Source of the DNA: Flavipsychrobacter stenotrophus
GTDB lineage: Bacteria; Bacteroidota; Bacteroidia; Chitinophagales; Chitinophagaceae
NCBI RefSeq assembly: GCF_002954265.1
Contig: NZ_PPSL01000006.1
Location: 186,001 to 250,000 of the forward strand
Direction: 5' to 3'
DNA: 64,000 bases
In this document: positions 1-64,000 of the stretch, piece after piece
Layout of the letters: the number at the start of each line of letters is the position of its first letter
Numbering within the stretch: the stretch's first letter is position 1
The notes under the pieces: generated by a model
Seen by the model: the letters and a program-made list of their open reading frames with translations, nothing else
What the model was told of the DNA's origin: nothing
Databases searched by the model: none
Position numbers and translations under genes: made by a program

Positions 1-2958
1 GGATTGCTTTCTGAAGGAAATCGCCGTACAGAAAAAGGGCAATGTCATTTGTATAAAAAGGATGTATACCAATATAGTCAAGGGATAAAATTTATTATAC
101 CACCACCTGCCGCGCTCGATGCATCATTTGATTTTGATCCCGCTTTTGTAGCAGATATACAAGAGTACAGGCAGGCATTGGGCAGCAATGTATATTTAGG
201 TGCCACCCGCTCCTACCAGGCAAACGACAGTAAAAAGCTGTTCCGCCTTTCTCAATTATCAGAGCAATTCGCCATTCCACTCATTGCTACTAATGATGTG
301 CATTACCATATTCCCGAACGTAGGGAGTTACAAGACGTACCTACCTGCATCCGCGAAAAATGCACTATACACACCGCGGGCTTCAGGCTATATCAGAATG
401 CGGAGCGACACCTGAAAACTAAGAAGGAAATGCTACGGCTTTTTCAACAATACCCCGATGCTATATGCCGCGCACAGGAATTGGCAGAGGCATGTACATT
501 TTCTTTAAATGAACTCAAATATATTTACCCCGAAGAAATAACCAGCGAAGGAAGAACACCACAGGAGGAACTGGTACATCTCACCTGGCAAGGGGCAAAA
601 GAAAAATTCGGAGAAACAATACCCAACGCTATCAGGCAAACAATACAATTTGAGCTTGAGTTTATGGAGCGGAAAAATTATGCATCCTATTTTTTAACTG
701 TTTATGATTTCGTCAGTTTCGCAAGAGATCGGAATATCCTTTGCCAAGGCCGTGGCTCGGCTGCCAATTCTGTAGTGTGTTATTGCCTTGGCATTACTTC
801 GGTCAACCCTTCGAAATTCAAGCTGTTGTTTGCCCGCTTCATGTCTGACGCAAGGGATGAGCCACCTGATATAGACGTTGACTTTGAGCATGAGCGGAGA
901 GAGGAGGTCATTCAATACATCTACCAGAAGTATGGGCGCGACCGCGCGGCAATTGTTGCCACGGTTACTCAGGTACATTTTAAAGGAGCAGTACGTGATG
1001 TGGCAAAAGCAATGGGTCTGTCAGTAGATGCTATCAACAGGTTGTCCGATTCCTCATGGGAGTTTACTGATGATTGGTTTGCCGGCAAGGGCACTACTTC
1101 TGATGGCTTTGACCCCAACGACAGCCATCTTATGAAGGTATTGCAGCTAACAAGGCAATACATAGGCTTTCCACGCCAGCTAGGGCAGCATACAGGTGGG
1201 TTCATCATCACACAGGGCAAGCTATCCGACCTCTGCCCTATACTTAATGCCCGTATGGAAAACCGCACCTGCATAGAATGGAACAAAGATGACATAGAAG
1301 CATTGGGCTTCCTTAAAGTAGATGTATTGGCTTTGGGTATGCTCACTTGTATCCGTAAAACTTTCGACCTGTGTAAAGCACATTACGGGCTTGACCTTAC
1401 ATTGGCTAATATCCCTCAGGATGATCCGCTGGTATACGAAATGATATGCCATGCCGATACTATTGGTGTATTCCAGATTGAGAGCAGAGCACAAATGTCT
1501 ATGTTGCCCAGGCTCAAACCAAAATGCTTTTATGATCTGGTAATAGAAGTGGCCATAGTGCGGCCCGGCCCTATACAAGGAGACATGGTACATCCTTATT
1601 TGCGGCGGCGTGAGGGTAAAGAACCTATAGAATATCCTAAAGAAGAACTGAGAAATATATTGGGTCGCACATGCGGCGTGCCCCTGTTTCAGGAGCAGGC
1701 AATGGAAATAGCCATAGTAGCGGCAGGCTTCACACCAGCCGAAGCTGATGGGCTGCGCAGAAGCATGGCTACTTTTAAGGCAAAGGGAAAAGTGAGTGAC
1801 TGGCACAAAAAACTAGTGGCAGGCATGACAGCAAATGGTTATACGGAAGAGTTTGCCAACAGGGTTTTCAAACAATTGGAAGGCTTCGGTAGTTATGGAT
1901 TCCCCGAAAGCCATGCTGCAAGTTTTGCATTACTGGTGTATATCTCATCCTGGGTAAAATGTTACTACCCCGATGTATTTGCAGCCGGGCTTTTAAACAG
2001 CATGCCTATGGGTTTCTACCAACCCGCGCAGATAGTCATAGATGCGCAGAAACATGGTGTAGAGGTATTGCCGGTAGACATCAACTATTCTTATTGGGAC
2101 AATACACTTGCAAAAAGATCAGGTAAATATTACAGTCTTAGATTAGGCTTCCGGCAAGTGAAAGGACTACGCGAAGAAGAGATGGTGTTGCTTACCTCCA
2201 ACCGCAGTACTGAATATACCACCATTGCATCCTTACGAGATCCGGGCCTGCCATTGGCTGTATTAGAAAAACTGGCAGATGCTGACGCCTTCCGGTCTAT
2301 AGGACTAGACAGGCGGCAGGCATTATGGGAAGTTTCTGCGCTTGCAGACCGGCCAACCGGAATATTCACGGGCCAGCAACCTGAAGTTGAAGAAGGAATC
2401 CAACTTCCGGAGATGTCCTTATCAGAGCATGTCTTGCAAGACTATGGCTCTGTTGCATTATCCGTAAAGGCCCACCCTGTTAGCTTTATCCGCGAAAAAT
2501 TATTGATGCTGCAGGCAATTACTACGAATGATCTAACTAACTGTAATGATGGCGCTATGGTAAAAATTGCAGGTTTGGTACTTGTCCGCCAGAGACCGGG
2601 CACTGCATCAGGCATTTGCTTTATAACCATTGAGGACGAAACAGGTGTAGCTAATCTGGTAGTATTTAAAAAGCTGTTTGATAAGTACCGCAAAGAAATT
2701 GTTCGATCGAGATTATTGCTGGTTGAAGGTAAAATACAGAAAGAAGGAGAGGTGATCCATGTTGTCGCCAGGCGCTGTTCCGACATCTCAGCATTGCTCA
2801 GGCAGTTGAGTAATAATGGCATGGATGGCAAACAGGTACACACTCCCCTACGAGCTGATGAAAATGGCGAGGACATGGCGAATTATAAAACCCTCGACAC
2901 GCGGGTAAAGAAAGTAGTACAGGGCGATATTTTTTATGGGGGAAGAAATTTCAGGTAA
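1..2958 (+). CDS. dnaE2: Error-prone DNA polymerase III alpha subunit, DnaE2/ImuC type (5' end outside window)
   Basis: This C-family replicative-type polymerase is probably the translesion enzyme that works with ImuA/ImuB in SOS mutagenesis. The frame is open at the left window edge, so the start and most of the PHP domain are missing. The visible sequence opens in the late PHP domain (ATNDVHYHIPERRELQDV), followed by the palm with GRGSAANSVVCYCLGIT and the catalytic pair in PPDIDVDFEHERREEV (near visible residue 290). Finger and thumb regions follow, then a helix-hairpin-helix area and a C-terminal OB fold (about 850-935). The ERREEVIQYIY signature and the lack of a long clamp-loader-binding tail after the OB fold favour DnaE2 over housekeeping DnaE. 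No imuA or imuB is visible; they may lie upstream. The gene converges on the giant gene to its right and shares a hairpin terminator with it. Confidence 0.9.
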   Translation, partial: GLLSEGNRRTEKGQCHLYKKDVYQYSQGIKFIIPPPAALDASFDFDPAFVADIQEYRQALGSNVYLGATRSYQANDSKKLFRLSQLSEQFAIPLIATNDVHYHIPERRELQDVPTCIREKCTIHTAGFRLYQNAERHLKTKKEMLRLFQQYPDAICRAQELAEACTFSLNELKYIYPEEITSEGRTPQEELVHLTWQGAKEKFGETIPNAIRQTIQFELEFMERKNYASYFLTVYDFVSFARDRNILCQGRGSAANSVVCYCLGITSVNPSKFKLLFARFMSDARDEPPDIDVDFEHERREEVIQYIYQKYGRDRAAIVATVTQVHFKGAVRDVAKAMGLSVDAINRLSDSSWEFTDDWFAGKGTTSDGFDPNDSHLMKVLQLTRQYIGFPRQLGQHTGGFIITQGKLSDLCPILNARMENRTCIEWNKDDIEALGFLKVDVLALGMLTCIRKTFDLCKAHYGLDLTLANIPQDDPLVYEMICHADTIGVFQIESRAQMSMLPRLKPKCFYDLVIEVAIVRPGPIQGDMVHPYLRRREGKEPIEYPKEELRNILGRTCGVPLFQEQAMEIAIVAAGFTPAEADGLRRSMATFKAKGKVSDWHKKLVAGMTANGYTEEFANRVFKQLEGFGSYGFPESHAASFALLVYISSWVKCYYPDVFAAGLLNSMPMGFYQPAQIVIDAQKHGVEVLPVDINYSYWDNTLAKRSGKYYSLRLGFRQVKGLREEEMVLLTSNRSTEYTTIASLRDPGLPLAVLEKLADADAFRSIGLDRRQALWEVSALADRPTGIFTGQQPEVEEGIQLPEMSLSEHVLQDYGSVALSVKAHPVSFIREKLLMLQAITTNDLTNCNDGAMVKIAGLVLVRQRPGTASGICFITIEDETGVANLVVFKKLFDKYRKEIVRSRLLLVEGKIQKEGEVIHVVARRCSDISALLRQLSNNGMDGKQVHTPLRADENGEDMANYKTLDTRVKKVVQGDIFYGGRNFR

Positions 2959-3014
2959 CCATTAATTCATAAGAACTGAAGTACGCATACCATCGGGGGA
3001 ATCTCACCATAAGT

Positions 3015-3048
3015 AAGAGGGCTGACCAAAGTTTTGGTCAGCCCTCTT
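3015..3048. terminator. Bidirectional hairpin terminator
   Basis: A perfect 16-bp inverted repeat (arms 3015-3030 and 3033-3048, beginning AAGAGGGCTGACC) lies between the convergent dnaE2 and giant T9SS gene. A-rich and T-rich flanks on either side suit termination in both directions. Confidence 0.85.
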
Positions 3049-3078
3049 GCTATTTAATAAAATAAGCTTGCTACAACA

Positions 3079-6000
3079 TTACTGCTCCAATACAAAATGG
3101 AACACCTTACTCACATGTTCTGATTGTACATTAAGTATGTACTGACCATTGGCCAGCGCACCATTAAGCAAGATCTGTGTATTGATTTCGCCATTTACTG
3201 TTTTAGCGGTGTTGCTGTATACCTTACGACCCAACACATCAGTTATGTTCAGTGTCACTTCTTCATTGTTTTTTATACCCAGGTCACCCTTGATGGTGAA
3301 TGAACCATTATTAGGGTTAGGGAGCAATGATAGATTAACTCCATTCTGATTGAGCTCATGCACACCTACATTAGTACCTATTGCAATGGTCAATGATGTA
3401 AACACACTCACGCCGCTACACTGGTCGGTATTGGTAACCGCGCAACTTACTGAGTCACCATTCAACAATGTGTTGGTGATGAATACAGTATTGGTAGCGC
3501 CTGTGATCGGAATATTGTCAATGAACCACTGATAGGTAGGTGCAGTACCACCACCGCTGGTAAGTGTGATGGTAAATGTATCGTTCATGCCCGCCGGAAT
3601 AATATACCCGGGCTGTGCTGTGATAACACCTACAGGTTGTGTAATTGGCAACACGGTTATAGTCTCATTAGCAGTTGCAAACGGTGTGGTCACGCAAGGG
3701 AAGTTACTGGTCATGGTCACCTGCACATTATCACCATTAACAGGTGGATAAGAGAATATAGGACCCGCGACTGTGTTCACTCCGTTTACTGCCCACTGGT
3801 AAGTAGGAGCTGTACCACCACCTATCATATTGGTTGTAAATATTTCGGGGTAACCCTCGCAGGTTGTCAAGCCCAATGATGAGTTGATGGAAACAAATGG
3901 CGTTATCAGGTTACTTACCGTTAGTGTCTTGGTAGCCGTGGCAGTTGTGGCCGTGCGGCAGAAAGCATTACTGTTTAGAATAGCAGTTACTACATCACCA
4001 TTAGCAGGAATATATCCGTAAGACGAACTTGTACCTACAAAACCAAGGTTAACATACCACTGATACGTAGGTGCCGTACCACCCGCCACAGGAATTGCAT
4101 TGATGGTAGTAAATGCACCCGAACAAACAGTATCTCCGCCAGGTATAGACAAGCTTACAGCCGGTGTAACAATAGGATGCACCGTCATGGTAACCCAATT
4201 ACTTGCAGTATCAGGCACAGCACAACCATAGTTACTCAGTATCCAAAGCCTTACCAGGTCACCATCGGCAGGATGGTAAGTGTAAGTAGATGCACCGGAT
4301 AAGATAACATTATTGATACTCCATACGTATAACGGGGCAGATCCACCGTTAACAATAGTACCCGAGAATGTAACCGTATCTCCTGCACATATAGTTGTAG
4401 ACGGGCTGGCATTTACGGTAACTGAAGGCACCACAATAGACGTAACATTTACAGGCAAGATCACATAACAGCCGCTTGTACCTGTAGTATAAGAAATGGT
4501 TGCAGGCCCTATAGCCACACCATGTGCCACACCCGATGCGTCGATAGTTACATTCGTAGTATTGCTACTGCTCCATGTGCCGCCACCAACAGCATTGCTT
4601 AGTGTGCTTATGCCATTGATACATATGGCAGCTGAGCCTGTAATAGGCCCCGGTATTGAATTTACAATAACACTTGTAGCTGTTTTACAACCCGTTGGCA
4701 ATGTGTAGGTGATAGTAGATGTACCCGGAGTTAGCCCCGTAACACCACCACCCGAACTAACAGTAGCAACAAATGGATTGCCAACCGTCCAGGTGCCACC
4801 AGGCGTAGAGGAAAGCGTTGTTACAGATGTCTGGCAAACAGAAAGCGTACCTGCAATAGCAGATGGCAATGGTTTTACCTGAAATGGAGCGGTATAAGAG
4901 CAAGCGTTACTGCCGGTATAGCTAACAGTAGCAATACCCGCATTTACACCGGTAACTACTCCCGCTGAAGTGATCGTTGCTATTGTAGCAGGAGTGATAC
5001 TCCACGTACCAGGAGTGGTAGTATTTGTCAATGTGGTCATATCACCCGCCTCGCATACAGACAAAGCTCCTCCTATTGGATTAGGTATTGGCAATACAGT
5101 AACGTTGGTAGCTATAGAGCAACCCGTAGCTGTAATAGTATAAGAAATAGCCACTACTCCCGCAGCTACACCATACACCACACCACCGGCATCAACAGTA
5201 GCTGTGGCTGTAGCACCACTGCTCCATGTACCACCCGTTGTAGTTTCAGTAAGCGTAATAGTTGCACCACCACCGCATACGGTAGTTGTCGCACCACCTA
5301 TTGGCGCAGGCAATGGATTAACGGTAGCCGGAACAGATACGTAGCAGCCGGTAGCATTTAATGTATAAGTAATATTGGCTGTGCCTACTGCAGCACCTGT
5401 CATAGTACCCGCAGGTGAACCCATAGTAACATTCGCATTAGAAGAAGACCATGTACCGGGAGCAGAAGCATCTGTAAGTAAGGTCGACTGATTCAAACAA
5501 ACAACTGGTGTACCACCAATAGCCGCAGGAAGCGGATTGACCGTAATAGCTCTGGTAACATAACAACCGGTTATTGGCAGTGTGTAAGTAACTGTGCCAG
5601 CACCCGCACCTACCCCTGTAATAGTACCGGCAGCATCAATTGTCAAAGCTGTACCCGGACCACCGCTCCATGAACCTGTGCCTGAAGCATCGGCCACGGT
5701 TACTGTAGCACCATTCTCGCAAACTGCTGACGCGCCGGTAATAGCCAAAGGAAGCGGATTGACCGTAATTGGCGTGGTTACATAACAACCGGTAACCGGT
5801 AAGGTATAAGTGATAGTAACACTACCTGTAGTACCGCCCGTAACTACCCCACCCGAAGTGATCGTAGCGGTAGCTGATGGCCCTGAACTGCTCCATGACC
5901 CCGTACCACTTGCATCTGTAAGTGATATGGTAGCACCACCCGCACATACGCCCGAAGGACCTGATATTGGTGATGGCAAAGGATTGACCGTAATAGTGGT

Positions 6001-8859
6001 TGATGCACTGCAACCAACTGACACTGCATAAGTAATAGCCGAGCTACCCGATGCAACTCCTCCAACTGTACCAATAGTACCGGCGCCCGATACTGTGGCG
6101 GCGGCAGTGGTACCGCTGGTCCATGTACCACCAGTAGCAGTATTAGCCAATGATATTGTGCTACCCGCACACACTGCCGTAGAACCCGTGATGGCAGGCA
6201 TAGCTGCATTTACCGTGATAGGATAAACAACATAGCAACCCGACGGCATAATATAACTGATAGTAACCGGACCGGTAGACACACCGTAAACCGCACCACT
6301 GGCTGCATCAACAGTAGAACGAGCTATAGTACCGCTGCTCCATGAACCACCCAATGTAGTTTCAGACAGCGTCATGATACCGCCTACGCACACTGTAGTT
6401 GGGCCCGTGATACTGTTTGGTGCCGATATAACCGTGATCAAAGCGGTATCTGAACAGCCCGTGATAGGTGCTGTATAAGATACTATAGTAGTACCTACCC
6501 CAACACTTGTTACCTGGCCTGTAGCACTAATGGTAGCTACAGCAGGACTGCCACCACTCCATGTACCGCCAGCGGTAAGATCTGTAAGCGTGGTGGTAAA
6601 ACCACCCGTACATAATGTGAACAGACCCAGGATAGGTGAAGGTGGAGGATTCACAATGAGCGTCAATGTATAAGTATTGGTACAACCTGTAGTTGAGTTT
6701 TTGATAGTTAAAGTACCCGTATATGTATTGGCTGCTGTACCACCCGGAACAGTAACCGTGAGCGGGCTTGCAGGCAAAGCAGTGAAAGCGGTAATATCTG
6801 CCGGACCGCCTGCAGGCAACCAGGTAAGTGTATATTGGTTAGGCGTACTTAGTGAGCCTGTATATATATAGTTGACAGTTGCTGTTGCGGTATTGTAACA
6901 CATTATGGCCGACGTAGTCAACCCGGTAAGGCTTACCGCTATTACTGTGTAACTGTTAGGCGTAGTAGGCGCTGTTGTAACCGTGTTCACATCGGTAGCT
7001 ACCAACCCTGCAGAAGGATTGGCGAACACTGCACCGGCCGTTGTCTGCGCTATTACGTAATAAGTGATCACATCGGTACCCGCTACACCACCCATAGTAC
7101 CGGCAGTAATGTTGAAATTCCATGTACCGCTGCTGGCAGTACCACTGGCCAAGGTACCCGAGGAATGGAACCATGCACCTGCATTCTTCCTGAAGTAGAT
7201 TTGCGGAACGGTAACACCGGTAGTAGGCACACCCACACCCGACGTAATGGTCACACCATTCAGTGCCACATCGCCCGTGCTGCAGGTAGTAGTTGGCAGC
7301 AAAGTGTAAGAAATGTTATTGGCTACTATCTCATCTGCGCCCATTGTTGGAAAAGTAGTGCTTCTTGTATTGCCATCTATGTCGGTAGTAATTGCTGGTG
7401 TGCCAATGGGGGTACCTGTAGCTAATACGTTGTTGGCGGCCGCTGTAGTAAGATGTAGATCATAAGGAACAACAGTAGAAACAAATGCAGGTAGGTATGG
7501 AGTAATTGAATTGACATTACCACCAAAACCCGTTTGCATTGCAGCAATTGTGGTTCTGTTTACACCACCAATTCTACCCAGGTTAGGTGAAACAGAATAA
7601 TAGTCGTTATAATCCATCCCATTTGCTGGGAAAATTGTATTTGCAGCCGTGCAATAGACGCCATAACGGGTAGAACCAGATGTCTGGCTATTTACAATAA
7701 TGTTGTTTTTAATTATTACTGACCCAGCTGTCGTAACAGCATTTGTAATATTAATAGCCGCAGTAGCAAGTCCCGCAGTGGAATTGGTAATTAGCTGTAT
7801 CGTATTGTTATACAAATTATATCCACCTCCCAGATCTATAATTATTCCATAGCCATTATCTCCGAAACCAGTGCCGCCAGTCCAACCAGTAGTTGACCAG
7901 ATGTTGTAGACAAAATTATTGTACACATTAATATTGGATGCTGTAGTTGTTGCATCCAGAAAAATACCATTGCAACCAAATGTAGCAGCGGTATTATTTA
8001 CGTTGCCCACACTATTATTATATATATTTCCTCCGGCAAAAGAAGATGTCAACTGAATACCGGTTGGGCAGGATGCTGTGTTAGCACTTACTCCATCTAT
8101 AATATTATTACTAATAGTGAAACTGCCAGCATTCTGTAAGATCATTCCGCGAAATCCAAGTGTAAGAAATGAGTTACCCGTAATATTCCAGTTCAAATCG
8201 TACGGGGCTGTTGCCACTCCAAAAAGATAAATACCATTCTGTGTATTTGAAAAAAGATTATTCTGTATTGTATTGTTTGAATTGGCTGTTAATGCCGCGG
8301 CACCAACAGTACTACTGCCAGTAAGTATACCAGCAACAGTTGTTCCTGCTGAAAACCCGGTTATTTTACAATTCTTAATTACGTTATTCGTAGCTCCATC
8401 TGCCGCACTTGCGCTTACTATCCAAAGCACAGTGACAGTTCCTGTATTAGTATTTGTAATAGTGAGGTCCCTGGTTGTTCCACCGGCTGTATTTGATCCA
8501 TCAATGGTAACATTATCTGCTCCGTTCAACTGAAGGATGCTACTGGTAGCTATATTTCCTGTTATCGTTGGCGTTGTTGCTGCAGCTGGCTTTATTGTAA
8601 TAGCACTATAAACAGACGATCCTGTCCCACTACTGTTCAAAACTGACTGTACCGTTTCGGTTGTATTCGCCGTGACTGACACATTAATAACACCCTGATG
8701 TGTACCCGCATTGATCGCATTTACAGCACCATTCAATGTAGTATACACAGTTGGCCCAACCGTACCCGCAGTGGCGGTAACACTAATCTGCGCATGCGCA
8801 ACAGTGGCAAATAATAGGGTAAATGCAAAAATGAGCAAGCCAGAAAACTTACTCTTCAT
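3079..8859 (-). CDS. Giant T9SS-secreted surface protein: beta-helix head plus Ig-like stalk (paralog A)
   Basis: Predicted extracellular protein of about 1926 aa. The start at 8859 gives a clean signal peptide (MKSKFSGLLIFAF...AHAQ); an ATG six codons upstream (8877) is possible. Residues about 25-520 have the Asn/Gly/Ile-rich ladder of a right-handed parallel beta-helix (NVTIDGSN, NNVIKNCKITGF) ending in DIDGNTRS...MGADE. Two poorly defined beta-rich modules follow. Then come ten BIG2-like Ig repeats of about 75 aa, each with a VCxG start, a GGTWSS tryptophan, ATV..GVVTGV and a TGC near the end. Four longer modules (GGTAPTYQWxVNG...NGDxV) follow, and a C-terminal T9SS sorting domain (LLPNPNNGSFTIKG...VFHFVLEQ). 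An adhesin or matrix role is inferred from architecture; no catalytic motif is seen. It is the first of four tandem paralogs. Confidence 0.85.
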   Translation of the reverse strand: MKSKFSGLLIFAFTLLFATVAHAQISVTATAGTVGPTVYTTLNGAVNAINAGTHQGVINVSVTANTTETVQSVLNSSGTGSSVYSAITIKPAAATTPTITGNIATSSILQLNGADNVTIDGSNTAGGTTRDLTITNTNTGTVTVLWIVSASAADGATNNVIKNCKITGFSAGTTVAGILTGSSTVGAAALTANSNNTIQNNLFSNTQNGIYLFGVATAPYDLNWNITGNSFLTLGFRGMILQNAGSFTISNNIIDGVSANTASCPTGIQLTSSFAGGNIYNNSVGNVNNTAATFGCNGIFLDATTTASNINVYNNFVYNIWSTTGWTGGTGFGDNGYGIIIDLGGGYNLYNNTIQLITNSTAGLATAAINITNAVTTAGSVIIKNNIIVNSQTSGSTRYGVYCTAANTIFPANGMDYNDYYSVSPNLGRIGGVNRTTIAAMQTGFGGNVNSITPYLPAFVSTVVPYDLHLTTAAANNVLATGTPIGTPAITTDIDGNTRSTTFPTMGADEIVANNISYTLLPTTTCSTGDVALNGVTITSGVGVPTTGVTVPQIYFRKNAGAWFHSSGTLASGTASSGTWNFNITAGTMGGVAGTDVITYYVIAQTTAGAVFANPSAGLVATDVNTVTTAPTTPNSYTVIAVSLTGLTTSAIMCYNTATATVNYIYTGSLSTPNQYTLTWLPAGGPADITAFTALPASPLTVTVPGGTAANTYTGTLTIKNSTTGCTNTYTLTLIVNPPPSPILGLFTLCTGGFTTTLTDLTAGGTWSGGSPAVATISATGQVTSVGVGTTIVSYTAPITGCSDTALITVISAPNSITGPTTVCVGGIMTLSETTLGGSWSSGTIARSTVDAASGAVYGVSTGPVTISYIMPSGCYVVYPITVNAAMPAITGSTAVCAGSTISLANTATGGTWTSGTTAAATVSGAGTIGTVGGVASGSSAITYAVSVGCSASTTITVNPLPSPISGPSGVCAGGATISLTDASGTGSWSSSGPSATATITSGGVVTGGTTGSVTITYTLPVTGCYVTTPITVNPLPLAITGASAVCENGATVTVADASGTGSWSGGPGTALTIDAAGTITGVGAGAGTVTYTLPITGCYVTRAITVNPLPAAIGGTPVVCLNQSTLLTDASAPGTWSSSNANVTMGSPAGTMTGAAVGTANITYTLNATGCYVSVPATVNPLPAPIGGATTTVCGGGATITLTETTTGGTWSSGATATATVDAGGVVYGVAAGVVAISYTITATGCSIATNVTVLPIPNPIGGALSVCEAGDMTTLTNTTTPGTWSITPATIATITSAGVVTGVNAGIATVSYTGSNACSYTAPFQVKPLPSAIAGTLSVCQTSVTTLSSTPGGTWTVGNPFVATVSSGGGVTGLTPGTSTITYTLPTGCKTATSVIVNSIPGPITGSAAICINGISTLSNAVGGGTWSSSNTTNVTIDASGVAHGVAIGPATISYTTGTSGCYVILPVNVTSIVVPSVTVNASPSTTICAGDTVTFSGTIVNGGSAPLYVWSINNVILSGASTYTYHPADGDLVRLWILSNYGCAVPDTASNWVTMTVHPIVTPAVSLSIPGGDTVCSGAFTTINAIPVAGGTAPTYQWYVNLGFVGTSSSYGYIPANGDVVTAILNSNAFCRTATTATATKTLTVSNLITPFVSINSSLGLTTCEGYPEIFTTNMIGGGTAPTYQWAVNGVNTVAGPIFSYPPVNGDNVQVTMTSNFPCVTTPFATANETITVLPITQPVGVITAQPGYIIPAGMNDTFTITLTSGGGTAPTYQWFIDNIPITGATNTVFITNTLLNGDSVSCAVTNTDQCSGVSVFTSLTIAIGTNVGVHELNQNGVNLSLLPNPNNGSFTIKGDLGIKNNEEVTLNITDVLGRKVYSNTAKTVNGEINTQILLNGALANGQYILNVQSEHVSKVFHFVLEQ

Positions 8860-8947
8860 CAATGTATAGATAGACATAACAACAACTTTATAGAATTATT
8901 CAATATAGATAACCCATTGTAAACTTAACGATTCCTTATTATTAGAA

Positions 8948-8955
8948 CAAATTTA
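8948..8955 (-). promoter_or_regulatory. Candidate -7 element upstream of paralog A
   Basis: On the minus strand this reads TAAATTTG, matching the Bacteroidota -7 consensus TAnnTTTG, about 90 bp upstream of the start codon. I could not place a -33 TTTG at the right distance, so this is tentative. Confidence 0.35.
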
Positions 8956-9039
8956 CGTTTGAGATTGTTTATTTATTATCTTTTTACACTTTTTTATTAA
9001 CCGTAAGTTATAATTACTTAATCCACAAAAAACTAAAAC

Positions 9040-9065
9040 AGCCCGTCCATATTACCGGACGGGCT
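9040..9065 (-). terminator. Hairpin terminator of paralog B
   Basis: Inverted repeat AGCCCGTCC / GGACGGGCT (9040-9048 and 9057-9065, 8-nt loop), followed on the minus strand by a T-rich tract. It lies just past the 3' end of the gene starting at 14649. A related hairpin ends paralog C. Confidence 0.8.
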
Positions 9066-9100
9066 GCTCAACCTTTTATCTAAATATAATAGACGAGGTA

Positions 9101-9121
9101 TTATCTACTATCTACTATCTA
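9101..9121. repeat. Tandem heptamer repeat across the paralog B stop codon
   Basis: Three copies of CTATCTA (the first reads TTATCTA) in perfect 7-nt register. On the coding strand this is (TAGATAG)n, and the stop codon TAG (9115-9117) lies inside it, so TAG triplets follow in other frames. Confidence 0.85.
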
Positions 9122-12100
9122 CTCAATGAGAAATGGAACGTCTTGCTCACATTAGGCGATTGAACGTTGAGCAGGTACATGCCTGCTGCAAGGCTATTGC
9201 TCAATATCACCTGCTGGTCCAGTTCACCACCCTTTGTTATCGCGGTATTTCTGTAGATCACCTGGCCCAGCATATTGGTAACTTCCAGAGTCACTTCCTC
9301 ATCCTTAGCATTACCTACACTACCTTTTATAGTAAATGTACCACTGTTAGGGTTGGGTATCAGCAAGAGGTTACTACCCTGCTGCGTAAGATCATGTACG
9401 CCTACATTGCTGCCTATGGCAATGGTGAGAGAATTGAACACACTTACACCGCTGCACTGGTCAGTATTGGTTACCGCACAACTTACTGAGTCACCATTCA
9501 TAAGTACATTAGTGATGAACACAGAGTTAGTAGCACCTGTAATCGGAATATTATCAATGAACCACTGGTAAGTAGGTGCAAGACCACCACCACTTATCAG
9601 GTTGATGGTAAACGTATCGTTCATGCCAGCAGGAATAATATAACCAGGCTGTGCGCTGATCACACCTATTGGCTGTGAGATCGGCAATACCGTTATAGTC
9701 TCATTTGCAGTAGCTGTTGGTGTTAACACGCAAGGGAAATTGCTGGTCATTGTTACCTGCACGTTATCACCATTTACAGGAGGATAAGTGAAGATATTAC
9801 CTGAAACTGTATTCACACCATTTACCGCCCACTGATAAGAGGGAGCAGTACCACCACCTGTCATGTTGGTAGTAAATACCTCAGGATAACCTTCGCAGGT
9901 AGTCAATCCTAATGACGAGTTGATAGATACGAATGGCGTTATCAGATCACTTACAGTAATTACCTTAGTTGCCGATGCCGTAGGCGCCGTGCTGCAAGGC
10001 GCATTGCTGGTCACAATAGCAGTTACCACATCACCGTTTGCCGGTGTGTAGGTGATATTCGGACCTACACCCGCAAAGGCAAGATTCACATACCACTGGT
10101 AACTAGGCGCTGTGCCACCTGCTACAGCTATGGCATTTACCATTGTTGGCACACCTGTACAAACTGTGTCGCCACCCGTTATAAATAAGGTAAGGCCAGG
10201 AGTTACTATCGGGTTAACGGTCATAGTTATCCAGTTACTCGCTGTATCGGGTATAGCGCATGAATAGCTGCTCAGTACCCATAGCCTTACCAGGTCGCCA
10301 TTGGCAGGAGTATAGCTATAACTTGTTGCATTAGATAAGATCACATTGTTCACACTCCACACATACAGCGGACTTGCGCCACCATCTGTTATTGCAGCAG
10401 AATAAGTAACCGGTGTGCCCGCGCACACAGTGCTTGATGGGCTGGCGAACAAAGAAACCGTAGGGCTCACTATACCATTCACTGTTATTGGTAGTGTTGC
10501 ATAGCAACCACTGGTACCAGTTGTATAGGTCATCGTAGCCGCACCCACCACAAGGCCGTGCATAATGCCGGTTGTAGCTTCTATCGATGCTATAGCAGGT
10601 GCGCTGGTGGTCCACACGCCACCCGCTATTGAATTATGTAGTGTAGATACGCCACCGAAGCAAACATAGTTAGCGCCGGTGATAGTGCCCGGTATAGCAT
10701 TTACAGTAACCGTTGCGGTAGTAATACAACCCGTAGGCAATGTGTAAGTAACCAGCGAATTACCGGCCAGTATACCACCTACACCACCACCTGAGTTTAC
10801 AGAGGCAATGAACGGACTACCCACACTCCATCCGCCGCCCGGGCTGGTAGAAGACAAGGTAGTCACTGACAACTGACATACAGAGAACGTACCGGTAATG
10901 GTAGCCGGTAATGGATTAACAGTGATCGGTGTAGTTACAAAGCAACCATTACCACGTGTATAGGTAACCGTTGCACTACCTGCCGCAATTCCTGTTACTG
11001 CGCCTGTTCCTGATATAGTTGCGCTGGCGCCAGAGCTTATGCTCCATACACCTGGCACTGTTGAATTGTAAAGATTGGTAACACTACCCGCCTCACATAC
11101 AGATGTAGTACCGGTTATTACAGCGGGTGTAGGTATTACAGTAATATTTCTGGAAATATAACAGCTGGTTGTTCCATTGCTATATGTGATAGGCGCCGTA
11201 CCTGCTGATACACCGCTTACCACGCCGGTTGTTGCATCTATTGTTGCTACAGACATATTACCGCTGCTCCATGTACCACCAGTTGTTGCACTTGTCAGCG
11301 AAATATTCGCACCACCTCCGCACACAGTGTCGGTAATTCCGGTTATTGGTTGAGGCAATGGATTAACAGTTGCGGCAGCGGTAGTGTAACACCCTGTCAC
11401 AGGCAATGTGTAAGTGATGATTGCAGACCCTGCACTTACACCGCCCATAATACCGGAACCTGTACCAATTGTTGCTACTGCTGTATTATTAGAGCTCCAT
11501 GTACCTGTTCCTGAAGTATTAATAAGAGTAACCTGGTCATTAACGCACACCGTAGGTGTACCTCCTATCGCAGCAGGCAACGGATTAACTGATATGGCAC
11601 TTGTAACAAAACAGCCTGTAACAGATAAAGTATAGGAAACTGTTCCTGCACCTGCCGTGCCGCCTGTGATCGTTCCGACTGCATCTATAGACAAGGTACC
11701 CGACGGGGTTGCGCTCCATGAACCACCTGCGGTAACATCCGATACTGTAACAGTTGAACCACCTTCACAAACAGCACCCGGACCAGATATAGGAGCCGGT
11801 AACGGATTAACTGCAATTGGTGTAGTTATATAACAGCCTGTAACCGGTAGTGTATAAGTAATAGTAACACCACCTGTTGCTACACCTGTAACCACACCAC
11901 CCGATGTAATTGTAGCAATAGTAGAAGGTCCCGAGCTACTCCACGAACCTGTACCTGTAGCATTGGTAAGTGAAATCGTTGCACCGGCAGCACACACACC
12001 TGTAGGACCACTGATAGGTGCAGGGAGCGGATTCACATTGACACTCTTGTAAGCATTACATCCTACGCTGGTAGAATAAGTAATTGTAGATGTTCCTGCA

Positions 12101-14649
12101 GCCACGCCACCCACTACTCCGCTACCTGTTACAGTAGCCGCAGCTATAGTCCCACTGGTCCATGATCCACCTGCCGTTGTATTGGCCAGTGATATAGTAC
12201 TACCTGCACATACCGCCGTAGGGCCGGTAATAGATGGCAGCGGAGGATTAACCGTAACATTGGCACTTGAATAACAACCTGAAGGATAGAGATAGCTTAT
12301 AGCCGCTGTACCCGCAGATACGCCATAAACAGCGCCCGTAGCAGAGTTGACAGTAGCTACCCCGGTGCTGCCACTCACCCATGTACCACCTGTAGAAGTA
12401 GTACTAAGCGTAGTTACACCACCGCCATAACATACGATCGTAGACCCGGTAATAGCAGCAGGAGGAGCAATAACATCTACAAGTGCCGTATCGGTACAAC
12501 CGCCGGGTACTGAGTATGTAATTATTGCCTGACCGGTAGCCACACCGGTCACTACACCTGTTGTGTTTATTGATGCGGTAGCAGGTGCACCGGTGCTCCA
12601 TGTACCACCACCGGTAGCATTACTTAAAGTGATCGATCCTGTTACACAAACTGTTCCGGGCCCTGTAATAGGGAAAGTACCTGAGTTAACTGTGAATACC
12701 ATAAAGGCAGTACAACCCGATGCTGTATAATATACAGTGTCTGTACCTATAGCCAGCCCGGTTATAACGCCGGTAGTTGGATTAATGGATGCGACAGTAG
12801 TATTAGATGTTGTCCATGTACCACCTGCTGTAGTATTTGATAAAGTTGTAGATAGCCCCTGACAAATGCTTGTAGCTCCTGTAATGGCTGCAGCGCCCGG
12901 GTTAATGGTAACTACTGCTGTATCCATAGAATTACAACCACTACCTGTTACAGTAGCTATGTAATTAACAATGGTAGTTGTAGAGATGGTTGTAGGATGA
13001 ACATATACTGTAGTGGCAGGTGAACCGGCTACATAAGCTGTGGTACCTGCAGGATTAGTAAATAAGTTAGTAGTTGGTGTCCATGTTGGTGCGGCACCTG
13101 CTGTAGGTGTACCTGAGATAAGTACATTGTCTACAGCCCAGAAATAACCCCAGATACTACCATAGTCATACCTTATCTTACAATTGGCATTACCAAGGTA
13201 AGCGGCTAATGAAAATGTTGCTGTCTGGAATGACGTACTTGTTCCAACTGTTGCTGTATAGGCATTAATTAATGTCCATGTTGCACCACCGTTGATAGAA
13301 ATTTCAAGGCGGGCTATATCATTTGTGTTCCAATATTGATAAAAATGCTGGAAGGTAAGTGTAGCCGCAGAGTAGCCCACCAAGGAGAAAACAGGAGAGA
13401 CCAATTTTGTTCTCGTTGTAGAACCACTCCCACCTGCATCCCCATTTGTTAAAGCAAATGAAGTACCATCGGGAGTAGAAAATGCCGGATAGAACCCATA
13501 TAGGTAACCATTGGCCTGCACTTGCCACGGGCTTAGCGCAGATGTAGCTCCCATGCCTGTATTATCAACTGTCCAAGGCGCAATACCAGAATTAAAGTTT
13601 TGCGATAATACTGTACCTGGTGTAGGAGGAACTGTAGCGGTTAATGTAACGGTTGCACCATTACAAATAGTAGCTACAGAAGGGGTAACAACCGGCACAG
13701 GTGGTGCTGCTAATAAACTTACTGTTGTTGTAGCTGTAGTAGTACATGTACCATTTGTAGCCGACAAAGTATAAATACCAGCTGTGGCACCAGGAACTGA
13801 AGGACTAAGTAAAGTAGATGTGAAACCACCGGGCCCAGTCCACGAGTACGATGTTCCTGAAGAAACGCCTGTTAATGTAACAGTTCCACCTGGACAAACA
13901 GCGGGACTCGCTGTAGCAGATGCCGTAACAGCACAACCAGACCAACGATAAATTTGACCGTTAGTTGGGTTGCCACCTAGGGTAGAAGTAAATGTAACAC
14001 TTGATGGTGCCGGTGAAGCGCCAGTTCCCGGCAACGTTTGGTAGTCCGTACCGCTATTAGAGATACCTATAGAAGCGGACATTCCGGAATAGGTACCTGC
14101 GCCATAGCAGTAATCAATTATATTTGACCCTTCATACAATTTGATTTGAAATGTAGCTCTTGTCGTTAAAAAAAAAGGCGCAAAATTGTTCCATTCAAAA
14201 GTAAAAATCCTATTTGGAGAAGAGCCCGTTGTTTGATAGTATGCAGTACCGGCAGGGCTTACAAATGCTCCACCGTCAAGATCATCCCAATAAGCAAAAA
14301 GTAATCCTGCACCAATAGTGGCGGTAGATGTCGTTGCATTATTCCTGCTTACAAAACCAGTACCATTGTAATTGGTCAATGACAACCATCCATTTGAGCA
14401 AGCAGAAACCGTGTTATACGTGACGCCTGAGAAAGTAAAGTTGAATCCTATTGGGATGCCGGTTTGGCTGATGTCATCGCCGATAACACCTCCTGCGTAT
14501 GTACCGGTTGCAGCAATACTCGAAAATGTTCCCGAGAATGCATTAAAGTTATACGCAGCAGCTGTTGTTTGTCCATTCCCCCGTGTAGTAACAATCAAGG
14601 CACACAGCAATATCAACACATGTTTAAGCGAGAATAAATTTTTCATCAT
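9115..14649 (-). CDS. Giant T9SS-secreted surface protein: nidogen-like and lectin-like head plus Ig-like stalk (paralog B)
   Basis: Predicted 1844-aa secreted protein. The signal peptide is MMKNLFSLKHVLILL...GNGQ. An N-terminal domain (about 28-240) carries GIPIGFNFTFSGVTY, ACSNGWLSL, YWDDLDGG and FTFEWNN, a nidogen-like or jelly-roll module common at the start of Bacteroidota surface proteins. An Ig-like module (VCPGGTVTLTG...SWTGPGGFTST) follows, then a concanavalin/MAM-like domain (SQNFNSGIAPWTVDN...WAVDNVLISGTP), eleven BIG2-like repeats of about 75 aa, four constant GGTAPSYQW modules, and a T9SS tail (LIPNPNSGTFTIKG...KTFHFSLSR). It is the longest stalk in the array. The repeats correspond in order to those of paralog A. 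It has its own terminator and about 250 bp upstream, so it is probably transcribed alone. Adhesion or matrix function is inferred. Confidence 0.85.
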   Translation of the reverse strand: MMKNLFSLKHVLILLCALIVTTRGNGQTTAAAYNFNAFSGTFSSIAATGTYAGGVIGDDISQTGIPIGFNFTFSGVTYNTVSACSNGWLSLTNYNGTGFVSRNNATTSTATIGAGLLFAYWDDLDGGAFVSPAGTAYYQTTGSSPNRIFTFEWNNFAPFFLTTRATFQIKLYEGSNIIDYCYGAGTYSGMSASIGISNSGTDYQTLPGTGASPAPSSVTFTSTLGGNPTNGQIYRWSGCAVTASATASPAVCPGGTVTLTGVSSGTSYSWTGPGGFTSTLLSPSVPGATAGIYTLSATNGTCTTTATTTVSLLAAPPVPVVTPSVATICNGATVTLTATVPPTPGTVLSQNFNSGIAPWTVDNTGMGATSALSPWQVQANGYLYGFYPAFSTPDGTSFALTNGDAGGSGSTTRTKLVSPVFSLVGYSAATLTFQHFYQYWNTNDIARLEISINGGATWTLINAYTATVGTSTSFQTATFSLAAYLGNANCKIRYDYGSIWGYFWAVDNVLISGTPTAGAAPTWTPTTNLFTNPAGTTAYVAGSPATTVYVHPTTISTTTIVNYIATVTGSGCNSMDTAVVTINPGAAAITGATSICQGLSTTLSNTTAGGTWTTSNTTVASINPTTGVITGLAIGTDTVYYTASGCTAFMVFTVNSGTFPITGPGTVCVTGSITLSNATGGGTWSTGAPATASINTTGVVTGVATGQAIITYSVPGGCTDTALVDVIAPPAAITGSTIVCYGGGVTTLSTTSTGGTWVSGSTGVATVNSATGAVYGVSAGTAAISYLYPSGCYSSANVTVNPPLPSITGPTAVCAGSTISLANTTAGGSWTSGTIAAATVTGSGVVGGVAAGTSTITYSTSVGCNAYKSVNVNPLPAPISGPTGVCAAGATISLTNATGTGSWSSSGPSTIATITSGGVVTGVATGGVTITYTLPVTGCYITTPIAVNPLPAPISGPGAVCEGGSTVTVSDVTAGGSWSATPSGTLSIDAVGTITGGTAGAGTVSYTLSVTGCFVTSAISVNPLPAAIGGTPTVCVNDQVTLINTSGTGTWSSNNTAVATIGTGSGIMGGVSAGSAIITYTLPVTGCYTTAAATVNPLPQPITGITDTVCGGGANISLTSATTGGTWSSGNMSVATIDATTGVVSGVSAGTAPITYSNGTTSCYISRNITVIPTPAVITGTTSVCEAGSVTNLYNSTVPGVWSISSGASATISGTGAVTGIAAGSATVTYTRGNGCFVTTPITVNPLPATITGTFSVCQLSVTTLSSTSPGGGWSVGSPFIASVNSGGGVGGILAGNSLVTYTLPTGCITTATVTVNAIPGTITGANYVCFGGVSTLHNSIAGGVWTTSAPAIASIEATTGIMHGLVVGAATMTYTTGTSGCYATLPITVNGIVSPTVSLFASPSSTVCAGTPVTYSAAITDGGASPLYVWSVNNVILSNATSYSYTPANGDLVRLWVLSSYSCAIPDTASNWITMTVNPIVTPGLTLFITGGDTVCTGVPTMVNAIAVAGGTAPSYQWYVNLAFAGVGPNITYTPANGDVVTAIVTSNAPCSTAPTASATKVITVSDLITPFVSINSSLGLTTCEGYPEVFTTNMTGGGTAPSYQWAVNGVNTVSGNIFTYPPVNGDNVQVTMTSNFPCVLTPTATANETITVLPISQPIGVISAQPGYIIPAGMNDTFTINLISGGGLAPTYQWFIDNIPITGATNSVFITNVLMNGDSVSCAVTNTDQCSGVSVFNSLTIAIGSNVGVHDLTQQGSNLLLIPNPNSGTFTIKGSVGNAKDEEVTLEVTNMLGQVIYRNTAITKGGELDQQVILSNSLAAGMYLLNVQSPNVSKTFHFSLSR

Positions 14650-14837
14650 AAGCGTATTAAGAAATAATGAGTATAATTTTAACGTAAACTTAATAATTTC
14701 GATTTATTATAACAACTTTATTATTATCATTTACGCTGAAATTTCAATATTTATCCACCTACTATTAACTTATGATTGCTGTTAACCAATAAATCACTTT
14801 TACCCCAATTTTTAACTTTTAAAGCTATTTTGATCAC

Positions 14838-14871
14838 AAAAAAAGCAACCCATCCATACCGGACGGGCTGC
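14838..14871 (-). terminator. Hairpin terminator of paralog C
   Basis: GCAACCCATCC (14845-14855) pairs with GGACGGGCTGC (14861-14871) over 11 bp if two G-U pairs are allowed in the minus-strand RNA. It is followed on that strand by seven Ts. It is related in sequence to the paralog B terminator. Confidence 0.8.
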
Positions 14872-14872
14872 T

Positions 14873-14900
14873 CTATCTACTATCTACTATCTACTATCTA
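14873..14900. repeat. Four perfect CTATCTA heptamers ending at the paralog C stop codon
   Basis: Four uninterrupted copies of CTATCTA (28 nt). The last three bases, 14898-14900, are the complement of the TAG stop codon of the gene at 14898-19316. The same arrangement is seen at the end of paralog B. Confidence 0.9.
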
Positions 14901-17900
14901 CTGTTGCACTGTAAAGTGGAATGTGTTACTACCGGCTTGTGTGCGAACGTTTAGCAGGTAAATACCATTGGCTAGGCTGCCGGGGAGGGAAACACTTTCA
15001 TTCAGTTCGCCTGCCTGCGTGCTCACCTGCTGTTTGTAAACTACCTGTCCCAACATATCAGTCACTTCCAGGGTGGCCTGTTCGTTGGTCGTTACGCCCA
15101 AATTACCCTTTATGGTAAATGTCCCGTTGTTGGGATTGGGAGCCAGCACCAGGTTACCGGTGGTATTAACGTTATTCACACCCACATTACTACCTACCGT
15201 TACTACCACATAGTTAAAGACAGTTACACCGCTGCATTCATCGGTATTAGTTACCTGGCAGCTTACTGAGTCGCCGGTAAATAATACGTTGGTGCTGTAG
15301 ATGCTGTTTGTTTCACCTGCCAGCGGTATGTTGTTCTTCAGCCACTGGTAGGTTGGCGCAGTACCGCCTCCGCTTAGTATGGTACATGTAAATGTAGCCG
15401 TTACACCTGCCGGTATGATATAACCGGGATCCGCAGTTACTACTCCTATTGGTTGTACAACCGGTATCACCGTAGGTACAAAATGGGTGAATGCCGTTGG
15501 TGAAGACACGCAAGGAAAATTGCTGGTCAGCATTACGCTTACATCGTCGCCATTTGCAGGCGCATAAGAGAATACAGCGCCTGTGGCTGTATTCACACCA
15601 TTCACTGCCCACTGATAGGTTGGGGCTGTACCGCCATTTACCTGTGCTGCCGTAAATACATCAGGGTAACCCTCACACATTACAGGTCCCATTGATGAGG
15701 TAAGGCTAACCATTGGTGTCACATACGGACTCACAGTAAGTACCTTGCTCCCTGAAACCGCAGTTGTTGTGCGGCATGGAGCCGAGCTGCTCATATTCAC
15801 TGTTACTACATCACCATTAGCAGGCACATAGCTATATGTTGTACCACCACCTACAGGCAGTGAGTTCACAAACCGTTGGTAGGTAGGTGAAGGCCCAGGC
15901 GCTACCGGTAACGCGGTCATTGTGGTCAACATACCCGTACAAACTGTATCGCCCATACCGGTAGTAAGTCCCACCGATGGTGTCACTATCGGGTTAACGG
16001 TCATAGTGAGTACCGCGCTTGATGTATCGGGTATAGAACATGCATAGCTGCTCAGTACCCACAGTCTTACCACATCACCATTAGCAGGCGTATAGCTGTA
16101 GATAGTAGCATTTGATGATATGACATTGTTGATGCTCCAGACATACAGCGGACTTATACCTCCATCAATTACCGAAGAGTTAAACGTAACCGGTGTGCCC
16201 GCGCAAATAGTAGTACCTGTGCTGGCTGCTATAGTTACCACCGGTGGTGCCGTAGGACTTATGGTTATCGGCTTGGTAGCAAAGCAGCTACCCGGCCCTG
16301 TAGTATAAGTAATAACAGCACTACCAACTGCCACACCCGATACAGTACCTGTAGTATCAACTGTAGCCTGTAAATTGTTACTGCTGCTCCATGTTCCGCC
16401 GACAGTCGCATCGCTAAGTAATGACGTATAACCGTTACACACATAGTTGTTACCTGTTATGGCCGCTGGGATCTGGTCTACCTGCACATTGGAAGTGGTT
16501 TTACAGCCTGTGGGCAGCGTATAGGTAATAGAAGCAATACCGCCTGTCACACCCCCTACTCCACCACCAGCGTTTACTGTAGCAATTGATGTAGCACCAG
16601 ATGTCCAGGTACCACCGCCGCTTGTACTGCTCAATGTGGTTATATTGGTCTGGCATACTTCAAATGTACCTGTAAGTGCTGCCGGCAAAGGATTCACGGT
16701 TACCGCAGTACTTACGTAGCAGCTGTTAGGCGCTGTATAAGTGATCATTTCTGTACCGGCTGTTACACCTGTAACCACACCATTAGAATCTATATAGGCC
16801 GATGCACCTGCACCGCTCCATGCACCACCTGGTGTAGCATCACTTAGTGAGGTCATAGATCCCGCTTCACATACATCCGTTATACCCGCTATTGGTGCAG
16901 GGTTAGCCTTCATCAACACAGGTGTGGTCGCAAAGCAACCCGGTATATAAGTATAGGTGATCGTTGGTGTACCTGCGGTATAGCCGGTAACCACACCTGT
17001 AGCAGCATCAACGGAAGCAACAGATGGATTGCTGCTTGTCCATGTACCGCCAGTTGGTGTGCTGGCCAGTACCGTAGTACCGCCATTATAACATACCTCT
17101 GCAAGGCCCGTAATAGCGGTTGGCGGCGGCAATACATTTAACAACGTGGTATCATTACAACCCGATGGCATTGTATAAGTGATCACGGCTGTTCCTGCAA
17201 CTCCCGATGTTACCACACCAGCTGCGCTGACTGTCGCGATCGTAGCATTGCTTGTTGTCCAGCTACCACCCGGGGTACTATTAGCAAGGGCTGTTGTGAA
17301 GCCACCATTACAAATAATAGTATTACCTGTAGTGGCTGTAGAGAAAGTAATTACATTAACTACGAAAAATGCACTACACCCACCCGACACTGTATAGTAT
17401 ATGGTATCAATCCCCGCTGCCAGTCCGCTCACTACACCCGTTAGAGGATCTATTGTGGCCACAGTGTTATTACATGCCGACCACGTACCACCCGGCGTAG
17501 GATTAGCTAATGTAGCAGACGTGCCCACGCAAATGCTTGAGCTACCGGTAATAGCAGGCACGCCTGTATTTACTGTAATCACTGCCGTGTCTGAAGAGGT
17601 ACAAACACCGTTAGTAATAGTAGCAATATAACTTGTTGTAGTACTGGTAACAGTACTTGTTGGGTGCATATAAACAGTCAACAATGTATCGCCCGCCGCA
17701 TATGGCGTACTGAACGTTGGTGTGCTGAACAGGTCAGTAATTGGTGTCCACACTGGTGGCGCGAGTGCCTGCAAGCCGGTTATGCTTATGTCGTCTGTAT
17801 GTATGTCATTGCCAAAGCGACTGTAAAAATAGAACATCAGGTAGTTAGTACCACCAGTGAAACCCGCTGGTATAGCACAGGTATATTGATACCAACCCGC

Positions 17901-19316
17901 AGTACCCGGTGAAGACGTACCCGTAACACTACCGGTAGTCACCCCACCCATTCTCCTGGGAACATATCCCAGAGTTGTTGCTCCCGTTACAGAGGCCGTA
18001 GTGTTCAGGTAAATAGTCACACCTTCAAGGTCATAAGTCGCAGTGTTGTAACCCGCATCTCTGTACATCCAGAAGGAGATCTGTCCACCGGTGATGCCAC
18101 TCATAGAGAACGATGGCGATATCAATGTAGCATTGGTACCCGTGCCATAGCTCCAGCTATGAAATGCCGCCAGGAAGCTACCTGTATGCGGTGCTACAGT
18201 AGGATAAGTACCATTCGCTACCTGCGTTAGATATGCTGCCGATGTAGCTGTAGTATTCCACCCTGCTACCGGTGTACCCGGCACTGTAGGCACACCACTC
18301 TCCCATCCCTGGTTGGGTATAAGATTAATGGCGGCCGGGGGCAATGTAGCGGTAAGTGTAACCGTATTACCATTACATATGGTAGCTACCGATGGTGTTA
18401 CCACCGGTGCCGGCGGTGGAGTGAGTAAACTCACGTTTGCGGTTGCAGTTACACTGCAACTACCATTGGTACCGGTAAAAGTGTATACACCCGCTGTAGT
18501 AATACCATTGATTACCGGGCTAAGGTTTGTTGAAGTAAAACCTCCCGGTCCGGCCCATGAATAACCAGTACCACTGGTAGTACCTGTCAGTGTTACCGTA
18601 CCACCGGGACACACAGCCGCACTGGCAGCAGCCGCAACCGTTACCGGGCAGCCAAACCACCTGTATACTGTCCCACTGCCCGGCGATGTACCGATATTTG
18701 TTGTAAACGTAGTGCTCGATGGTGTTGGCGATGCCGCAGCAGATGGAAGGCTTTGATAATCGGTAGTGCTGTTAGCAATACCAATAGATGCCGAGTGCGA
18801 TGCGTAGGTACTGCTACCATACCAGAATTCGATCACATTAGTAGTCTCGTAAAGCTTTACCTGCATATTGCAATTGCCCGATCCTGTCCAGGTGCCCCAG
18901 TTGGTGTATTCAAATGTAAAAACCCTGTTGGGCGATGTGCCGGTTGTCTGGTACCAGGCCGTATTACCAGCCCCGTTCAGATCATCCCAATACGGCATCA
19001 GGAATCCCGCGCCTTGTATATTGGCTGCACTATTGGTCAGTATGGTAGACGAACTGTTGTTAAGCGATAACCAGCCATTAGAGCATGCCGACAATTGCGT
19101 ATAGGCTACGCCACAAAAAGTAAATGAGAACCCTATAGGCACTCCCGTCTGGTTCCTGTCATCCCCCAAAAATGTAGACCCCATAGCCGTTCCCGTTGCC
19201 GATATACTGCTGTATGTGCCCGTTGTGGCGGTGAAATTATAAGCTGCTGCTGTTGTCTGGCCATACCCGGCCCACGATACCAAAAGGAGGATAAATAAGA
19301 TGGATAAACGTTTCAT
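14898..19316 (-). CDS. Giant T9SS-secreted surface protein: nidogen-like and lectin-like head, short Ig stalk (paralog C)
   Basis: Predicted 1472-aa secreted protein with signal peptide MKRLSILFILLLVSWAGYGQ. The head resembles paralog B: VPIGFSFTFCGVAYTQL, ACSNGWLSLN, PYWDDLNG and FTFEYTNW, then VCPGGTVTLTG...WAGPGGFTST. The next domain (about 325-510, NQGWESGVP...DDISITGLQ) is a beta-sandwich of lectin or MAM type, diverged from that of B. Only six BIG2-like repeats follow. By order and sequence they match B repeats 1-3 and 9-11, so a five-repeat block is absent. Four constant modules and a T9SS tail (LAPNPNNGTFTIKG...TFHFTVQQ) complete it. No enzyme motif is visible. The gene is probably monocistronic, with its own terminator. 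Confidence 0.85.
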   Translation of the reverse strand: MKRLSILFILLLVSWAGYGQTTAAAYNFTATTGTYSSISATGTAMGSTFLGDDRNQTGVPIGFSFTFCGVAYTQLSACSNGWLSLNNSSSTILTNSAANIQGAGFLMPYWDDLNGAGNTAWYQTTGTSPNRVFTFEYTNWGTWTGSGNCNMQVKLYETTNVIEFWYGSSTYASHSASIGIANSTTDYQSLPSAAASPTPSSTTFTTNIGTSPGSGTVYRWFGCPVTVAAAASAAVCPGGTVTLTGTTSGTGYSWAGPGGFTSTNLSPVINGITTAGVYTFTGTNGSCSVTATANVSLLTPPPAPVVTPSVATICNGNTVTLTATLPPAAINLIPNQGWESGVPTVPGTPVAGWNTTATSAAYLTQVANGTYPTVAPHTGSFLAAFHSWSYGTGTNATLISPSFSMSGITGGQISFWMYRDAGYNTATYDLEGVTIYLNTTASVTGATTLGYVPRRMGGVTTGSVTGTSSPGTAGWYQYTCAIPAGFTGGTNYLMFYFYSRFGNDIHTDDISITGLQALAPPVWTPITDLFSTPTFSTPYAAGDTLLTVYMHPTSTVTSTTTSYIATITNGVCTSSDTAVITVNTGVPAITGSSSICVGTSATLANPTPGGTWSACNNTVATIDPLTGVVSGLAAGIDTIYYTVSGGCSAFFVVNVITFSTATTGNTIICNGGFTTALANSTPGGSWTTSNATIATVSAAGVVTSGVAGTAVITYTMPSGCNDTTLLNVLPPPTAITGLAEVCYNGGTTVLASTPTGGTWTSSNPSVASVDAATGVVTGYTAGTPTITYTYIPGCFATTPVLMKANPAPIAGITDVCEAGSMTSLSDATPGGAWSGAGASAYIDSNGVVTGVTAGTEMITYTAPNSCYVSTAVTVNPLPAALTGTFEVCQTNITTLSSTSGGGTWTSGATSIATVNAGGGVGGVTGGIASITYTLPTGCKTTSNVQVDQIPAAITGNNYVCNGYTSLLSDATVGGTWSSSNNLQATVDTTGTVSGVAVGSAVITYTTGPGSCFATKPITISPTAPPVVTIAASTGTTICAGTPVTFNSSVIDGGISPLYVWSINNVISSNATIYSYTPANGDVVRLWVLSSYACSIPDTSSAVLTMTVNPIVTPSVGLTTGMGDTVCTGMLTTMTALPVAPGPSPTYQRFVNSLPVGGGTTYSYVPANGDVVTVNMSSSAPCRTTTAVSGSKVLTVSPYVTPMVSLTSSMGPVMCEGYPDVFTAAQVNGGTAPTYQWAVNGVNTATGAVFSYAPANGDDVSVMLTSNFPCVSSPTAFTHFVPTVIPVVQPIGVVTADPGYIIPAGVTATFTCTILSGGGTAPTYQWLKNNIPLAGETNSIYSTNVLFTGDSVSCQVTNTDECSGVTVFNYVVVTVGSNVGVNNVNTTGNLVLAPNPNNGTFTIKGNLGVTTNEQATLEVTDMLGQVVYKQQVSTQAGELNESVSLPGSLANGIYLLNVRTQAGSNTFHFTVQQ

Positions 19317-19717
19317 AAAAGGTACATTTTAAGCTGCATTAATGAGTATTTTTTTATATGCTTCCTATTAACTAAATTAAATAAAAATGAACACCTGAAT
19401 AACTTTTGATTACATTTTTAACAGTCGGAAATCAATATAAAATCATGCCATAAAACCGCTCAATATCCCCCAAAATTTGGTGCTATAATTGTTTGATTGA
19501 CAACGCCTTTTCCAACACAAAAAATAAAGCTTATTATACTTTTACAATTCGTAGTTAAATAATATGTTATCCATTTTAACAAATTTGTGAAATGCGTAGA
19601 ATGTCTTTCATTGCATACTCTTCAGATGTGACGACTTTCTAAAAAGTTGCCAAATCTCATAATCGTTGCTTTGAGACTATTTCTTAAATGCACCATGATC
19701 TTCTGATCACCACAAAA
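19317..19717. other. Intergenic region between paralogs C and D
   Basis: About 400 bp of AT-rich DNA upstream of paralog C (minus strand) and downstream of paralog D. It should hold the C promoter. I see no convincing TAnnTTTG/TTTG pair and no ORF worth calling. The D terminator follows at 19718. Confidence 0.5.
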
Positions 19718-19746
19718 AAAATCTCCCGGATATACCGGGAGATTTT
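19718..19746 (-). terminator. Hairpin terminator of paralog D
   Basis: Perfect 12-bp inverted repeat AAAATCTCCCGG / CCGGGAGATTTT with a 5-nt loop (19730-19734), followed by a T-run in the minus direction. Confidence 0.9.
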
Positions 19747-19807
19747 CATCTATTTATTAAGCTACACCTCCCGCTCTCTTAAAGAGGCCGGGTGCGGCTA
19801 AGCATTA

Positions 19808-22800
19808 TTACTTCTGCTCCAGAACAAAATGGAAGATCTTGCTCATGTGCTGCGAACGTACGCTCAACACGTAGCTACCATTAGCAAGAATACCGTTCAG
19901 TTTCACCTGCTCGTTAAACTCACCATTCTTAGCTTCTGTATGACCGGTATACACTACCTGGCCCAGCATGTTGGTTACTTCCAGTGTCATATCCTCATTG
20001 CTCGACAGACCAAGGTTACCCTTCACTATGAACGAACCATTATTAGGATTTGGCACCAGAGATATACTAGCCTCGCCACCGCTCACATTGTTCACATTTA
20101 CACCACCGCTGCCCAGTACACTCATAGCCAGAACGTTGGATATAGTAGTACCACCGCAAAGGTCCGTGTTGGTAACATGGCAGGTAACCAGGTCGCCCGA
20201 TACAAGCAGGCTCGTAATGAACGTAGTACCATTAGCACCAGATACCGGTACACCGTTAATGTACCACTGGTAAGCCGGAGCTGCACCACCACCGCTTACT
20301 AAAGTAACGGTAAAGGTGTCTGTCATACCAAGCGTTATGGTAGTACCCGGATGAGCTGCTATAGTTGCTACAGGTGTTACTGTAGTTCCTACTGTCATGG
20401 TCATTTGTGCGGTATCAGATGTTGGTGCTACGCAAGGATAGCTGCTGGTCATTCTTACCACAACCATATCACCATTTGCAGGCACATAGAAGTAGGTAGG
20501 ACCTGTTGCTACTGCAACGCCATTTACTGTCCACAGGTAAGCAGGACTGCCGCCACCATTGGTTTCCGTTGTGTTGTAAACAACTATACTGCCACCGCAT
20601 GATGTAGCACCGGTGCTCGATGTCAAGGTAACATCAGGCACTACGAATGGTATGATATCCAGTGTAAGACTTGCTGATGTAACTACTGCAGTACTACCCG
20701 ACAGACAACCCGCTGTGCTGGTCATTACCGCGGTAACAACATCGCCATTGGTAGCCAGGTAAGTATAGTTGCTGGTGCCCGATACTGGAGAACCATTTAC
20801 ATACCACTGGAAGGTAGCACCTGTACCGGCACTAACCGGATGAGTATAAACTGTAGTGAATGCTCCCGCACAACCCGTATCGGTATACGCTGTTGCCAGA
20901 GTAAGAGCCGGAGTAACAATCGGATCTACTGTCATAGTAACAGATCCGCTTGCTGTTGCAGGAACCGCACAGCTAAGGTTACTTACGATGCTCACTCCAA
21001 CAACATCACCCGTTACTGGTACATAGCTGTAAGAGCTTGCGGCAGACATTGGCGAACCATTTACTGTCCATGAGTAAGTTGGCGCGGTACCACCATTAGT
21101 AATCGTTGGCGTGTAGGTAACTGTAGAACCCGCACAAACCGTTGTACCTGGGTTGGCATTAATAGTTACTGTAGGTACAAATGAAGGATTAACCGTCATA
21201 GTGCTGTATGCCTGGCAACCGCTGCCATTCGTAAGTGTAATGTTTGCGGTACCCACACTCAATGCATGTACTATACCTGTACCAGCTTCTATCGATGCGA
21301 TGGCAGGTGAACCACTTGTCCATGTACCACCCGATGGTGAGCTGGTAAGCGTAGTAGTAGTATTGTTACACATTGATGTAACGCCTGATATTGCGCCGGG
21401 CAATGCATTTACGGTAACCGTAGTGCTGCGTGAGCAACCTGTTGATGTTTGTGTAAAGATGATCGTACCACTACCCGAAGTAACACCCGTTACCATACCC
21501 GATGCATTCACGGTAGTGATCGTTGGTGTAGAGGTACTCCATGTACCCGGTGTACTTGCATCGGCCAGTGTGGTAGAAGCAAGGTTACAGATAGTTGTAG
21601 TACCCGTTATTGCCGCAGGCAAAGCGTTTACTGTTACAAGTGCTGTATCAAAGCAACCATTTACAGCAGTGTAAGAGATAACCACGGTACCGGAAGTAAC
21701 ACCTGTTACCACACCCGAAGAATTCACTGTAGCTCTGAACACATTACCCGATGCCCATGTACCCGATCCTGTAGCATCAGACAAGGTAGTAGCACCACCC
21801 GATGCACACACAGCCATTGTACCTGTTATGTTCGCAGGATTAGCATTTAGTGTCAATGACTTTGTAGCCATACAACCCGGTATTGTAGTATAGGTAATAT
21901 TGGCAGTACCCGCTGTAAGGCCGGTAACTGTTATTGGAGAACCCGTAGCTGCAGATATAGTAGCTATTGTACCTGTCGAGGTTGTCCATGTACCACCCGT
22001 TGTTGATTCAGTAAGCGTAGTAGTACCACCGTTATAACATACCGATGTACCACCGCCTATTGCTGCCGGAGGCGCCACTGATGTTACCAATGAAGTATCG
22101 GCACAACCAGTAGGCAATGTATAGGTAATGATAGCAGTACCTGCTGTACCCATAGTTACCACACCACCCGAGCTTACCGTAGCCACACCTGCATTGCTGC
22201 TGGTCCATGTACCACCGGTAGTAGGGTTAGTTAATGTTGTAGAAAGGCCGCTGCAGATAACTGTGCTGCCTGTAGTTGTTGTAACGAAAGTAGACACGTT
22301 AATTACAGTGAAAGTAACACAACCACCTACTGTATAGAATACAGTATCTGCACCCGCAGCAACACCCTGGATCACACCACCCGCAGTAACAGTTGCTACT
22401 GTAGTATTAGATGTTGTCCATGTGCCACCTGTAGTGGTATTAGATAAGGTAAGATTGCTGCCTGCACACACATAATTAGAACCGGTAGCTGTTGTTATAG
22501 CAGGCGGTGCTGTAATAGTTACCGTACTTGTATCGAACGACGAACATGTACCCAACGTTGTGCCGGCTATATAATCTACAGCTGTTGTAGTCAATACCGT
22601 AGTAGGATGCACATACACTTCATATGCTGCGGTACCCGCTACATAAGGAGTTGTCAACGCAGGGTCAGAGAACAGATAGGTTGACGGCGTCCATACCGGA
22701 GCCGGGCCTACTATTGGTGTACCTGTTAAGCTTACATTGTCAACAGCCCAATAATAACCGTAGTTAGTGTTATAATAGAAACGCAACTGGCAATTAGTAC

Positions 22801-25800
22801 TACCCGCATACGGAGTAAGATCATAGTTATCAGTAACAAAACTAGTCGCTGTACCGGTAGTAATCGTTGCATAATCATGGATCAAACTCCAGGTTACACC
22901 ACCATCTGTCGAAATATCTACAGAGACAACATTATCCATATAGTATGCATGCAAATAATGTTGGAACGATAATGCCACGGAAGCAAACCCGGCTAACGAG
23001 AACGTGGGAGATATAAGACTACTTACTGTAGTGTATGAACTACTACCTGAAACGTCCGCATTCGTTATTACAAATGGTGAATTATCAGGACTATGGAATG
23101 TAGTACCAAAACCATACGTGTAGCCATCTGGTTCTCCCTGCCAAGGACTCAACGCAGCAGGTGATGTACTACCCGTGTTATCAACTGTCCATGTACCTAA
23201 TCCTGCATTAAAATCTTCAGTAAGAATTGGTGTACCTGGTAAACCCGGCACAGTAGCAGTAAGCGTCACACTTGAACCATTACACACAGTAGCCGGAGCC
23301 GGAGTTACAACCGGTATAGGCGATGTAGGTAACAAAGGCTGCGTAGCTGTCATTGTCAATGTACATGTACCATCAGTAGCGGTAAATGAATACACACCAA
23401 CAGTAGCAGCACCAGGAACTGTAGGGTTTAGCAATGTAGATGTGAAGCCACCCGGTCCGCTCCATGAATAAGATGGTGCTGTAGTAGTACCTGTAAGATT
23501 GAACGGACTGTTAGGACATACCGCAGCGCTTGCAGCAGCAGTAGAAGTAAACAGGCAATGAGGTATGATATAAACTCTGTAATCAATTGCATCACCACTG
23601 TAGTAAGATGGAGAAGTTCCAAGGTAAGACATATTACATGGGTCAAGGTGCAAAGGTGCACTAGAGCCACCCGGATATTGCTCCCATATAGCACGTACAC
23701 GCATATTGTGTGTACCCAATGCGCCACCCGCAGGGATAGAGATATTGAAATTGGTAGGATTAGAAGTGAAGCTCGGATCAAATCCACTTACAGGAGATAC
23801 TTCCTCTGTTGTTTCAAAGATACCGTTATCGTTAAAGTCTATCCACACCTGCAATTCCTGATGATCGTAAGTGCTGTACCACAAACCTGATGATGCGTAA
23901 ACACCACCCTGTTCCATTGTGATTGGCGCTAATGTTGTATGGTCCAGATATCCGGTAGTAGTACTAACAACAGCATTCAGACCTATATCATCAAGGTTAG
24001 AACCTGCAAAACCCGCTACGTGGAACTCATCGATACCCGCATAGGTACCACCGGCATAAGACCATGAAGAGCTACCTGGGTAGCAAGGTGGTGTAGCTAC
24101 ATAAGTGATCATAGCAGGGGTAGATGTTGTTGATGTACTGCTTAGCGTACAAACAACTACACACTGGTACCACATGTCATTAAATATACTTATAAACGAG
24201 TAGGTATTATTAGTTGCGCCTGTTATGTCCGTCCACGGTCCGGTAGCACTTGTAGCAGACTGCCACTGGAATGTAAGGCCAGCTGCCATAGACAGGCCTG
24301 GCAGACTTAAAGTAAATGGTATAGAAACACCACCACTTGTAGGTGATGCAGCAGCAGTACCAACTACGGGAGCACCGGTACATGCAGGAAGAGCAATGAT
24401 ATTTGCCATGTAATCGCGCGTCATACCATAGTAGTAATTATACATTGCATCGTATGAATTACATGGATCCATATCCGAAGATAAACCGCAATCATATGTG
24501 TATGCATTTCTAACACGCATTCTGTGAAGGCCAACGGCCGCTGTCATTGGAATAGAAAGGGTATAACCATCAGATGTTATATAGCTCGAGCATAATCCTG
24601 TTCCAATCACAGGAGTTACTTCTTCGGAAACATCAAAAACTCCGTTGTTATTAAAGTCTATCCAGATCTGGTTTTCATATTCATAACCACCACTGCTGTA
24701 TGACAGGTTACCGGTATAAACACCACCTTGCTGCAGATCTACCGCAGGTACCGATGTCATATCTTCATATCCACTCGCAGGTATTGTTGCAGGTCCTGCA
24801 TCGCTAAGCGTAGAGCCGGCATAGCCAGTTAATGAAACAACATCTAAGCCATAAGAAGTTGCTGCAGGTGAGTAAACATAAGACGGAGTGCAAAAGCAAT
24901 AGCCAAAATAGTTCACAAAGACTGGAGTTGAAGTTCCCGACAAACTCGTTGCCGAGCAGGTAACCACTATTTGATAATAAGTAGGCGCAGTTTCAACATT
25001 TGAATAGATCAATGAGGTCGCACCTGCTATATCTGCATATGGACCACCCACGCTTACAGATGACTGCCATTGGTAGGTAAGACCGGTTGCTGTAGATGTA
25101 CCGGTTGAATTCAAGGTAAACGCTGTTGAAGGACATGCAAGTGTTGTTGACGCGGTTGCGGTACCACCTGCTGGTGCACCTGAACAAGGTGGAGCAGCAA
25201 TAATATTAGCAATATAATCGCGTGTCATACCATAGGTATATGTATTGCCACTTGCATCACTCAATGCGCATGGATCCATATCTGCCGATGTTGAACTACC
25301 ATAATACATCACGCTGTATCTCACTCTCATACGATGTGTGCCTACAGCAGCAGTAATTGGTATATTCATAGTGTAAACATCAAAATAGCTATATGGCGAT
25401 GAATAGATCGGCGCAGTCACCTCTTCTGAAATATCAAAAACACCATCATTATTGAAGTCTATCCAAATCTGACTTTCGTAAGCATTCCAGCCATCGTGGT
25501 AACTTATGTCTCCTGTATAAGTATCTCCTTGTTGTAGATCAACACTGATCGTTGTTCTGTCGTCATAACCATTAGTAGGCTGTGGCGATGTTCCACCATC
25601 ACTTATTGAGCTACCGGCATACCCTGTGAGGTTATATATATCTATACCCTCGTAAGATGGTGATGCTGGTGAATTGCTGTAAGAAGGCACACAATAGCAG
25701 AAGCCAAAGTAGTTAACAAATACCGGAGTAGATGTCCCACTTGTAGAAGATGCAGGGCAGTTAACTACCAATTGGAAATAGGTTGGAGAAGTTATCACGT

Positions 25801-27520
25801 TAGAATATGTTGGAGAAGTTGCTCCCGATATATCTGTCCACGGTCCTGTAGCACTTGTAGATTCCTGCCACTGGTAAGTAAGTCCTGCTGCTACTGTAAG
25901 TCCTGTTGAACCTAAAGTAAATGCTGTTGCAGGACACGCCAATGTAGCAGATGATGTAGCAGTACCACCGCTTGGTGTACCCGTACATGAAGGCGCTGCT
26001 AGTATGTTAACTGTATAATCACGGGTCACACCATAATAATAATAAGTCGAATACCCCAGACTCATATCAAAGTTGTTACAAGGATCCATCTCCGAAGGAA
26101 CACTACTATACTGAAGATCAGTGTAACGCACTCTCATACGGTGAGAACCTAAAGGAGCGGTAATAGGAACTGTAATTGAAAAAGGGTCGGAAGAAGAATA
26201 CGAACTTGTATAAATTACAGGAGTGGCTAGTTCTGAAATATCAAATATGCCATCATCGTTATAGTCTATCCATATCTGACTTGCATAGGTGTATACACTG
26301 TAACTATAATTAAGGTTGCCGCTGTATGTATTTCCTTGTTGCATGTCAACAGAAATACCTGTTCTGTTTTCATAGCCATCCGCTGGCACTGTAGCCGGCC
26401 CGGCATCGCTAATTGTCGATCCGGCTTCCCCAGTAATATCGAACAAACCAAGTGCACCTGCGTAGGTATATGTGGCAGGATAATAATAATACAACCCAGT
26501 ATTACAATAACATACCGGACTAAAGGTAACACTGGTCGTAGTAGAAATATCGAAAGAACCTGAACCTGGGCACGTAACTACAACCCTGTAATACATGTCC
26601 ATAGTTTCAGTTGTCACAGAAGTACTATTTGTTGCACCCGGTATATTGGTCCAGGTAGAAAAGTCTGGAGAAGACTGCCATTGGAAAGTAAGGCCAGTTG
26701 CTGCTGTTGTACCGGTAACGCTTAAAGTAATATTGTCAGTTATACATGCCGTAGCTACATCTGCCACTGCAGTACCAGCCACCGGTGTACCTGTACAAGG
26801 TGGTGGGGGTGTCCAGCTATAGATTTGACCATTGGCTGGCGAATTATAAATGTAATCGAAAAATGATGTCGAAGATGCAGTCGGTGCTGAGCTCACATCA
26901 GATAAGGTCTGCCAGTCGCTCCCACTATTAGCAATACCAACAGTAAGGTCATTAGAGGTAAGCGTTCCGTTATTATAAACAAAATCGATTTGGTTGGTCG
27001 TTTCATATAAAATAACCTGGAAGTCTTGTGATCCGGCACCCGAGTACCCATACCTTTCAAAGCCATTCCATTCAAAAATAAATTTCCTGTTTGGCGCAAC
27101 GCCCACAGTAGTGTAGTATGTACTACCTGTGGCTGCTGTGTATGCACCTCCATCAAGGTCATCCCATAAAGGCATCAATAGGCCAACGCCGCCTGCAACA
27201 CCTGACACCGAGCCTAGGGAATTATACCCATAAGATGAAGGATATCCCGCCAGCGATAACCAGCCGTTCGAACAGGCAGTAAGCTGAGTATATGTTACAC
27301 CGCAAAACTCAAAATTAAACCCAATATTAATCGGGTCTGATGTAACATCATCCCAATTCAATGTGTAGGGGTAAGAGCTAACTGGGGGTAATGTACCCGT
27401 CGGTGCTATACTGGTGAACGTACCCGATGAAGCCGTAAACCCATAAGTGGCGGCCGTTATCTGGCTGTAACCCGCAAAAGACAAACACAGCAAGACAAGA
27501 AGTAAGGAAATTTGTTTCAT
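19808..27520 (-). CDS. Giant T9SS-secreted surface protein with four GEVED domains (paralog D)
   Basis: Largest protein here, about 2570 aa. The start at 27520 (MKQISLLLVLLCLSFAGYSQ) gives a textbook signal peptide; an in-frame ATG 12 codons upstream (27556) is the alternative. After a nidogen-like module (INIGFNFEFCGVTYTQL, ACSNGWLSLAG, LWDDLDGG) there are four tandem pairs of an Ig-like module (AAGLTYQWQ...) and a GEVED domain. Each GEVED domain has a CYC-type start, a GYxxRT segment, QIWIDYNDDGIFDISE and LGxHRMRVR...DPC. The D-x-N-x-D-G loops look able to bind calcium. Then come VCPNSPFNLTG/GPGGFTST, a lectin/MAM-like domain (TEDFNAGLGTWTVDN...AVDNVSLTGTP), six BIG2-like repeats, four constant modules and a T9SS tail (LVPNPNNGSFIVKG...KIFHFVLEQK). 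Surface adhesion or a structural role is inferred. Confidence 0.85.
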   Translation of the reverse strand: MKQISLLLVLLCLSFAGYSQITAATYGFTASSGTFTSIAPTGTLPPVSSYPYTLNWDDVTSDPINIGFNFEFCGVTYTQLTACSNGWLSLAGYPSSYGYNSLGSVSGVAGGVGLLMPLWDDLDGGAYTAATGSTYYTTVGVAPNRKFIFEWNGFERYGYSGAGSQDFQVILYETTNQIDFVYNNGTLTSNDLTVGIANSGSDWQTLSDVSSAPTASSTSFFDYIYNSPANGQIYSWTPPPPCTGTPVAGTAVADVATACITDNITLSVTGTTAATGLTFQWQSSPDFSTWTNIPGATNSTSVTTETMDMYYRVVVTCPGSGSFDISTTTSVTFSPVCYCNTGLYYYYPATYTYAGALGLFDITGEAGSTISDAGPATVPADGYENRTGISVDMQQGNTYSGNLNYSYSVYTYASQIWIDYNDDGIFDISELATPVIYTSSYSSSDPFSITVPITAPLGSHRMRVRYTDLQYSSVPSEMDPCNNFDMSLGYSTYYYYGVTRDYTVNILAAPSCTGTPSGGTATSSATLACPATAFTLGSTGLTVAAGLTYQWQESTSATGPWTDISGATSPTYSNVITSPTYFQLVVNCPASSTSGTSTPVFVNYFGFCYCVPSYSNSPASPSYEGIDIYNLTGYAGSSISDGGTSPQPTNGYDDRTTISVDLQQGDTYTGDISYHDGWNAYESQIWIDFNNDGVFDISEEVTAPIYSSPYSYFDVYTMNIPITAAVGTHRMRVRYSVMYYGSSTSADMDPCALSDASGNTYTYGMTRDYIANIIAAPPCSGAPAGGTATASTTLACPSTAFTLNSTGTSTATGLTYQWQSSVSVGGPYADIAGATSLIYSNVETAPTYYQIVVTCSATSLSGTSTPVFVNYFGYCFCTPSYVYSPAATSYGLDVVSLTGYAGSTLSDAGPATIPASGYEDMTSVPAVDLQQGGVYTGNLSYSSGGYEYENQIWIDFNNNGVFDVSEEVTPVIGTGLCSSYITSDGYTLSIPMTAAVGLHRMRVRNAYTYDCGLSSDMDPCNSYDAMYNYYYGMTRDYMANIIALPACTGAPVVGTAAASPTSGGVSIPFTLSLPGLSMAAGLTFQWQSATSATGPWTDITGATNNTYSFISIFNDMWYQCVVVCTLSSTSTTSTPAMITYVATPPCYPGSSSWSYAGGTYAGIDEFHVAGFAGSNLDDIGLNAVVSTTTGYLDHTTLAPITMEQGGVYASSGLWYSTYDHQELQVWIDFNDNGIFETTEEVSPVSGFDPSFTSNPTNFNISIPAGGALGTHNMRVRAIWEQYPGGSSAPLHLDPCNMSYLGTSPSYYSGDAIDYRVYIIPHCLFTSTAAASAAVCPNSPFNLTGTTTAPSYSWSGPGGFTSTLLNPTVPGAATVGVYSFTATDGTCTLTMTATQPLLPTSPIPVVTPAPATVCNGSSVTLTATVPGLPGTPILTEDFNAGLGTWTVDNTGSTSPAALSPWQGEPDGYTYGFGTTFHSPDNSPFVITNADVSGSSSYTTVSSLISPTFSLAGFASVALSFQHYLHAYYMDNVVSVDISTDGGVTWSLIHDYATITTGTATSFVTDNYDLTPYAGSTNCQLRFYYNTNYGYYWAVDNVSLTGTPIVGPAPVWTPSTYLFSDPALTTPYVAGTAAYEVYVHPTTVLTTTAVDYIAGTTLGTCSSFDTSTVTITAPPAITTATGSNYVCAGSNLTLSNTTTGGTWTTSNTTVATVTAGGVIQGVAAGADTVFYTVGGCVTFTVINVSTFVTTTTGSTVICSGLSTTLTNPTTGGTWTSSNAGVATVSSGGVVTMGTAGTAIITYTLPTGCADTSLVTSVAPPAAIGGGTSVCYNGGTTTLTESTTGGTWTTSTGTIATISAATGSPITVTGLTAGTANITYTTIPGCMATKSLTLNANPANITGTMAVCASGGATTLSDATGSGTWASGNVFRATVNSSGVVTGVTSGTVVISYTAVNGCFDTALVTVNALPAAITGTTTICNLASTTLADASTPGTWSTSTPTITTVNASGMVTGVTSGSGTIIFTQTSTGCSRSTTVTVNALPGAISGVTSMCNNTTTTLTSSPSGGTWTSGSPAIASIEAGTGIVHALSVGTANITLTNGSGCQAYSTMTVNPSFVPTVTINANPGTTVCAGSTVTYTPTITNGGTAPTYSWTVNGSPMSAASSYSYVPVTGDVVGVSIVSNLSCAVPATASGSVTMTVDPIVTPALTLATAYTDTGCAGAFTTVYTHPVSAGTGATFQWYVNGSPVSGTSNYTYLATNGDVVTAVMTSTAGCLSGSTAVVTSASLTLDIIPFVVPDVTLTSSTGATSCGGSIVVYNTTETNGGGSPAYLWTVNGVAVATGPTYFYVPANGDMVVVRMTSSYPCVAPTSDTAQMTMTVGTTVTPVATIAAHPGTTITLGMTDTFTVTLVSGGGAAPAYQWYINGVPVSGANGTTFITSLLVSGDLVTCHVTNTDLCGGTTISNVLAMSVLGSGGVNVNNVSGGEASISLVPNPNNGSFIVKGNLGLSSNEDMTLEVTNMLGQVVYTGHTEAKNGEFNEQVKLNGILANGSYVLSVRSQHMSKIFHFVLEQK

Positions 27521-28200
27521 GATACTGTAATTTTTATTGGTTTGGTACTGTTTCATAAAAGATGTATCAACACAGAGTTGACCAACTAAAGTTAACTATT
27601 TGTTCACTATTTATAAACCCATGGTTTTTATGCAAAACTTTTTACATGGCTAAAAATCATACCAACACCCCATTTTATAGCTATTTACAATACAAGAAAT
27701 TAAAACATAACAGAATTAACAAATAATAACTTTCAACTCTATCGCATTCAATTTATACTAATCACCTATTTATAACGGCGCAGTTAATTATATCACTTAC
27801 AATTAATGTTACAAAAATAAATACTTTAAACCCTTTAAAACAGGGCCATTGACACCACAAAACAGCCGATATTATTAATAATAAATGTGTTTGTATTTTA
27901 TTTTTTTACTATACCCGTTTTGTAGACTAAATACTATCAATTGAAAAATTAAATTTTTATATGCATTTTATTTACTGCACAATATTGTTAAAAATTATAA
28001 AAACGTTAACATTTTTTTAACACACCAAACCCAAGCTTTTGCCTCCTAAAAACTCATATATCACTCTATCTTTATCTTTCGGTTAATAAAAACCTGCATT
28101 TCACCCCTCCAAACCTCATATACCCGAAACACACCTTTGTTAAACACCTTAACAAATGAAAACCAACCCTTTGAACAACACATATGTCTTCAACCCGCTT
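27521..28200. other. AT-rich intergenic region upstream of paralog D
   Basis: About 680 bp of very AT-rich sequence with many A and T runs (27590-28060). It must contain the promoter and leader of the gene starting at 27520. I see no credible ORF, RNA gene or stable hairpin. Confidence 0.5.
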
Positions 28201-28420
28201 AACAAGGTCCCACACTGGTCGAAGCGTCCCGCCGGTGCTGAGCGTAGACTCTGTCTACGCTCGAGCGGTTGCCGGTCTCTGACCGGCACATCCGGACGTA
28301 TTCGTTTTATGACGCACTAACCATACGCCCATATCGGCCGCTGTAGAGCGTAGACCCAAACTGGTCGAAGCGTCTCGCTTCGTCCCAGGCCATGCAAGCG
28401 TCCCGCTTGCGAAAAAAAAA
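28201..28420. repeat. Cluster of GC-rich palindromic dispersed repeats
   Basis: Abrupt change from AT-rich DNA to GC-rich palindromes. Arms are at 28239-28248/28252-28261 (GAGCGTAGAC), 28270-28277/28281-28288 (TGCCGGTC) and 28393-28409 (GCAAGC/GCTTGC). The segment ACTGGTCGAAGCGTC occurs twice (near 28213 and 28358). The dispersed box GGACGTATTCGTTTT is at 28294-28308. No coding potential is evident. Confidence 0.8.
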
Positions 28421-28657
28421 TCAGTGCAATCCGCCGTAACCTGTGATTCAGCCAAAACATATCCACATTCACACACCCATTTTCAGCTGTATCACCCCAC
28501 AACAAAGGCATACACGCGATCCAAAAAATGTGAATATCTTCTTTTGCTAAAAACAGCAACCTGAACTAATTTGCACCCGATTTATAAACTGTCACCCTGG
28601 TGAGTAGTGCCACATAAGATCTTTGACTTTATGAGCCCTAACCATCCCAAACAGAAC

Positions 28658-28684
28658 GTAGGGGCTGAAGATCTTCAGCCCTAC
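28658..28684. repeat. Palindrome GGGCTGAAG/ATCTTCAGCC
   Basis: Near-perfect inverted repeat centred on AGATCT with flanks GTAGG and CCTAC. A related palindrome is at 62040-62059. The surrounding 28421-28972 is otherwise non-coding. Confidence 0.75.
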
Positions 28685-28860
28685 AGCAGCAATACAACAA
28701 AAACTATTCTGGTCCTCGTTTGGGCGTTTGTAACGCCCGTCACTACATATACAAACTGCAACCGGACAAAAAAAGTGGCACCATGTGGCAGAAAGTAGCA
28801 GTTCGTTAAAATCCCCCAAAAACCTTACCCATAAAGCACTCTAGCCAAAACACCCCATTC

Positions 28861-28894
28861 AAAACTGCCACTTTCACGAAAAACTGCCACTTTT
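28861..28894. repeat. Short direct repeat AAAACTGCCACTTT
   Basis: Two copies at 28861-28874 and from 28879. A reverse-complement relative (AAAGTGGCAATTTTTTCGTG) occurs near 61539, so it is part of an intergenic repeat family in this genome. Confidence 0.65.
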
Positions 28895-28972
28895 ATATCC
28901 GGCACTTCCCCTATTATCAGATCGCCGAATTGTCAAATTGCCGAATTATTCAATTGTCAAATTGAAATTAAC

Positions 28973-28980
28973 TAACTTTG
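28973..28980 (+). promoter_or_regulatory. Candidate -7 element of the metallo-hydrolase gene
   Basis: TAACTTTG matches TAnnTTTG and lies 27 bp before the ATG at 29008. A possible -33 ATTG is at 28953-28956, with 16-bp spacing that is slightly short. Confidence 0.5.
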
Positions 28981-29007
28981 CACCTTTAAAAATCCCACGC
29001 TTTACGT

Positions 29008-29685
29008 ATGAAATTTACATTCTATGGCCACGCCTGCTTTGCGGTAGAAACCGGTGGCAAAAAAATACTTTTTGACCCCTTCATTACACACAATGAACTG
29101 GCAAAAGATATCAACGTAGATACTATCGGTGCCGATTTCATATTACTTTCTCACGGTCATAGCGACCACGTTGCAGACGTGGCCAGCATTGCGAAGAGAA
29201 CCGGAGCCCTCGTAATTGCGGCATATGAAGTAATTGATTGGGTTAAGAAACAAGGCATTGAAAACGTTCACCCTATCAACTTCGGCGCTACAATATTTCC
29301 ATTCGGCAAACTCCATTTTTTACCTGCGGCACACAGTAGCACCATGCCCGATGGTAGCAGTGGCGGAGCACCCGGTGGATTCATACTGCATGGCGCGGAA
29401 AAGAAATTTTACTACAGCGGCGATACATGCGTAACTATGGACATGCAGTTGGTTCCACGTTATGCAAAACTCGATTTTGCCATACTACCTATTGGCGGCA
29501 ATTTTACTATGGATGTTGAAGATGCGGTAATAGCTGCAGAATTTATACAATGCAAAAAAATAATTGGCGTACATTACGATACATTCGGTTACATCAAAAT
29601 AAATAAAGACGAAGCAAAAGCTACGTTCGCTGCCGCAGGCAACGAGTTACTGCTACCGGCTATTGGTGAGACAATTGAACTTTAG
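29008..29685 (+). CDS. Metal-dependent hydrolase, UPF0173 / metallo-beta-lactamase fold
   Basis: A 225-aa cytoplasmic protein of the small stand-alone metallo-beta-lactamase family related to YtkL. The zinc signature HxHxDH is present (H49, H51, D53, H54 in LLSHGHSDHVAD). Further expected ligand positions are in AAHSST, YYSGDT and IGVHYDTFG. There is no signal peptide. Length is typical of UPF0173. The substrate is unknown for this family, so only a hydrolase role can be stated. It stands alone with its own candidate promoter, followed by about 170 bp of short repeats before parA. Confidence 0.9.
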   Translation: MKFTFYGHACFAVETGGKKILFDPFITHNELAKDINVDTIGADFILLSHGHSDHVADVASIAKRTGALVIAAYEVIDWVKKQGIENVHPINFGATIFPFGKLHFLPAAHSSTMPDGSSGGAPGGFILHGAEKKFYYSGDTCVTMDMQLVPRYAKLDFAILPIGGNFTMDVEDAVIAAEFIQCKKIIGVHYDTFGYIKINKDEAKATFAAAGNELLLPAIGETIEL

Positions 29686-29820
29686 TAAATAGTCGTTAGT
29701 AAATAGTTCCGATGTAAAGAGACGTTACTGAGAGGACGACTTTCAATAAATACAAATAACAGGAGTAAGCAGGCGAGACTATGTAAGCTCTGCTAACTAC
29801 TACATACTAAATAAGCAGTC

Positions 29821-29848
29821 TATGTACTATGTACTATCGACTATATAC
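29821..29848. repeat. Degenerate heptamer repeat upstream of parA
   Basis: Four units in 7-nt register: TATGTAC, TATGTAC, TATCGAC, TATATAC, ending 9 bp before the parA ATG. In a shifted frame these are CTATnnA units like the CTATCTA repeats at the stops of paralogs B and C. The preceding 29684-29710 also holds two copies of TTAGTAAATAGT. Confidence 0.75.
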
Positions 29849-29857
29849 TAAAAGAAA

Positions 29858-30661
29858 ATGGCAAAAGTAATCGCTATAGCGAATCAGAAGGGAGGAGTAG
29901 GCAAAACAACAACTGCAATTAATCTTGCGGCAAGTTTGGCTGTACTGGAATATAGAACATTATTGGTAGATGCAGATCCGCAGGCCAACAGCACCACAGG
30001 CAATGGTTTTGACCTGAGGAATATACAGCTGAGCCTATACGACTGCATGGTGAACGAAACACCGGTCAACCAGGTAGTGTTAGAAACAGAAACACCCAAT
30101 TTATTTTTGCTGCCCAGTCACCTCGATCTGGTAGGAGCGGAAATAGAATTGATCAATCAGCCAAACAGAGAGCATGTTTTACGCAAGGCGCTGGAGGCGG
30201 AACAAAACAATTACGATTTCATCATTATCGACTGTTCTCCTTCTCTGGGTTTAATTACTGTCAACTCCCTTTCTGCTGCCGATAGCGTTATCATACCGGT
30301 TCAGTGCGAGTATTTCGCCTTAGAGGGCCTGGGCAAATTGCTCAATACTATTAAGATCGTTCAGACACGTATCAACTCCGAACTGAAAATAGAAGGTATT
30401 CTGATGACCATGTATGATGGTCGTCTCCGTCTTTCTAACCAGGTTGTGGAAGAGATCAAAAATCACTTCTCAGAATTGGTATTCAACACCATTCTTCATC
30501 GCAATACAAGATTGGGCGAAGCACCAAGCTTTGGCAAACCAGTGTTGCTGTATGATGCCGAAAGCACAGGCGCGGTCAACTATCTTAACCTGGCAAAGGA
30601 GATACTGCAGAAGAACAATATGACCAAGATCAAGAACGAAGATAAAATTTTCGAAAAATAG
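29858..30661 (+). CDS. parA: Chromosome partitioning ATPase ParA (Soj)
   Basis: A 267-aa P-loop ATPase that with ParB segregates replicated origins. The deviant Walker A motif KGGVGKTT is at residues 11-18, LLVDADPQANST near 38-49, and IIIDCSPSLG near 123-132 forms Walker B. The length and lack of an N-terminal DNA-binding domain are typical of chromosomal Soj-type ParA. The stop is one base before the parB start (TAGCATG), so the two are almost certainly co-transcribed. ParAB usually lies near the replication origin, which may hold here, but I did not recognise a parS site in the window. Confidence 0.95.
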   Translation: MAKVIAIANQKGGVGKTTTAINLAASLAVLEYRTLLVDADPQANSTTGNGFDLRNIQLSLYDCMVNETPVNQVVLETETPNLFLLPSHLDLVGAEIELINQPNREHVLRKALEAEQNNYDFIIIDCSPSLGLITVNSLSAADSVIIPVQCEYFALEGLGKLLNTIKIVQTRINSELKIEGILMTMYDGRLRLSNQVVEEIKNHFSELVFNTILHRNTRLGEAPSFGKPVLLYDAESTGAVNYLNLAKEILQKNNMTKIKNEDKIFEK

Positions 30662-30662
30662 C

Positions 30663-31613
30663 ATGTCGCAAGTAAATAAGAAATCGGCTCTGGGTAAGGG
30701 AATACGCGCACTGCTCGATAATATAGACGAAGAAATAAATGCACCCAAGCAGGGCGTACCGGCCACTGCGGGGCAGAATAATAATGCCAATAATAACAAC
30801 AGTAATGCTGCCAATAGTAATACCAACAGCATTGCCCGCATACCTGTTACACAGATCGAGGTAAACCCTAAACAGCCACGTCATGATTTCGACGAACAGG
30901 CGCTTAAGGAACTATCTGAAAGCATCAAGCTGCACGACATAATCCAGCCGGTTACAGTCATAAAGGTAGGCACCAATAAATACCAGCTTATCTCGGGAGA
31001 ACGACGTTGGCGCGCTTCTAAGATGGCAGGCCTTACAGACATACCTGCTTACATACGCACCGCCGGCAGCCAGGAATTACTGGAGATGGCGCTCCTCGAA
31101 AACCTGCAGCGCGAGAACCTCAATGCTATAGAAATAGCGATGAGCTACCGCCGCCTTATGGATGAGTGCGAACTTACCCAGGAGCAAGTGTCAGACCGCA
31201 TGAAAAAAGAACGCAGCACAGTAGCCAACTACCTGCGTTTGCTTAAGTTACCTCCCGATGTGCAGAAAGCCGTAAGAGACGGACAACTCAGCATGGGCCA
31301 TGCAAGAGCTATCATCGGTTTGGAGCATGTAGATCAGCAACTCTATGCATTCCGCGAAGTCATTACCCGTGGTTTGTCTGTACGCCAGGTAGAACAGCTG
31401 GTCAAAGACATGGCAACCGAACGCGCTCCTAAAGAAGCTGCAATGGCCGCCATAAAACTACCACCAGCCTACAAGCGTATAGAAGATAATATGGCCTCAC
31501 AGCTATCTACCCGCGTAAAGCTGGCCCGCAAAAAAAATGGTAAAGGAAGCATACTCATAGAGTTCTACAGCGATGAAGACCTCGAAAGAATTATGGACAA
31601 AATGAGCATTTAA
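30663..31613 (+). CDS. parB: Chromosome partitioning protein ParB (Spo0J)
   Basis: A 316-aa CTPase and parS-binding protein. After a short N-terminal segment (KKSALGKGIRALLDNIDEE, typical of chromosomal ParB) there is an unusual Asn-rich linker (about residues 38-57). The ParB/Srx N-domain follows, with NPKQPRHDF, the CTP-binding box GERRWRAS and the helical motif ENLQRENLNA. The helix-turn-helix region (TQEQVSDRMKKERSTVANYL) binds parS. A C-terminal domain for dimerisation is present and ends in a basic stretch (ARKKNGKGSILIEFYSDEDL). It is the second gene of the parAB operon. Confidence 0.95.
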   Translation: MSQVNKKSALGKGIRALLDNIDEEINAPKQGVPATAGQNNNANNNNSNAANSNTNSIARIPVTQIEVNPKQPRHDFDEQALKELSESIKLHDIIQPVTVIKVGTNKYQLISGERRWRASKMAGLTDIPAYIRTAGSQELLEMALLENLQRENLNAIEIAMSYRRLMDECELTQEQVSDRMKKERSTVANYLRLLKLPPDVQKAVRDGQLSMGHARAIIGLEHVDQQLYAFREVITRGLSVRQVEQLVKDMATERAPKEAAMAAIKLPPAYKRIEDNMASQLSTRVKLARKKNGKGSILIEFYSDEDLERIMDKMSI

Positions 31614-31933
31614 TAAGCCCTGTAAGGGCGACGTCAATAGCGAGGGGTTTTAACCCCTCGTAAAAAACGAAAAATGTAAAAGCCCTGCAGGGGCGAAATA
31701 ACCACATCAAACTATTCGCCATTGTAGGTATTCTGACCAACAGCAATCGGGACGGCCCTCTTTGAGACTTAGGGATCGGTAATTGCAGGGAACGAAGCAA
31801 TCTCATATTTGGACGTATTCGTTTTGAATGCACTAAAAAACTCTTTGCGCACTAAAATCAAAAACCCTTTGCGCTTCTTTGCGATTAACCTTTGCGCTCT
31901 TTGCGTGAAACTGCATAAACCAACAAACAAGAC
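31614..31933. repeat. Dispersed repeat cluster downstream of parB
   Basis: This 320-bp gap holds hairpins AGCCCtgtaaGGGCG (31617-31630) and CGAGGGGTT/AACCCCTCG (31641-31660), the unit AGCCCTGCAGGGGCGAAAT (31681-31699), and the box GGACGTATTCGTTTT (31811-31825). Near 31850-31910, CTTTGCG recurs several times. No protein-coding ORF is credible. The first hairpins may serve as the parAB terminator. Confidence 0.7.
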
Positions 31934-32422
31934 ATGATCGACGAAGGCTGGGATAAAGAATCGAAAGAACATCAGAAGCAGTATAAATACATGCTGGAGC
32001 GTGGCAACAAGAACAACATTCTTCGTGCCCTGCCACGTCTTAACGATGAAGCCTTCGCAAAGATCGACTGCCTGGAATGCGCCAACTGCTGTAAGAACTA
32101 CTCTCCCCGCTTCAAGCAACCCGACATAAAACGCATCTCCAAAAGTCTTCGCCTGAAAGAAGGAGAACTGGTAGCTCGCTACCTAATATTGGATAGCGAA
32201 GGAGACTACGTATCCCGCACAAAACCATGCCCCTTCCTTGCCGAAGACAATACCTGCAACATCTATGACGATCGCCCCAGCGACTGTGCCCGCTACCCCT
32301 ATACCGACGAAGACGTGCTGATAAAACGCGTACCTCTTACCCTCAAAAACTCACTATCATGCCCCATCACTCACCACGTACTCGAAGCCCTTCTGGAACT
32401 GGAAGGCGGCAAAAAAAGTTAA
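31934..32422 (+). CDS. YkgJ-family cysteine-cluster protein
   Basis: A 162-aa soluble protein. Eight cysteines are placed as in the YkgJ/CxxCxxCC family: C46, C49, C52, C53 (CLECANCC), then C99, C108, C118 and C143. These probably bind an Fe-S cluster or zinc; the family has no firmly assigned reaction. The N-terminal 45 residues are charged and helical. It stands alone between parB and the oppositely oriented lipase gene. Confidence 0.85.
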   Translation: MIDEGWDKESKEHQKQYKYMLERGNKNNILRALPRLNDEAFAKIDCLECANCCKNYSPRFKQPDIKRISKSLRLKEGELVARYLILDSEGDYVSRTKPCPFLAEDNTCNIYDDRPSDCARYPYTDEDVLIKRVPLTLKNSLSCPITHHVLEALLELEGGKKS

Positions 32423-32543
32423 CTCAAGCAACCACCGAAAGAAAACACCTATTCATGTCTTTGCGCCGTTAGGTGCAAAAGGTTTGTAGCAATCGTGTCC
32501 CCCAAACAATGCGTGCCGTAGGTACGCAACTCATCATTAACCA

Positions 32544-33647
32544 CTACGGCACGATCACCGGGCTATAATTTTTCTTCACCAGGTAATAATACGGCTCAAA
32601 AATATGGTGCCTGAACACATTGCTACCTGAGTCCGGAAATTTCTTATAATAGTCAGCATCGGGTTGTAATACTATAGGATTACCCGCACGCATATAGTTG
32701 CAGGTGCCACTATACCTGGGTTGTTCAAGGCGGGGCATGTACTTCTTCACCTGCTTATACGCCAGCTTACCCACATACCTGTTATAAGTGCGCTGTGCCC
32801 GCCTTGGCGTCTTCGACAATCTATTATAAACATGACTTAACGCCACCCTCACCAACCTCTTCTGTGTCTTCACCTGCTCTCTCGAATTGCTAAACGGATT
32901 GAGCTTATTAAAGTCATTAGGCGTCTGTATAGAAACCGGTGTTTCAGGCACCCAATCAGCAGTATTCACAATAGTAAACGCCCAGCCACCGCGGGTTATA
33001 TAGTCAAAGTCATAAGCATAGTAAAGGTTACCTACTTTAGGCGCGGCACTGGCATAGGTCTTAAACACTATATCCCCGGGCAAGTTACCCGCTATCTGTT
33101 GGTAATGCAGGTAGGATGCCATCAATGTACTCAACGCCCCACCCTGGCTATGCCCTTCCAGAATCACTTGTTTCACCCCACGTGTATGATACTCTTTTAT
33201 CTTAGCCATCACCTCGGGCGCCATACTACCTATGCCTATCGTCCATCCTACGTGCACCGTAGCTTTCGGATCATTGGCCAGCTTGTAATTAAAGGTATAA
33301 TTGCTATCCAGTTTCAGCGTGCCTGTGGCCGGTATCATGGCGCTATAAAAGTTCTCCAGCCAGCTATCTACATCATAAGTAGTCCCTCTGAAGTTGATGA
33401 CAATTATAGTAGAATCCCTGTTCAGCCAAAGGTCCCACCTGTTATGCAAGCCAACTTCCGTTCCTCTAAATACCCTTGTAAACCCCGTCTCCTTAGGTGT
33501 CGCTCCCCTGAATTTCGTATCCACCTGCACTGCCGATCTGCGTAACGTGCCTTCATATTCTGTTGCATCAAATCCCGGCTTCAGGAGTTGGGCATAAGAA
33601 TTGGAAATTATCAGTAGACATAATAACTGCGCGAGGACTTTTTGCAT
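32544..33647 (-). CDS. Secreted class 3 lipase-like alpha/beta hydrolase
   Basis: A 367-aa protein with signal peptide MQKVLAQLLCLLIISNSYAQ, so periplasmic or surface-exposed. It has lipase class 3 features: VINFRGTTYDVDSWLENF before the lid region, the nucleophile elbow GHSQGG (S167) and SAAPKVGN..YAYDFD, followed by NTADWVPETP, which probably carries the catalytic Asp. The catalytic His is not assigned with confidence. It lacks a T9SS tail, unlike its upstream neighbours. It is probably an esterase or lipase on acylglycerols, but the substrate is inferred from family only. Confidence 0.8.
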   Translation of the reverse strand: MQKVLAQLLCLLIISNSYAQLLKPGFDATEYEGTLRRSAVQVDTKFRGATPKETGFTRVFRGTEVGLHNRWDLWLNRDSTIIVINFRGTTYDVDSWLENFYSAMIPATGTLKLDSNYTFNYKLANDPKATVHVGWTIGIGSMAPEVMAKIKEYHTRGVKQVILEGHSQGGALSTLMASYLHYQQIAGNLPGDIVFKTYASAAPKVGNLYYAYDFDYITRGGWAFTIVNTADWVPETPVSIQTPNDFNKLNPFSNSREQVKTQKRLVRVALSHVYNRLSKTPRRAQRTYNRYVGKLAYKQVKKYMPRLEQPRYSGTCNYMRAGNPIVLQPDADYYKKFPDSGSNVFRHHIFEPYYYLVKKNYSPVIVP

Positions 33648-33735
33648 ATTATAAATTTAGAGAAAACCCATCATCAATTAAAAACCATCAACGTCCCTAC
33701 ACATGCTTTTAACTAAACACTCACATCCTATACGC

Positions 33736-33765
33736 AGTGAAGGAGGCATGGCTGCCTCCTTCACT
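33736..33765 (-). terminator. Hairpin terminator of paralog E
   Basis: Perfect 13-bp inverted repeat AGTGAAGGAGGCA / TGCCTCCTTCACT with a 4-nt loop (33749-33752), just past the 3' end of the gene at 33786-35684. Confidence 0.85.
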
Positions 33766-33785
33766 AATAATTGCAATAAAAAAGC

Positions 33786-35684
33786 TTAGCGCTGTACCTG
33801 CATCTTATTGGTATAATTAACCGCAGCAGATCTTACTGATATAGTATACAAGCCATTGGTCAATGAAGATATATCTACCTGGCCCATACCTGCACCAGCA
33901 GTCATATCGATAACATTGCTGTATACCTCACGTCCGGTAATATCACAAACTGATACGGTGCCCTGCTGTGCCGCAGGTAATGTCCAGGCAATGTTCACAT
34001 GTCCGTTAGTTGGGTTAGGGAATGCGAGGATAGCAGCCGCATCAGCAGATACACTGCCTACACCAACAGGAATTGGAGTTATAGTCTTAGCCACCGTATT
34101 CTGCTTAAAGCTGGCAGTAGTCATAGATGGTGCAGCCGCAGTAAGTGTGGCCCATGAACAAGGCGTAGTAAGGTAGTTCAGCGAATCAGGGAATATCATG
34201 TAGGTTTGGCCCACAGGAATGTTGCTGAATGTATAGTGCCCTGTCGCATCAGTAGTTGTTCCCTGTACCAGCTGCATGGTAGTGGCATTAAGAATATACA
34301 TCTTCATACCATTTACCGGTATGCCTACTGAGGTTCCTTTATTAGCTCCGGCTGTTACATCACCCGCTACAAAACCAGGTCCGGTAGTTACTGTACCCGC
34401 CATCATATTTATATCCTGATTGATATCGCCTGCACCACTTGCATGTACAAGCACGTCTGCGGTATTCCAGTAAAAGCTGCTTGTGTGGTAAGTTGGAATG
34501 TACCCTGTAGTTCCGGCCAATGAGTCAGAAGTTGCTGCCTTGATCCTATATGAATTTGGCGACACCCCAACAAACTGGTAGCTAACACTTGTTCCTGATG
34601 CATACAAATTAACAGAGTCAACCGCAGTAAGCATAGGAGCCACATAAGTGATCAGCCATACCTTTACCGGGCCATAATAGGCGCCTGAAGTGAAATTGAC
34701 CTGGCCTGATATACCATCAAAAGGAAGTATAGTTACAGGGAACGTTGCAGAGGCAACACCACCACAACCGGTAGTTGTATAACTAACTGTTGCTGCACCA
34801 GCAGAAACTCCTGTAAGATTGCCATAGGCATCTATTGTGGCGAGTGAAGAAGGTGTAACGCTCCATGTGCCGGTATAAACTGTTTCGCCAAGATTTATCA
34901 CAGAACCCACATTAACAGATCCTGTGCCATAAATAATACCGACATCTGTTGTATTTGACACCGTGATCGGCAACACAGTACTGATTGGGCCACAACCGCC
35001 TGTAGCAGCAAATGTGTAAGAGATATCAGCAGTTCCAAGCGTAAGACCGGTTAGTGTAGCAGTAAAGCCGCTGGTGCCAACAACAGTAGCAACGGCAGGA
35101 TTAGAGCTACTCCATACACCACCGGAAAGGCTGTCATTTATTGTGATGGCAGATCCCAGGCAAACAACAGACGGGCCAATGATCGGACCGGCAGGTGTAC
35201 CTGAAACTGTGACAGTTGCTATAACTGGGCAGCCTGTTGAAAGACTATAGTATATATCTGCTGTACCCGGATTTACACCATACACAACTCCTGTAACGTA
35301 GTCAACAGTCGCAATGTAGGTATCACCACTATACCAGGTACCACCCGGGGTTGCGTCAGCCAACGCAGTTGTATAACTGGTGCACAAACTAAGTGTGCCG
35401 GTAATAGGCAAGGGAACGAAATCCACAGTAAGCGGCGCGGAAGATAGCCCTGCGCTTGATACATAACTGATCGTTACCGTGCCCGAAGCAACAGCATAAG
35501 CTACTCCACTGGTAGGATCAATGGTAGCTATTGCAGTGTTGCTGCTAGACCATGTACCACCTGTAGTAAGGCTGTCATAAAAATAAAGCGTATTACCGGG
35601 GCAAGCCGAGGTAGGGCCGGAGAAACCATAAGATGCAAAACAAGCCAGTAGTGCAACCATAGTAATAAGAAATTGTTTTTTCAT
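33786..35684 (-). CDS. T9SS-secreted Ig-like repeat protein (small array, paralog E)
   Basis: A 632-aa secreted protein with signal peptide MKKQFLITMVALLACFASYG. Four BIG2-like Ig repeats follow (GGTWSSSNTAIATIDPTSG type, about 20-320), each with paired cysteines. Then comes a conserved central region (FDGISGQVNF...GPVKVWLITY...YRIKAATSDS...PTYHTSSFYW). Next is a carboxypeptidase-regulatory/SdrB-like module (PVNGMKMYILNATTM...TDATGHYTFSNIPVG). A C-terminal T9SS sorting domain ends it (LAFPNPTNGHVNIAWTLP...LTNGLYTISVRS). It is the first of four tandem minus-strand paralogs. No catalytic motif is visible; a cell-surface structural or binding role is inferred. Confidence 0.85.
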   Translation of the reverse strand: MKKQFLITMVALLACFASYGFSGPTSACPGNTLYFYDSLTTGGTWSSSNTAIATIDPTSGVAYAVASGTVTISYVSSAGLSSAPLTVDFVPLPITGTLSLCTSYTTALADATPGGTWYSGDTYIATVDYVTGVVYGVNPGTADIYYSLSTGCPVIATVTVSGTPAGPIIGPSVVCLGSAITINDSLSGGVWSSSNPAVATVVGTSGFTATLTGLTLGTADISYTFAATGGCGPISTVLPITVSNTTDVGIIYGTGSVNVGSVINLGETVYTGTWSVTPSSLATIDAYGNLTGVSAGAATVSYTTTGCGGVASATFPVTILPFDGISGQVNFTSGAYYGPVKVWLITYVAPMLTAVDSVNLYASGTSVSYQFVGVSPNSYRIKAATSDSLAGTTGYIPTYHTSSFYWNTADVLVHASGAGDINQDINMMAGTVTTGPGFVAGDVTAGANKGTSVGIPVNGMKMYILNATTMQLVQGTTTDATGHYTFSNIPVGQTYMIFPDSLNYLTTPCSWATLTAAAPSMTTASFKQNTVAKTITPIPVGVGSVSADAAAILAFPNPTNGHVNIAWTLPAAQQGTVSVCDITGREVYSNVIDMTAGAGMGQVDISSLTNGLYTISVRSAAVNYTNKMQVQR

Positions 35685-35820
35685 GATATTGAATTTGAAA
35701 TAGTGAATAAAGCAAAAGTGAGTTGTACAATTATGCGCAAAAGTACCTGCATATATGACGTTAGGATCTTAAAAAATGTTAGTAATACAGGAATATATAG
35801 AATTGCCTACTTACAATAAA

Positions 35821-35854
35821 ACCAAAAGGAAAGCATCTCTGCTTCCCTTTTGGT
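35821..35854 (-). terminator. Hairpin terminator of paralog F
   Basis: 15-bp arms ACCAAAAGGAAAGCA / TGCTTCCCTTTTGGT (one mismatch) with a 4-nt loop. The core is shared with the terminators of paralogs G and H. Confidence 0.85.
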
Positions 35855-35879
35855 AAATCTAAAAAAATAAGCGGTCTGA

Positions 35880-37796
35880 TTAGTGCTGTACCTGTATCTT
35901 ATTGATATAATTAACCGCAGCAGACTTTACTGAGATTGTATACAAACCATTAGTTAATGAAGATATATTCACCTGGCTGATGCCTGTACCTGCGGTCATA
36001 TCAATTACACTGCTGTATACTTCGCGGCCGGTAACATCGCAAACCGAAACCGCACCCAGCTGTGCAGTTGGTAAAGTCCAGGCGATGTTTACTCGTCCGT
36101 TAGTAGGGTTAGGGAAGGCAAGGATAGTAGCCGCATCGGTAGATACACTGCCTACACCAACAGGTATTGGCGTGATGGTCTTAGCAACTGTGTGCTGCTT
36201 AAAGCTGGCAGACGTAACAGAAGGAACAGCCGTAGTAAGTGCTATACCCGTGCATGGCGTAGTAAAATAGTTCAGCGAATCGGGGAACACATAATATGTG
36301 GCACCAACCGGAAGGTTACTGAACGAATAATGTCCGGTAGCATCTGTACGGATTGCCTGCATCAACTGTAAGGTTGTTGAGTTGAAGATATACATCATTA
36401 ATCCCTTAACAGGCACACTGGTTGTAGTACCCTTATTTGCACCTGCGCTTACGTCACCGGCAACAAATCCCGGACCTGTTGTAACAGTACCATAAGACAT
36501 GTTGATGTCTTTGTTGATATCGCTGGTTCCTGAAGTGTGGTAGAACACGTTAGCACCATTCCAGTAGAAGCTGCTGATGTGGTAGGTAGGGATATAACCG
36601 GAAGTACCTATCACTGAAGAAGAATCAAGAGGTGCAGCCTTTATACGGAAAGAATCTGTTGGGGCGCCAAGGAACTGGTAAGCGACGCTTGTACCTGTAG
36701 AGTAAACCGTAACAGAATCAATAGCGGTAAGGAAAGGAGATACATACCTGATCAGCCAAATCTTAACCGGGCCTGTATGAGCACCACTCAGGAAATTAAC
36801 GTGACCGGAGATACCATCGAACGCAGTAACTGTAACTGTATGTGTTACAGACATTGCACCACCACAACCATTTACAGTATAGGTAGCGATTGCAGTACCT
36901 GCACTTACTCCAGTTACAACACCGGACGCACTAATGGTAGCAACGCTTGTTGGCGTAATGCTCCATGTACCGCCGGTGGTAGCATCAGTAAGATTAATAG
37001 TAGAACTTGTAGCTACAGTAGAAGGCCCTGCTATTGCAGCGGGAGGCGTAGTAGTGTTCAATACATCTACGCTGTAAGTGCTGTAAAAAGTACCGCATGC
37101 ATTAGTTACACTGTAAGTTATAGTTGCAGTTCCTACAGAAACACCGGTAAGCGTAGTTGTGGAACCGGAACCCAATGCGGAAGTAGCAATAACCGTAGCT
37201 ATACCCGGTGCGGAAGAGCTCCACATTCCTACAGTCGTGGTGTCGTGAAGGGTAATTGTTGAGCCTACGCATACTACAGAATCGCCTGAAATAGAAGATG
37301 GTGTAGTAGCCAAGACTGTAACTATGACCTGCGCATAGCAACCTGGCCCTACAGTATATCGGATAGAGGTACCGCTACTTGGCATTATGCCAAAAACAGT
37401 TCCACCTGAATTAACTGTTGCAACAGATGTGTAGACGCTGCTCCAGGTACCTCCCGGTGTAGCATCAGCCAATACTGTCGTTCCTCCGGGGCAAACCGTA
37501 CTAGTACCTGTTATAGCAGCCGGAGCGGTTGTGACTGTAAATAGTGATGTAACATATGCCGACCCTACTGTGTATGTGATCGTAGTGGTGCCGGCTGAAA
37601 CACCATACACATTACCTGTAGTACCTACTGTGGCTACCGAAGGGGTACTGCTCGACCACACGCCACCAGCGGTGCTGTCGGCAACGTGACCCATGCCACC
37701 AACACAGGTGCCGGTAGCACCGGTAATTGGCATCTGCGCAAAAGAGGCAAAGCAACTAAATAATGCAATAATGGAAAGAATACAATGTCTTTTCAT
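35880..37796 (-). CDS. T9SS-secreted Ig-like repeat protein (small array, paralog F)
   Basis: A 638-aa protein with signal peptide MKRHCILSIIALFSCFASFAQ. Four BIG2-like repeats (GGVWSSSTPSVATV and similar) follow, then the shared central region (FDGISGHVNF...GPVKIWLIRY...PTYHISSFYW). The SdrB-like module (PVKGLMMYIFNSTTL...TDATGHYSFSNLPVG) comes next, then a T9SS tail (LAFPNPTNGRVNIAWTLP...LYTISVKSAAVNY). Its tail is closest to paralog E, while its SdrB-like module is closest to paralog H. It carries its own terminator. It is presumably a cell-surface protein like its neighbours; ligand unknown. Confidence 0.85.
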   Translation of the reverse strand: MKRHCILSIIALFSCFASFAQMPITGATGTCVGGMGHVADSTAGGVWSSSTPSVATVGTTGNVYGVSAGTTTITYTVGSAYVTSLFTVTTAPAAITGTSTVCPGGTTVLADATPGGTWSSVYTSVATVNSGGTVFGIMPSSGTSIRYTVGPGCYAQVIVTVLATTPSSISGDSVVCVGSTITLHDTTTVGMWSSSAPGIATVIATSALGSGSTTTLTGVSVGTATITYSVTNACGTFYSTYSVDVLNTTTPPAAIAGPSTVATSSTINLTDATTGGTWSITPTSVATISASGVVTGVSAGTAIATYTVNGCGGAMSVTHTVTVTAFDGISGHVNFLSGAHTGPVKIWLIRYVSPFLTAIDSVTVYSTGTSVAYQFLGAPTDSFRIKAAPLDSSSVIGTSGYIPTYHISSFYWNGANVFYHTSGTSDINKDINMSYGTVTTGPGFVAGDVSAGANKGTTTSVPVKGLMMYIFNSTTLQLMQAIRTDATGHYSFSNLPVGATYYVFPDSLNYFTTPCTGIALTTAVPSVTSASFKQHTVAKTITPIPVGVGSVSTDAATILAFPNPTNGRVNIAWTLPTAQLGAVSVCDVTGREVYSSVIDMTAGTGISQVNISSLTNGLYTISVKSAAVNYINKIQVQH

Positions 37797-38011
37797 AATA
37801 ATGGCTTTTTGTTGAATGATTAAAAATAATAATTTTATCTGTAGTTAAAAACTAATTATTAACTACCCACTAGTAAGACGGAAATACAGTTCAATTCGTT
37901 AGTACTGGAGGAAAATAAATGGGCCTTATTAAGAATAAGTCCATCTTGTCCGGAAAAACCAGCTCGGATCAATGACCTCAACAGAGAAAGTCCAGGTTTG
38001 CCCTTACAAAA

Positions 38012-38045
38012 ACCACAAGGGAAGCATCTCTGCTTCCCTTGTGGT
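38012..38045 (-). terminator. Hairpin terminator of paralog G
   Basis: Perfect 15-bp arms ACCACAAGGGAAGCA / TGCTTCCCTTGTGGT with a TCTC loop (38027-38030). Confidence 0.9.
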
Positions 38046-38070
38046 AAAACTAAAACACACTCACTATTTA

Positions 38071-39987
38071 TTAGTGTTGTACCTGTATTTTGTTGTTGTA
38101 ATTTACAGGAGCAGACCTTACAGAGATAGTGTACAAACCGCTTGTCAGTGAAGACAAATCGATCTGATGAACACCTGCACCCGCAGTCATTTTGATATTA
38201 CTGTGGAATACTTCACGGCCCGTAATATCCGCTACTACTATTGTTGCCTCTTCTGACGAAGGCATAGTCCATGTGATATTCACCTTACCGTTAGTAGGGT
38301 TAGGGAAAACGAACACGTTAGGATCAGGCGCTATATCTACTATCGCAACAGGAGCCGGGGTGATCGTATGTGACAGGGTATGTTGTACAAAAGCTGCATT
38401 AGAAACAGATGGTGCAGCCGTGGTAAGTGCCAGACCTGTGTAAGGAGTAGTAAGGTAATTAAGAGAATCAGGGAATACGTAATAGGTTTGACCAAGTGGC
38501 AGGTTATTAAAATAATAATGCCCCGTAGCGTCGGTAGGTACAGACCGGATCAACTGTAGCGTGGATGAATTAAAAATGTACATCATCATCCCGCTTACAG
38601 GCACACTTGTTGTGGTGCCCTTGTTAGCACCCGTGGTAACATTGCCCGCTACAAAGCCTGCGCCGGATGTAACAGTGCCATACGCCATATTGATATCCTG
38701 ATTGATATCGGGCGCACCCGATATGTGGTATAATACATCAGCAGCATACCAGTAAAAACTGCTTGTGTGGTATGTAGGAATAAAGCCGGTCGATGAAACA
38801 GCAAATGTATCTATCACCGCTGCCTTTATACGATAAGAATCTGTAAGTGCACCTAAAAACTGATAATAGACAGAAGTAGCCCCTGTACATGGAATAAGTA
38901 CCGAGTCAACCGCTGCAAGGTTCATTGTAGAAGCGTTGTAGGTGATGAGCCATACTTTAACGTCGGCATGACAGTAGCCACCGGGAAAGTTTACATGCCC
39001 TGAAATACCATTGAACGCAGAAACAGTAACAGGATGGGTAGCATATGCCAGCCCGCTGCATCCACTTACACCATATGAAATAGTGGCTGTTCCGGCCGCT
39101 AAACCAGTGACACCACCTGTGGCACTCACAGTAGCTATGGATGGATTGCTACTGCTCCACGTACCACCGGAAACGCTGCCGGAAAGGGAAATTGAAGCAC
39201 CAACCGCAACTGATGAGGGTCCGGAAATAGTTCCCGATGAAGTAGACGTGGTGACGGTGATGTTTTTATAAAAAGAGCGTGATGTACCGCAGCCCCCTGC
39301 CCCGGAAAGAACGACATATTTTATTGAGTCTGCTCCGGCGGAGATACCGGTAACCACACCGGTAGCATTAACTGTAGCCACAGCTATATTGCTGCTTACC
39401 CATATCCCTCCCATTGCGGTAGTAGATAGCGTAGTTGATGAACCAACACAGACATGAATGGCTCCAGTTAACCCGCTATCTATTGTAGATGAGGGTACAT
39501 AAATACTGTGATGAGCTGTGCAATAGCCTGACAAAGTGTAGTTGATCACTGTGGTACCTCCATGCACCGCAGTAACCATACCTGCGGATGAACTTACAGT
39601 AGCCACATATGTGCTGCTACTGCTCCATATACCGCCAGACACCAAGTTGCTTACAGAACCAGACGCGCCGATACACAGCGTATCTACCCCGGCAATAGCA
39701 GGAAGAGACAAGTATACAGTAAATGTAGAAGTGGTAACACTTGCGCCCAGCGTATAAGTGATGGTAGTCGTACCGGCAGAAACAGCATACACCGTGGCGT
39801 GTGAGCCAGAGCTGCCCGGACGTATTGTAGCTACAGCAGGATTACTACTTGACCATACACCTCCAGTAGTAAGGCTATCGTGAAAATCATATGTCAACCC
39901 CACACAGCCGGATGACGGACCGGTAAATGCGTAGGAAAGACAACTGGATAACAAGACAAATAATACAAGGGTAAAAAACTTGTTCAT
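38071..39987 (-). CDS. T9SS-secreted Ig-like repeat protein (small array, paralog G)
   Basis: About 638 aa. I chose the start at 39987 because it gives the signal peptide MNKFFTLVLFVLLSSCLSYA; the frame extends 18 codons further upstream (40041) into a Pro/Arg-rich leader that does not resemble the paralogs. Four BIG2-like repeats follow (GGVWSSSNPAVATI, GGIWSSSSTYVATV, GGIWVSSNIAVATV, GGTWSSSNPSIATV). Then come the common central region (FNGISGHVNF...DVKVWLITY), the SdrB-like module (MMYIFNSSTL...TDATGHYYF) and a T9SS tail (FVFPNPTNGKVNITWTMP). Its tail and 3' untranslated region are nearly identical to those of paralog H, while its body is more divergent. Confidence 0.85.
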   Translation of the reverse strand: MNKFFTLVLFVLLSSCLSYAFTGPSSGCVGLTYDFHDSLTTGGVWSSSNPAVATIRPGSSGSHATVYAVSAGTTTITYTLGASVTTSTFTVYLSLPAIAGVDTLCIGASGSVSNLVSGGIWSSSSTYVATVSSSAGMVTAVHGGTTVINYTLSGYCTAHHSIYVPSSTIDSGLTGAIHVCVGSSTTLSTTAMGGIWVSSNIAVATVNATGVVTGISAGADSIKYVVLSGAGGCGTSRSFYKNITVTTSTSSGTISGPSSVAVGASISLSGSVSGGTWSSSNPSIATVSATGGVTGLAAGTATISYGVSGCSGLAYATHPVTVSAFNGISGHVNFPGGYCHADVKVWLITYNASTMNLAAVDSVLIPCTGATSVYYQFLGALTDSYRIKAAVIDTFAVSSTGFIPTYHTSSFYWYAADVLYHISGAPDINQDINMAYGTVTSGAGFVAGNVTTGANKGTTTSVPVSGMMMYIFNSSTLQLIRSVPTDATGHYYFNNLPLGQTYYVFPDSLNYLTTPYTGLALTTAAPSVSNAAFVQHTLSHTITPAPVAIVDIAPDPNVFVFPNPTNGKVNITWTMPSSEEATIVVADITGREVFHSNIKMTAGAGVHQIDLSSLTSGLYTISVRSAPVNYNNKIQVQH

Positions 39988-40120
39988 AGACGAAAATCTA
40001 ATTGTAAGACACGGTAATCCCCGCGGCAATGTTGCCGCCATTAATTAAGACAGCTGGCCCACCACAAAGGTTAGTTTTTATTTTAATTATTCAAAAAACA
40101 AAATGTGTTTTTATTAAATA

Positions 40121-40150
40121 CACAAGGGAAGCATTGCTGCTTCCCTTGTG
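40121..40150 (-). terminator. Hairpin terminator of paralog H
   Basis: Perfect 13-bp arms CACAAGGGAAGCA / TGCTTCCCTTGTG with a 4-nt loop (40134-40137); same hairpin family as at 38012 and 35821. Confidence 0.9.
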
Positions 40151-40177
40151 GTAAAACTAAAACACACTCACTATATA

Positions 40178-42064
40178 TTAGTGTTGTACCTGTATTTTGT
40201 TGTTGTAATTAACAGCTGCAGACTTTACAGAGATAGTGTACAAACCGCTTGTCAATGAAGACAGATCGATCTGGTTAACACCTGCACCTGCAGTCATATT
40301 GATATTGCTGTGAAATACTTCACGGCCAGTGATATCAGCTACAACTATTGTTGCTTCTTCTGATGAAGGCATGTTCCATGTGATATTCACCTTACCATTA
40401 GTAGGGTTGGGGAATGCCAGGATAGAAGCAGATGCGGTAACATCATTAACACCCACGCCTATTGGCTTAATGGTCATTGCAGTTGCCGAAGTATTTTGCT
40501 TAAAGCTTGCTCCTGTCATAGAAGGTGCCGCTGCAGTAAGAGCAATACCTGCAAAAGGAGTTGTAGCGTAATTCAGAGAATCAGGGAATACGTAGTAAGT
40601 AGCTCCTACAGGCAGATTACTGAAAGAATAGTGTCCTGTAGCATCTGTACGAACAGCCTGCATCAATTGTAAAGAAGCTGCATCGAAGATATACATCATC
40701 ATACCATTTACCGGAACTGAAGTAGAAGTACCCTTGTTAGCACCAGCTGTAACATCACCGGCTACAAAACCAGCACCTGAAGTAACGGTACCGTAAGCCA
40801 TATTGATATCCTGGTTTATATCACCAACACCGGCAGTATGAGCCAATACATCGGCAGTGCTCCAGTAGAAGCTGCTTGTATGATAAGTAGGAATAAAGCC
40901 CGTACCCAGGAACAATGAATCAAGAGTAGCAGCCTTGATGCGGTAAGAGTTGGTTGGCTCACTTGCAAAAGAGTAAGCTACGCTTGTACCCGCAGCGTAT
41001 ACAGTTGTAGAGTCAATAGCAGCAAGCATAGTACCGGTAAGAGTGATCACCCATACTTTAACCGGGCCATAATGAGCAACCGAACCGAAGTTAACATGAC
41101 CGGAGATGCCACCAAATGCACTTACGGTAACACTGTGTGTAGCATAAGCAAGACCACCGCAACCGGTAACACCATAGCTGATAGTAGCGGTGCCAGCGGC
41201 AACACCAGTAACCACACCAGTTGCAGACACAGAAGCGATAGCTGTATTAGATGAACTCCATGCACCACCGGTAACAGCATCAGACAGGTTAATAGTATTA
41301 CCAACAAATACTGATGAAGGTCCGGTGATAGTACCAGTACCAGTGGTAGCCGAAACGCTAACATAAGCTACCGCTGTAGAAGAACCACATGAACCAGTAA
41401 CAGTGTAAGATACTAATGTACCACCCGCTGTAAGACCTGTGATCAAACCTGACGTACTGATAGTAGCTACTGCAGGAGTTGCAACAGACCATACACCGCC
41501 GGTAGTTGCATCTGTTAATGAAAGTGAACTTCCTACGCAAACAGAACCGCTGCCATAGATAGAGTCAACAAAAGGAGCACCTACAGTTACTGCCTGAGAT
41601 ACAGAGCAACCGCCCGGCATTGTGTAGTATATGTTAGTAGTACCACCGGCTACACCATATACCCAACCGCTGGCATTGATGGTAGCTACAGATGGAACAG
41701 AAGAACTCCATGTGCCCCCCGGGGTAGCATCGGCCAATGTAGTAGTAGAACCTGCGCAAACAGTAAAAGAAACACCCGTTATAGGAGCAGGAGCAGCGGT
41801 AACCGTGAGTACAAGTATGTCTGTGAGTAACGAGCTGGAACAACTAATGGTAGTGGTACCAGTTCCTACTGTGACACATGTACCATAAGCATCTACAGTA
41901 GCTACAGCGGTGTTGCTGCTAGACCATATTCCACCAGTCAGAATTGCACTGTCGTGGTAATATATTGTTGCCCCGGTACAGGCACCAGTAGGTCCCGTAA
42001 TAGAAGCAAAAGATGCCATACATCCCAATAAAGCAATAATGGTTAAGAGGAAATGTTTTTTCAT
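40178..42064 (-). CDS. T9SS-secreted Ig-like repeat protein (small array, paralog H)
   Basis: A 628-aa protein with signal peptide MKKHFLLTIIALLGCMASFA. Four BIG2-like repeats follow, each with a tryptophan (GGIWSSSNTAVATV, GGTWSSSVPSVATI, GGVWSVATPAVATI, GGAWSSSNTAIASV). Then come the shared central region (FGGISGHVNF...GPVKVWVITL...PTYHTSSFYW), an SdrB-like module (PVNGMMMYIFDAASL...TDATGHYSFSNLPVG) and a T9SS tail (LAFPNPTNGKVNITWNMP). It is the promoter-distal end of the four-gene array (last on the plus map). Function is inferred as surface binding or structure only. Confidence 0.85.
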   Translation of the reverse strand: MKKHFLLTIIALLGCMASFASITGPTGACTGATIYYHDSAILTGGIWSSSNTAVATVDAYGTCVTVGTGTTTISCSSSLLTDILVLTVTAAPAPITGVSFTVCAGSTTTLADATPGGTWSSSVPSVATINASGWVYGVAGGTTNIYYTMPGGCSVSQAVTVGAPFVDSIYGSGSVCVGSSLSLTDATTGGVWSVATPAVATISTSGLITGLTAGGTLVSYTVTGSCGSSTAVAYVSVSATTGTGTITGPSSVFVGNTINLSDAVTGGAWSSSNTAIASVSATGVVTGVAAGTATISYGVTGCGGLAYATHSVTVSAFGGISGHVNFGSVAHYGPVKVWVITLTGTMLAAIDSTTVYAAGTSVAYSFASEPTNSYRIKAATLDSLFLGTGFIPTYHTSSFYWSTADVLAHTAGVGDINQDINMAYGTVTSGAGFVAGDVTAGANKGTSTSVPVNGMMMYIFDAASLQLMQAVRTDATGHYSFSNLPVGATYYVFPDSLNYATTPFAGIALTAAAPSMTGASFKQNTSATAMTIKPIGVGVNDVTASASILAFPNPTNGKVNITWNMPSSEEATIVVADITGREVFHSNINMTAGAGVNQIDLSSLTSGLYTISVKSAAVNYNNKIQVQH

Positions 42065-42306
42065 AAAAGTTTTTGTTTGGTTAGTTAATTATGTTTTTAA
42101 TTGATTTCACACAGAATTGTATTATGCCTGCATATATGACGACAGAAGCACAGCAAATGTTAGTAAATGGCTAACATTTTTTATTTCGCTGCAAATTAAC
42201 ACAAATAAAAATATTTATAGTGGTCTAATTATAAATAGATAAAGTAAATTGTTTACACCTAACCAATTGCAGAAGCAAAAAGAATACGACCCCATATCCA
42301 CTAAAA

Positions 42307-42345
42307 TACAAAAGGCATAAAACAGTTAGTTCTATGCCTTTTGTA
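42307..42345 (-). terminator. Hairpin terminator of the RluB-like gene
   Basis: Perfect 13-bp inverted repeat TACAAAAGGCATA / TATGCCTTTTGTA (42307-42319 and 42333-42345), followed in the minus direction by TTTTAG. The rest of 42065-42361 is AT-rich upstream DNA of paralog H with nothing else recognisable. Confidence 0.8.
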
Positions 42346-42361
42346 CATTATTTTATATCTA

Positions 42362-44518
42362 CTACGACTTAAAGTGCTTGAGTAAAACTATTTCGCGCTC
42401 GTTTAGGTAACGCCACTTGCCGCGAGGCAGATTCTTTTTTGTGAGATTGGCATACATTACCCTATCCAGTTTTTCAACTACATAGCCAAGGCTTTCAAAT
42501 ATGCGCCTAACGATTCTGTTACGGCCAATGTGGATCTCTATTCCCAATTCGCTCTTAGTTTCCAGGTAAGATAGTGCATCTACATGCGCCTTACCGTCTT
42601 CCAGATCCAATCCATTGATGATCTTTTCAAAATCGGCCTTTGTAACCGGCTTGTCTAATGTAACCTGATATATTTTCTTGACCCTGTTAGAAGGGTGTGC
42701 CAGTTTCTGTGTAAGGTCACCATCGTTGGTGATCAGCAACAGACCGGAAGTATTTCTGTCCAATCTGCCTACAGGGAATAATCTCTCGCCCTCAGCAGTA
42801 GCTACCAGCTGCATTACCGTCTTACGTCCCTGAGGATCATCGTTGGTGGTGATGTAATCTTTAGGTTTGTTCAGTAATATATATACCATACCCTTTTGTA
42901 TGGTCAGCTTCTTATCATTGAAGTAAACAACATCTTCATCACCCACCTTGTGACCCGGATTAGTAATTACTTCGCCGTTTATTTTCACTTTACCTTCCTT
43001 CACCAGTAATGCCGCGTCTCTGCGACTGCAAACACCACTGTGTGCAAGATATTTATTCAATGGCATGGCCTCAGGTCCTTTCACTTCTTCCTCTTCGTCT
43101 TCATCATGATGATGGCGTCTCTTCTTTTTACGGATAGGCTCGTCATCTTCATCCTCTTCACCGGCTTCTACTTCAGGATGCCTGTCCTTACGATCGAATG
43201 GTTTTTTACCTTCTCCGGGAGCCTTTTTGAATGGCCTCTTTTCGTCGGCTTTCTCTATTTTATTTTTAGGCTTTTTATCACCGGTATCTTTCCTGGCTGG
43301 CTTGTCACCGAATCTTGCAGAAATTGGCTCATTAGTTTCCTTCTTAAAAGCACGTGCCGGATCTTCTTTCTTAACCGCTACCTTCCTGTTCTTCTTCTTC
43401 TCTTCGAGCAGTTCATCGCTTATTTTGAAAGATTCATATGGCATTTCTTCCGGCGCATCAAACTTCGGCTCCGTACCCTTTGCGGCATCGCGTTGGAAAA
43501 ATGGCTTATCACTGTCTTTTATTGCTCGCTTTTCACCAGTCTTCTTTGGCATTCCACGGTCGCTATAGTCAATACCTTTCTGCCACAGGCTACCTTCAGT
43601 GCTCTCTTTTTTAGCGTATGGCTTCTTTTCGCCATCACCTTCTTTTTTCTTCCATGTTCCTTCCGCATCTCCATCAGGACGTGGTTTACGGGCATATGGT
43701 GCATCACCGTCTTTCTTTGCAAAAGGCTTTTTTGCGCCATAAGGGGTATCGCCATCTCTCTTTGCAAATGGTTTCTTTGCACCGTATGGAGCATCACCAT
43801 CTTTCTTAGGGAATGGCCTTTTTTCTGCTCTGTCCTTTTTAGGGAAAGGCTTCTTGCCATCTTCATTACTTCTTTCCCACTTGTTCTCTGCTTCTTTACC
43901 GGTATAGTCAGCATCTCCCTTTACAAAAGGCATTTTTCTATCGGTCTTTTCAGTTCTTTTCCAGGCATTGTCGCTATCGGTGCGTGGTTTGCGATCAGCA
44001 TAAGGCGCATCACCCTCTCTTTTTTCAAAAGGTTTCTTTCTGTCGCTACCCTTACCCTCACGTTTCCATGGATTATCTCCGTCTTCGCGTGGTTTACGGT
44101 CGGCAAACGAACTATCGCCATCTTTTTTATCAAATGATTTGCTGCGTCCACCCTTCTTTTCTCTCTTCCACGGATTATGCTCATCGCTTCCGGGAGCTGC
44201 ATTATCAGCATCAGCACGGGGAGCAGCTTTTTTCCTGTCACCACTTTTGCTTGGGCGTTTCCACGGATTGTCGGAATCGTCGGCAGGTTTGTTGCTATCA
44301 CTATCTTTTTTAAAGGCAGGCCTTACTTTATCGGCACCATCTTTATTATAAGGCTTATCGTCTTTTTTTGTACTGCTCCGTTTAAATGGATTGCTGTCAC
44401 CACCGCCGGCATATTTGCTTCTGCCAAATGGTTTTGCGGTACCGCCATCCTCCTTGCGTTGATACCCTTTTTCATTATTATTTTCTCTGCCGGATGCAGA
44501 TCCTGATTTCTTATTCAT
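42362..44518 (-). CDS. rluB: 23S rRNA pseudouridine synthase, RluB/RsuA family, with about 480-residue basic low-complexity N-terminal extension
   Basis: About 718 aa. The catalytic part is C-terminal: an S4 RNA-binding domain (MPLNKYLAHSGVCSRRDAAL, about 483-540), then the synthase core with VGRLDRNTSGLLLITNDGD, whose Asp (about 587) is the expected nucleophile, and RIVRRIFESLGYVVEKLDRV near the end. It isomerises a uridine in 23S rRNA; the RluB subtype is inferred. The N-terminal 480 residues are Lys/Asp/Gly/Pro-rich, with repeats such as KKPFAKKDGDAPYGA and DNPWKREGKG, and are predicted to be disordered. I chose the start at 44518, not 44557, because a -7 promoter element (44544-44551) lies between them. 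Typical family members are about 240-290 aa. Confidence 0.88.
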   Translation of the reverse strand: MNKKSGSASGRENNNEKGYQRKEDGGTAKPFGRSKYAGGGDSNPFKRSSTKKDDKPYNKDGADKVRPAFKKDSDSNKPADDSDNPWKRPSKSGDRKKAAPRADADNAAPGSDEHNPWKREKKGGRSKSFDKKDGDSSFADRKPREDGDNPWKREGKGSDRKKPFEKREGDAPYADRKPRTDSDNAWKRTEKTDRKMPFVKGDADYTGKEAENKWERSNEDGKKPFPKKDRAEKRPFPKKDGDAPYGAKKPFAKRDGDTPYGAKKPFAKKDGDAPYARKPRPDGDAEGTWKKKEGDGEKKPYAKKESTEGSLWQKGIDYSDRGMPKKTGEKRAIKDSDKPFFQRDAAKGTEPKFDAPEEMPYESFKISDELLEEKKKNRKVAVKKEDPARAFKKETNEPISARFGDKPARKDTGDKKPKNKIEKADEKRPFKKAPGEGKKPFDRKDRHPEVEAGEEDEDDEPIRKKKRRHHHDEDEEEEVKGPEAMPLNKYLAHSGVCSRRDAALLVKEGKVKINGEVITNPGHKVGDEDVVYFNDKKLTIQKGMVYILLNKPKDYITTNDDPQGRKTVMQLVATAEGERLFPVGRLDRNTSGLLLITNDGDLTQKLAHPSNRVKKIYQVTLDKPVTKADFEKIINGLDLEDGKAHVDALSYLETKSELGIEIHIGRNRIVRRIFESLGYVVEKLDRVMYANLTKKNLPRGKWRYLNEREIVLLKHFKS

Positions 44519-44543
44519 GAGTATTCGCTTTTTTTGGAGGGTG

Positions 44544-44551
44544 CAAAGGTA
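44544..44551 (-). promoter_or_regulatory. -7 promoter element of the RluB-like gene
   Basis: Minus strand reads TACCTTTG (TAnnTTTG), 25 bp upstream of the ATG at 44518. Its position rules against the longer reading from 44557. Confidence 0.55.
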
Positions 44552-44632
44552 AGACATATGTAGTCAACAACCCTAAGAGAATTGCCGAGCCCCCTGCTTT
44601 CTATTATATATTAATTGTCTTTCAGATAAGAA

Positions 44633-44986
44633 TTAAGCCCTTCCAGCTATTAAGAACGGTAGTGCTTCGTTGTAATTAGTGATGATAAGGTTGAGTGATT
44701 GCTTGATCTCATCAAGCCCGGTTCTTTGCTTAGCAAGTCCATCGATCTTCACCAGGCTATCGTAAACACCTGTAATTTTTATAATACCTGCCGACGATTT
44801 CAGAAAATGTGCCTGTTTGTGTATATCTTCAAAATCTCCATTATTCCTTATAAGATCGGAGAGTTTAAGCATACCGGTTGCCATTGTATCCACAAAAATG
44901 CCTATTACCTCCCGTATATAGCCTTCGTCTCCGCCCGATATTTCGCTGATATAACTGAGATCAATTAAAGGGTGTTGTATTGGCAT
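44633..44986 (-). CDS. Stand-alone histidine phosphotransfer (HPt) protein
   Basis: A 117-aa cytoplasmic helical protein. The HPt motif HKQAHFLKSSAG supplies the probable phosphorylated histidine H60. N-terminal IDLSYISEISGGDEGYIREV is a common lead-in to HPt domains. The start lies 22 bp inside the end of the response-regulator gene, so the two are translationally coupled and probably partners in a phosphorelay. No histidine kinase is in the window. Confidence 0.85.
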   Translation of the reverse strand: MPIQHPLIDLSYISEISGGDEGYIREVIGIFVDTMATGMLKLSDLIRNNGDFEDIHKQAHFLKSSAGIIKITGVYDSLVKIDGLAKQRTGLDEIKQSLNLIITNYNEALPFLIAGRA

Positions 44987-45363
44987 GCAATATTATTTTC
45001 AATTAGTTGAACAATCAATTCACATAACACGGGTGGGTCAAATGGTTTTGAAACGCACATATCCATTCCGGCTGCGGTCCAGGTTGCATTCTCATCTTCT
45101 ACATTATTGGCAGTAAGGCCCACAATGGGAATATTGAGACCCATTTCAAATTTAATATATCGCGATGCTTCAAGTCCGCCCAATTCAGGCATCTGTATGT
45201 CCATAACAATGGCATCAAACCGCTGAAACAGTACACATTCCACAGCTTCAAGGCCATTATCAGCAACCTTAATAACAGCACCATTCTTTTCGAGAACAAA
45301 GCCTAATATCTTCTGGTTCAGCTTGTTATCATCTACAATGAGTATATTTTTACCTTCCAGCAA
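44965..45363 (-). CDS. Single-domain response regulator (CheY-like receiver)
   Basis: A 132-aa receiver domain with no output domain. The acidic pair D11-D12 (ILIVDDNKLNQ), phosphoacceptor D55 (IVMDIQMPELGG), T84 (VGLTANN) and K106 (VSKPF) are all present. The pattern resembles receivers of hybrid-kinase systems. It overlaps the downstream HPt gene, consistent with a two-protein relay shuttling phosphate from a kinase elsewhere. It is divergent from the capD-like gene across a 259-bp AT-rich gap. Confidence 0.9.
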   Translation of the reverse strand: MLEGKNILIVDDNKLNQKILGFVLEKNGAVIKVADNGLEAVECVLFQRFDAIVMDIQMPELGGLEASRYIKFEMGLNIPIVGLTANNVEDENATWTAAGMDMCVSKPFDPPVLCELIVQLIENNIACQYNTL

Positions 45364-45622
45364 ATTTCCTGTTTTTAATTCCTGCTAAATTCGTTATTTT
45401 TGACAACATAAAAAAATTATAATTAATTAGTAATACATTTATTTATAAATAATTATAATATATATCCTTTTCCGTTTAATAAAAAAGTTTTGTATATTGC
45501 AGAAGGGCTTTATGCATTAAGCAATTATTAATGTTAGTCCAGGCCATTGTATTGCTTGTTAATTGAGCTTAATTTTGGCGGATAAATTTAATTGTGCTGT
45601 GATATTGATCGGTGATTCTTAA

Positions 45623-47554
45623 ATGTTGAGTATGGCATATAAAATACGCATTCTTCCCAGGTGGCTGGTTTTCTTATTGGATCTGTTTTTAGTTTGTTTT
45701 TGCCTGTTTCTGGCAAGAGCACTGAAAATGAATTTTTCATGGCCGCATGTAGTTGTGGGGCTAAGGTCAATGACGGTAGTTGTGCTGTTGTTGAATGCTG
45801 CACTGTTCTATATATTCAAGAGCTATGCGGGAATAGTACGTTATACTAATATTGAGGATACATCCAGATTGGTAATGGTGAATGCTATTGCTTCATTTTT
45901 TTACCTGGCAGTTAATATTTTTGTTTACCATTCGCAGAACTTCTTTACGCTACAGGTTGTTACAATCAACTTTTTTATAACCAGCTTTGTCATTATCTCT
46001 TATCGCCTGGCGGTGAGGTATTGCTTCCAGTTCTACAAATTATACTCTGAGGGCGAAAAAGTACCCCGTAAAAAAGTTGCGGTATACAATGCTTCGGCGA
46101 ACGGATTACATATTAAAAATGTAATGAACAACCTGCCTAACGGAGACATGCAGGTAGTAGCATTTTTAGATGATAATTTAAGTGGTAACGGTAAATTGCT
46201 GGAGGGTATTCCTATATATACTACCAATGAAAGCAATATAGAGAAACTAAAAAATGAAGGTGTAGAGCTGGTGATCTTTGTAAATAAGATCACAGAAAAA
46301 GATAAGCTGAATGCACTGGTAGATAATTGCCTGCACTATGGCATACGCATACAGCAAGTGCCTACTATGCGAGACTGGCTGAACGGCAAATTGGATACGC
46401 AGCAGCTACAGAATATCAACATTGAAGATCTTCTTGAAAGAGAAGTTATTAAAATACATAACGAAGCTATATATACTGAGCTGAAAGGCAAGAAGATACT
46501 GGTAACGGGCGCCGCAGGATCAATAGGCAGCGAGCTGGTGCGCCAGCTATTAAACTACCGTCCATCTTTGATTATACTTTGTGACCAGGCAGAAACGCCG
46601 ATGCACGAGTTTACACTGGAGATACAGGAGAAATATAAGAATGCTAACATTAAGGCATACCTCGGGGACATTACCGACAGGCAGCGTATGGAACACCTGT
46701 TTGAGGTTTACAACCCGCAGATAGTTTTTCACGCAGCAGCTTATAAGCACGTACCATTGATGGAGGATAACCCGTCTATAGCGGTAATGAACAATGTGCT
46801 GGGCACAAAAAATCTTGCAGAACTATCAGTAGCTAATGATGTGGAGAAGTTTGTAATGATCTCTACAGATAAGGCGGTGAACCCTACCAATGTAATGGGC
46901 GCATCAAAACGTATTGCTGAGATATTCACGCAGAGCTTCTACAGATCTATGCTCAATGATATGGAGCTGCATAAAGAAGATGGCACTCCACACATTACTA
47001 AGTTTGTAACAACCAGATTTGGCAATGTACTGGGATCAAACGGATCTGTGATACCACGATTTAAAATGCAGCTGGAAAAGGGCGGACCGATCACCGTTAC
47101 TCACCCTGAAATTACCCGTTATTTCATGACCATACCCGAAGCTTGTATTTTGGTATTAGAGGCAGGTGTAATGGGACAAGGTGGCGAGATATTTGTGTTT
47201 GACATGGGTAAGCCTGTTAAGATAGCAGACCTCGCCAAAAAAGTGATTCGCCTGGCGGGCAAGGAACCTGATGTAGATATACAGATTGTATACAGCGGAC
47301 TGAGACCGGGAGAAAAGCTATATGAGGAGTTGTTGAACAACGCAGAAAATACGCGCCCAACGTACCACGAAAAGATCTTGATAGCAGACGTGCGTGAATA
47401 CAATTTTGCTGATGTAAGCAAGAGAGTGGAAAAACTAATAGCCTGCGCCAAACAACATTACACACTGGAGACTGTTTACCTGATGAAAGATCTGGTACCT
47501 GAGTTTGTGAGTACCAATGTGGCCTATGAGAAGGTGAATGCTACTACAAAATAG
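45623..47554 (+). CDS. Membrane-bound nucleotide-sugar 4,6-dehydratase (CapD/WbpM/PglF family)
   Basis: A 643-aa inner-membrane enzyme for surface polysaccharide biosynthesis. Four hydrophobic helices (about 12-35, 48-66, 84-102, 110-130) are followed by a CoA-binding-like domain and an extended SDR domain with the NAD motif TGAAGSIGS (295-303). The active-site segment STDKAVNPTNVMGASKR (414-430) has Met425 where classical SDRs have Tyr, the S/T-M-K arrangement of long WbpM-type UDP-GlcNAc dehydratases. The reaction is probably conversion of UDP-GlcNAc to a 4-keto-6-deoxy sugar. The start at 45623 is followed by another ATG three codons later. It stands alone and is closed by a terminator. 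Confidence 0.9.
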   Translation: MLSMAYKIRILPRWLVFLLDLFLVCFCLFLARALKMNFSWPHVVVGLRSMTVVVLLLNAALFYIFKSYAGIVRYTNIEDTSRLVMVNAIASFFYLAVNIFVYHSQNFFTLQVVTINFFITSFVIISYRLAVRYCFQFYKLYSEGEKVPRKKVAVYNASANGLHIKNVMNNLPNGDMQVVAFLDDNLSGNGKLLEGIPIYTTNESNIEKLKNEGVELVIFVNKITEKDKLNALVDNCLHYGIRIQQVPTMRDWLNGKLDTQQLQNINIEDLLEREVIKIHNEAIYTELKGKKILVTGAAGSIGSELVRQLLNYRPSLIILCDQAETPMHEFTLEIQEKYKNANIKAYLGDITDRQRMEHLFEVYNPQIVFHAAAYKHVPLMEDNPSIAVMNNVLGTKNLAELSVANDVEKFVMISTDKAVNPTNVMGASKRIAEIFTQSFYRSMLNDMELHKEDGTPHITKFVTTRFGNVLGSNGSVIPRFKMQLEKGGPITVTHPEITRYFMTIPEACILVLEAGVMGQGGEIFVFDMGKPVKIADLAKKVIRLAGKEPDVDIQIVYSGLRPGEKLYEELLNNAENTRPTYHEKILIADVREYNFADVSKRVEKLIACAKQHYTLETVYLMKDLVPEFVSTNVAYEKVNATTK

Positions 47555-47576
47555 TTTCTATTTGATTACTGATATT

Positions 47577-47604
47577 AAAATCTCCCGTCAATGCGGGAGA
47601 TTTT
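47577..47604 (+). terminator. Rho-independent terminator of the capD-like gene
   Basis: Perfect 11-bp arms AAAATCTCCCG / CGGGAGATTTT with a 6-nt loop (47588-47593), followed by TGTTTT. Confidence 0.9.
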
Positions 47605-47681
47605 TGTTTTGAGCCCGGTCTATAAACAATAAGAATTTTACCAAATCACCCTACCGGTTTACTTTTTACTTTTCAAAAGGT

Positions 47682-47689
47682 TACTTTTG
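47682..47689 (+). promoter_or_regulatory. -7 promoter element of purM
   Basis: TACTTTTG (TAnnTTTG), 18 bp before the TTG start of purM. A weak -33 (GTTTAC) sits about 20 bp upstream. The implied leader is only about 10 nt. Confidence 0.55.
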
Positions 47690-47707
47690 CGGTCTGAAAC
47701 ATAGACT

Positions 47708-48874
47708 TTGAACAGATATAACCAACGCGGTGTTTCCGCACAGAAGGAAGACGTGCATAAAGCTATTGAGAAACTGGATAAAGGGCTTTTCCCAAATGCC
47801 TTTTGTAAAGTTTACCCCGACTACTGGGGCAATGACGATGAGTATTGCAACCTGATGCATGCTGATGGCGCAGGCACCAAATCGATCCTCGCTTACATGT
47901 ACTGGAAAGAAACAGGTGATATGAGCGTATGGAAGGGTATTTCTATCGATTCTATAGTGATGAACATAGATGATATGCTGTGCGTGGGGGCGGTAGGTCC
48001 ATTTACTTACTCATCAACTATTGGTCGCAACAAACAGTTGATCCCGGGAGAAGTTATTTCCGAACTGATCAATGGCACACAATCTTACTTTGACAAATTG
48101 AGTGAATATGGCCTTACCGTTCACCTGATGGGTGGTGAGACAGCTGATGTAGGAGATGTGGTACGCACTGTAATTGTTGATGGTACTATGGCTTGCCGTA
48201 TGCGCCGCGACAAATTGGTGACCACAGAAAAAATGCAGGCGGGTGATGTAATAGTATCGCTTGCCAGCTACGGACAAGCCACTTACGAAGATGAATACAA
48301 CAGCGGCATGGGCAGCAACGGTCTTACCAGTGCCCGCCACGAAATGCTGAAGAATGATTATGCACGTCTTTATCCTGAAAGTGTTGATCCTAACCTGCTG
48401 GCAGAAGTAGTTTACAATGGCAAATATTCACTTACGGATGCAACTGAAACGGGACTTGATATAGGTAAGATGATCCTATCCCCTACCCGCACTTATGCAC
48501 CGGTTATCTTAAAAGTACTGGAGCAGCATTTTGATGCTATACATGGCATTATTCATTGCAGTGGTGGTGGCCAGACCAAGTGCCTGCATTACCTGCCTAA
48601 GCCGCTTCGTGTAGTTAAAAACAATTTATTACCTGTTCCACCGTTATTCACCATGATACAGGAATCTGCCGGTACCAGCTGGAAGGAAATGTATCAGGTA
48701 TTCAATATGGGGCAGCGTCTGGAAATATTCACAGACAAGGCTACAGCAGAAAATATCATTGCCATTTCTAAGAGCTTTAATATTGAGGCGCAAATTTCGG
48801 GCTATGTTGAGGAGTCTGACCAAAAAGAATTACTGATCAGCAGCCCTTTTGGTGAGTTTACTTACCATGGATAA
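47708..48874 (+). CDS. purM: Phosphoribosylformylglycinamidine cyclo-ligase (AIR synthase)
   Basis: A 388-aa cytosolic purine-pathway enzyme converting FGAM and ATP to AIR. The family hallmarks are HADGAGTKSILAYMYWKET (ATP/substrate loop), NIDDMLCVGAVGPFTYSSTIGRN, MGGETADVGDVVRT, SYGQATYEDEYNSGMGSNG and IHCSGGGQTKCLHYL, an arrangement typical of Bacteroidota PurM. The start codon is TTG at 47708: the N-terminus NRYNQRGVSAQKEDVHKAI matches the family start, a TAG lies in frame at 47702-47704, and the next in-frame ATG (the Met of CNLMHADG) falls well inside the conserved N-terminal region. It is preceded by its own promoter and the capD terminator. Confidence 0.93.
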   Translation: MNRYNQRGVSAQKEDVHKAIEKLDKGLFPNAFCKVYPDYWGNDDEYCNLMHADGAGTKSILAYMYWKETGDMSVWKGISIDSIVMNIDDMLCVGAVGPFTYSSTIGRNKQLIPGEVISELINGTQSYFDKLSEYGLTVHLMGGETADVGDVVRTVIVDGTMACRMRRDKLVTTEKMQAGDVIVSLASYGQATYEDEYNSGMGSNGLTSARHEMLKNDYARLYPESVDPNLLAEVVYNGKYSLTDATETGLDIGKMILSPTRTYAPVILKVLEQHFDAIHGIIHCSGGGQTKCLHYLPKPLRVVKNNLLPVPPLFTMIQESAGTSWKEMYQVFNMGQRLEIFTDKATAENIIAISKSFNIEAQISGYVEESDQKELLISSPFGEFTYHG

Positions 48875-48930
48875 AAATATTATATAGTATATTTACAATT
48901 AATAATCATCATTCTATAACTCCTTCATGT

Positions 48931-49587
48931 ATGGCCAGATATTTCCCAGGTATTTTTGTTGCCGCATTACTTTCGTTCAGTACTGCTATTGCGCAAACTG
49001 ATGATGACGATAAGGCGGACAATAGTAAGAACGGGAATAAAGAGATGCCTACCGGCATTCACATGAATGAAAGTGGCCAATTCCCAGTAGGGAGAAAGTA
49101 TAAAGTTCTGGCAGTAGCACCAATGCAGTTTACCGAAAATGGTGTTGGCCTGGCCGTTAGCTACGAGCATAGTATAGACAAGCATGGTATAGTTACCTAT
49201 ATACTTCCTGCCATAGCCACGCTAAACTCAACTACCTCTAGCTTCAGCAATAAGCGTCACCAGGACCCCATGTTCTATTTTATGCCAGGATTGAAATTCT
49301 ATCCTACATCTTGTTACGGCAAGATAAAGTATGCGCTAGGTCCATCGTTGGTAATAGGGGCAGGTCAACAAAGAGTAGATGACTATTACTACAGTAACGA
49401 CCAGCTTTATGACAAATTCGTCTTTGGAATAATGCTCAATAATTCCATCAACTTCACCCCTTCGGCTCACATTTACCTCGGTATTGAATTCGGACTTGGG
49501 TTTACTTATCTGAATCGCCTTAATGGTGTTAATGATGGCATTGCAGGGCTTACACAAGGCGGACTGAAGATCGGCTACAGATTTTAA
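48931..49587 (+). CDS. Outer-membrane-barrel-like protein, tandem family member 1
   Basis: A 218-aa protein I cannot assign to a named family. It has a signal peptide (MARYFPGIFVAALLSFSTAIAQ), an acidic linker, then the shared core. The core contains VLAVAPMQFTENGVGLAVSYEHSIDKHGIVTYILP, FYFMPGLKFYPT, KYALGPSLVIGAG, a variable Tyr-rich loop, FGIMLNNSINF, YLGIEFGLGFTYLNRL and a terminal KIGYRF. Alternating short beta strands and a final Phe suggest a small outer-membrane beta barrel. Four homologues follow immediately downstream on the same strand. Role unknown. Confidence 0.75.
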   Translation: MARYFPGIFVAALLSFSTAIAQTDDDDKADNSKNGNKEMPTGIHMNESGQFPVGRKYKVLAVAPMQFTENGVGLAVSYEHSIDKHGIVTYILPAIATLNSTTSSFSNKRHQDPMFYFMPGLKFYPTSCYGKIKYALGPSLVIGAGQQRVDDYYYSNDQLYDKFVFGIMLNNSINFTPSAHIYLGIEFGLGFTYLNRLNGVNDGIAGLTQGGLKIGYRF

Positions 49588-49609
49588 TACATTCTAAAAC
49601 GGGCATGTT

Positions 49610-50203
49610 ATGACCCTACGGTCTCCACTCCTTATTGCGGCTACCTTCTTATTGACTACTAGTACCATTGCGCAGCATGTAGACCCCAAGAACAAAGAGT
49701 TGACACATGAGAAATATGAGGTATGGTCAATTGCGCCCGTCCATTTATTTGAAAGCTGCATAGGTACATCAATTAGCTACGAAAGAGGTATTGATGCCGG
49801 GGGAATTGTGACCTATATGCTACAAGCAATGGGTGGTGTAGACCTTACAAAAAAATACGCATCTAACAGGGCTACCGAAGACCCGATAATATTCATAATG
49901 CCCGGACTCAAATTTTACCCTACTACACGTTTGGGCCATACTAAGTACGCAGTAGGGCCTTCTTTGGTGATTGGTGCCGGTCAGGCAAGCGACTATAGCT
50001 CCTATTACCCGAGCGACCGCGTAGGCACCCGGTTTCTGTTAGGCATAATGGTAAACAATTCACTTAACTATCAATTTGGCCAGCGGGTATATCTAGGGAT
50101 AGATTACGGGCTTGGCTTTTCATACATTGATAAATCAAGAGGCGTTAATTCGGGTGTTAACCTCCTTAACCAATTGGCTTTCAGAATGGGATACCGTTTC
50201 TGA
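49610..50203 (+). CDS. Outer-membrane-barrel-like protein, tandem family member 2 (divergent)
   Basis: A 197-aa secreted protein starting 22 bp after member 1, so probably co-transcribed. The signal peptide MTLRSPLLIAATFLLTTSTIAQ is followed by the family core, but the QFTENGVG motif is replaced by HLFESCIGTSISYERGID. The rest is conserved: FIMPGLKFYPTTRLGHTKYAVGPSLVIGAG, LLGIMVNNSLNY, YLGIDYGLGFSYIDKS and a terminal RMGYRF. It is the most diverged of the five. Function unknown. Confidence 0.7.
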   Translation: MTLRSPLLIAATFLLTTSTIAQHVDPKNKELTHEKYEVWSIAPVHLFESCIGTSISYERGIDAGGIVTYMLQAMGGVDLTKKYASNRATEDPIIFIMPGLKFYPTTRLGHTKYAVGPSLVIGAGQASDYSSYYPSDRVGTRFLLGIMVNNSLNYQFGQRVYLGIDYGLGFSYIDKSRGVNSGVNLLNQLAFRMGYRF

Positions 50204-50278
50204 TTTATTCTAGAAGTATAATTATTTTACTTTTTTGGCACAATTAATGCTGTTAGAAAATAACACATACTTTTTTTT

Positions 50279-51130
50279 ATGAACAAAAAGTCGTTTATAG
50301 CCACTATCATATTCCTCCTATCTGTATCTGCGGCATTTGCGCAAGACAGAATATTTCAAAGCAATGGCAATGTTATTGAAGCCAAAATAAAGGAAATAAA
50401 CAAGGAGAACATTATCTATACTCACTGGAGCAACGTAAATGGATCTGCATATTCTATTTCATTAAGAGAAGTAGACAAAGTGAGGTATGAAAATGGCGTG
50501 GAAGAACGGTTCAATGGTGAGAATGACGGCGAAAATATGACAAATACTAGCCATGCCCAGCATATAGGGGGCAATCAATATCGCACTGCTGACATGAAAC
50601 TAGCCGATAACATATTGGCCATAGCCCCTATTCAGTTCACCGAAAATGGTGTAGGCTTTGCACTTAGCTATGAGAAAACTATAGACAAAGCCGGCATTAT
50701 TGCTTATTCATTACCAGTTATAGCCACCTTTAACCTTAATGGCCAGACAGAAGCCCACGATGGTAAACATCAGGATGCTATGTTCTATTTTTCACCGGGA
50801 TTGAAATTTTACCCTACCGGCAGCCGCGGTCGCACTAAATATGCAATTGGCCCGTCGTTGGTTATTGGGGCAGGGGAAAAAACTACGGGCGGAGAGTATC
50901 ATTACTGGTCAGGCTATTCTTATCTCTCAGGTTTTAACCCATATGAAACGCACAGTAAATTTATGCTGGGTATATTGGTCAATAATTCACTCAACATAAA
51001 TCCTTCACCACGCATGTATATAGGTATGGACTTTGGCTTCGGTTTTACTTACATCAACCAGCTTGGAGGTGCTAACCAAGGCATAACGGGAATGGTGCAA
51101 GCCGGGTTTAAGATTGGTTACAGATTCTAA
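50279..51130 (+). CDS. Outer-membrane-barrel-like protein, tandem family member 3, with extra N-terminal domain
   Basis: A 283-aa protein with signal peptide MNKKSFIATIIFLLSVSAAFAQ. Residues about 23-80 form an added small domain (QSNGNVIEAKIKEINKENI, ISLREVDKVRYENGVEE) resembling the short beta-rich module found at the start of many Bacteroidota secreted proteins. The family core follows (ILAIAPIQFTENGVGFALSYEKTIDKAG, FYFSPGLKFYPTGSRG, KYAIGPSLVIGAGE, KFMLGILVNNSLNI, YIGMDFGFGFTYINQL, KIGYRF). It is the only member with this fusion. Function unknown. Confidence 0.75.
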   Translation: MNKKSFIATIIFLLSVSAAFAQDRIFQSNGNVIEAKIKEINKENIIYTHWSNVNGSAYSISLREVDKVRYENGVEERFNGENDGENMTNTSHAQHIGGNQYRTADMKLADNILAIAPIQFTENGVGFALSYEKTIDKAGIIAYSLPVIATFNLNGQTEAHDGKHQDAMFYFSPGLKFYPTGSRGRTKYAIGPSLVIGAGEKTTGGEYHYWSGYSYLSGFNPYETHSKFMLGILVNNSLNINPSPRMYIGMDFGFGFTYINQLGGANQGITGMVQAGFKIGYRF

Positions 51131-51170
51131 TTCACGTTTCATTCAAAATTTCATTTTTAATTCAATTTAT

Positions 51171-51803
51171 ATGTTCATGAAAAAGTTGTTAATGCTCGCT
51201 TTGCCATTATTGATCTCAGGAATTGCAAAAGCGCAGACGGACGAAGCCGCGGCAAGCCCGGCTCATAAAAACGATAATAGCAACATTATAGCTATTGCAC
51301 CAATACAGTTTACCGAGAATGGCGTGGGTCTGGCTTTCAGCTACGAAAAAGGAATAGACAAAGCCGGTATTGTAGCATATAATCTTCCGCTTATAGCAAC
51401 GTTCAATCTTAATAATAATGTATCGAACGGCGACCACCAGGACGCGATGTTCTACTTTTCTCCTGGTATTAAGTTCTACCCTACCAGCAGCCATGGCAAT
51501 GTAAAATATGCCATAGGCCCATCGTTGGTAATAGGCGCGGGCGAAAAAACAACGCACTCATCAACTTATCTTCCCAATCCCGGCAATCCTTCCAACCCTT
51601 ATTATTACGAACAATACACAACCCAAAGCAAATTTATACTGGGCATAATGGTCAGCAATTCGTTGAACATTAATCCTACTGAGCATTTCTATCTTGGTCT
51701 TGACTTTGGTTTTGGCTTCACTTACATCAACAGGCTGGCCGGCAATAATGATGGTCTTACCGGCGTAGTGCAGAGCGGCTTTAAGATCGGCTACAGATTC
51801 TAA
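51171..51803 (+). CDS. Outer-membrane-barrel-like protein, tandem family member 4
   Basis: About 211 aa. I chose the ATG at 51171 (MFMKKLLMLALPLLISGIAKAQ) because it gives a signal peptide; the frame opens further upstream at 51114, which would overlap member 3. The family core is complete: IIAIAPIQFTENGVGLAFSYEKGIDKAG, FYFSPGIKFYPTSSHG, KYAIGPSLVIGAGEK, a Tyr/Asn/Pro-rich loop, KFILGIMVSNSLNI, YLGLDFGFGFTYINRL and KIGYRF. It is very similar to member 3 without the added N-terminal module, so the two look like a recent duplication. A terminator follows. Confidence 0.75.
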   Translation: MFMKKLLMLALPLLISGIAKAQTDEAAASPAHKNDNSNIIAIAPIQFTENGVGLAFSYEKGIDKAGIVAYNLPLIATFNLNNNVSNGDHQDAMFYFSPGIKFYPTSSHGNVKYAIGPSLVIGAGEKTTHSSTYLPNPGNPSNPYYYEQYTTQSKFILGIMVSNSLNINPTEHFYLGLDFGFGFTYINRLAGNNDGLTGVVQSGFKIGYRF

Positions 51804-51823
51804 GATATTCTTCAAACATATTT

Positions 51824-51864
51824 ACAAGAAAGGGATAGACGTTTAGTGTTTATCCCTTTCTTGT
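51824..51864 (+). terminator. Hairpin terminator after family member 4
   Basis: Perfect 14-bp inverted repeat ACAAGAAAGGGATA / TATCCCTTTCTTGT (51824-51837 and 51851-51864), followed by TTTT. It suggests members 1-4 and member 5 are separate transcription units. Confidence 0.85.
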
Positions 51865-51934
51865 TTTTGACTTAGATACTTTACTTTAGAATCCGGTGGC
51901 ACGATTACTGTTGTCTTATCATAAACACACAGTT

Positions 51935-52540
51935 ATGATATCTAAGATACTGCTTGCTTCGGCACTTTCATTATTGATCACCAGCAATGCTAACGCGCAG
52001 GAAGCTGCACCGGTTACTGACCCAACTATTCCGGTGCTATCACCATTCAATAAAGTTCTTGCCATCGCACCTATGCAATTCACAGAGAATGGCGTAGGAC
52101 TTGCAGTAAGCTATGAGCAGGCAGTAGATAAAGAAGCGATCGTAGCATTCATACTCCCGGTAATCGTTACATTCAACCTGGCACACGACCAGAAATATGG
52201 TAATAAACAGGATGCAATGTTCTACTTCATGCCGGGTATTAAATTTTACCCTACAGGTGGTTTTGGAAAAATAAAGTATGCGATAGGTCCATCCCTTGTA
52301 TTAGGTGCTGGACAAAAAACAGAACCGGTATACAATCCTATTGTACCCGAATACAAAACACGCAGTAATTTTCTACTGGGCATAATGGTCAATAATTCCA
52401 TCAACTTCAATGCTACACCTCATTTCTACTTAGGCCTGGACTTTGGCTTCGGCTTCACTTACATACATAAGCTGGATGGCGAGAACCAAGGAATAAATGG
52501 CATAGTAGAGGGTGGATTGAAACTGGGATATAGGTTTTAA
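51935..52540 (+). CDS. Outer-membrane-barrel-like protein, tandem family member 5
   Basis: About 201 aa. The start at 51935 (MISKILLASALSLLITSNANAQ) gives a clean signal peptide; a GTG at 51896 would add 13 residues. The core matches the family: VLAIAPMQFTENGVGLAVSYEQAVDKEA, FYFMPGIKFYPTGGFG, KYAIGPSLVLGAGQKT, LLGIMVNNSINF, YLGLDFGFGFTYIHKL and a terminal KLGYRF. It lies after a terminator, so is likely transcribed from its own promoter. It converges on the rluF-like gene with a shared hairpin between them. Function unknown. Confidence 0.75.
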   Translation: MISKILLASALSLLITSNANAQEAAPVTDPTIPVLSPFNKVLAIAPMQFTENGVGLAVSYEQAVDKEAIVAFILPVIVTFNLAHDQKYGNKQDAMFYFMPGIKFYPTGGFGKIKYAIGPSLVLGAGQKTEPVYNPIVPEYKTRSNFLLGIMVNNSINFNATPHFYLGLDFGFGFTYIHKLDGENQGINGIVEGGLKLGYRF

Positions 52541-52564
52541 AGATCTACTTAAACTTAGTAAGTA

Positions 52565-52598
52565 AAAAGCAGAATGTAAATGAATACATTCTGCTTTT
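52565..52598. terminator. Bidirectional hairpin terminator
   Basis: Perfect 14-bp arms AAAAGCAGAATGTA / TACATTCTGCTTTT with a 6-nt loop, between two convergent genes. Confidence 0.9.
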
Positions 52599-52603
52599 AT
52601 ATT

Positions 52604-54031
52604 TTATCCTCTCCCTCTCGGGGTAGGCTTGTTGGTTGTCTTAAAGTTGACTGCGGCCCGCTTGCCTTTGGGTGTTGATGCTTTTCCCTTCTCTTCGCTG
52701 CGGGTTTTCTTCTTGGCGGCGTCGCTGTCTGACTGCCTTAGCCTTCTTGGCTTTTCGTCTCTACGGCCCATGCCCTTCTCCGCATTCTTGCCCTTTTCTT
52801 CCCTCTTCACCTTACCGTCTCTCTTACCCGTTTCGTCTTTGCTGCCGCGTGGTTCTTTTTTGGCTTTTATAATTTTATTACCTTTAGCATCGAAGCCAGG
52901 CTTATCTTTCTTATCGCCCTTATCTCTGAAGCCTTTATAGCTATCACTCTTTTTCTTGCGTGGACGCATAGGATCTACAGCCATAGACTGTTCTTCTATA
53001 CTTGCAGATTCAAAGTCACTTACAACATGGCCCTTCTTCTTCGTTTTAGCACTTGGCACACCGGCTTTCTGCTCCTTCTCTTTCTTTACCTTGAAGTAGT
53101 TTTCCTTTTCTCTCTTTGCTTTTTCTTTGCGGCTGGTTACTTTTTTTACCCCAGCAATTTCACTGTCAGCAGATTCGGTCCTTCCACCCATTTCACGGTC
53201 CAGGAAGGCTTCTTTGCGCAGTCTTGCCTTTGTTTCTTTTTCGCTTTCCGGCTTTTCGTCGGGGTTGAATGGCTTTCTTTCAGACTTTGGTTTACCTGGC
53301 TTTACTTCGCTGCTCGATCCGCTCATCATATCATTAAGCTTTTCCATTTCGGGCTGTGAAAGGTAGCGCCAGTGACCTACCGCCATCCCTTCCAGGTTGA
53401 TGTTCATGATACGGATACGTGTCAGTTTCTGCACCTCATAGCCCAAATACTCGCACATACGGCGGATCTGACGGTTAAGGCCCTGCGTAAGCGTGATACG
53501 GAAACGTTTGTTACCTTCCTGTCTTACTTCGCACTTTTTGGTACGTGTACCCAATATAGGTATACCATTGCTCATTTGCTGTATGAACTCGGGTGTAATG
53601 TTCTTATCAACTATTACTATGTATTCCTTTTCGTGGTTGTTACTTGCGCGGAGGATCTTGTTGACAATGTCACCATCGTTGGTAAGCAATATCAACCCAT
53701 CACTATCCTTATCTAAGCGGCCTACAGGAAATATGCGTGTAGGGTGATTGAGGAAAGTAATGATGTTGGTCTTATCTCTTACATCTGTAGTACTGGTAAC
53801 ACCTACAGGCTTGTTGCAGGCTATATAAACGGTCTTCTTCTTTTTCTTGATCGGCTCACCATCTACTTCTACTTTATCACCTGGCATAACCCTGTCTCCG
53901 GGGAATGCAGGCAGGTCATTTACAGTTACTCTTTCCGATTCTATCAATTTGTCGGCTTCTCTTCTCGAGCAGAATCCCGATGAGCTGATATACTTATTAA
54001 GGCTTACTAATTCGCTTTCTATTTGTTTCAT
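52604..54031 (-). CDS. rluF: 23S rRNA pseudouridine synthase, RluF type, with basic low-complexity C-terminal extension
   Basis: A 475-aa protein. The S4 domain is residues about 9-60 ([20 protein letters not shown]). The synthase core runs to about 235, with [19 protein letters not shown] and catalytic D107, then [20 protein letters not shown] and [12 protein letters not shown]. The shape of these motifs matches RluF, which modifies U2604 of 23S rRNA in E. coli; the exact target here is inferred. Residues about 236-475 are a Lys/Arg/Glu/Ser-rich tail ending in KPTPRGRG, predicted disordered. This mirrors the RluB-like gene, which has its basic extension at the N-terminus. Confidence 0.9.
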
Positions 54032-54195
54032 CTTTGGCTTTACACCTACTTTTAATAGCTGTAAATGTAATTCATTATTACCACTCGGTCATTTTGAGCG
54101 CATTTAAGGTGAATATATTGCCTGAGTATTCTACTTTCATGATTAAAATTGAGGCGTTACCTGCTTCATTTTTTTTGCGCCTAACTGATTAATGA

Positions 54196-54341
54196 CATTG
54201 ACTTAAGAATTTGGCAGGTTACTACCAAAGTTATTTCGCCCTTTCAGGGCTGAGTGTTTTGTACTCTATTTAACCGAGGGCTTCACCCCCGGCTATTGTG
54301 TTTCGCCTCTTCGGGGCTGGCTAAAAACCCTTAAGTCAATG
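54196..54341. mobile_element. MITE-like 146-bp element with 12-bp terminal inverted repeats
   Basis: The segment is bounded by CATTGACTTAAG (54196-54207) and its exact complement CTTAAGTCAATG (54330-54341). The interior carries palindromes such as GCCCTTTCAGGGC (54238-54250) and a copy of the dispersed AGCCCTGnnnGGGCGAAAT unit in reverse. It encodes nothing. I see no target-site duplication, so mobility is a guess. It accounts for most of the 54032-54387 gap. Confidence 0.45.
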
Positions 54342-54387
54342 GCTTTGAGATAAGTGCGTATGAAATGTATTAGCGCCAGATTATCTG

Positions 54388-54681
54388 CTATTTTCCGATA
54401 TTCCTGATAGCCTCGTCTAGTTTAGGTTCCAGAGCAGTAACGGGTGCAGGAAGATCTGCGGGAAGATTACGAAATTTGAATGAACCACTATAGGGATCGA
54501 GATGCAACTCCAGGCTATGGATCTGTTGATTTAGCGTAGTGCCATAGCCGGGTATGCGGATATCCACAGAAAAAAAAGTGATATCATTAGCCTGCCTTTC
54601 CATAATACCGCATTCATATAATGTACCTCCATCCTCTATTTCTACATCGAAAACCATGTTAGTTTGTTTTAAAACCATCAC
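54388..54681 (-). CDS. Small hypothetical protein
   Basis: A 97-aa acidic, soluble protein I do not recognise. It contains VFDVEIEDGGTLYECGIMER and LHLDPYSGSFKFRNLP, with no signal peptide or membrane segment. Codon usage and the sensible amphipathic sequence suggest a real gene. It is divergent from the downstream hydrolase by 78 bp. The start may be the first or second Met. Confidence 0.55.
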   Translation of the reverse strand: MMVLKQTNMVFDVEIEDGGTLYECGIMERQANDITFFSVDIRIPGYGTTLNQQIHSLELHLDPYSGSFKFRNLPADLPAPVTALEPKLDEAIRNIGK

Positions 54682-54759
54682 ACAATTACCATGCCCTCAA
54701 TCGGGGATTACTACCACACTATTAATTGATTCTATAACTTCGTCTATATAATTGATGCA

Positions 54760-55488
54760 ATGAAAATCATACACTCGCTGCTGTTCGCCATTTGCCTGAT
54801 AGTATCTACCGGCATTTCTGCAAAAGAAACCAGGATCCTGCAAAAGGATATGGTGCTGAAGTACATAGTTAATGAACCCACTACTAAAACCTCAAACACT
54901 CCGCTCATTATATTGCTGCATGGCTATGGCAGCAATGAGGGTGACCTTTTCAGCCTTGTCAAAGATCTGCCACAAGAGGCGATAATACTTGCGGTGAGAG
55001 CACCTGTTACATTACCCAATGGGTATGCATGGATGCCGGTCGCCAGATTTGGTGATAAAGAAGACCCTGCGGCACCGGAAAGAAGCAGGCAATTATTGAT
55101 GCAGTTCATTGACCAGGCAGCAAAGAAATATCATGTACCGGCATCGCGCATATACCTGTTAGGCTTTAGCCAGGGAGCAATGATGAGCCTTACCATAGCC
55201 CTTACCCAACCCGAGAAGACAAATGGAATAGCCATGCTAAGCGGAAGATTGATAGACGAGACCAAGAACAAGATGGCCAGGCCCGAGCTTATCAATAAGG
55301 TATCTATTTTTGAGGCCCATGGCACCGAAGACCAGGTAATACCAATAGCTACAGGGCGCGAAGCCCATGCCTACCTGACCAGCAAGAATATAAAAACTGA
55401 GTATCACGAATATAAAATGGCACATACTATTAGTGGGGAAGAATTGTTGGATATAAAGAAATGGTTTGCGGGGAATTTGAAGAAGTAA
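54760..55488 (+). CDS. Secreted phospholipase/carboxylesterase-like alpha/beta hydrolase
   Basis: A 242-aa protein with an N-terminal signal peptide (MKIIHSLLFAICLIVSTGISA), so periplasmic. It belongs to the Abhydrolase_2 group: the oxyanion segment LLHGYGSNEGD (53-62), nucleophile elbow GFSQGA (S137), D191 in HGTEDQVIP and H222 in MAHTIS complete the triad. It is expected to cleave small carboxylic or acyl esters; substrate unknown. A run of dispersed repeat boxes lies between its stop and the convergent xerD. Confidence 0.85.
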   Translation: MKIIHSLLFAICLIVSTGISAKETRILQKDMVLKYIVNEPTTKTSNTPLIILLHGYGSNEGDLFSLVKDLPQEAIILAVRAPVTLPNGYAWMPVARFGDKEDPAAPERSRQLLMQFIDQAAKKYHVPASRIYLLGFSQGAMMSLTIALTQPEKTNGIAMLSGRLIDETKNKMARPELINKVSIFEAHGTEDQVIPIATGREAHAYLTSKNIKTEYHEYKMAHTISGEELLDIKKWFAGNLKK

Positions 55489-55520
55489 ACGATTATATCT
55501 ACCTTTTATTTAGTTCATAC

Positions 55521-55673
55521 AAAACGAATACGTCCCGAGGCGAGAGTGCTTTCCCGCAATTCTGCGGGATAAACTCAATCCTCGAAATGCCCCCTTGGGG
55601 AGTACAAAACGAATACATCCCGTGCGAATGTCCGGGGTTCGAGAGCCTCACCCTGACATTCGGGGAAGAGGAC
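55521..55673. repeat. Two dispersed AAAACGAATACGTCC boxes with hairpin tails
   Basis: Boxes at 55521-55535 (exact) and 55616-55630 (one change). Each is followed by a GAG..CTC-rich hairpin tail; after the second, GAATGTC/GACATTC arms surround TTCGAGAGCCTCA. This is part of an eight-copy family in the window. Confidence 0.75.
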
Positions 55674-55693
55674 AATATTAGATGCTGAATGAT

Positions 55694-56593
55694 CTATTTA
55701 TACCTCGGGTGAAATTTCTCTAGAGTATTGCGGAGATAAGAGCGGTCGAGGTGGGTGTATATCTCTGTTGTGGTGATGCTTTTGTGGCCCATCATTTCCT
55801 GCACAGCTCGGAGGTCTGCCCCACCTTCTACAAGGTGCGTCGCAAAGGAATGACGCAAGGTATGCGGATGTATCTCTCCACTCAATCCTGCCTTAGCCGC
55901 GAGGTCTTTGATGATGTAAAACACCATAATGCGCGACATGCCTGCACCCCTGCGATTGAGGAACAACACGTCTTCCTGCCCGCGTTTAATGGAGACATGA
56001 CTACGGATATGCTCCCGATATATTTGTATCTGGTTTATTGCTTCCTCTCCTATCGGTACTAATCTTTCCTTATCACCCTTACCCAGCACTTTTATAAAGC
56101 CAACATCCAGGTAGAGGTTTGTGAGCTTTAGTGTGATCAGCTCACTGACGCGCAGGCCGCAGCTGTACATGGTTTCTAGCATAGCGCGGTTTCGGGTTCC
56201 TTCGGGCGTGCTGTGATCGATAGCTTCGAAGAGCTTATCTATATCGGCAATGCTGAGCACATGAGGTAGTGCCCGTTTTTGCTTAGGGGCTTCCAACAGT
56301 TGCGTAGGGTCTTTGCGAAGGATCTCTTCCAACGCCATGTACCGGAAGAATGATTTTACCCCGCTGAGTATTCTGGACTGTGTACTGGCGGCCAATTCCA
56401 GCTCATGAATAGATTGCAGAAATGATTGCAGGTGCGCCAGCTCCATTTGTTGCAGAGAGATCTCCTTATGCTCATCCTGCATATGATCGCGGAGCATGGC
56501 CACATCATGCAGGTATGCCTCAACAGTATTGTCAGACATACCCCTCTCCAGCATCAGATAAGCTTTAAACCCTTTGATATATGCATCCCACAT
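55694..56593 (-). CDS. xerD: Site-specific tyrosine recombinase XerD
   Basis: A 299-aa recombinase that with XerC resolves chromosome dimers at dif. The N-terminal SAM-like core-binding domain is about 1-95 (YLMLERGMSDNTVEAYLHD). The catalytic domain carries R148 (CGLRVSELI), K172 (GKGDKERLVP), H244 and R247 (HPHTLRHSFATHL), H270 (MMGHKSI) and nucleophile Y279 (EIYTHL). All active residues are intact and the length is standard for XerD. It is divergent from aroQ across 64 bp. I saw no dif-like site in the window. Confidence 0.94.
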   Translation of the reverse strand: MWDAYIKGFKAYLMLERGMSDNTVEAYLHDVAMLRDHMQDEHKEISLQQMELAHLQSFLQSIHELELAASTQSRILSGVKSFFRYMALEEILRKDPTQLLEAPKQKRALPHVLSIADIDKLFEAIDHSTPEGTRNRAMLETMYSCGLRVSELITLKLTNLYLDVGFIKVLGKGDKERLVPIGEEAINQIQIYREHIRSHVSIKRGQEDVLFLNRRGAGMSRIMVFYIIKDLAAKAGLSGEIHPHTLRHSFATHLVEGGADLRAVQEMMGHKSITTTEIYTHLDRSYLRNTLEKFHPRYK

Positions 56594-56618
56594 GATCGGG
56601 TGTAAATTACGGAACTAA

Positions 56619-56653
56619 TTTGTGTGAACACTTCAGCAGAAGTTTTACATTTG
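56619..56653 (+). promoter_or_regulatory. Promoter of aroQ, probably giving a near-leaderless mRNA
   Basis: -33 TTTG at 56619-56622 and -7 TACATTTG at 56646-56653, with 23-bp spacing. The -7 element ends 4 bp before the ATG at 56658, so transcription would begin at or very near the start codon. Confidence 0.6.
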
Positions 56654-56657
56654 TTGT

Positions 56658-57098
56658 ATGCAACACCTGGCTATAGTCAACGGACCTAATCTTAATCTCC
56701 TTGGGGTAAGGGAGCCGCATATCTATGGCAGTGAAACATTTGAAGACTACCTGGCTAAGCTTAGAACACAATTTCCGGAGGTGGATATTGAGTATTACCA
56801 GAGCAATGTGGAAGGTGAGCTGATCAATTTCCTGCATGGCTGCATGGGCAAGAAACAGGGCATTATACTTAATGCAGGTGCCTATACCCACACCAGCATA
56901 GCCCTGGCTGATGCTATCAGTGCTATTAATGTACCGGTGGTAGAAGTGCACGTCAGCAATGTGCTGGCGCGGGAGGATTTCAGGAAGACTTCATTCATAG
57001 CGGCAAAGTGTGTGGGGTCTATAAGTGGATTGGGCATGAGGGGTTATGAGCTGGCGGCTAGGTGGTTTGTCGGAAGCGAAACGCTTCCGAAGGGTTAG
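56658..57098 (+). CDS. aroQ: Type II 3-dehydroquinate dehydratase
   Basis: A 146-aa shikimate-pathway enzyme that dehydrates 3-dehydroquinate to 3-dehydroshikimate; members of the family form dodecamers. Signature segments are AIVNGPNLNLLGVREPHIYG (5-24, with the catalytic R18 and Y23), ILNAGAYTHTSIAL (N72, H78), VVEVHVSN (H98) and AREDFRKTS. The conserved fold ends near GYELAARW. The last nine residues (FVGSETLPKG region) are encoded by a palindromic repeat and look like an accidental C-terminal extension. It has its own promoter. Confidence 0.94.
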   Translation: MQHLAIVNGPNLNLLGVREPHIYGSETFEDYLAKLRTQFPEVDIEYYQSNVEGELINFLHGCMGKKQGIILNAGAYTHTSIALADAISAINVPVVEVHVSNVLAREDFRKTSFIAAKCVGSISGLGMRGYELAARWFVGSETLPKG

Positions 57099-57117
57099 GA
57101 CGAAGCAGGACGCTTCG
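57071..57117. repeat. Palindromes spanning the aroQ stop codon
   Basis: CGGAAGCG/CGCTTCCG (57071-57078 and 57082-57089) lies inside the reading frame. CGAAGC/GCTTCG (57101-57106 and 57112-57117) follows the stop and may terminate transcription. Related GAAGCGTCC sequences occur near 28219 and 28366. Confidence 0.7.
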
Positions 57118-57188
57118 ACGAGTGCGGGATTGTCTGAATCACAGATTCAGGTAATCGCTCAGATTTCACAGATTCTATTTTTATATTC

Positions 57189-57250
57189 AAAACGAATACG
57201 TCCTGTGCGAATGTCGTGGTTCGAGAGCCTCAACATGACATTCGGGGACA
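57189..57250. repeat. Dispersed AAAACGAATACGTCC box with hairpin tail
   Basis: Exact box at 57189-57203, followed by TGCGAATGTC...GACATTCGGGG, a hairpin matching the tail after 55616 with base changes in the stem. Confidence 0.75.
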
Positions 57251-57277
57251 AAGTAAGTCTATGCCAGAGCAGTCTAC

Positions 57278-58210
57278 TTAACCTCTATACCCTCTCAAAA
57301 ACGAAACGATATCCATTCTCTTTTTGCCTTCCTGTTGTAGTTCTTTTATATAGAGCCAGCCGTCGTCACCTGCAAAACGAAGGTAGGTGGCGTGATCGGT
57401 TTCGAAGGTACCGGGCTTTACCGACAGATGCACAGGCGTAGGTTCGGAGGTGAATATTTTTATGGATTTATCGCCCAACATGGCGTGTGCAGCGGGATAA
57501 GGCGATAATCCGCGTATAAAATTATTGATGTCGGCTACTTTCCTGTCCCAATGGATAAAGGTATCTTCTTTGAATATTTTAGGTGCGTTTCTCAGTTCAC
57601 CGGCATCTACTTTATCCTGTGGTATTTCTACAATAGTGCCTTCTGCAACAGCTTTTACCGTTTTAATGAGTAGTTCTGCGCCTGCGGCCATTAGCTTATC
57701 GTGCATGGTGCCGGCAGTATCTTCGGACATAATGGCTACCTTTTGTTGCAGCATAATATCACCGGTATCTATCTCATGCTTTAGCTTGAATGTTGTAACG
57801 CCGGATTCTGTCTCACCATTCATAATGGCCCGGTTGATTGGTGCTGCACCGCGGTATTGTGGTAGTAGTGAACCGTGAACATTCAATGTGCCCATAGGAG
57901 GCATGTTCCACACCACCTCAGGCATCATGCGGAAGGCTACTACCACCTGGAGGTCTGCATTGCAGTCACGCAGTTCTTCAAGAAATGATTCTGCTTTCAT
58001 CTTTTCTGGCTGCATGAGGTGCAAGCCATTGGCCACAGCATATTCTTTTACGGCAGAAGCATGATTTTGCTTGCCACGGCCGGCAGGTTTATCTACCGCC
58101 GTAACAACACCTACAACATTGGCGCCTGCATCAACAAGTGCTTTGAGGGAGGCAACAGCAAAATCGGGAGTGCCGAAAAAGACAATACGCAGTTGGTCGA
58201 ATGATTTCAT
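57278..58210 (-). CDS. fmt: Methionyl-tRNA formyltransferase
   Basis: A 310-aa enzyme that formylates initiator Met-tRNA using 10-formyl-THF. The N-terminal Rossmann domain begins RIVFFGTPDFAVASLKAL. The catalytic triad is N110 and H112 (LNVHGSLLPQYRGAAPIN) and D148 (KHEIDTGDIM). The C-terminal OB-like domain (about 210-310) binds tRNA. Length is standard. A -7 element lies 7 bp before the ATG, so the leader is extremely short. It is separated from neighbours by repeats on both sides. Confidence 0.95.
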   Translation of the reverse strand: MKSFDQLRIVFFGTPDFAVASLKALVDAGANVVGVVTAVDKPAGRGKQNHASAVKEYAVANGLHLMQPEKMKAESFLEELRDCNADLQVVVAFRMMPEVVWNMPPMGTLNVHGSLLPQYRGAAPINRAIMNGETESGVTTFKLKHEIDTGDIMLQQKVAIMSEDTAGTMHDKLMAAGAELLIKTVKAVAEGTIVEIPQDKVDAGELRNAPKIFKEDTFIHWDRKVADINNFIRGLSPYPAAHAMLGDKSIKIFTSEPTPVHLSVKPGTFETDHATYLRFAGDDGWLYIKELQQEGKKRMDIVSFLRGYRG

Positions 58211-58217
58211 TGGAGTG

Positions 58218-58225
58218 CAAAGTTA
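58218..58225 (-). promoter_or_regulatory. -7 promoter element of fmt
   Basis: Minus strand reads TAACTTTG (TAnnTTTG), ending 7 bp before the fmt ATG. No clear -33 TTTG was found. Confidence 0.5.
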
Positions 58226-58277
58226 ATGGAAAAAGGGAAAGGGGTGCTTTGTGTGATTGGCTCGGCAACACGTATAT

Positions 58278-58401
58278 AAAACGAATACGTCCTGATGCGA
58301 GACTTCTCCACCAACGAGTTGGGGACAGGTTCGTTCATCGCAGTGACATCTTAGTGCACCTCAAAGAGAACCGACCCGATGGCCGTCGGTCAGAGACCGA
58401 C
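58278..58401. repeat. Dispersed AAAACGAATACGTCC box and GTCGGTC palindrome
   Basis: Exact box at 58278-58292; palindrome GTCGGTCAGAGACCGAC at 58385-58401. The latter matches the palindrome at 28271-28287 except for one compensated base pair. Confidence 0.75.
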
Positions 58402-58469
58402 AGCAGGCGTACCTTGTAAATTAGACTGGCATAAATTTTATAGTGATGATATACACGTAATTTTATTGA

Positions 58470-59132
58470 ATGAGAACTGCTATAGTGATAGGCGCAACCG
58501 GGCTTGTAGGTAATGAGCTTACCCGACTTTTGCTTAAAGATTCCCGCATTGGGCAAGTGAAAATATTTGTACGTAGGAAAACGGGGTTGAGTCATAGTAA
58601 ACTGGAAGAGCATATAGTAGATTTTAACTTACCTGATGAATGGAAAAAACTGGTAACGGGCGATGTACTGTATTCGGCATTGGGAACAACGCTAAAAGCC
58701 GCGGGGAGTAAAGAAGCTCAATATACAGTAGATCATACCTATCAGTTCAATACAGCAAAGGCAGCAGCTGCAAATGGTGTGCAAAAATATGTGCTGGTGT
58801 CGGCGGGCGGTGCTTCTGCAAATTCAAAGATCTTTTATTCCCGTATGAAGGGTGAATTGGAAAGGGACATCAGGAAGTTACCTTTTGAAACCATCCACAT
58901 TATACGCCCAGGGATGCTAAAGGGTCACAGGGCGAATACGCGCACAGGCGAGATCATTGGCGGTGCGGTACTTGGGCTGGTGAGCCGCTTACCTGGCCTT
59001 AAAGCCCTGCAACCGATAGAGGGACACGAGGTGGCCAAGGCAATGATCAATGCATCGTTCAGGCATATAGTAGGTATTCATAGTTATAGTCCGGGTGAGT
59101 TGTTTAAGTTGGCGGAGTTGGTGTCGGCGTGA
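58470..59132 (+). CDS. NAD(P)-binding Rossmann-fold oxidoreductase, atypical SDR (HTATIP2-like)
   Basis: A 220-aa cytosolic protein. The dinucleotide motif is GATGLVGNELTRLLL (8-22). It has YSALGTTLKAAGSKEA, YVLVSAGGASANSKIFYSRMKGELE (S and Y...K positions of an SDR) and a C-terminal IEGHEVAKAMINAS. It resembles the small NAD(P)H-binding oxidoreductases related to HTATIP2/CC3. The substrate is unknown. It stands alone between blocks of dispersed repeats, divergent from fmt. Confidence 0.8.
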   Translation: MRTAIVIGATGLVGNELTRLLLKDSRIGQVKIFVRRKTGLSHSKLEEHIVDFNLPDEWKKLVTGDVLYSALGTTLKAAGSKEAQYTVDHTYQFNTAKAAAANGVQKYVLVSAGGASANSKIFYSRMKGELERDIRKLPFETIHIIRPGMLKGHRANTRTGEIIGGAVLGLVSRLPGLKALQPIEGHEVAKAMINASFRHIVGIHSYSPGELFKLAELVSA

Positions 59133-59207
59133 GGTGATTTACAACGAAGTCGTTATGCGCGAATGCCTCACAGGTTTTTTGAGACATATTCGTTCCGGTT
59201 TCTGACC

Positions 59208-59340
59208 AAAACGAATACGTCCTTAGGTGAGATTGCTTCGCAAAGGGCTCGCAATGACCCGCATGAGGAATCTCAAAACGAATACGCCCCGTGCGAATGT
59301 CGTGGTTCGTACTTCGAGAACCTCAGGATGACTGGCCACC
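59208..59340. repeat. Two dispersed AAAACGAATACGTCC boxes
   Basis: Boxes at 59208-59222 (exact) and 59275-59289 (one change), each followed by a different hairpin-like tail; the second is followed by TGCGAATGTCGTGGTTCG as at 57189. No gene is called in 59133-59369. Confidence 0.75.
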
Positions 59341-59369
59341 ATGATATTCGATGTAGCTTTCTATTTGAT

Positions 59370-59921
59370 TTATAGTTTATCCAATTTAAAGTAGCCGATG
59401 TTTAATTGATCATCGTGGCCGTTGTGGCCAGGTTCTACCAGTAGAGTATAGTTTTGGGCTTCGTCCTGCAGCACATCCTGAACGATAAAAATATCGTCGA
59501 CGTCTACTCCGTATTTATCATCAATATGTGATTCTGCACCTTTAAAGCCCATGTGCTTGTAGAAGGCTGTTTGCTTAGATAGTTTTACCGCTGTTGCCAT
59601 ATCGGGGCCGGCAATAACCATCTTGTAGTGGTATTCTTCAAAATCGCCGGGCTTGTAGCCGCCAAGGTTAACGAAGAAAAGCTGATCACCGGAGGTTTGC
59701 GCATGTGACCTTTCTACGACCGATACTTTATAGCCATTAGCATTGTTCACTTCGCGCCATGCGTCTACGTGCATCTTCCCTTTTGCTTCCGGCCAGAAGG
59801 CCTTCATGGAAGGGATAAGTTCTTTCATTGATGGGGCAATACCGAAAAAAATGTCGTGCTGTTCGATGCTGCGTCCTGCGGGCCTGCAGCCTATGAGTAC
59901 CATAAATAGTTTTTGTGTCAA
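59370..59921 (-). CDS. DUF1543 domain-containing protein
   Basis: A 183-aa soluble protein. The N-terminal KLFMVLIGCRPAGRSIEQHDIFFGIAPS is characteristic of DUF1543, followed by MHVDAWREVNNANGY, which suits the family's duplicated alpha/beta layout. Biochemical role unknown. The start shown is TTG (59919-59921); there is no in-frame ATG back to a TAA at 59961-59963. The ATG at 59903 would cut into the KLFM strand, so TTG is preferred. Confidence 0.8.
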   Translation of the reverse strand: MTQKLFMVLIGCRPAGRSIEQHDIFFGIAPSMKELIPSMKAFWPEAKGKMHVDAWREVNNANGYKVSVVERSHAQTSGDQLFFVNLGGYKPGDFEEYHYKMVIAGPDMATAVKLSKQTAFYKHMGFKGAESHIDDKYGVDVDDIFIVQDVLQDEAQNYTLLVEPGHNGHDDQLNIGYFKLDKL

Positions 59922-59964
59922 AGTGTGTGTGTGTTGGAAATGCTTGTGATGCCCGGCCGCTTAG

Positions 59965-59986
59965 GAGACGCAAAATCTTGCGTCTC
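59965..59986. repeat. 22-nt palindrome, copy 1
   Basis: Arms GAGACGCAA / TTGCGTCTC around a 4-nt loop. An identical 22-mer is at 61719-61740. Confidence 0.85.
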
Positions 59987-60015
59987 TACGTACACCGGTT
60001 TAAGAAATTGTATCG

Positions 60016-60669
60016 CTATTTTTTACTGACCTTTTTCATTAGTTCGTCCTGGAGGTAGAGCTGGTAGCGGTAGGCTGTGGAGGCTTCCAGTTCTCGGACG
60101 ATCATTTCGAGTTCTTTGTCATCGCCGGTGGGGTCGTAGTCTTTCCGGAGGTTATTGTTGAAAAATACCCCGACCGACTGCCACATGACTGCCGATAATC
60201 CACCCTTTAGTTCTCTTATGACGTGGTAGCAGTTGTCCCCTGTCTGGCGATTGATGAGGGAGATGAGTACGTGCCCCTGCTCTATGGACATATTTTTGAG
60301 GGGCTGTTTAAAGGCGGCATCCAGCTGGCGATCAATCTCCTTCATATATTTTTTGCGATCGCGTCTCCTATCCATGGTATCCATATCGGCCTGTACCTTT
60401 TTAAAGATGGCCGCAGCGGTGAGTGCATATGAATAAGTGTTGTATACCCGAGACCTGAGTAGGTTGAGCCGCTTACGTTCTTCTTCATTACGCATTCTGT
60501 CTTTTAATTCAAATTCAGCCAAGAACACATACGGATATGCCCGACCCTCTACTATTATACCACCAAGACGTATAGTGTCGTTGGTTGTAGCCTGTTGAGC
60601 ATGGCTTTGCAGTAATGCAGTAAGCAGCAACAAAACAACAAGTGAACAATATATATACGACTTACGCAT
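60016..60669 (-). CDS. DUF4294 domain-containing secreted protein
   Basis: About 217 aa. The start at 60669 gives the signal peptide MRKSYIYCSLVVLLLLTALL...HAQQ; a longer frame to 60723 adds 18 residues that are not signal-like. The DUF4294 core is clear: DTIRLGGIIVEGRAYPYVFL, RSRVYNTYSYALTAA, MDRRRDRKKYMKEIDRQL and LKGGLSAVMWQSVGVFFN, then basic residues to the end. It is a family widespread in Bacteroidota; function unknown. Confidence 0.85.
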   Translation of the reverse strand: MRKSYIYCSLVVLLLLTALLQSHAQQATTNDTIRLGGIIVEGRAYPYVFLAEFELKDRMRNEEERKRLNLLRSRVYNTYSYALTAAAIFKKVQADMDTMDRRRDRKKYMKEIDRQLDAAFKQPLKNMSIEQGHVLISLINRQTGDNCYHVIRELKGGLSAVMWQSVGVFFNNNLRKDYDPTGDDKELEMIVRELEASTAYRYQLYLQDELMKKVSKK

Positions 60670-60771
60670 CTCTATCAAATTTACTACATTTCTTAATGAC
60701 ACTTCTGACAAAAAGTAACCCAACAGCCTACAAACAAAGTGTTAATATTCTATACATGCATCAGTGGCACG

Positions 60772-60802
60772 TTGTTTGCTCTGTATATATAAAGTATTTT
60801 TG
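60772..60802 (+). promoter_or_regulatory. Promoter of the small lipoprotein/DCC operon
   Basis: -33 TTG at 60772-60774 and -7 TATTTTTG at 60795-60802 (20-bp spacing), 8 bp before the ATG at 60811. This implies a very short leader. Confidence 0.55.
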
Positions 60803-60810
60803 CACCGCTT

Positions 60811-61071
60811 ATGAATAAGTTATTACCGGTATTATTGGTTTCTGCGATCGGTTGGACATCATGTACCAAGGAAAAAACCGCAGTACCGCTTACACAAAAG
60901 GAAATAAAGAAACAGGTAGATTCTATTATGTCGGCTAAGAGTAAGTCTATAATAGAGAGTGCAAACAGGGACCTGCAATTGCGCCTGAAGATAGAGGTTA
61001 AAGGCCGTGCCGATTCATTAGTGCGTATGCATGCAAAACCCGACACAACTGTAAAGACACCCAAAATATAA
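60811..61071 (+). CDS. Small predicted lipoprotein
   Basis: An 86-aa protein with a lipobox-like N-terminus (MNKLLPVLLVSAIGWTSC, Cys18), then a charged, probably helical region (QKEIKKQVDSIMSAKSKS, LQLRLKIEVKGRADSL) ending in a basic Pro/Thr tail. No family is recognised. Its stop is 2 bp before the DCC gene, so the two probably form an operon. Confidence 0.7.
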   Translation: MNKLLPVLLVSAIGWTSCTKEKTAVPLTQKEIKKQVDSIMSAKSKSIIESANRDLQLRLKIEVKGRADSLVRMHAKPDTTVKTPKI

Positions 61072-61073
61072 TT

Positions 61074-61484
61074 ATGTATATGCAAACACAGAGACCAATA
61101 TTGTTCTTTGATGGTGTTTGCAATCTGTGTAATTCCACCATTCAGAAAATAATCAGGTTCGACAAGCAAAAACAATTTCTGTTTGCGCCGTTGCAGTCTA
61201 CCGCCGGGCGAGAAGCATTGCAACATGTTACCGAAGCCGAGGGTAAAGCAGGCAGTGTTATTCTCTTTCATAATGATCAATACTATACGCGTTCTTCTGC
61301 GGTATTGCAGGTCTTTAGGCTGTTAGGAGGTTGGTTTAATTTATTGCTTGCGGGCTATATCCTACCTCGATTTTTACGCGATGCTCTTTATAATTACATA
61401 GCCTCTCACCGGTATAAGTGGTTTGGCCAACAAAATGAGTGTATGGTGCCTACGGCGGAGTTGAAGGAGAGGTTTCTTGCCTGA
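61074..61484 (+). CDS. Thiol-disulfide oxidoreductase, DCC family (DUF393)
   Basis: A 136-aa protein. The DCC signature DGVCNLCN (C16, C19) forms a thioredoxin-like CxxC active site; FAPLQSTAGREAL, SAVLQVFRLLGG and YNYIASHRYKWFG also match the family. A weakly hydrophobic segment (FNLLLAGYILPRFL) is usual. The redox partner is unknown. The start could be the first Met (61074) or the third codon (61080). It lies 2 bp after the small lipoprotein gene. Confidence 0.85.
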   Translation: MYMQTQRPILFFDGVCNLCNSTIQKIIRFDKQKQFLFAPLQSTAGREALQHVTEAEGKAGSVILFHNDQYYTRSSAVLQVFRLLGGWFNLLLAGYILPRFLRDALYNYIASHRYKWFGQQNECMVPTAELKERFLA

Positions 61485-61487
61485 CTC

Positions 61488-61533
61488 CCCGGGGTTAAAA
61501 CCCCGGGCTAACATTATTAGCCCATTCAGGGCT
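61488..61533. repeat. Hairpin pair downstream of the DCC gene
   Basis: CCCGGGGTT/AACCCCGGG (61488-61496 and 61499-61507) then AGCCC/GGGCT (61519-61533). They may terminate the operon; the style matches the repeats at 31617-31694. Confidence 0.65.
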
Positions 61534-61718
61534 TTCCGAAAGTGGCAATTTTTTCGTGTTTACGGAATTTTTGTTTGGTTGGTTTTGGCTGTGCTTGTTT
61601 GTGGGAAAGGGTTTTAGGGCGATTTAACAAATTTCATAAAATTTCCACTTTCTTCTACTTTTTTCTACTCACTTCTACTTTTTCGTCCAGTGTCTGGTCC
61701 CATTGCCCACCCGATGTG

Positions 61719-61740
61719 GAGACGCAAAATCTTGCGTCTC
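61719..61740. repeat. 22-nt palindrome, copy 2
   Basis: Identical to 59965-59986, with arms GAGACGCAA / TTGCGTCTC. Confidence 0.85.
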
Positions 61741-61922
61741 TATGAACTGCCTCGTACCTAAATAAATTTACTTGTTGCCTTCGATAAATATTCAAGGGTA
61801 CAGGCTCGGCAGGAGATCTGTTGGCAATTTCCGCCAGTGGTGTTTTTTGCGTTTCCGGCAGTTTTTTTTAGTGAGTTTCCTTTGGATGACTGGTCTGTAA
61901 AGGGTTTGGGCTGTTTTTAAAA

Positions 61923-61985
61923 ACCGCCAGTTTTCGCAGTTTTTCGCAGTTTTTCCGCCAATTTCCGCCAATTTCCGCAGTTTTT
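61923..61985. repeat. Decamer tandem repeat
   Basis: About six units in 10-nt register: TTTTCGCAGT twice, TTTTCCGCCA, ATTTCCGCCA, ATTTCCGCAG, with degenerate ends. Non-coding; 10-nt period equals roughly one helical turn. Confidence 0.75.
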
Positions 61986-62279
61986 TGTCTGAATCAGGAT
62001 GGTCAGGATTTCAGGAAAAGGTGGATGTCAGATGCAACCGGGCTGAATATTTTCAGCCCCTACATGTTGTGAGGCGAATGGGGGTGATGAGGGTTCATAT
62101 GTCAAAGAGCGCACAGGTTTTCGCCTGATTTGGGTGTAAATTAATACGCGGAAATGACGTGAGAAAATAAAGATATTCACAAAAATGTGGATAACTCATG
62201 CTATATAATGAAGGTTCAATGGGTTATGGCAGTTACCTGAAGTGAAAAAAAATCACTTAGTTTGATTGCTTGCATAGTG

Positions 62280-62909
62280 TTAATAATTCGAAATAACATT
62301 ATACACTTTAACCCATTTATCTATCTTACTGTTGTACTGAAATTTTACGGTTCTTTTTTTCATTGCATTGATCGCAATTTTAAATGTCAGAATTTTCGTC
62401 TTTACATTTATGTTGGTTGGGAAAACTGTTGGAAACTCTAGTGAACCGATTTTCAGAAAGTCTGAATTTTCAATAAAGCTGCCATCCTTGTTCTGAAAGT
62501 AGAAAGTATATAATTGGCCAAATGCATTGCTAGCTTCGCTCCTCACTGCCAAATCTTCCTTACCATCAAAATTCAAATCTGCGATAACAATATCGCCCAT
62601 ATCACCATCAGTTACCGACTCACCCTTGTTTACATTTGTTACGTATGACCGACCTACACAATCAAAAGGAATAGTGACTTCAGTTGTAGAATAATATAGT
62701 TTTTGTGTTTTATGTGTAGTCTTATTGCGAACAATGACAGTTAGGTTTTCAATGTGTTCAAATGAGTCTGTTTGCTTATCAGTGACGTTAATTTCGAAAT
62801 CAAATATGCGAGATAAATTACTGTATTTGCAGCTTTTTTTCTGTGCGAATCCATCGAACACGCTAAGTAGAAGTATAAATACGCAAATATGACATCCTCT
62901 TTTATTCAT
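62280..62909 (-). CDS. Secreted hypothetical protein with VCBS/FG-GAP-like motif
   Basis: A 209-aa protein with signal peptide MNKRGCHICVFILLLSVFDGFAQ. The middle contains DIVIADLNFDGKEDLAVRSE (about 107-126), a D-x-N-x-D-G calcium-loop pattern like VCBS/FG-GAP repeats, followed by YTFYFQNKDGSF. The C-terminus is beta-rich and basic (KKRTVKFQYNSKIDKW). It has no T9SS tail. The specific function is unknown. The DNA is more AT-rich than the neighbouring genes, which could reflect acquisition. Confidence 0.65.
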   Translation of the reverse strand: MNKRGCHICVFILLLSVFDGFAQKKSCKYSNLSRIFDFEINVTDKQTDSFEHIENLTVIVRNKTTHKTQKLYYSTTEVTIPFDCVGRSYVTNVNKGESVTDGDMGDIVIADLNFDGKEDLAVRSEASNAFGQLYTFYFQNKDGSFIENSDFLKIGSLEFPTVFPTNINVKTKILTFKIAINAMKKRTVKFQYNSKIDKWVKVYNVISNY

Positions 62910-63082
62910 AGTGATATGATCAAATTTGAAGATAATGCTAATTAATGTGAATTGGACTGAATTCGTCAGCTATTTATGTGACCAATTCAAGAGCGTTGTT
63001 AAAAGACAATTGTAATTGGACGAACTCACGTTATTTTTTAACAAACATCATAAAAGTATAAACCCTATTTTTATGCAGCTAT

Positions 63083-64000
63083 ATGAATATACAACGTGCC
63101 ACACCTGTAAATGAGTTCCTGGCAAAGCTTATTTTCCTGATGTTGCCAACGGCTGCTATAGGCTTTTACCTGCTCAATAGTCTTAATGTGCGGTATGCCA
63201 TACTGCAGAATGAGGCATGGCTGCAAAGCTTGTACATGGCCGCGGGGATGGGTGCTGCGGCGCTTATCTATTCGTTCCGTGTACGATTTCTACCCACTTA
63301 TATAGCGCTACTGGTGGTGCTGTTCTCTACTTATAAGGGAATGGATGCCTTTTCTACCAGTGAGTTTTCTTTTTTCGCATCGGTACGCTTTCTTGTCTTC
63401 TCCATTTTGTTTAGCACCGGCTGGCTTATTGGCTGGGGATATATCAGACTCAGATATTTTGCGGTGTTGATATCGGTGAGTCTGCTTACTGCATGTATAG
63501 CCACTATAGCTACAGCCAAGGTAGATACCGTAGAAGCATTGCTGATAGCTTTCATACCTACGATAGCCTATGTTATCTATAATATATTTACGGCAGAGCA
63601 GATCTACAATTATAAGGATAAGTCTAAGAAATTCTGGTGGTTCCTTATACGGCGGCTAAGCATATTTGGTGTGTTGCTGGGTATGTTGCTATGGAGTGTG
63701 GTCTTCTTTATGCGCAAGGACATAAAAGAAACGGTGGCCCAATATGGCGGCGGAGGCAAAAAGGGCGGCAATAATATGATGAAGCAGAACAAAGATGGCA
63801 CCTTTGATCTGAAAGACTATTCTAAACTGAGTAATTCTCTGAACCGCGATAAGCAGTTACTGTTTTGCGCACATATTGATAATTACTTCCCGGGTACTAA
63901 GTACCCCAACCCGCTGTACCTGACGGCATTCTATTTTACTAAGTTTGATACCACTACGGAGACATTTGAAAGGGATGCAACCATACCTTATAATGACCTG
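63083..64000 (+). CDS. Multi-pass membrane protein (3' end outside window)
   Basis: An open frame of 306 codons from ATG 63083 to the window edge. Six or seven hydrophobic segments span about residues 12-215 (e.g. LIFLMLPTAAIGFYLL, FGVLLGMLLWSVVFFM). A Gly/Lys-rich linker (GGGGKKGGNN) follows, then a soluble part beginning with LFCAHIDNYFPGTKYPNPLYL and FTKFDTTTETFERD. The tail resembles what I recall of membrane-anchored transglutaminase-like proteins in Bacteroidota, but the catalytic part, if any, is beyond the window, so that is a guess. Confidence 0.75.
   Translation, partial: MNIQRATPVNEFLAKLIFLMLPTAAIGFYLLNSLNVRYAILQNEAWLQSLYMAAGMGAAALIYSFRVRFLPTYIALLVVLFSTYKGMDAFSTSEFSFFASVRFLVFSILFSTGWLIGWGYIRLRYFAVLISVSLLTACIATIATAKVDTVEALLIAFIPTIAYVIYNIFTAEQIYNYKDKSKKFWWFLIRRLSIFGVLLGMLLWSVVFFMRKDIKETVAQYGGGGKKGGNNMMKQNKDGTFDLKDYSKLSNSLNRDKQLLFCAHIDNYFPGTKYPNPLYLTAFYFTKFDTTTETFERDATIPYNDL

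Follow-up and report, generated by a model that had tools for sequence, protein, structure and literature searches.

Head exchange and tail conversion as the probable source of diversity in a family of giant, putatively adhesive T9SS type A proteins of Flavipsychrobacter

Analysis of a 64,000-nt stretch of the Flavipsychrobacter stenotrophus genome (hereafter, the window, which lies on contig 13 of a 5.43-Mb genome designated G000) indicates that four tandem genes, A to D, probably encode giant T9SS type A surface adhesins that were diversified by head exchange and tail conversion and that have a presumed function in binding. Comparison with the same-genus genomes G004, G007, and G009 suggests that the tips of these proteins were replaced by recombination and that some tail segments have stayed similar among adjacent copies. 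What the data show are the outcomes of recombination, namely, cassettes that differ at orthologous loci, one sharp breakpoint, and a copied tail tract; a RecA-type mechanism, the identity of donors and exchange sites, and a role in binding are what we infer.

Genes A (3079-8877; 1932 aa), B (9115-14649; 1844 aa), C (14898-19316; 1472 aa), and D (19808-27556; 2582 aa) are unbroken ORFs on the (−) strand that together fill positions 3079-27556. D starts either at 27556 or at Met13 (27520), with the G007 orthologue aligning from Met13 and the G004 orthologue from residue 1; the outer end of 27520 given in a first-pass annotation of this DNA is thus Met13 of an ORF that reaches 27556. The predicted build consists of a head, a stalk of Big_2-like repeats, a tail of four Ig-like modules, and a C-terminal sorting domain (CTD). 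Each of the four proteins has a hydrophobic N-terminus (by eye) and ends in a T9SS type A sorting domain that exceeds the curated cut-offs of both PF18962 (Pfam) and TIGR04183 (NCBIfam), located on the (−) strand at 3082-3330 in A (1.4e-7 and 7.7e-6, respectively), 9118-9366 in B, 14901-15149 in C, and 19811-20059 in D. The T9SS translocon protein SprA is represented in G000 by a match to SprA_N (534 bits, 5.4e-160; 0 of 14 controls), and at least 150 of 291 G000 candidates matched T9SS type A sorting domains. A to D therefore look like T9SS type A cargo, as predicted from their sequences, and the earlier claims of four giant T9SS cargo paralogs, each with a T9SS tail, held for all four uninterrupted ORFs.

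The stalk, which had been described as constant, varies in repeat number, with pattern counts of 10, 11, 6, and 6 Big_2-like repeats in A, B, C, and D, respectively. These counts come from a looser pattern used in place of a stricter motif that undercounted the repeats; Pfam Big_2 itself matched three to five stretches in each protein. The stalks of A and B span approximately 4408-6645 and 10450-12882, respectively (both on the (−) strand, by Pfam and pattern). The alignment shows four Ig-like tail modules in all of A to D, at 3352-4410 (−) in A (where modules 3 and 4 form the segment that appears converted in G004) and at 9385-10446 (−) in B, and the last 480 residues are 46-72% identical in pairwise comparisons. 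Although four modules are present as proposed, the GGxAPxYQW motif said to mark them is degenerate: a loose pattern found it in all four modules of A and B and in three of four in C and D, where the missed module is visible in the alignment. Likewise, the "constant tail" stands insofar as four modules and a sorting domain are common to A to D, but the likeness appears to be partly a product of gene conversion between neighbors (see below).

The tip of each protein would be a RemA N-terminal, GEVED, or beta-helix domain. The N-terminal heads (N-heads) of B (13945-14577), C (18651-19259), and D (26807-27454), all on the (−) strand, had been annotated as nidogen-like, an assignment that we rejected: none of nine N-head members matched the Pfam NIDO model at E ≤ 1, and a profile of the nine matched residues 19-230 of RemA instead (E = 1.9e-38). 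RemA was absent from a phmmer search with full-length C. This RemA N-terminal (RemA-N) type was found in B, C, D, and E, the last being a fifth relative ~158 kb further along the window's contig, and in gene H of G000; GEVED takes its place in B of G004 and G007. D additionally contains four GEVED domains with Ig between them (23387-26509 (−); PF20009, 1.4e-53 over four stretches), of which modules 2 and 3 are represented by a putative divergent allele in G009. Thus, of the reading of D as nidogen-like plus four GEVED domains, the GEVED part was borne out, whereas the N-head is of the RemA-N type and D also has a jelly roll. GEVED likewise exceeded the cut-off in all four replaced heads, namely, those of B and H in G004, H in G009, and B in G007 (1.4e-12 to 5.5e-19). 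D GEVED units, e.g., window 25300-25600 (−), match the C-terminal part of NF047971 (ThermolysLepto, NCBIfam) at 1.5e-22, far under the cut-off. The head of A is a predicted right-handed beta-helix region (residues ~30-500; 7378-8790 (−)) with an apparently divergent allele in G004: Beta_helix (PF13229) matched two of the three aligned A heads (best, 3e-11) but not the window's own A, for which Pfam returned just NosD at E = 0.68.

To these tips, B, C, and D would add a jelly roll of the MAM/cleaved-adhesin type within an Ig-like domain. Jelly roll 1 occurs in B (13105-13623 (−)) and D (22712-23245 (−); Reelin_subrepeat-B, 1.7e-6), and jelly roll 2 in C (17742-18329 (−)). An AF2 model of B jelly roll 1 (10-residue blocks at pLDDT 61-93; whole-model mean, 55) points to a MAM/reelin/cleaved-adhesin fold, with VIA Z scores of 15.3 for reelin and meprin and 14.8 for Kgp K1; jelly roll 2 takes its place in G004. 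Jelly roll 2 may be cleaved-adhesin-like: a profile of four sequences matched Kgp (4itc) at E = 0.003 and the low-confidence C model (mean pLDDT, 47) gave Kgp K3 as its top Foldseek match at E = 0.002, with no Foldseek match at E ≤ 0.001. The "lectin-like" part assigned to B and C hence exists as a domain, but its probable identity is this jelly roll, and no lectin family appeared in the Pfam lists of A to D. Because D also has a jelly roll, D corresponds to the B/C layout with four inserted GEVED domains, which leaves A as the sole protein whose head differs throughout. The two N-head types (RemA-N and GEVED) are combined with the two jelly rolls in every possible way, for example, GEVED with jelly roll 1 in B of G007 and RemA-N with jelly roll 2 in C.

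A conserved Ig-like stretch is split by the jelly roll in B, C, and D. After removal of the cassette, Ig_7 matched at 22.3, 20.2, and 12.1 bits, all under the cut-off of 27.3; in C, the joined piece scored barely over the 5′ part alone (20.0) and under the sum of both parts (20.0 + 11.6), and the flanks in both structure models are too poor to show an Ig socket. In the ORFs examined, all sites fitting the socket pattern, in eight distinct genes, contain an insert of 183-199 residues, and none is empty; the pattern overlooked some genes, e.g., C of G007 and H of G004. A jelly roll set into an Ig-like socket is thus a weak proposal. The Ig repeat next to the C head (window 18378-18671 (−)) has relatives among the repeats of GhpA, the grappling-hook protein of Aureispira.

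Protein C as a query matched 10 of 11 genus genomes (G000 included) at 1e-100, and at least 11 of 98 sampled genomes of the family Chitinophagaceae, two of them from this genus, matched the tail profile at E ≤ 1e-60, with at most the best 16 candidates per genome considered. Upstream of the cluster, three genes share 77-83% identity between G000 and G004; in G004, they are followed by A, B, and D, with C absent from the cluster. In G007, a 461-aa gene is followed by B, C (a full-length orthologue with 64% identity), and D, with A elsewhere. The moved A of G007 (L042:7556-12892, contig C15) is flanked by the orthologues of window 56658-57098 and 55694-56593, two regions that lie next to each other in G000. 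Present in G000 only, in comparison with G004 and G007, are three ORFs (window 1-2958 (+) and L051:3478-8959) between a 460-aa gene and the adhesin cluster. The last of these, which runs into window 1-2958 (+), matches DNA polymerase III alpha domains; before it come an IMS (impB/mucB) ORF and an ORF of 248 aa with no family assignment, in an order that presumably resembles imuA-imuB-dnaE2.

The closest relative is G009, with 89.5% DNA identity to G000 over 3,561 nt that comprise a 979-aa gene neighboring H together with the upstream flank of that gene, and with 97% protein identity in D past residue 1174 as well as in the H tail. Orthology of E and F in G004 was supported by neighbors that are 93-98% and 95% identical, respectively, and F was assigned in G007 by its sequence alone; genes from G003, G005, and G008 entered the tail comparisons alone. 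B of G009 was absent from the genus searches (G009 is 74% complete, in 500 contigs). H lies on another contig than the window's, has a different Ig-repeat stalk, and carries a tail 22-28% identical to those of A to F; no H tail was found in G007 at 1e-45. H2 (L057:213-5328; ~484212-489327 of G000 contig C15), which duplicates H in tandem but has a different head, is frameshifted at a run of eight C, which may reflect decay or phase variation, and a third H-type gene, H3 (L067:13621-18373, G000 contig C16), is broken up into two ORFs that overlap. Homopolymer runs as a basis for phase variation were considered for the family and rejected, with no C or G run of ≥7 in the window or the family ORFs scanned and a lone C8 in H2 of G000.

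Head type was compared for 13 orthologue pairs against G000 at seven loci (A, B, C, D, E, F, and H), a head being required; the headless A of G009 was excluded, and D of G009, which is without its first 397 residues, was counted by its GEVED domains. Nine pairs kept their head type (two for A, one for C, three for D, one for E, and two for F), and four changed it: B against G004 and G007, and H against G004 and G009. Specifically, B and H have RemA-N plus jelly roll 1 in G000 versus GEVED plus jelly roll 2 in G004. The B cassettes of G000 and G004 (the first ~230 residues and the jelly roll) are unrelated (25-26% identity when alignment is forced), while identity is 65% in the intervening Ig and linkers, 74% in the stalk and first tail modules, and 79% in the tails. 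In comparison, the H cassettes are 24-25% identical, the neighboring parts 72-75%, and the tails 67%. A sharp edge is found in H of G009: a 491-nt segment that begins in the promoter region and ends at codon 7 is 90% identical to G000, and GEVED replaces RemA-N beyond that point. Further upstream, a stretch of ~400 nt that separates the H promoter from the 979-aa gene is also different in the two genomes. The head and tail of H in G009 are on two unjoined contigs; DNA identity of the 3′ part is 89.7% with H and 77.7% with H2 of G000, and the tail is directly succeeded by the next gene, without H2.

Within a genome, B and H share their head at 62% identity over 618 residues in G000 and at 70% over 610 residues in G004, where the jelly-roll region reaches 87%. 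Whole heads at 62-70% are too diverged for a recent direct copy, so some donors would be other alleles. No donors of the exchanged heads were found in the genus genomes searched, and the best genus matches to the B jelly-roll region of G000, itself aside, are 65% identical. The jelly-roll tree rejected the orthologue pairs of G000 and G004 for both B (p = 3e-9) and H (p = 3e-60; AU test), p values that mainly restate the group difference because two barely similar groups (jelly rolls 1 and 2) were aligned. Head and tail phylogenies thus disagree, as the first-pass annotation had anticipated, with tails of 79% and 67% identity behind heads of different families. The cross-genome comparison gave a mixed outcome for the modular head swap proposed there, with heads varying at B and H and head type conserved at A, C, D, E, and F. 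Head exchange therefore appears to be real, yet not general. It is conceivable, though we think it unlikely, that each lineage has its own head type and changes it in concert at the unlinked loci B and H, as in a serotype-like or kin-recognition surface; the matched change was seen in two genomes and may be due to chance.

Divergence was also found within one head type. Between G000 and G009, GEVED modules 2 and 3 of D are 59% identical in protein and agree at 48 of 136 4-fold sites (35%), versus 97% and 637 of 870 (73%) in the remainder (difference, p = 2.5e-17, Fisher), and the G000 modules are nearer to the more distant G004 (83% protein identity) than to G009. These modules in G009 therefore look like an allelic replacement by a divergent allele. 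GEVED 1 is also low at 4-fold sites (41 of 98), yet its protein identity is 91%. In the A beta-helix (residues 60-460), G000 and G004 are 51% identical in protein and 24% at 4-fold sites, versus 81% and 42% elsewhere, and the beta-helix is no closer between these two genomes than between G000 and G007 (60%); the 4-fold difference (p = 0.0011) is borderline, as the regions were mostly chosen after viewing sliding tables. Across the analysis, 28 region comparisons were made with two Fisher tests each, AU groups and regions were mostly post hoc, and p values are uncorrected. C and F show no loss of identity in the head (C N-head, 81% versus 61% in the remainder). Among G000, G004, and G007, 4-fold sites are near saturation, so single events there are not datable.

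Tail conversion is clearest in G004, where the tails of A and B contain a sharp-edged tract of ~540 nt at 95% identity (A residues ~1650-1830). Within it, 535 of 564 nt and 89 of 105 4-fold sites are identical (longest identical run, 58 nt), versus 1763 of 2643 nt and 145 of 428 4-fold sites in the remainder; beyond its edges, identity between A and B falls to 67% across the stalk plus first tail modules and to 53% across the sorting domain. This is a bounded tract, in modules 3 and 4, in which paralogues are more alike than orthologues. Consistent with this, the tree of modules 3 and 4 joins A and B of G004 (95/90) and A and B of G007 (100/97), and it rejects grouping B of G000 with B of G004 (p = 0.007) as well as A of G000, G004, and G009 (p = 0.029). 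The CTD tree, by contrast, joins A of G000 with A of G004 (100/99) and B of G000 with B of G004 (85/84) and rejects A with B of G004 (p = 3e-5); it holds 17 of 18 rows, with A of G009 dropped out, and its bootstrap is unsettled. The G004 tract and the contrast between the two trees indicate that tail likeness among neighbors is partly maintained by conversion. The signal is weaker in G000 (modules 3 and 4 of A and B at 80% nt identity; 4-fold p = 0.031) and non-significant in G007 (4-fold excess, p = 0.25), where the A and B sorting domains also group together (99/99).

We propose that head cassettes were replaced via homologous recombination between paralogues and with incoming alleles, possibly by way of the conserved 5′ leader and of linkers flanking the jelly roll, that tail modules 3 and 4 were rewritten by gene conversion between neighbors, and that a changed binding target would be the consequence of head exchange. 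Could heads instead simply evolve faster than tails under diversifying selection, with no exchange at all? The E N-head (53% versus 78% protein identity; 4-fold p = 0.55) fits fast protein evolution equally well, and the D N-head between G000 and G004 behaves similarly (protein p = 1e-11; 4-fold p = 0.07). However, the B and H heads are different domain families rather than diverged copies, and D GEVED 2 and 3 of G000 and G009 diverged at 4-fold sites too (35% versus 73%), with G000 nearer to the distant G004; faster evolution already fails for B, H, and these modules, and we regard it as very unlikely overall. Differential loss, in which ancestral tandem copies had different heads and each lineage kept another, so that the genes compared would be untrue orthologues, draws on the evident turnover of copies (the G004 cluster lacks C, G007 has A elsewhere, and G000 has an extra H2). 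We nevertheless consider it quite unlikely, given that B retains its position and a 79% tail, while H of G009 retains the G000 promoter region to codon 7 and a 3′ part nearer to H than to H2 (89.7% and 77.7%); a gene that keeps both ends with another head between them cannot arise by whole-copy loss.

Another possibility is assembly chimerism, i.e., heads and tails of different genes or strains joined in draft metagenome genomes, and G009 is indeed 74% complete in 500 contigs, with its H contig ending inside the head gene. Yet B and H of both G000 and G004 are complete ORFs, G004 independently carries a GEVED head at the orthologous H locus, and the G004 A-B tract contains 29 differences in 564 nt and so is no collapsed repeat, which makes this explanation highly improbable. 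A last alternative concerns function: A to D might be filament or matrix building blocks, as we take GhpA to be in Aureispira, rather than tip adhesins. Many stretches of GhpA are matched by the Ig repeat that adjoins the head (3.8e-47 for profile A2 and 1.2e-125 for profile A3, repeats summed), but the similarity is mainly in Ig repeats, the proteins are 1.5-2.6 thousand residues long versus 5,898 in GhpA, and the exchanged RemA-N, GEVED, and jelly-roll domains would fit recognition better; we therefore judge this role unlikely and favor tip adhesins diversified by head exchange and tail conversion.

By analogy, this combination would be a known evolutionary trick carried out in a new family with other parts; no title on such a family was found in the open-licence part of the literature searched. 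A study of the Porphyromonas gingivalis adhesins Kgp, RgpA, and HagA describes combinatorial cleaved-adhesin modules whose variants do not follow strain phylogeny, for which its authors proposed allelic exchange and gene conversion (PMC5266723). These proteins resemble A to D in being T9SS cargo with a conserved C-terminal domain and cleaved-adhesin-type modules, but module variation there is found among strains of a single species, in proteins with or without a preceding protease domain (PMC5266723). Here, in contrast, whole N-terminal heads differ between species-level genomes, the stalk is made of Big_2 repeats, and conversion spares the sorting domain. Flavobacterium johnsoniae RemA (PDB 8gl6) has the homologous N-terminal domain (residues 19-230) and is likewise a T9SS type A surface cargo; it is described as one gliding adhesin with a lectin domain, whereas here RemA-N is one of several interchangeable heads (PMC12618676, PMC10202324). 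The Helicobacter pylori genes babA, babB, and babC encode adhesin paralogues whose variable part is presumed to contact the receptor and whose conserved ends recombine within the genome, and A to D are similar in being paralogous putative adhesins with a variable part and a recombining conserved part, although the heads of A to D change by domain family (PMC6891454). The bab proteins are unrelated and from another phylum, and in A to D, the two Ig modules that directly precede the sorting domain are the ones affected by conversion. Pride & Blaser 2002 is reportedly a further reference on the bab genes. GhpA (PDB 9flp; 5,898 residues), compared by sequence, shares with this family Ig repeats related to the Ig beside the head, and the matches fall in the GhpA repeats.

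If these readings are correct, Bacteroidota with very many T9SS surface proteins could change binding and keep export and anchoring. The RemA-N, GEVED, and jelly-roll cassettes exchanged between stalks would indicate where domains naturally begin and end, which binding tests could exploit, and the parallel change at B and H would allow a recognition code shared across a lineage to be tested; were in-step switching true, one recognition specificity would be copied onto several display stalks. On the far side of D, the cluster is adjoined by parA and parB genes (window 29858-31613 (+)). A second tandem array (window 33786-42064 (−)) encodes four smaller Big_2-repeat T9SS type A cargo proteins of 628-656 aa, all four with CTDs over the cut-off.
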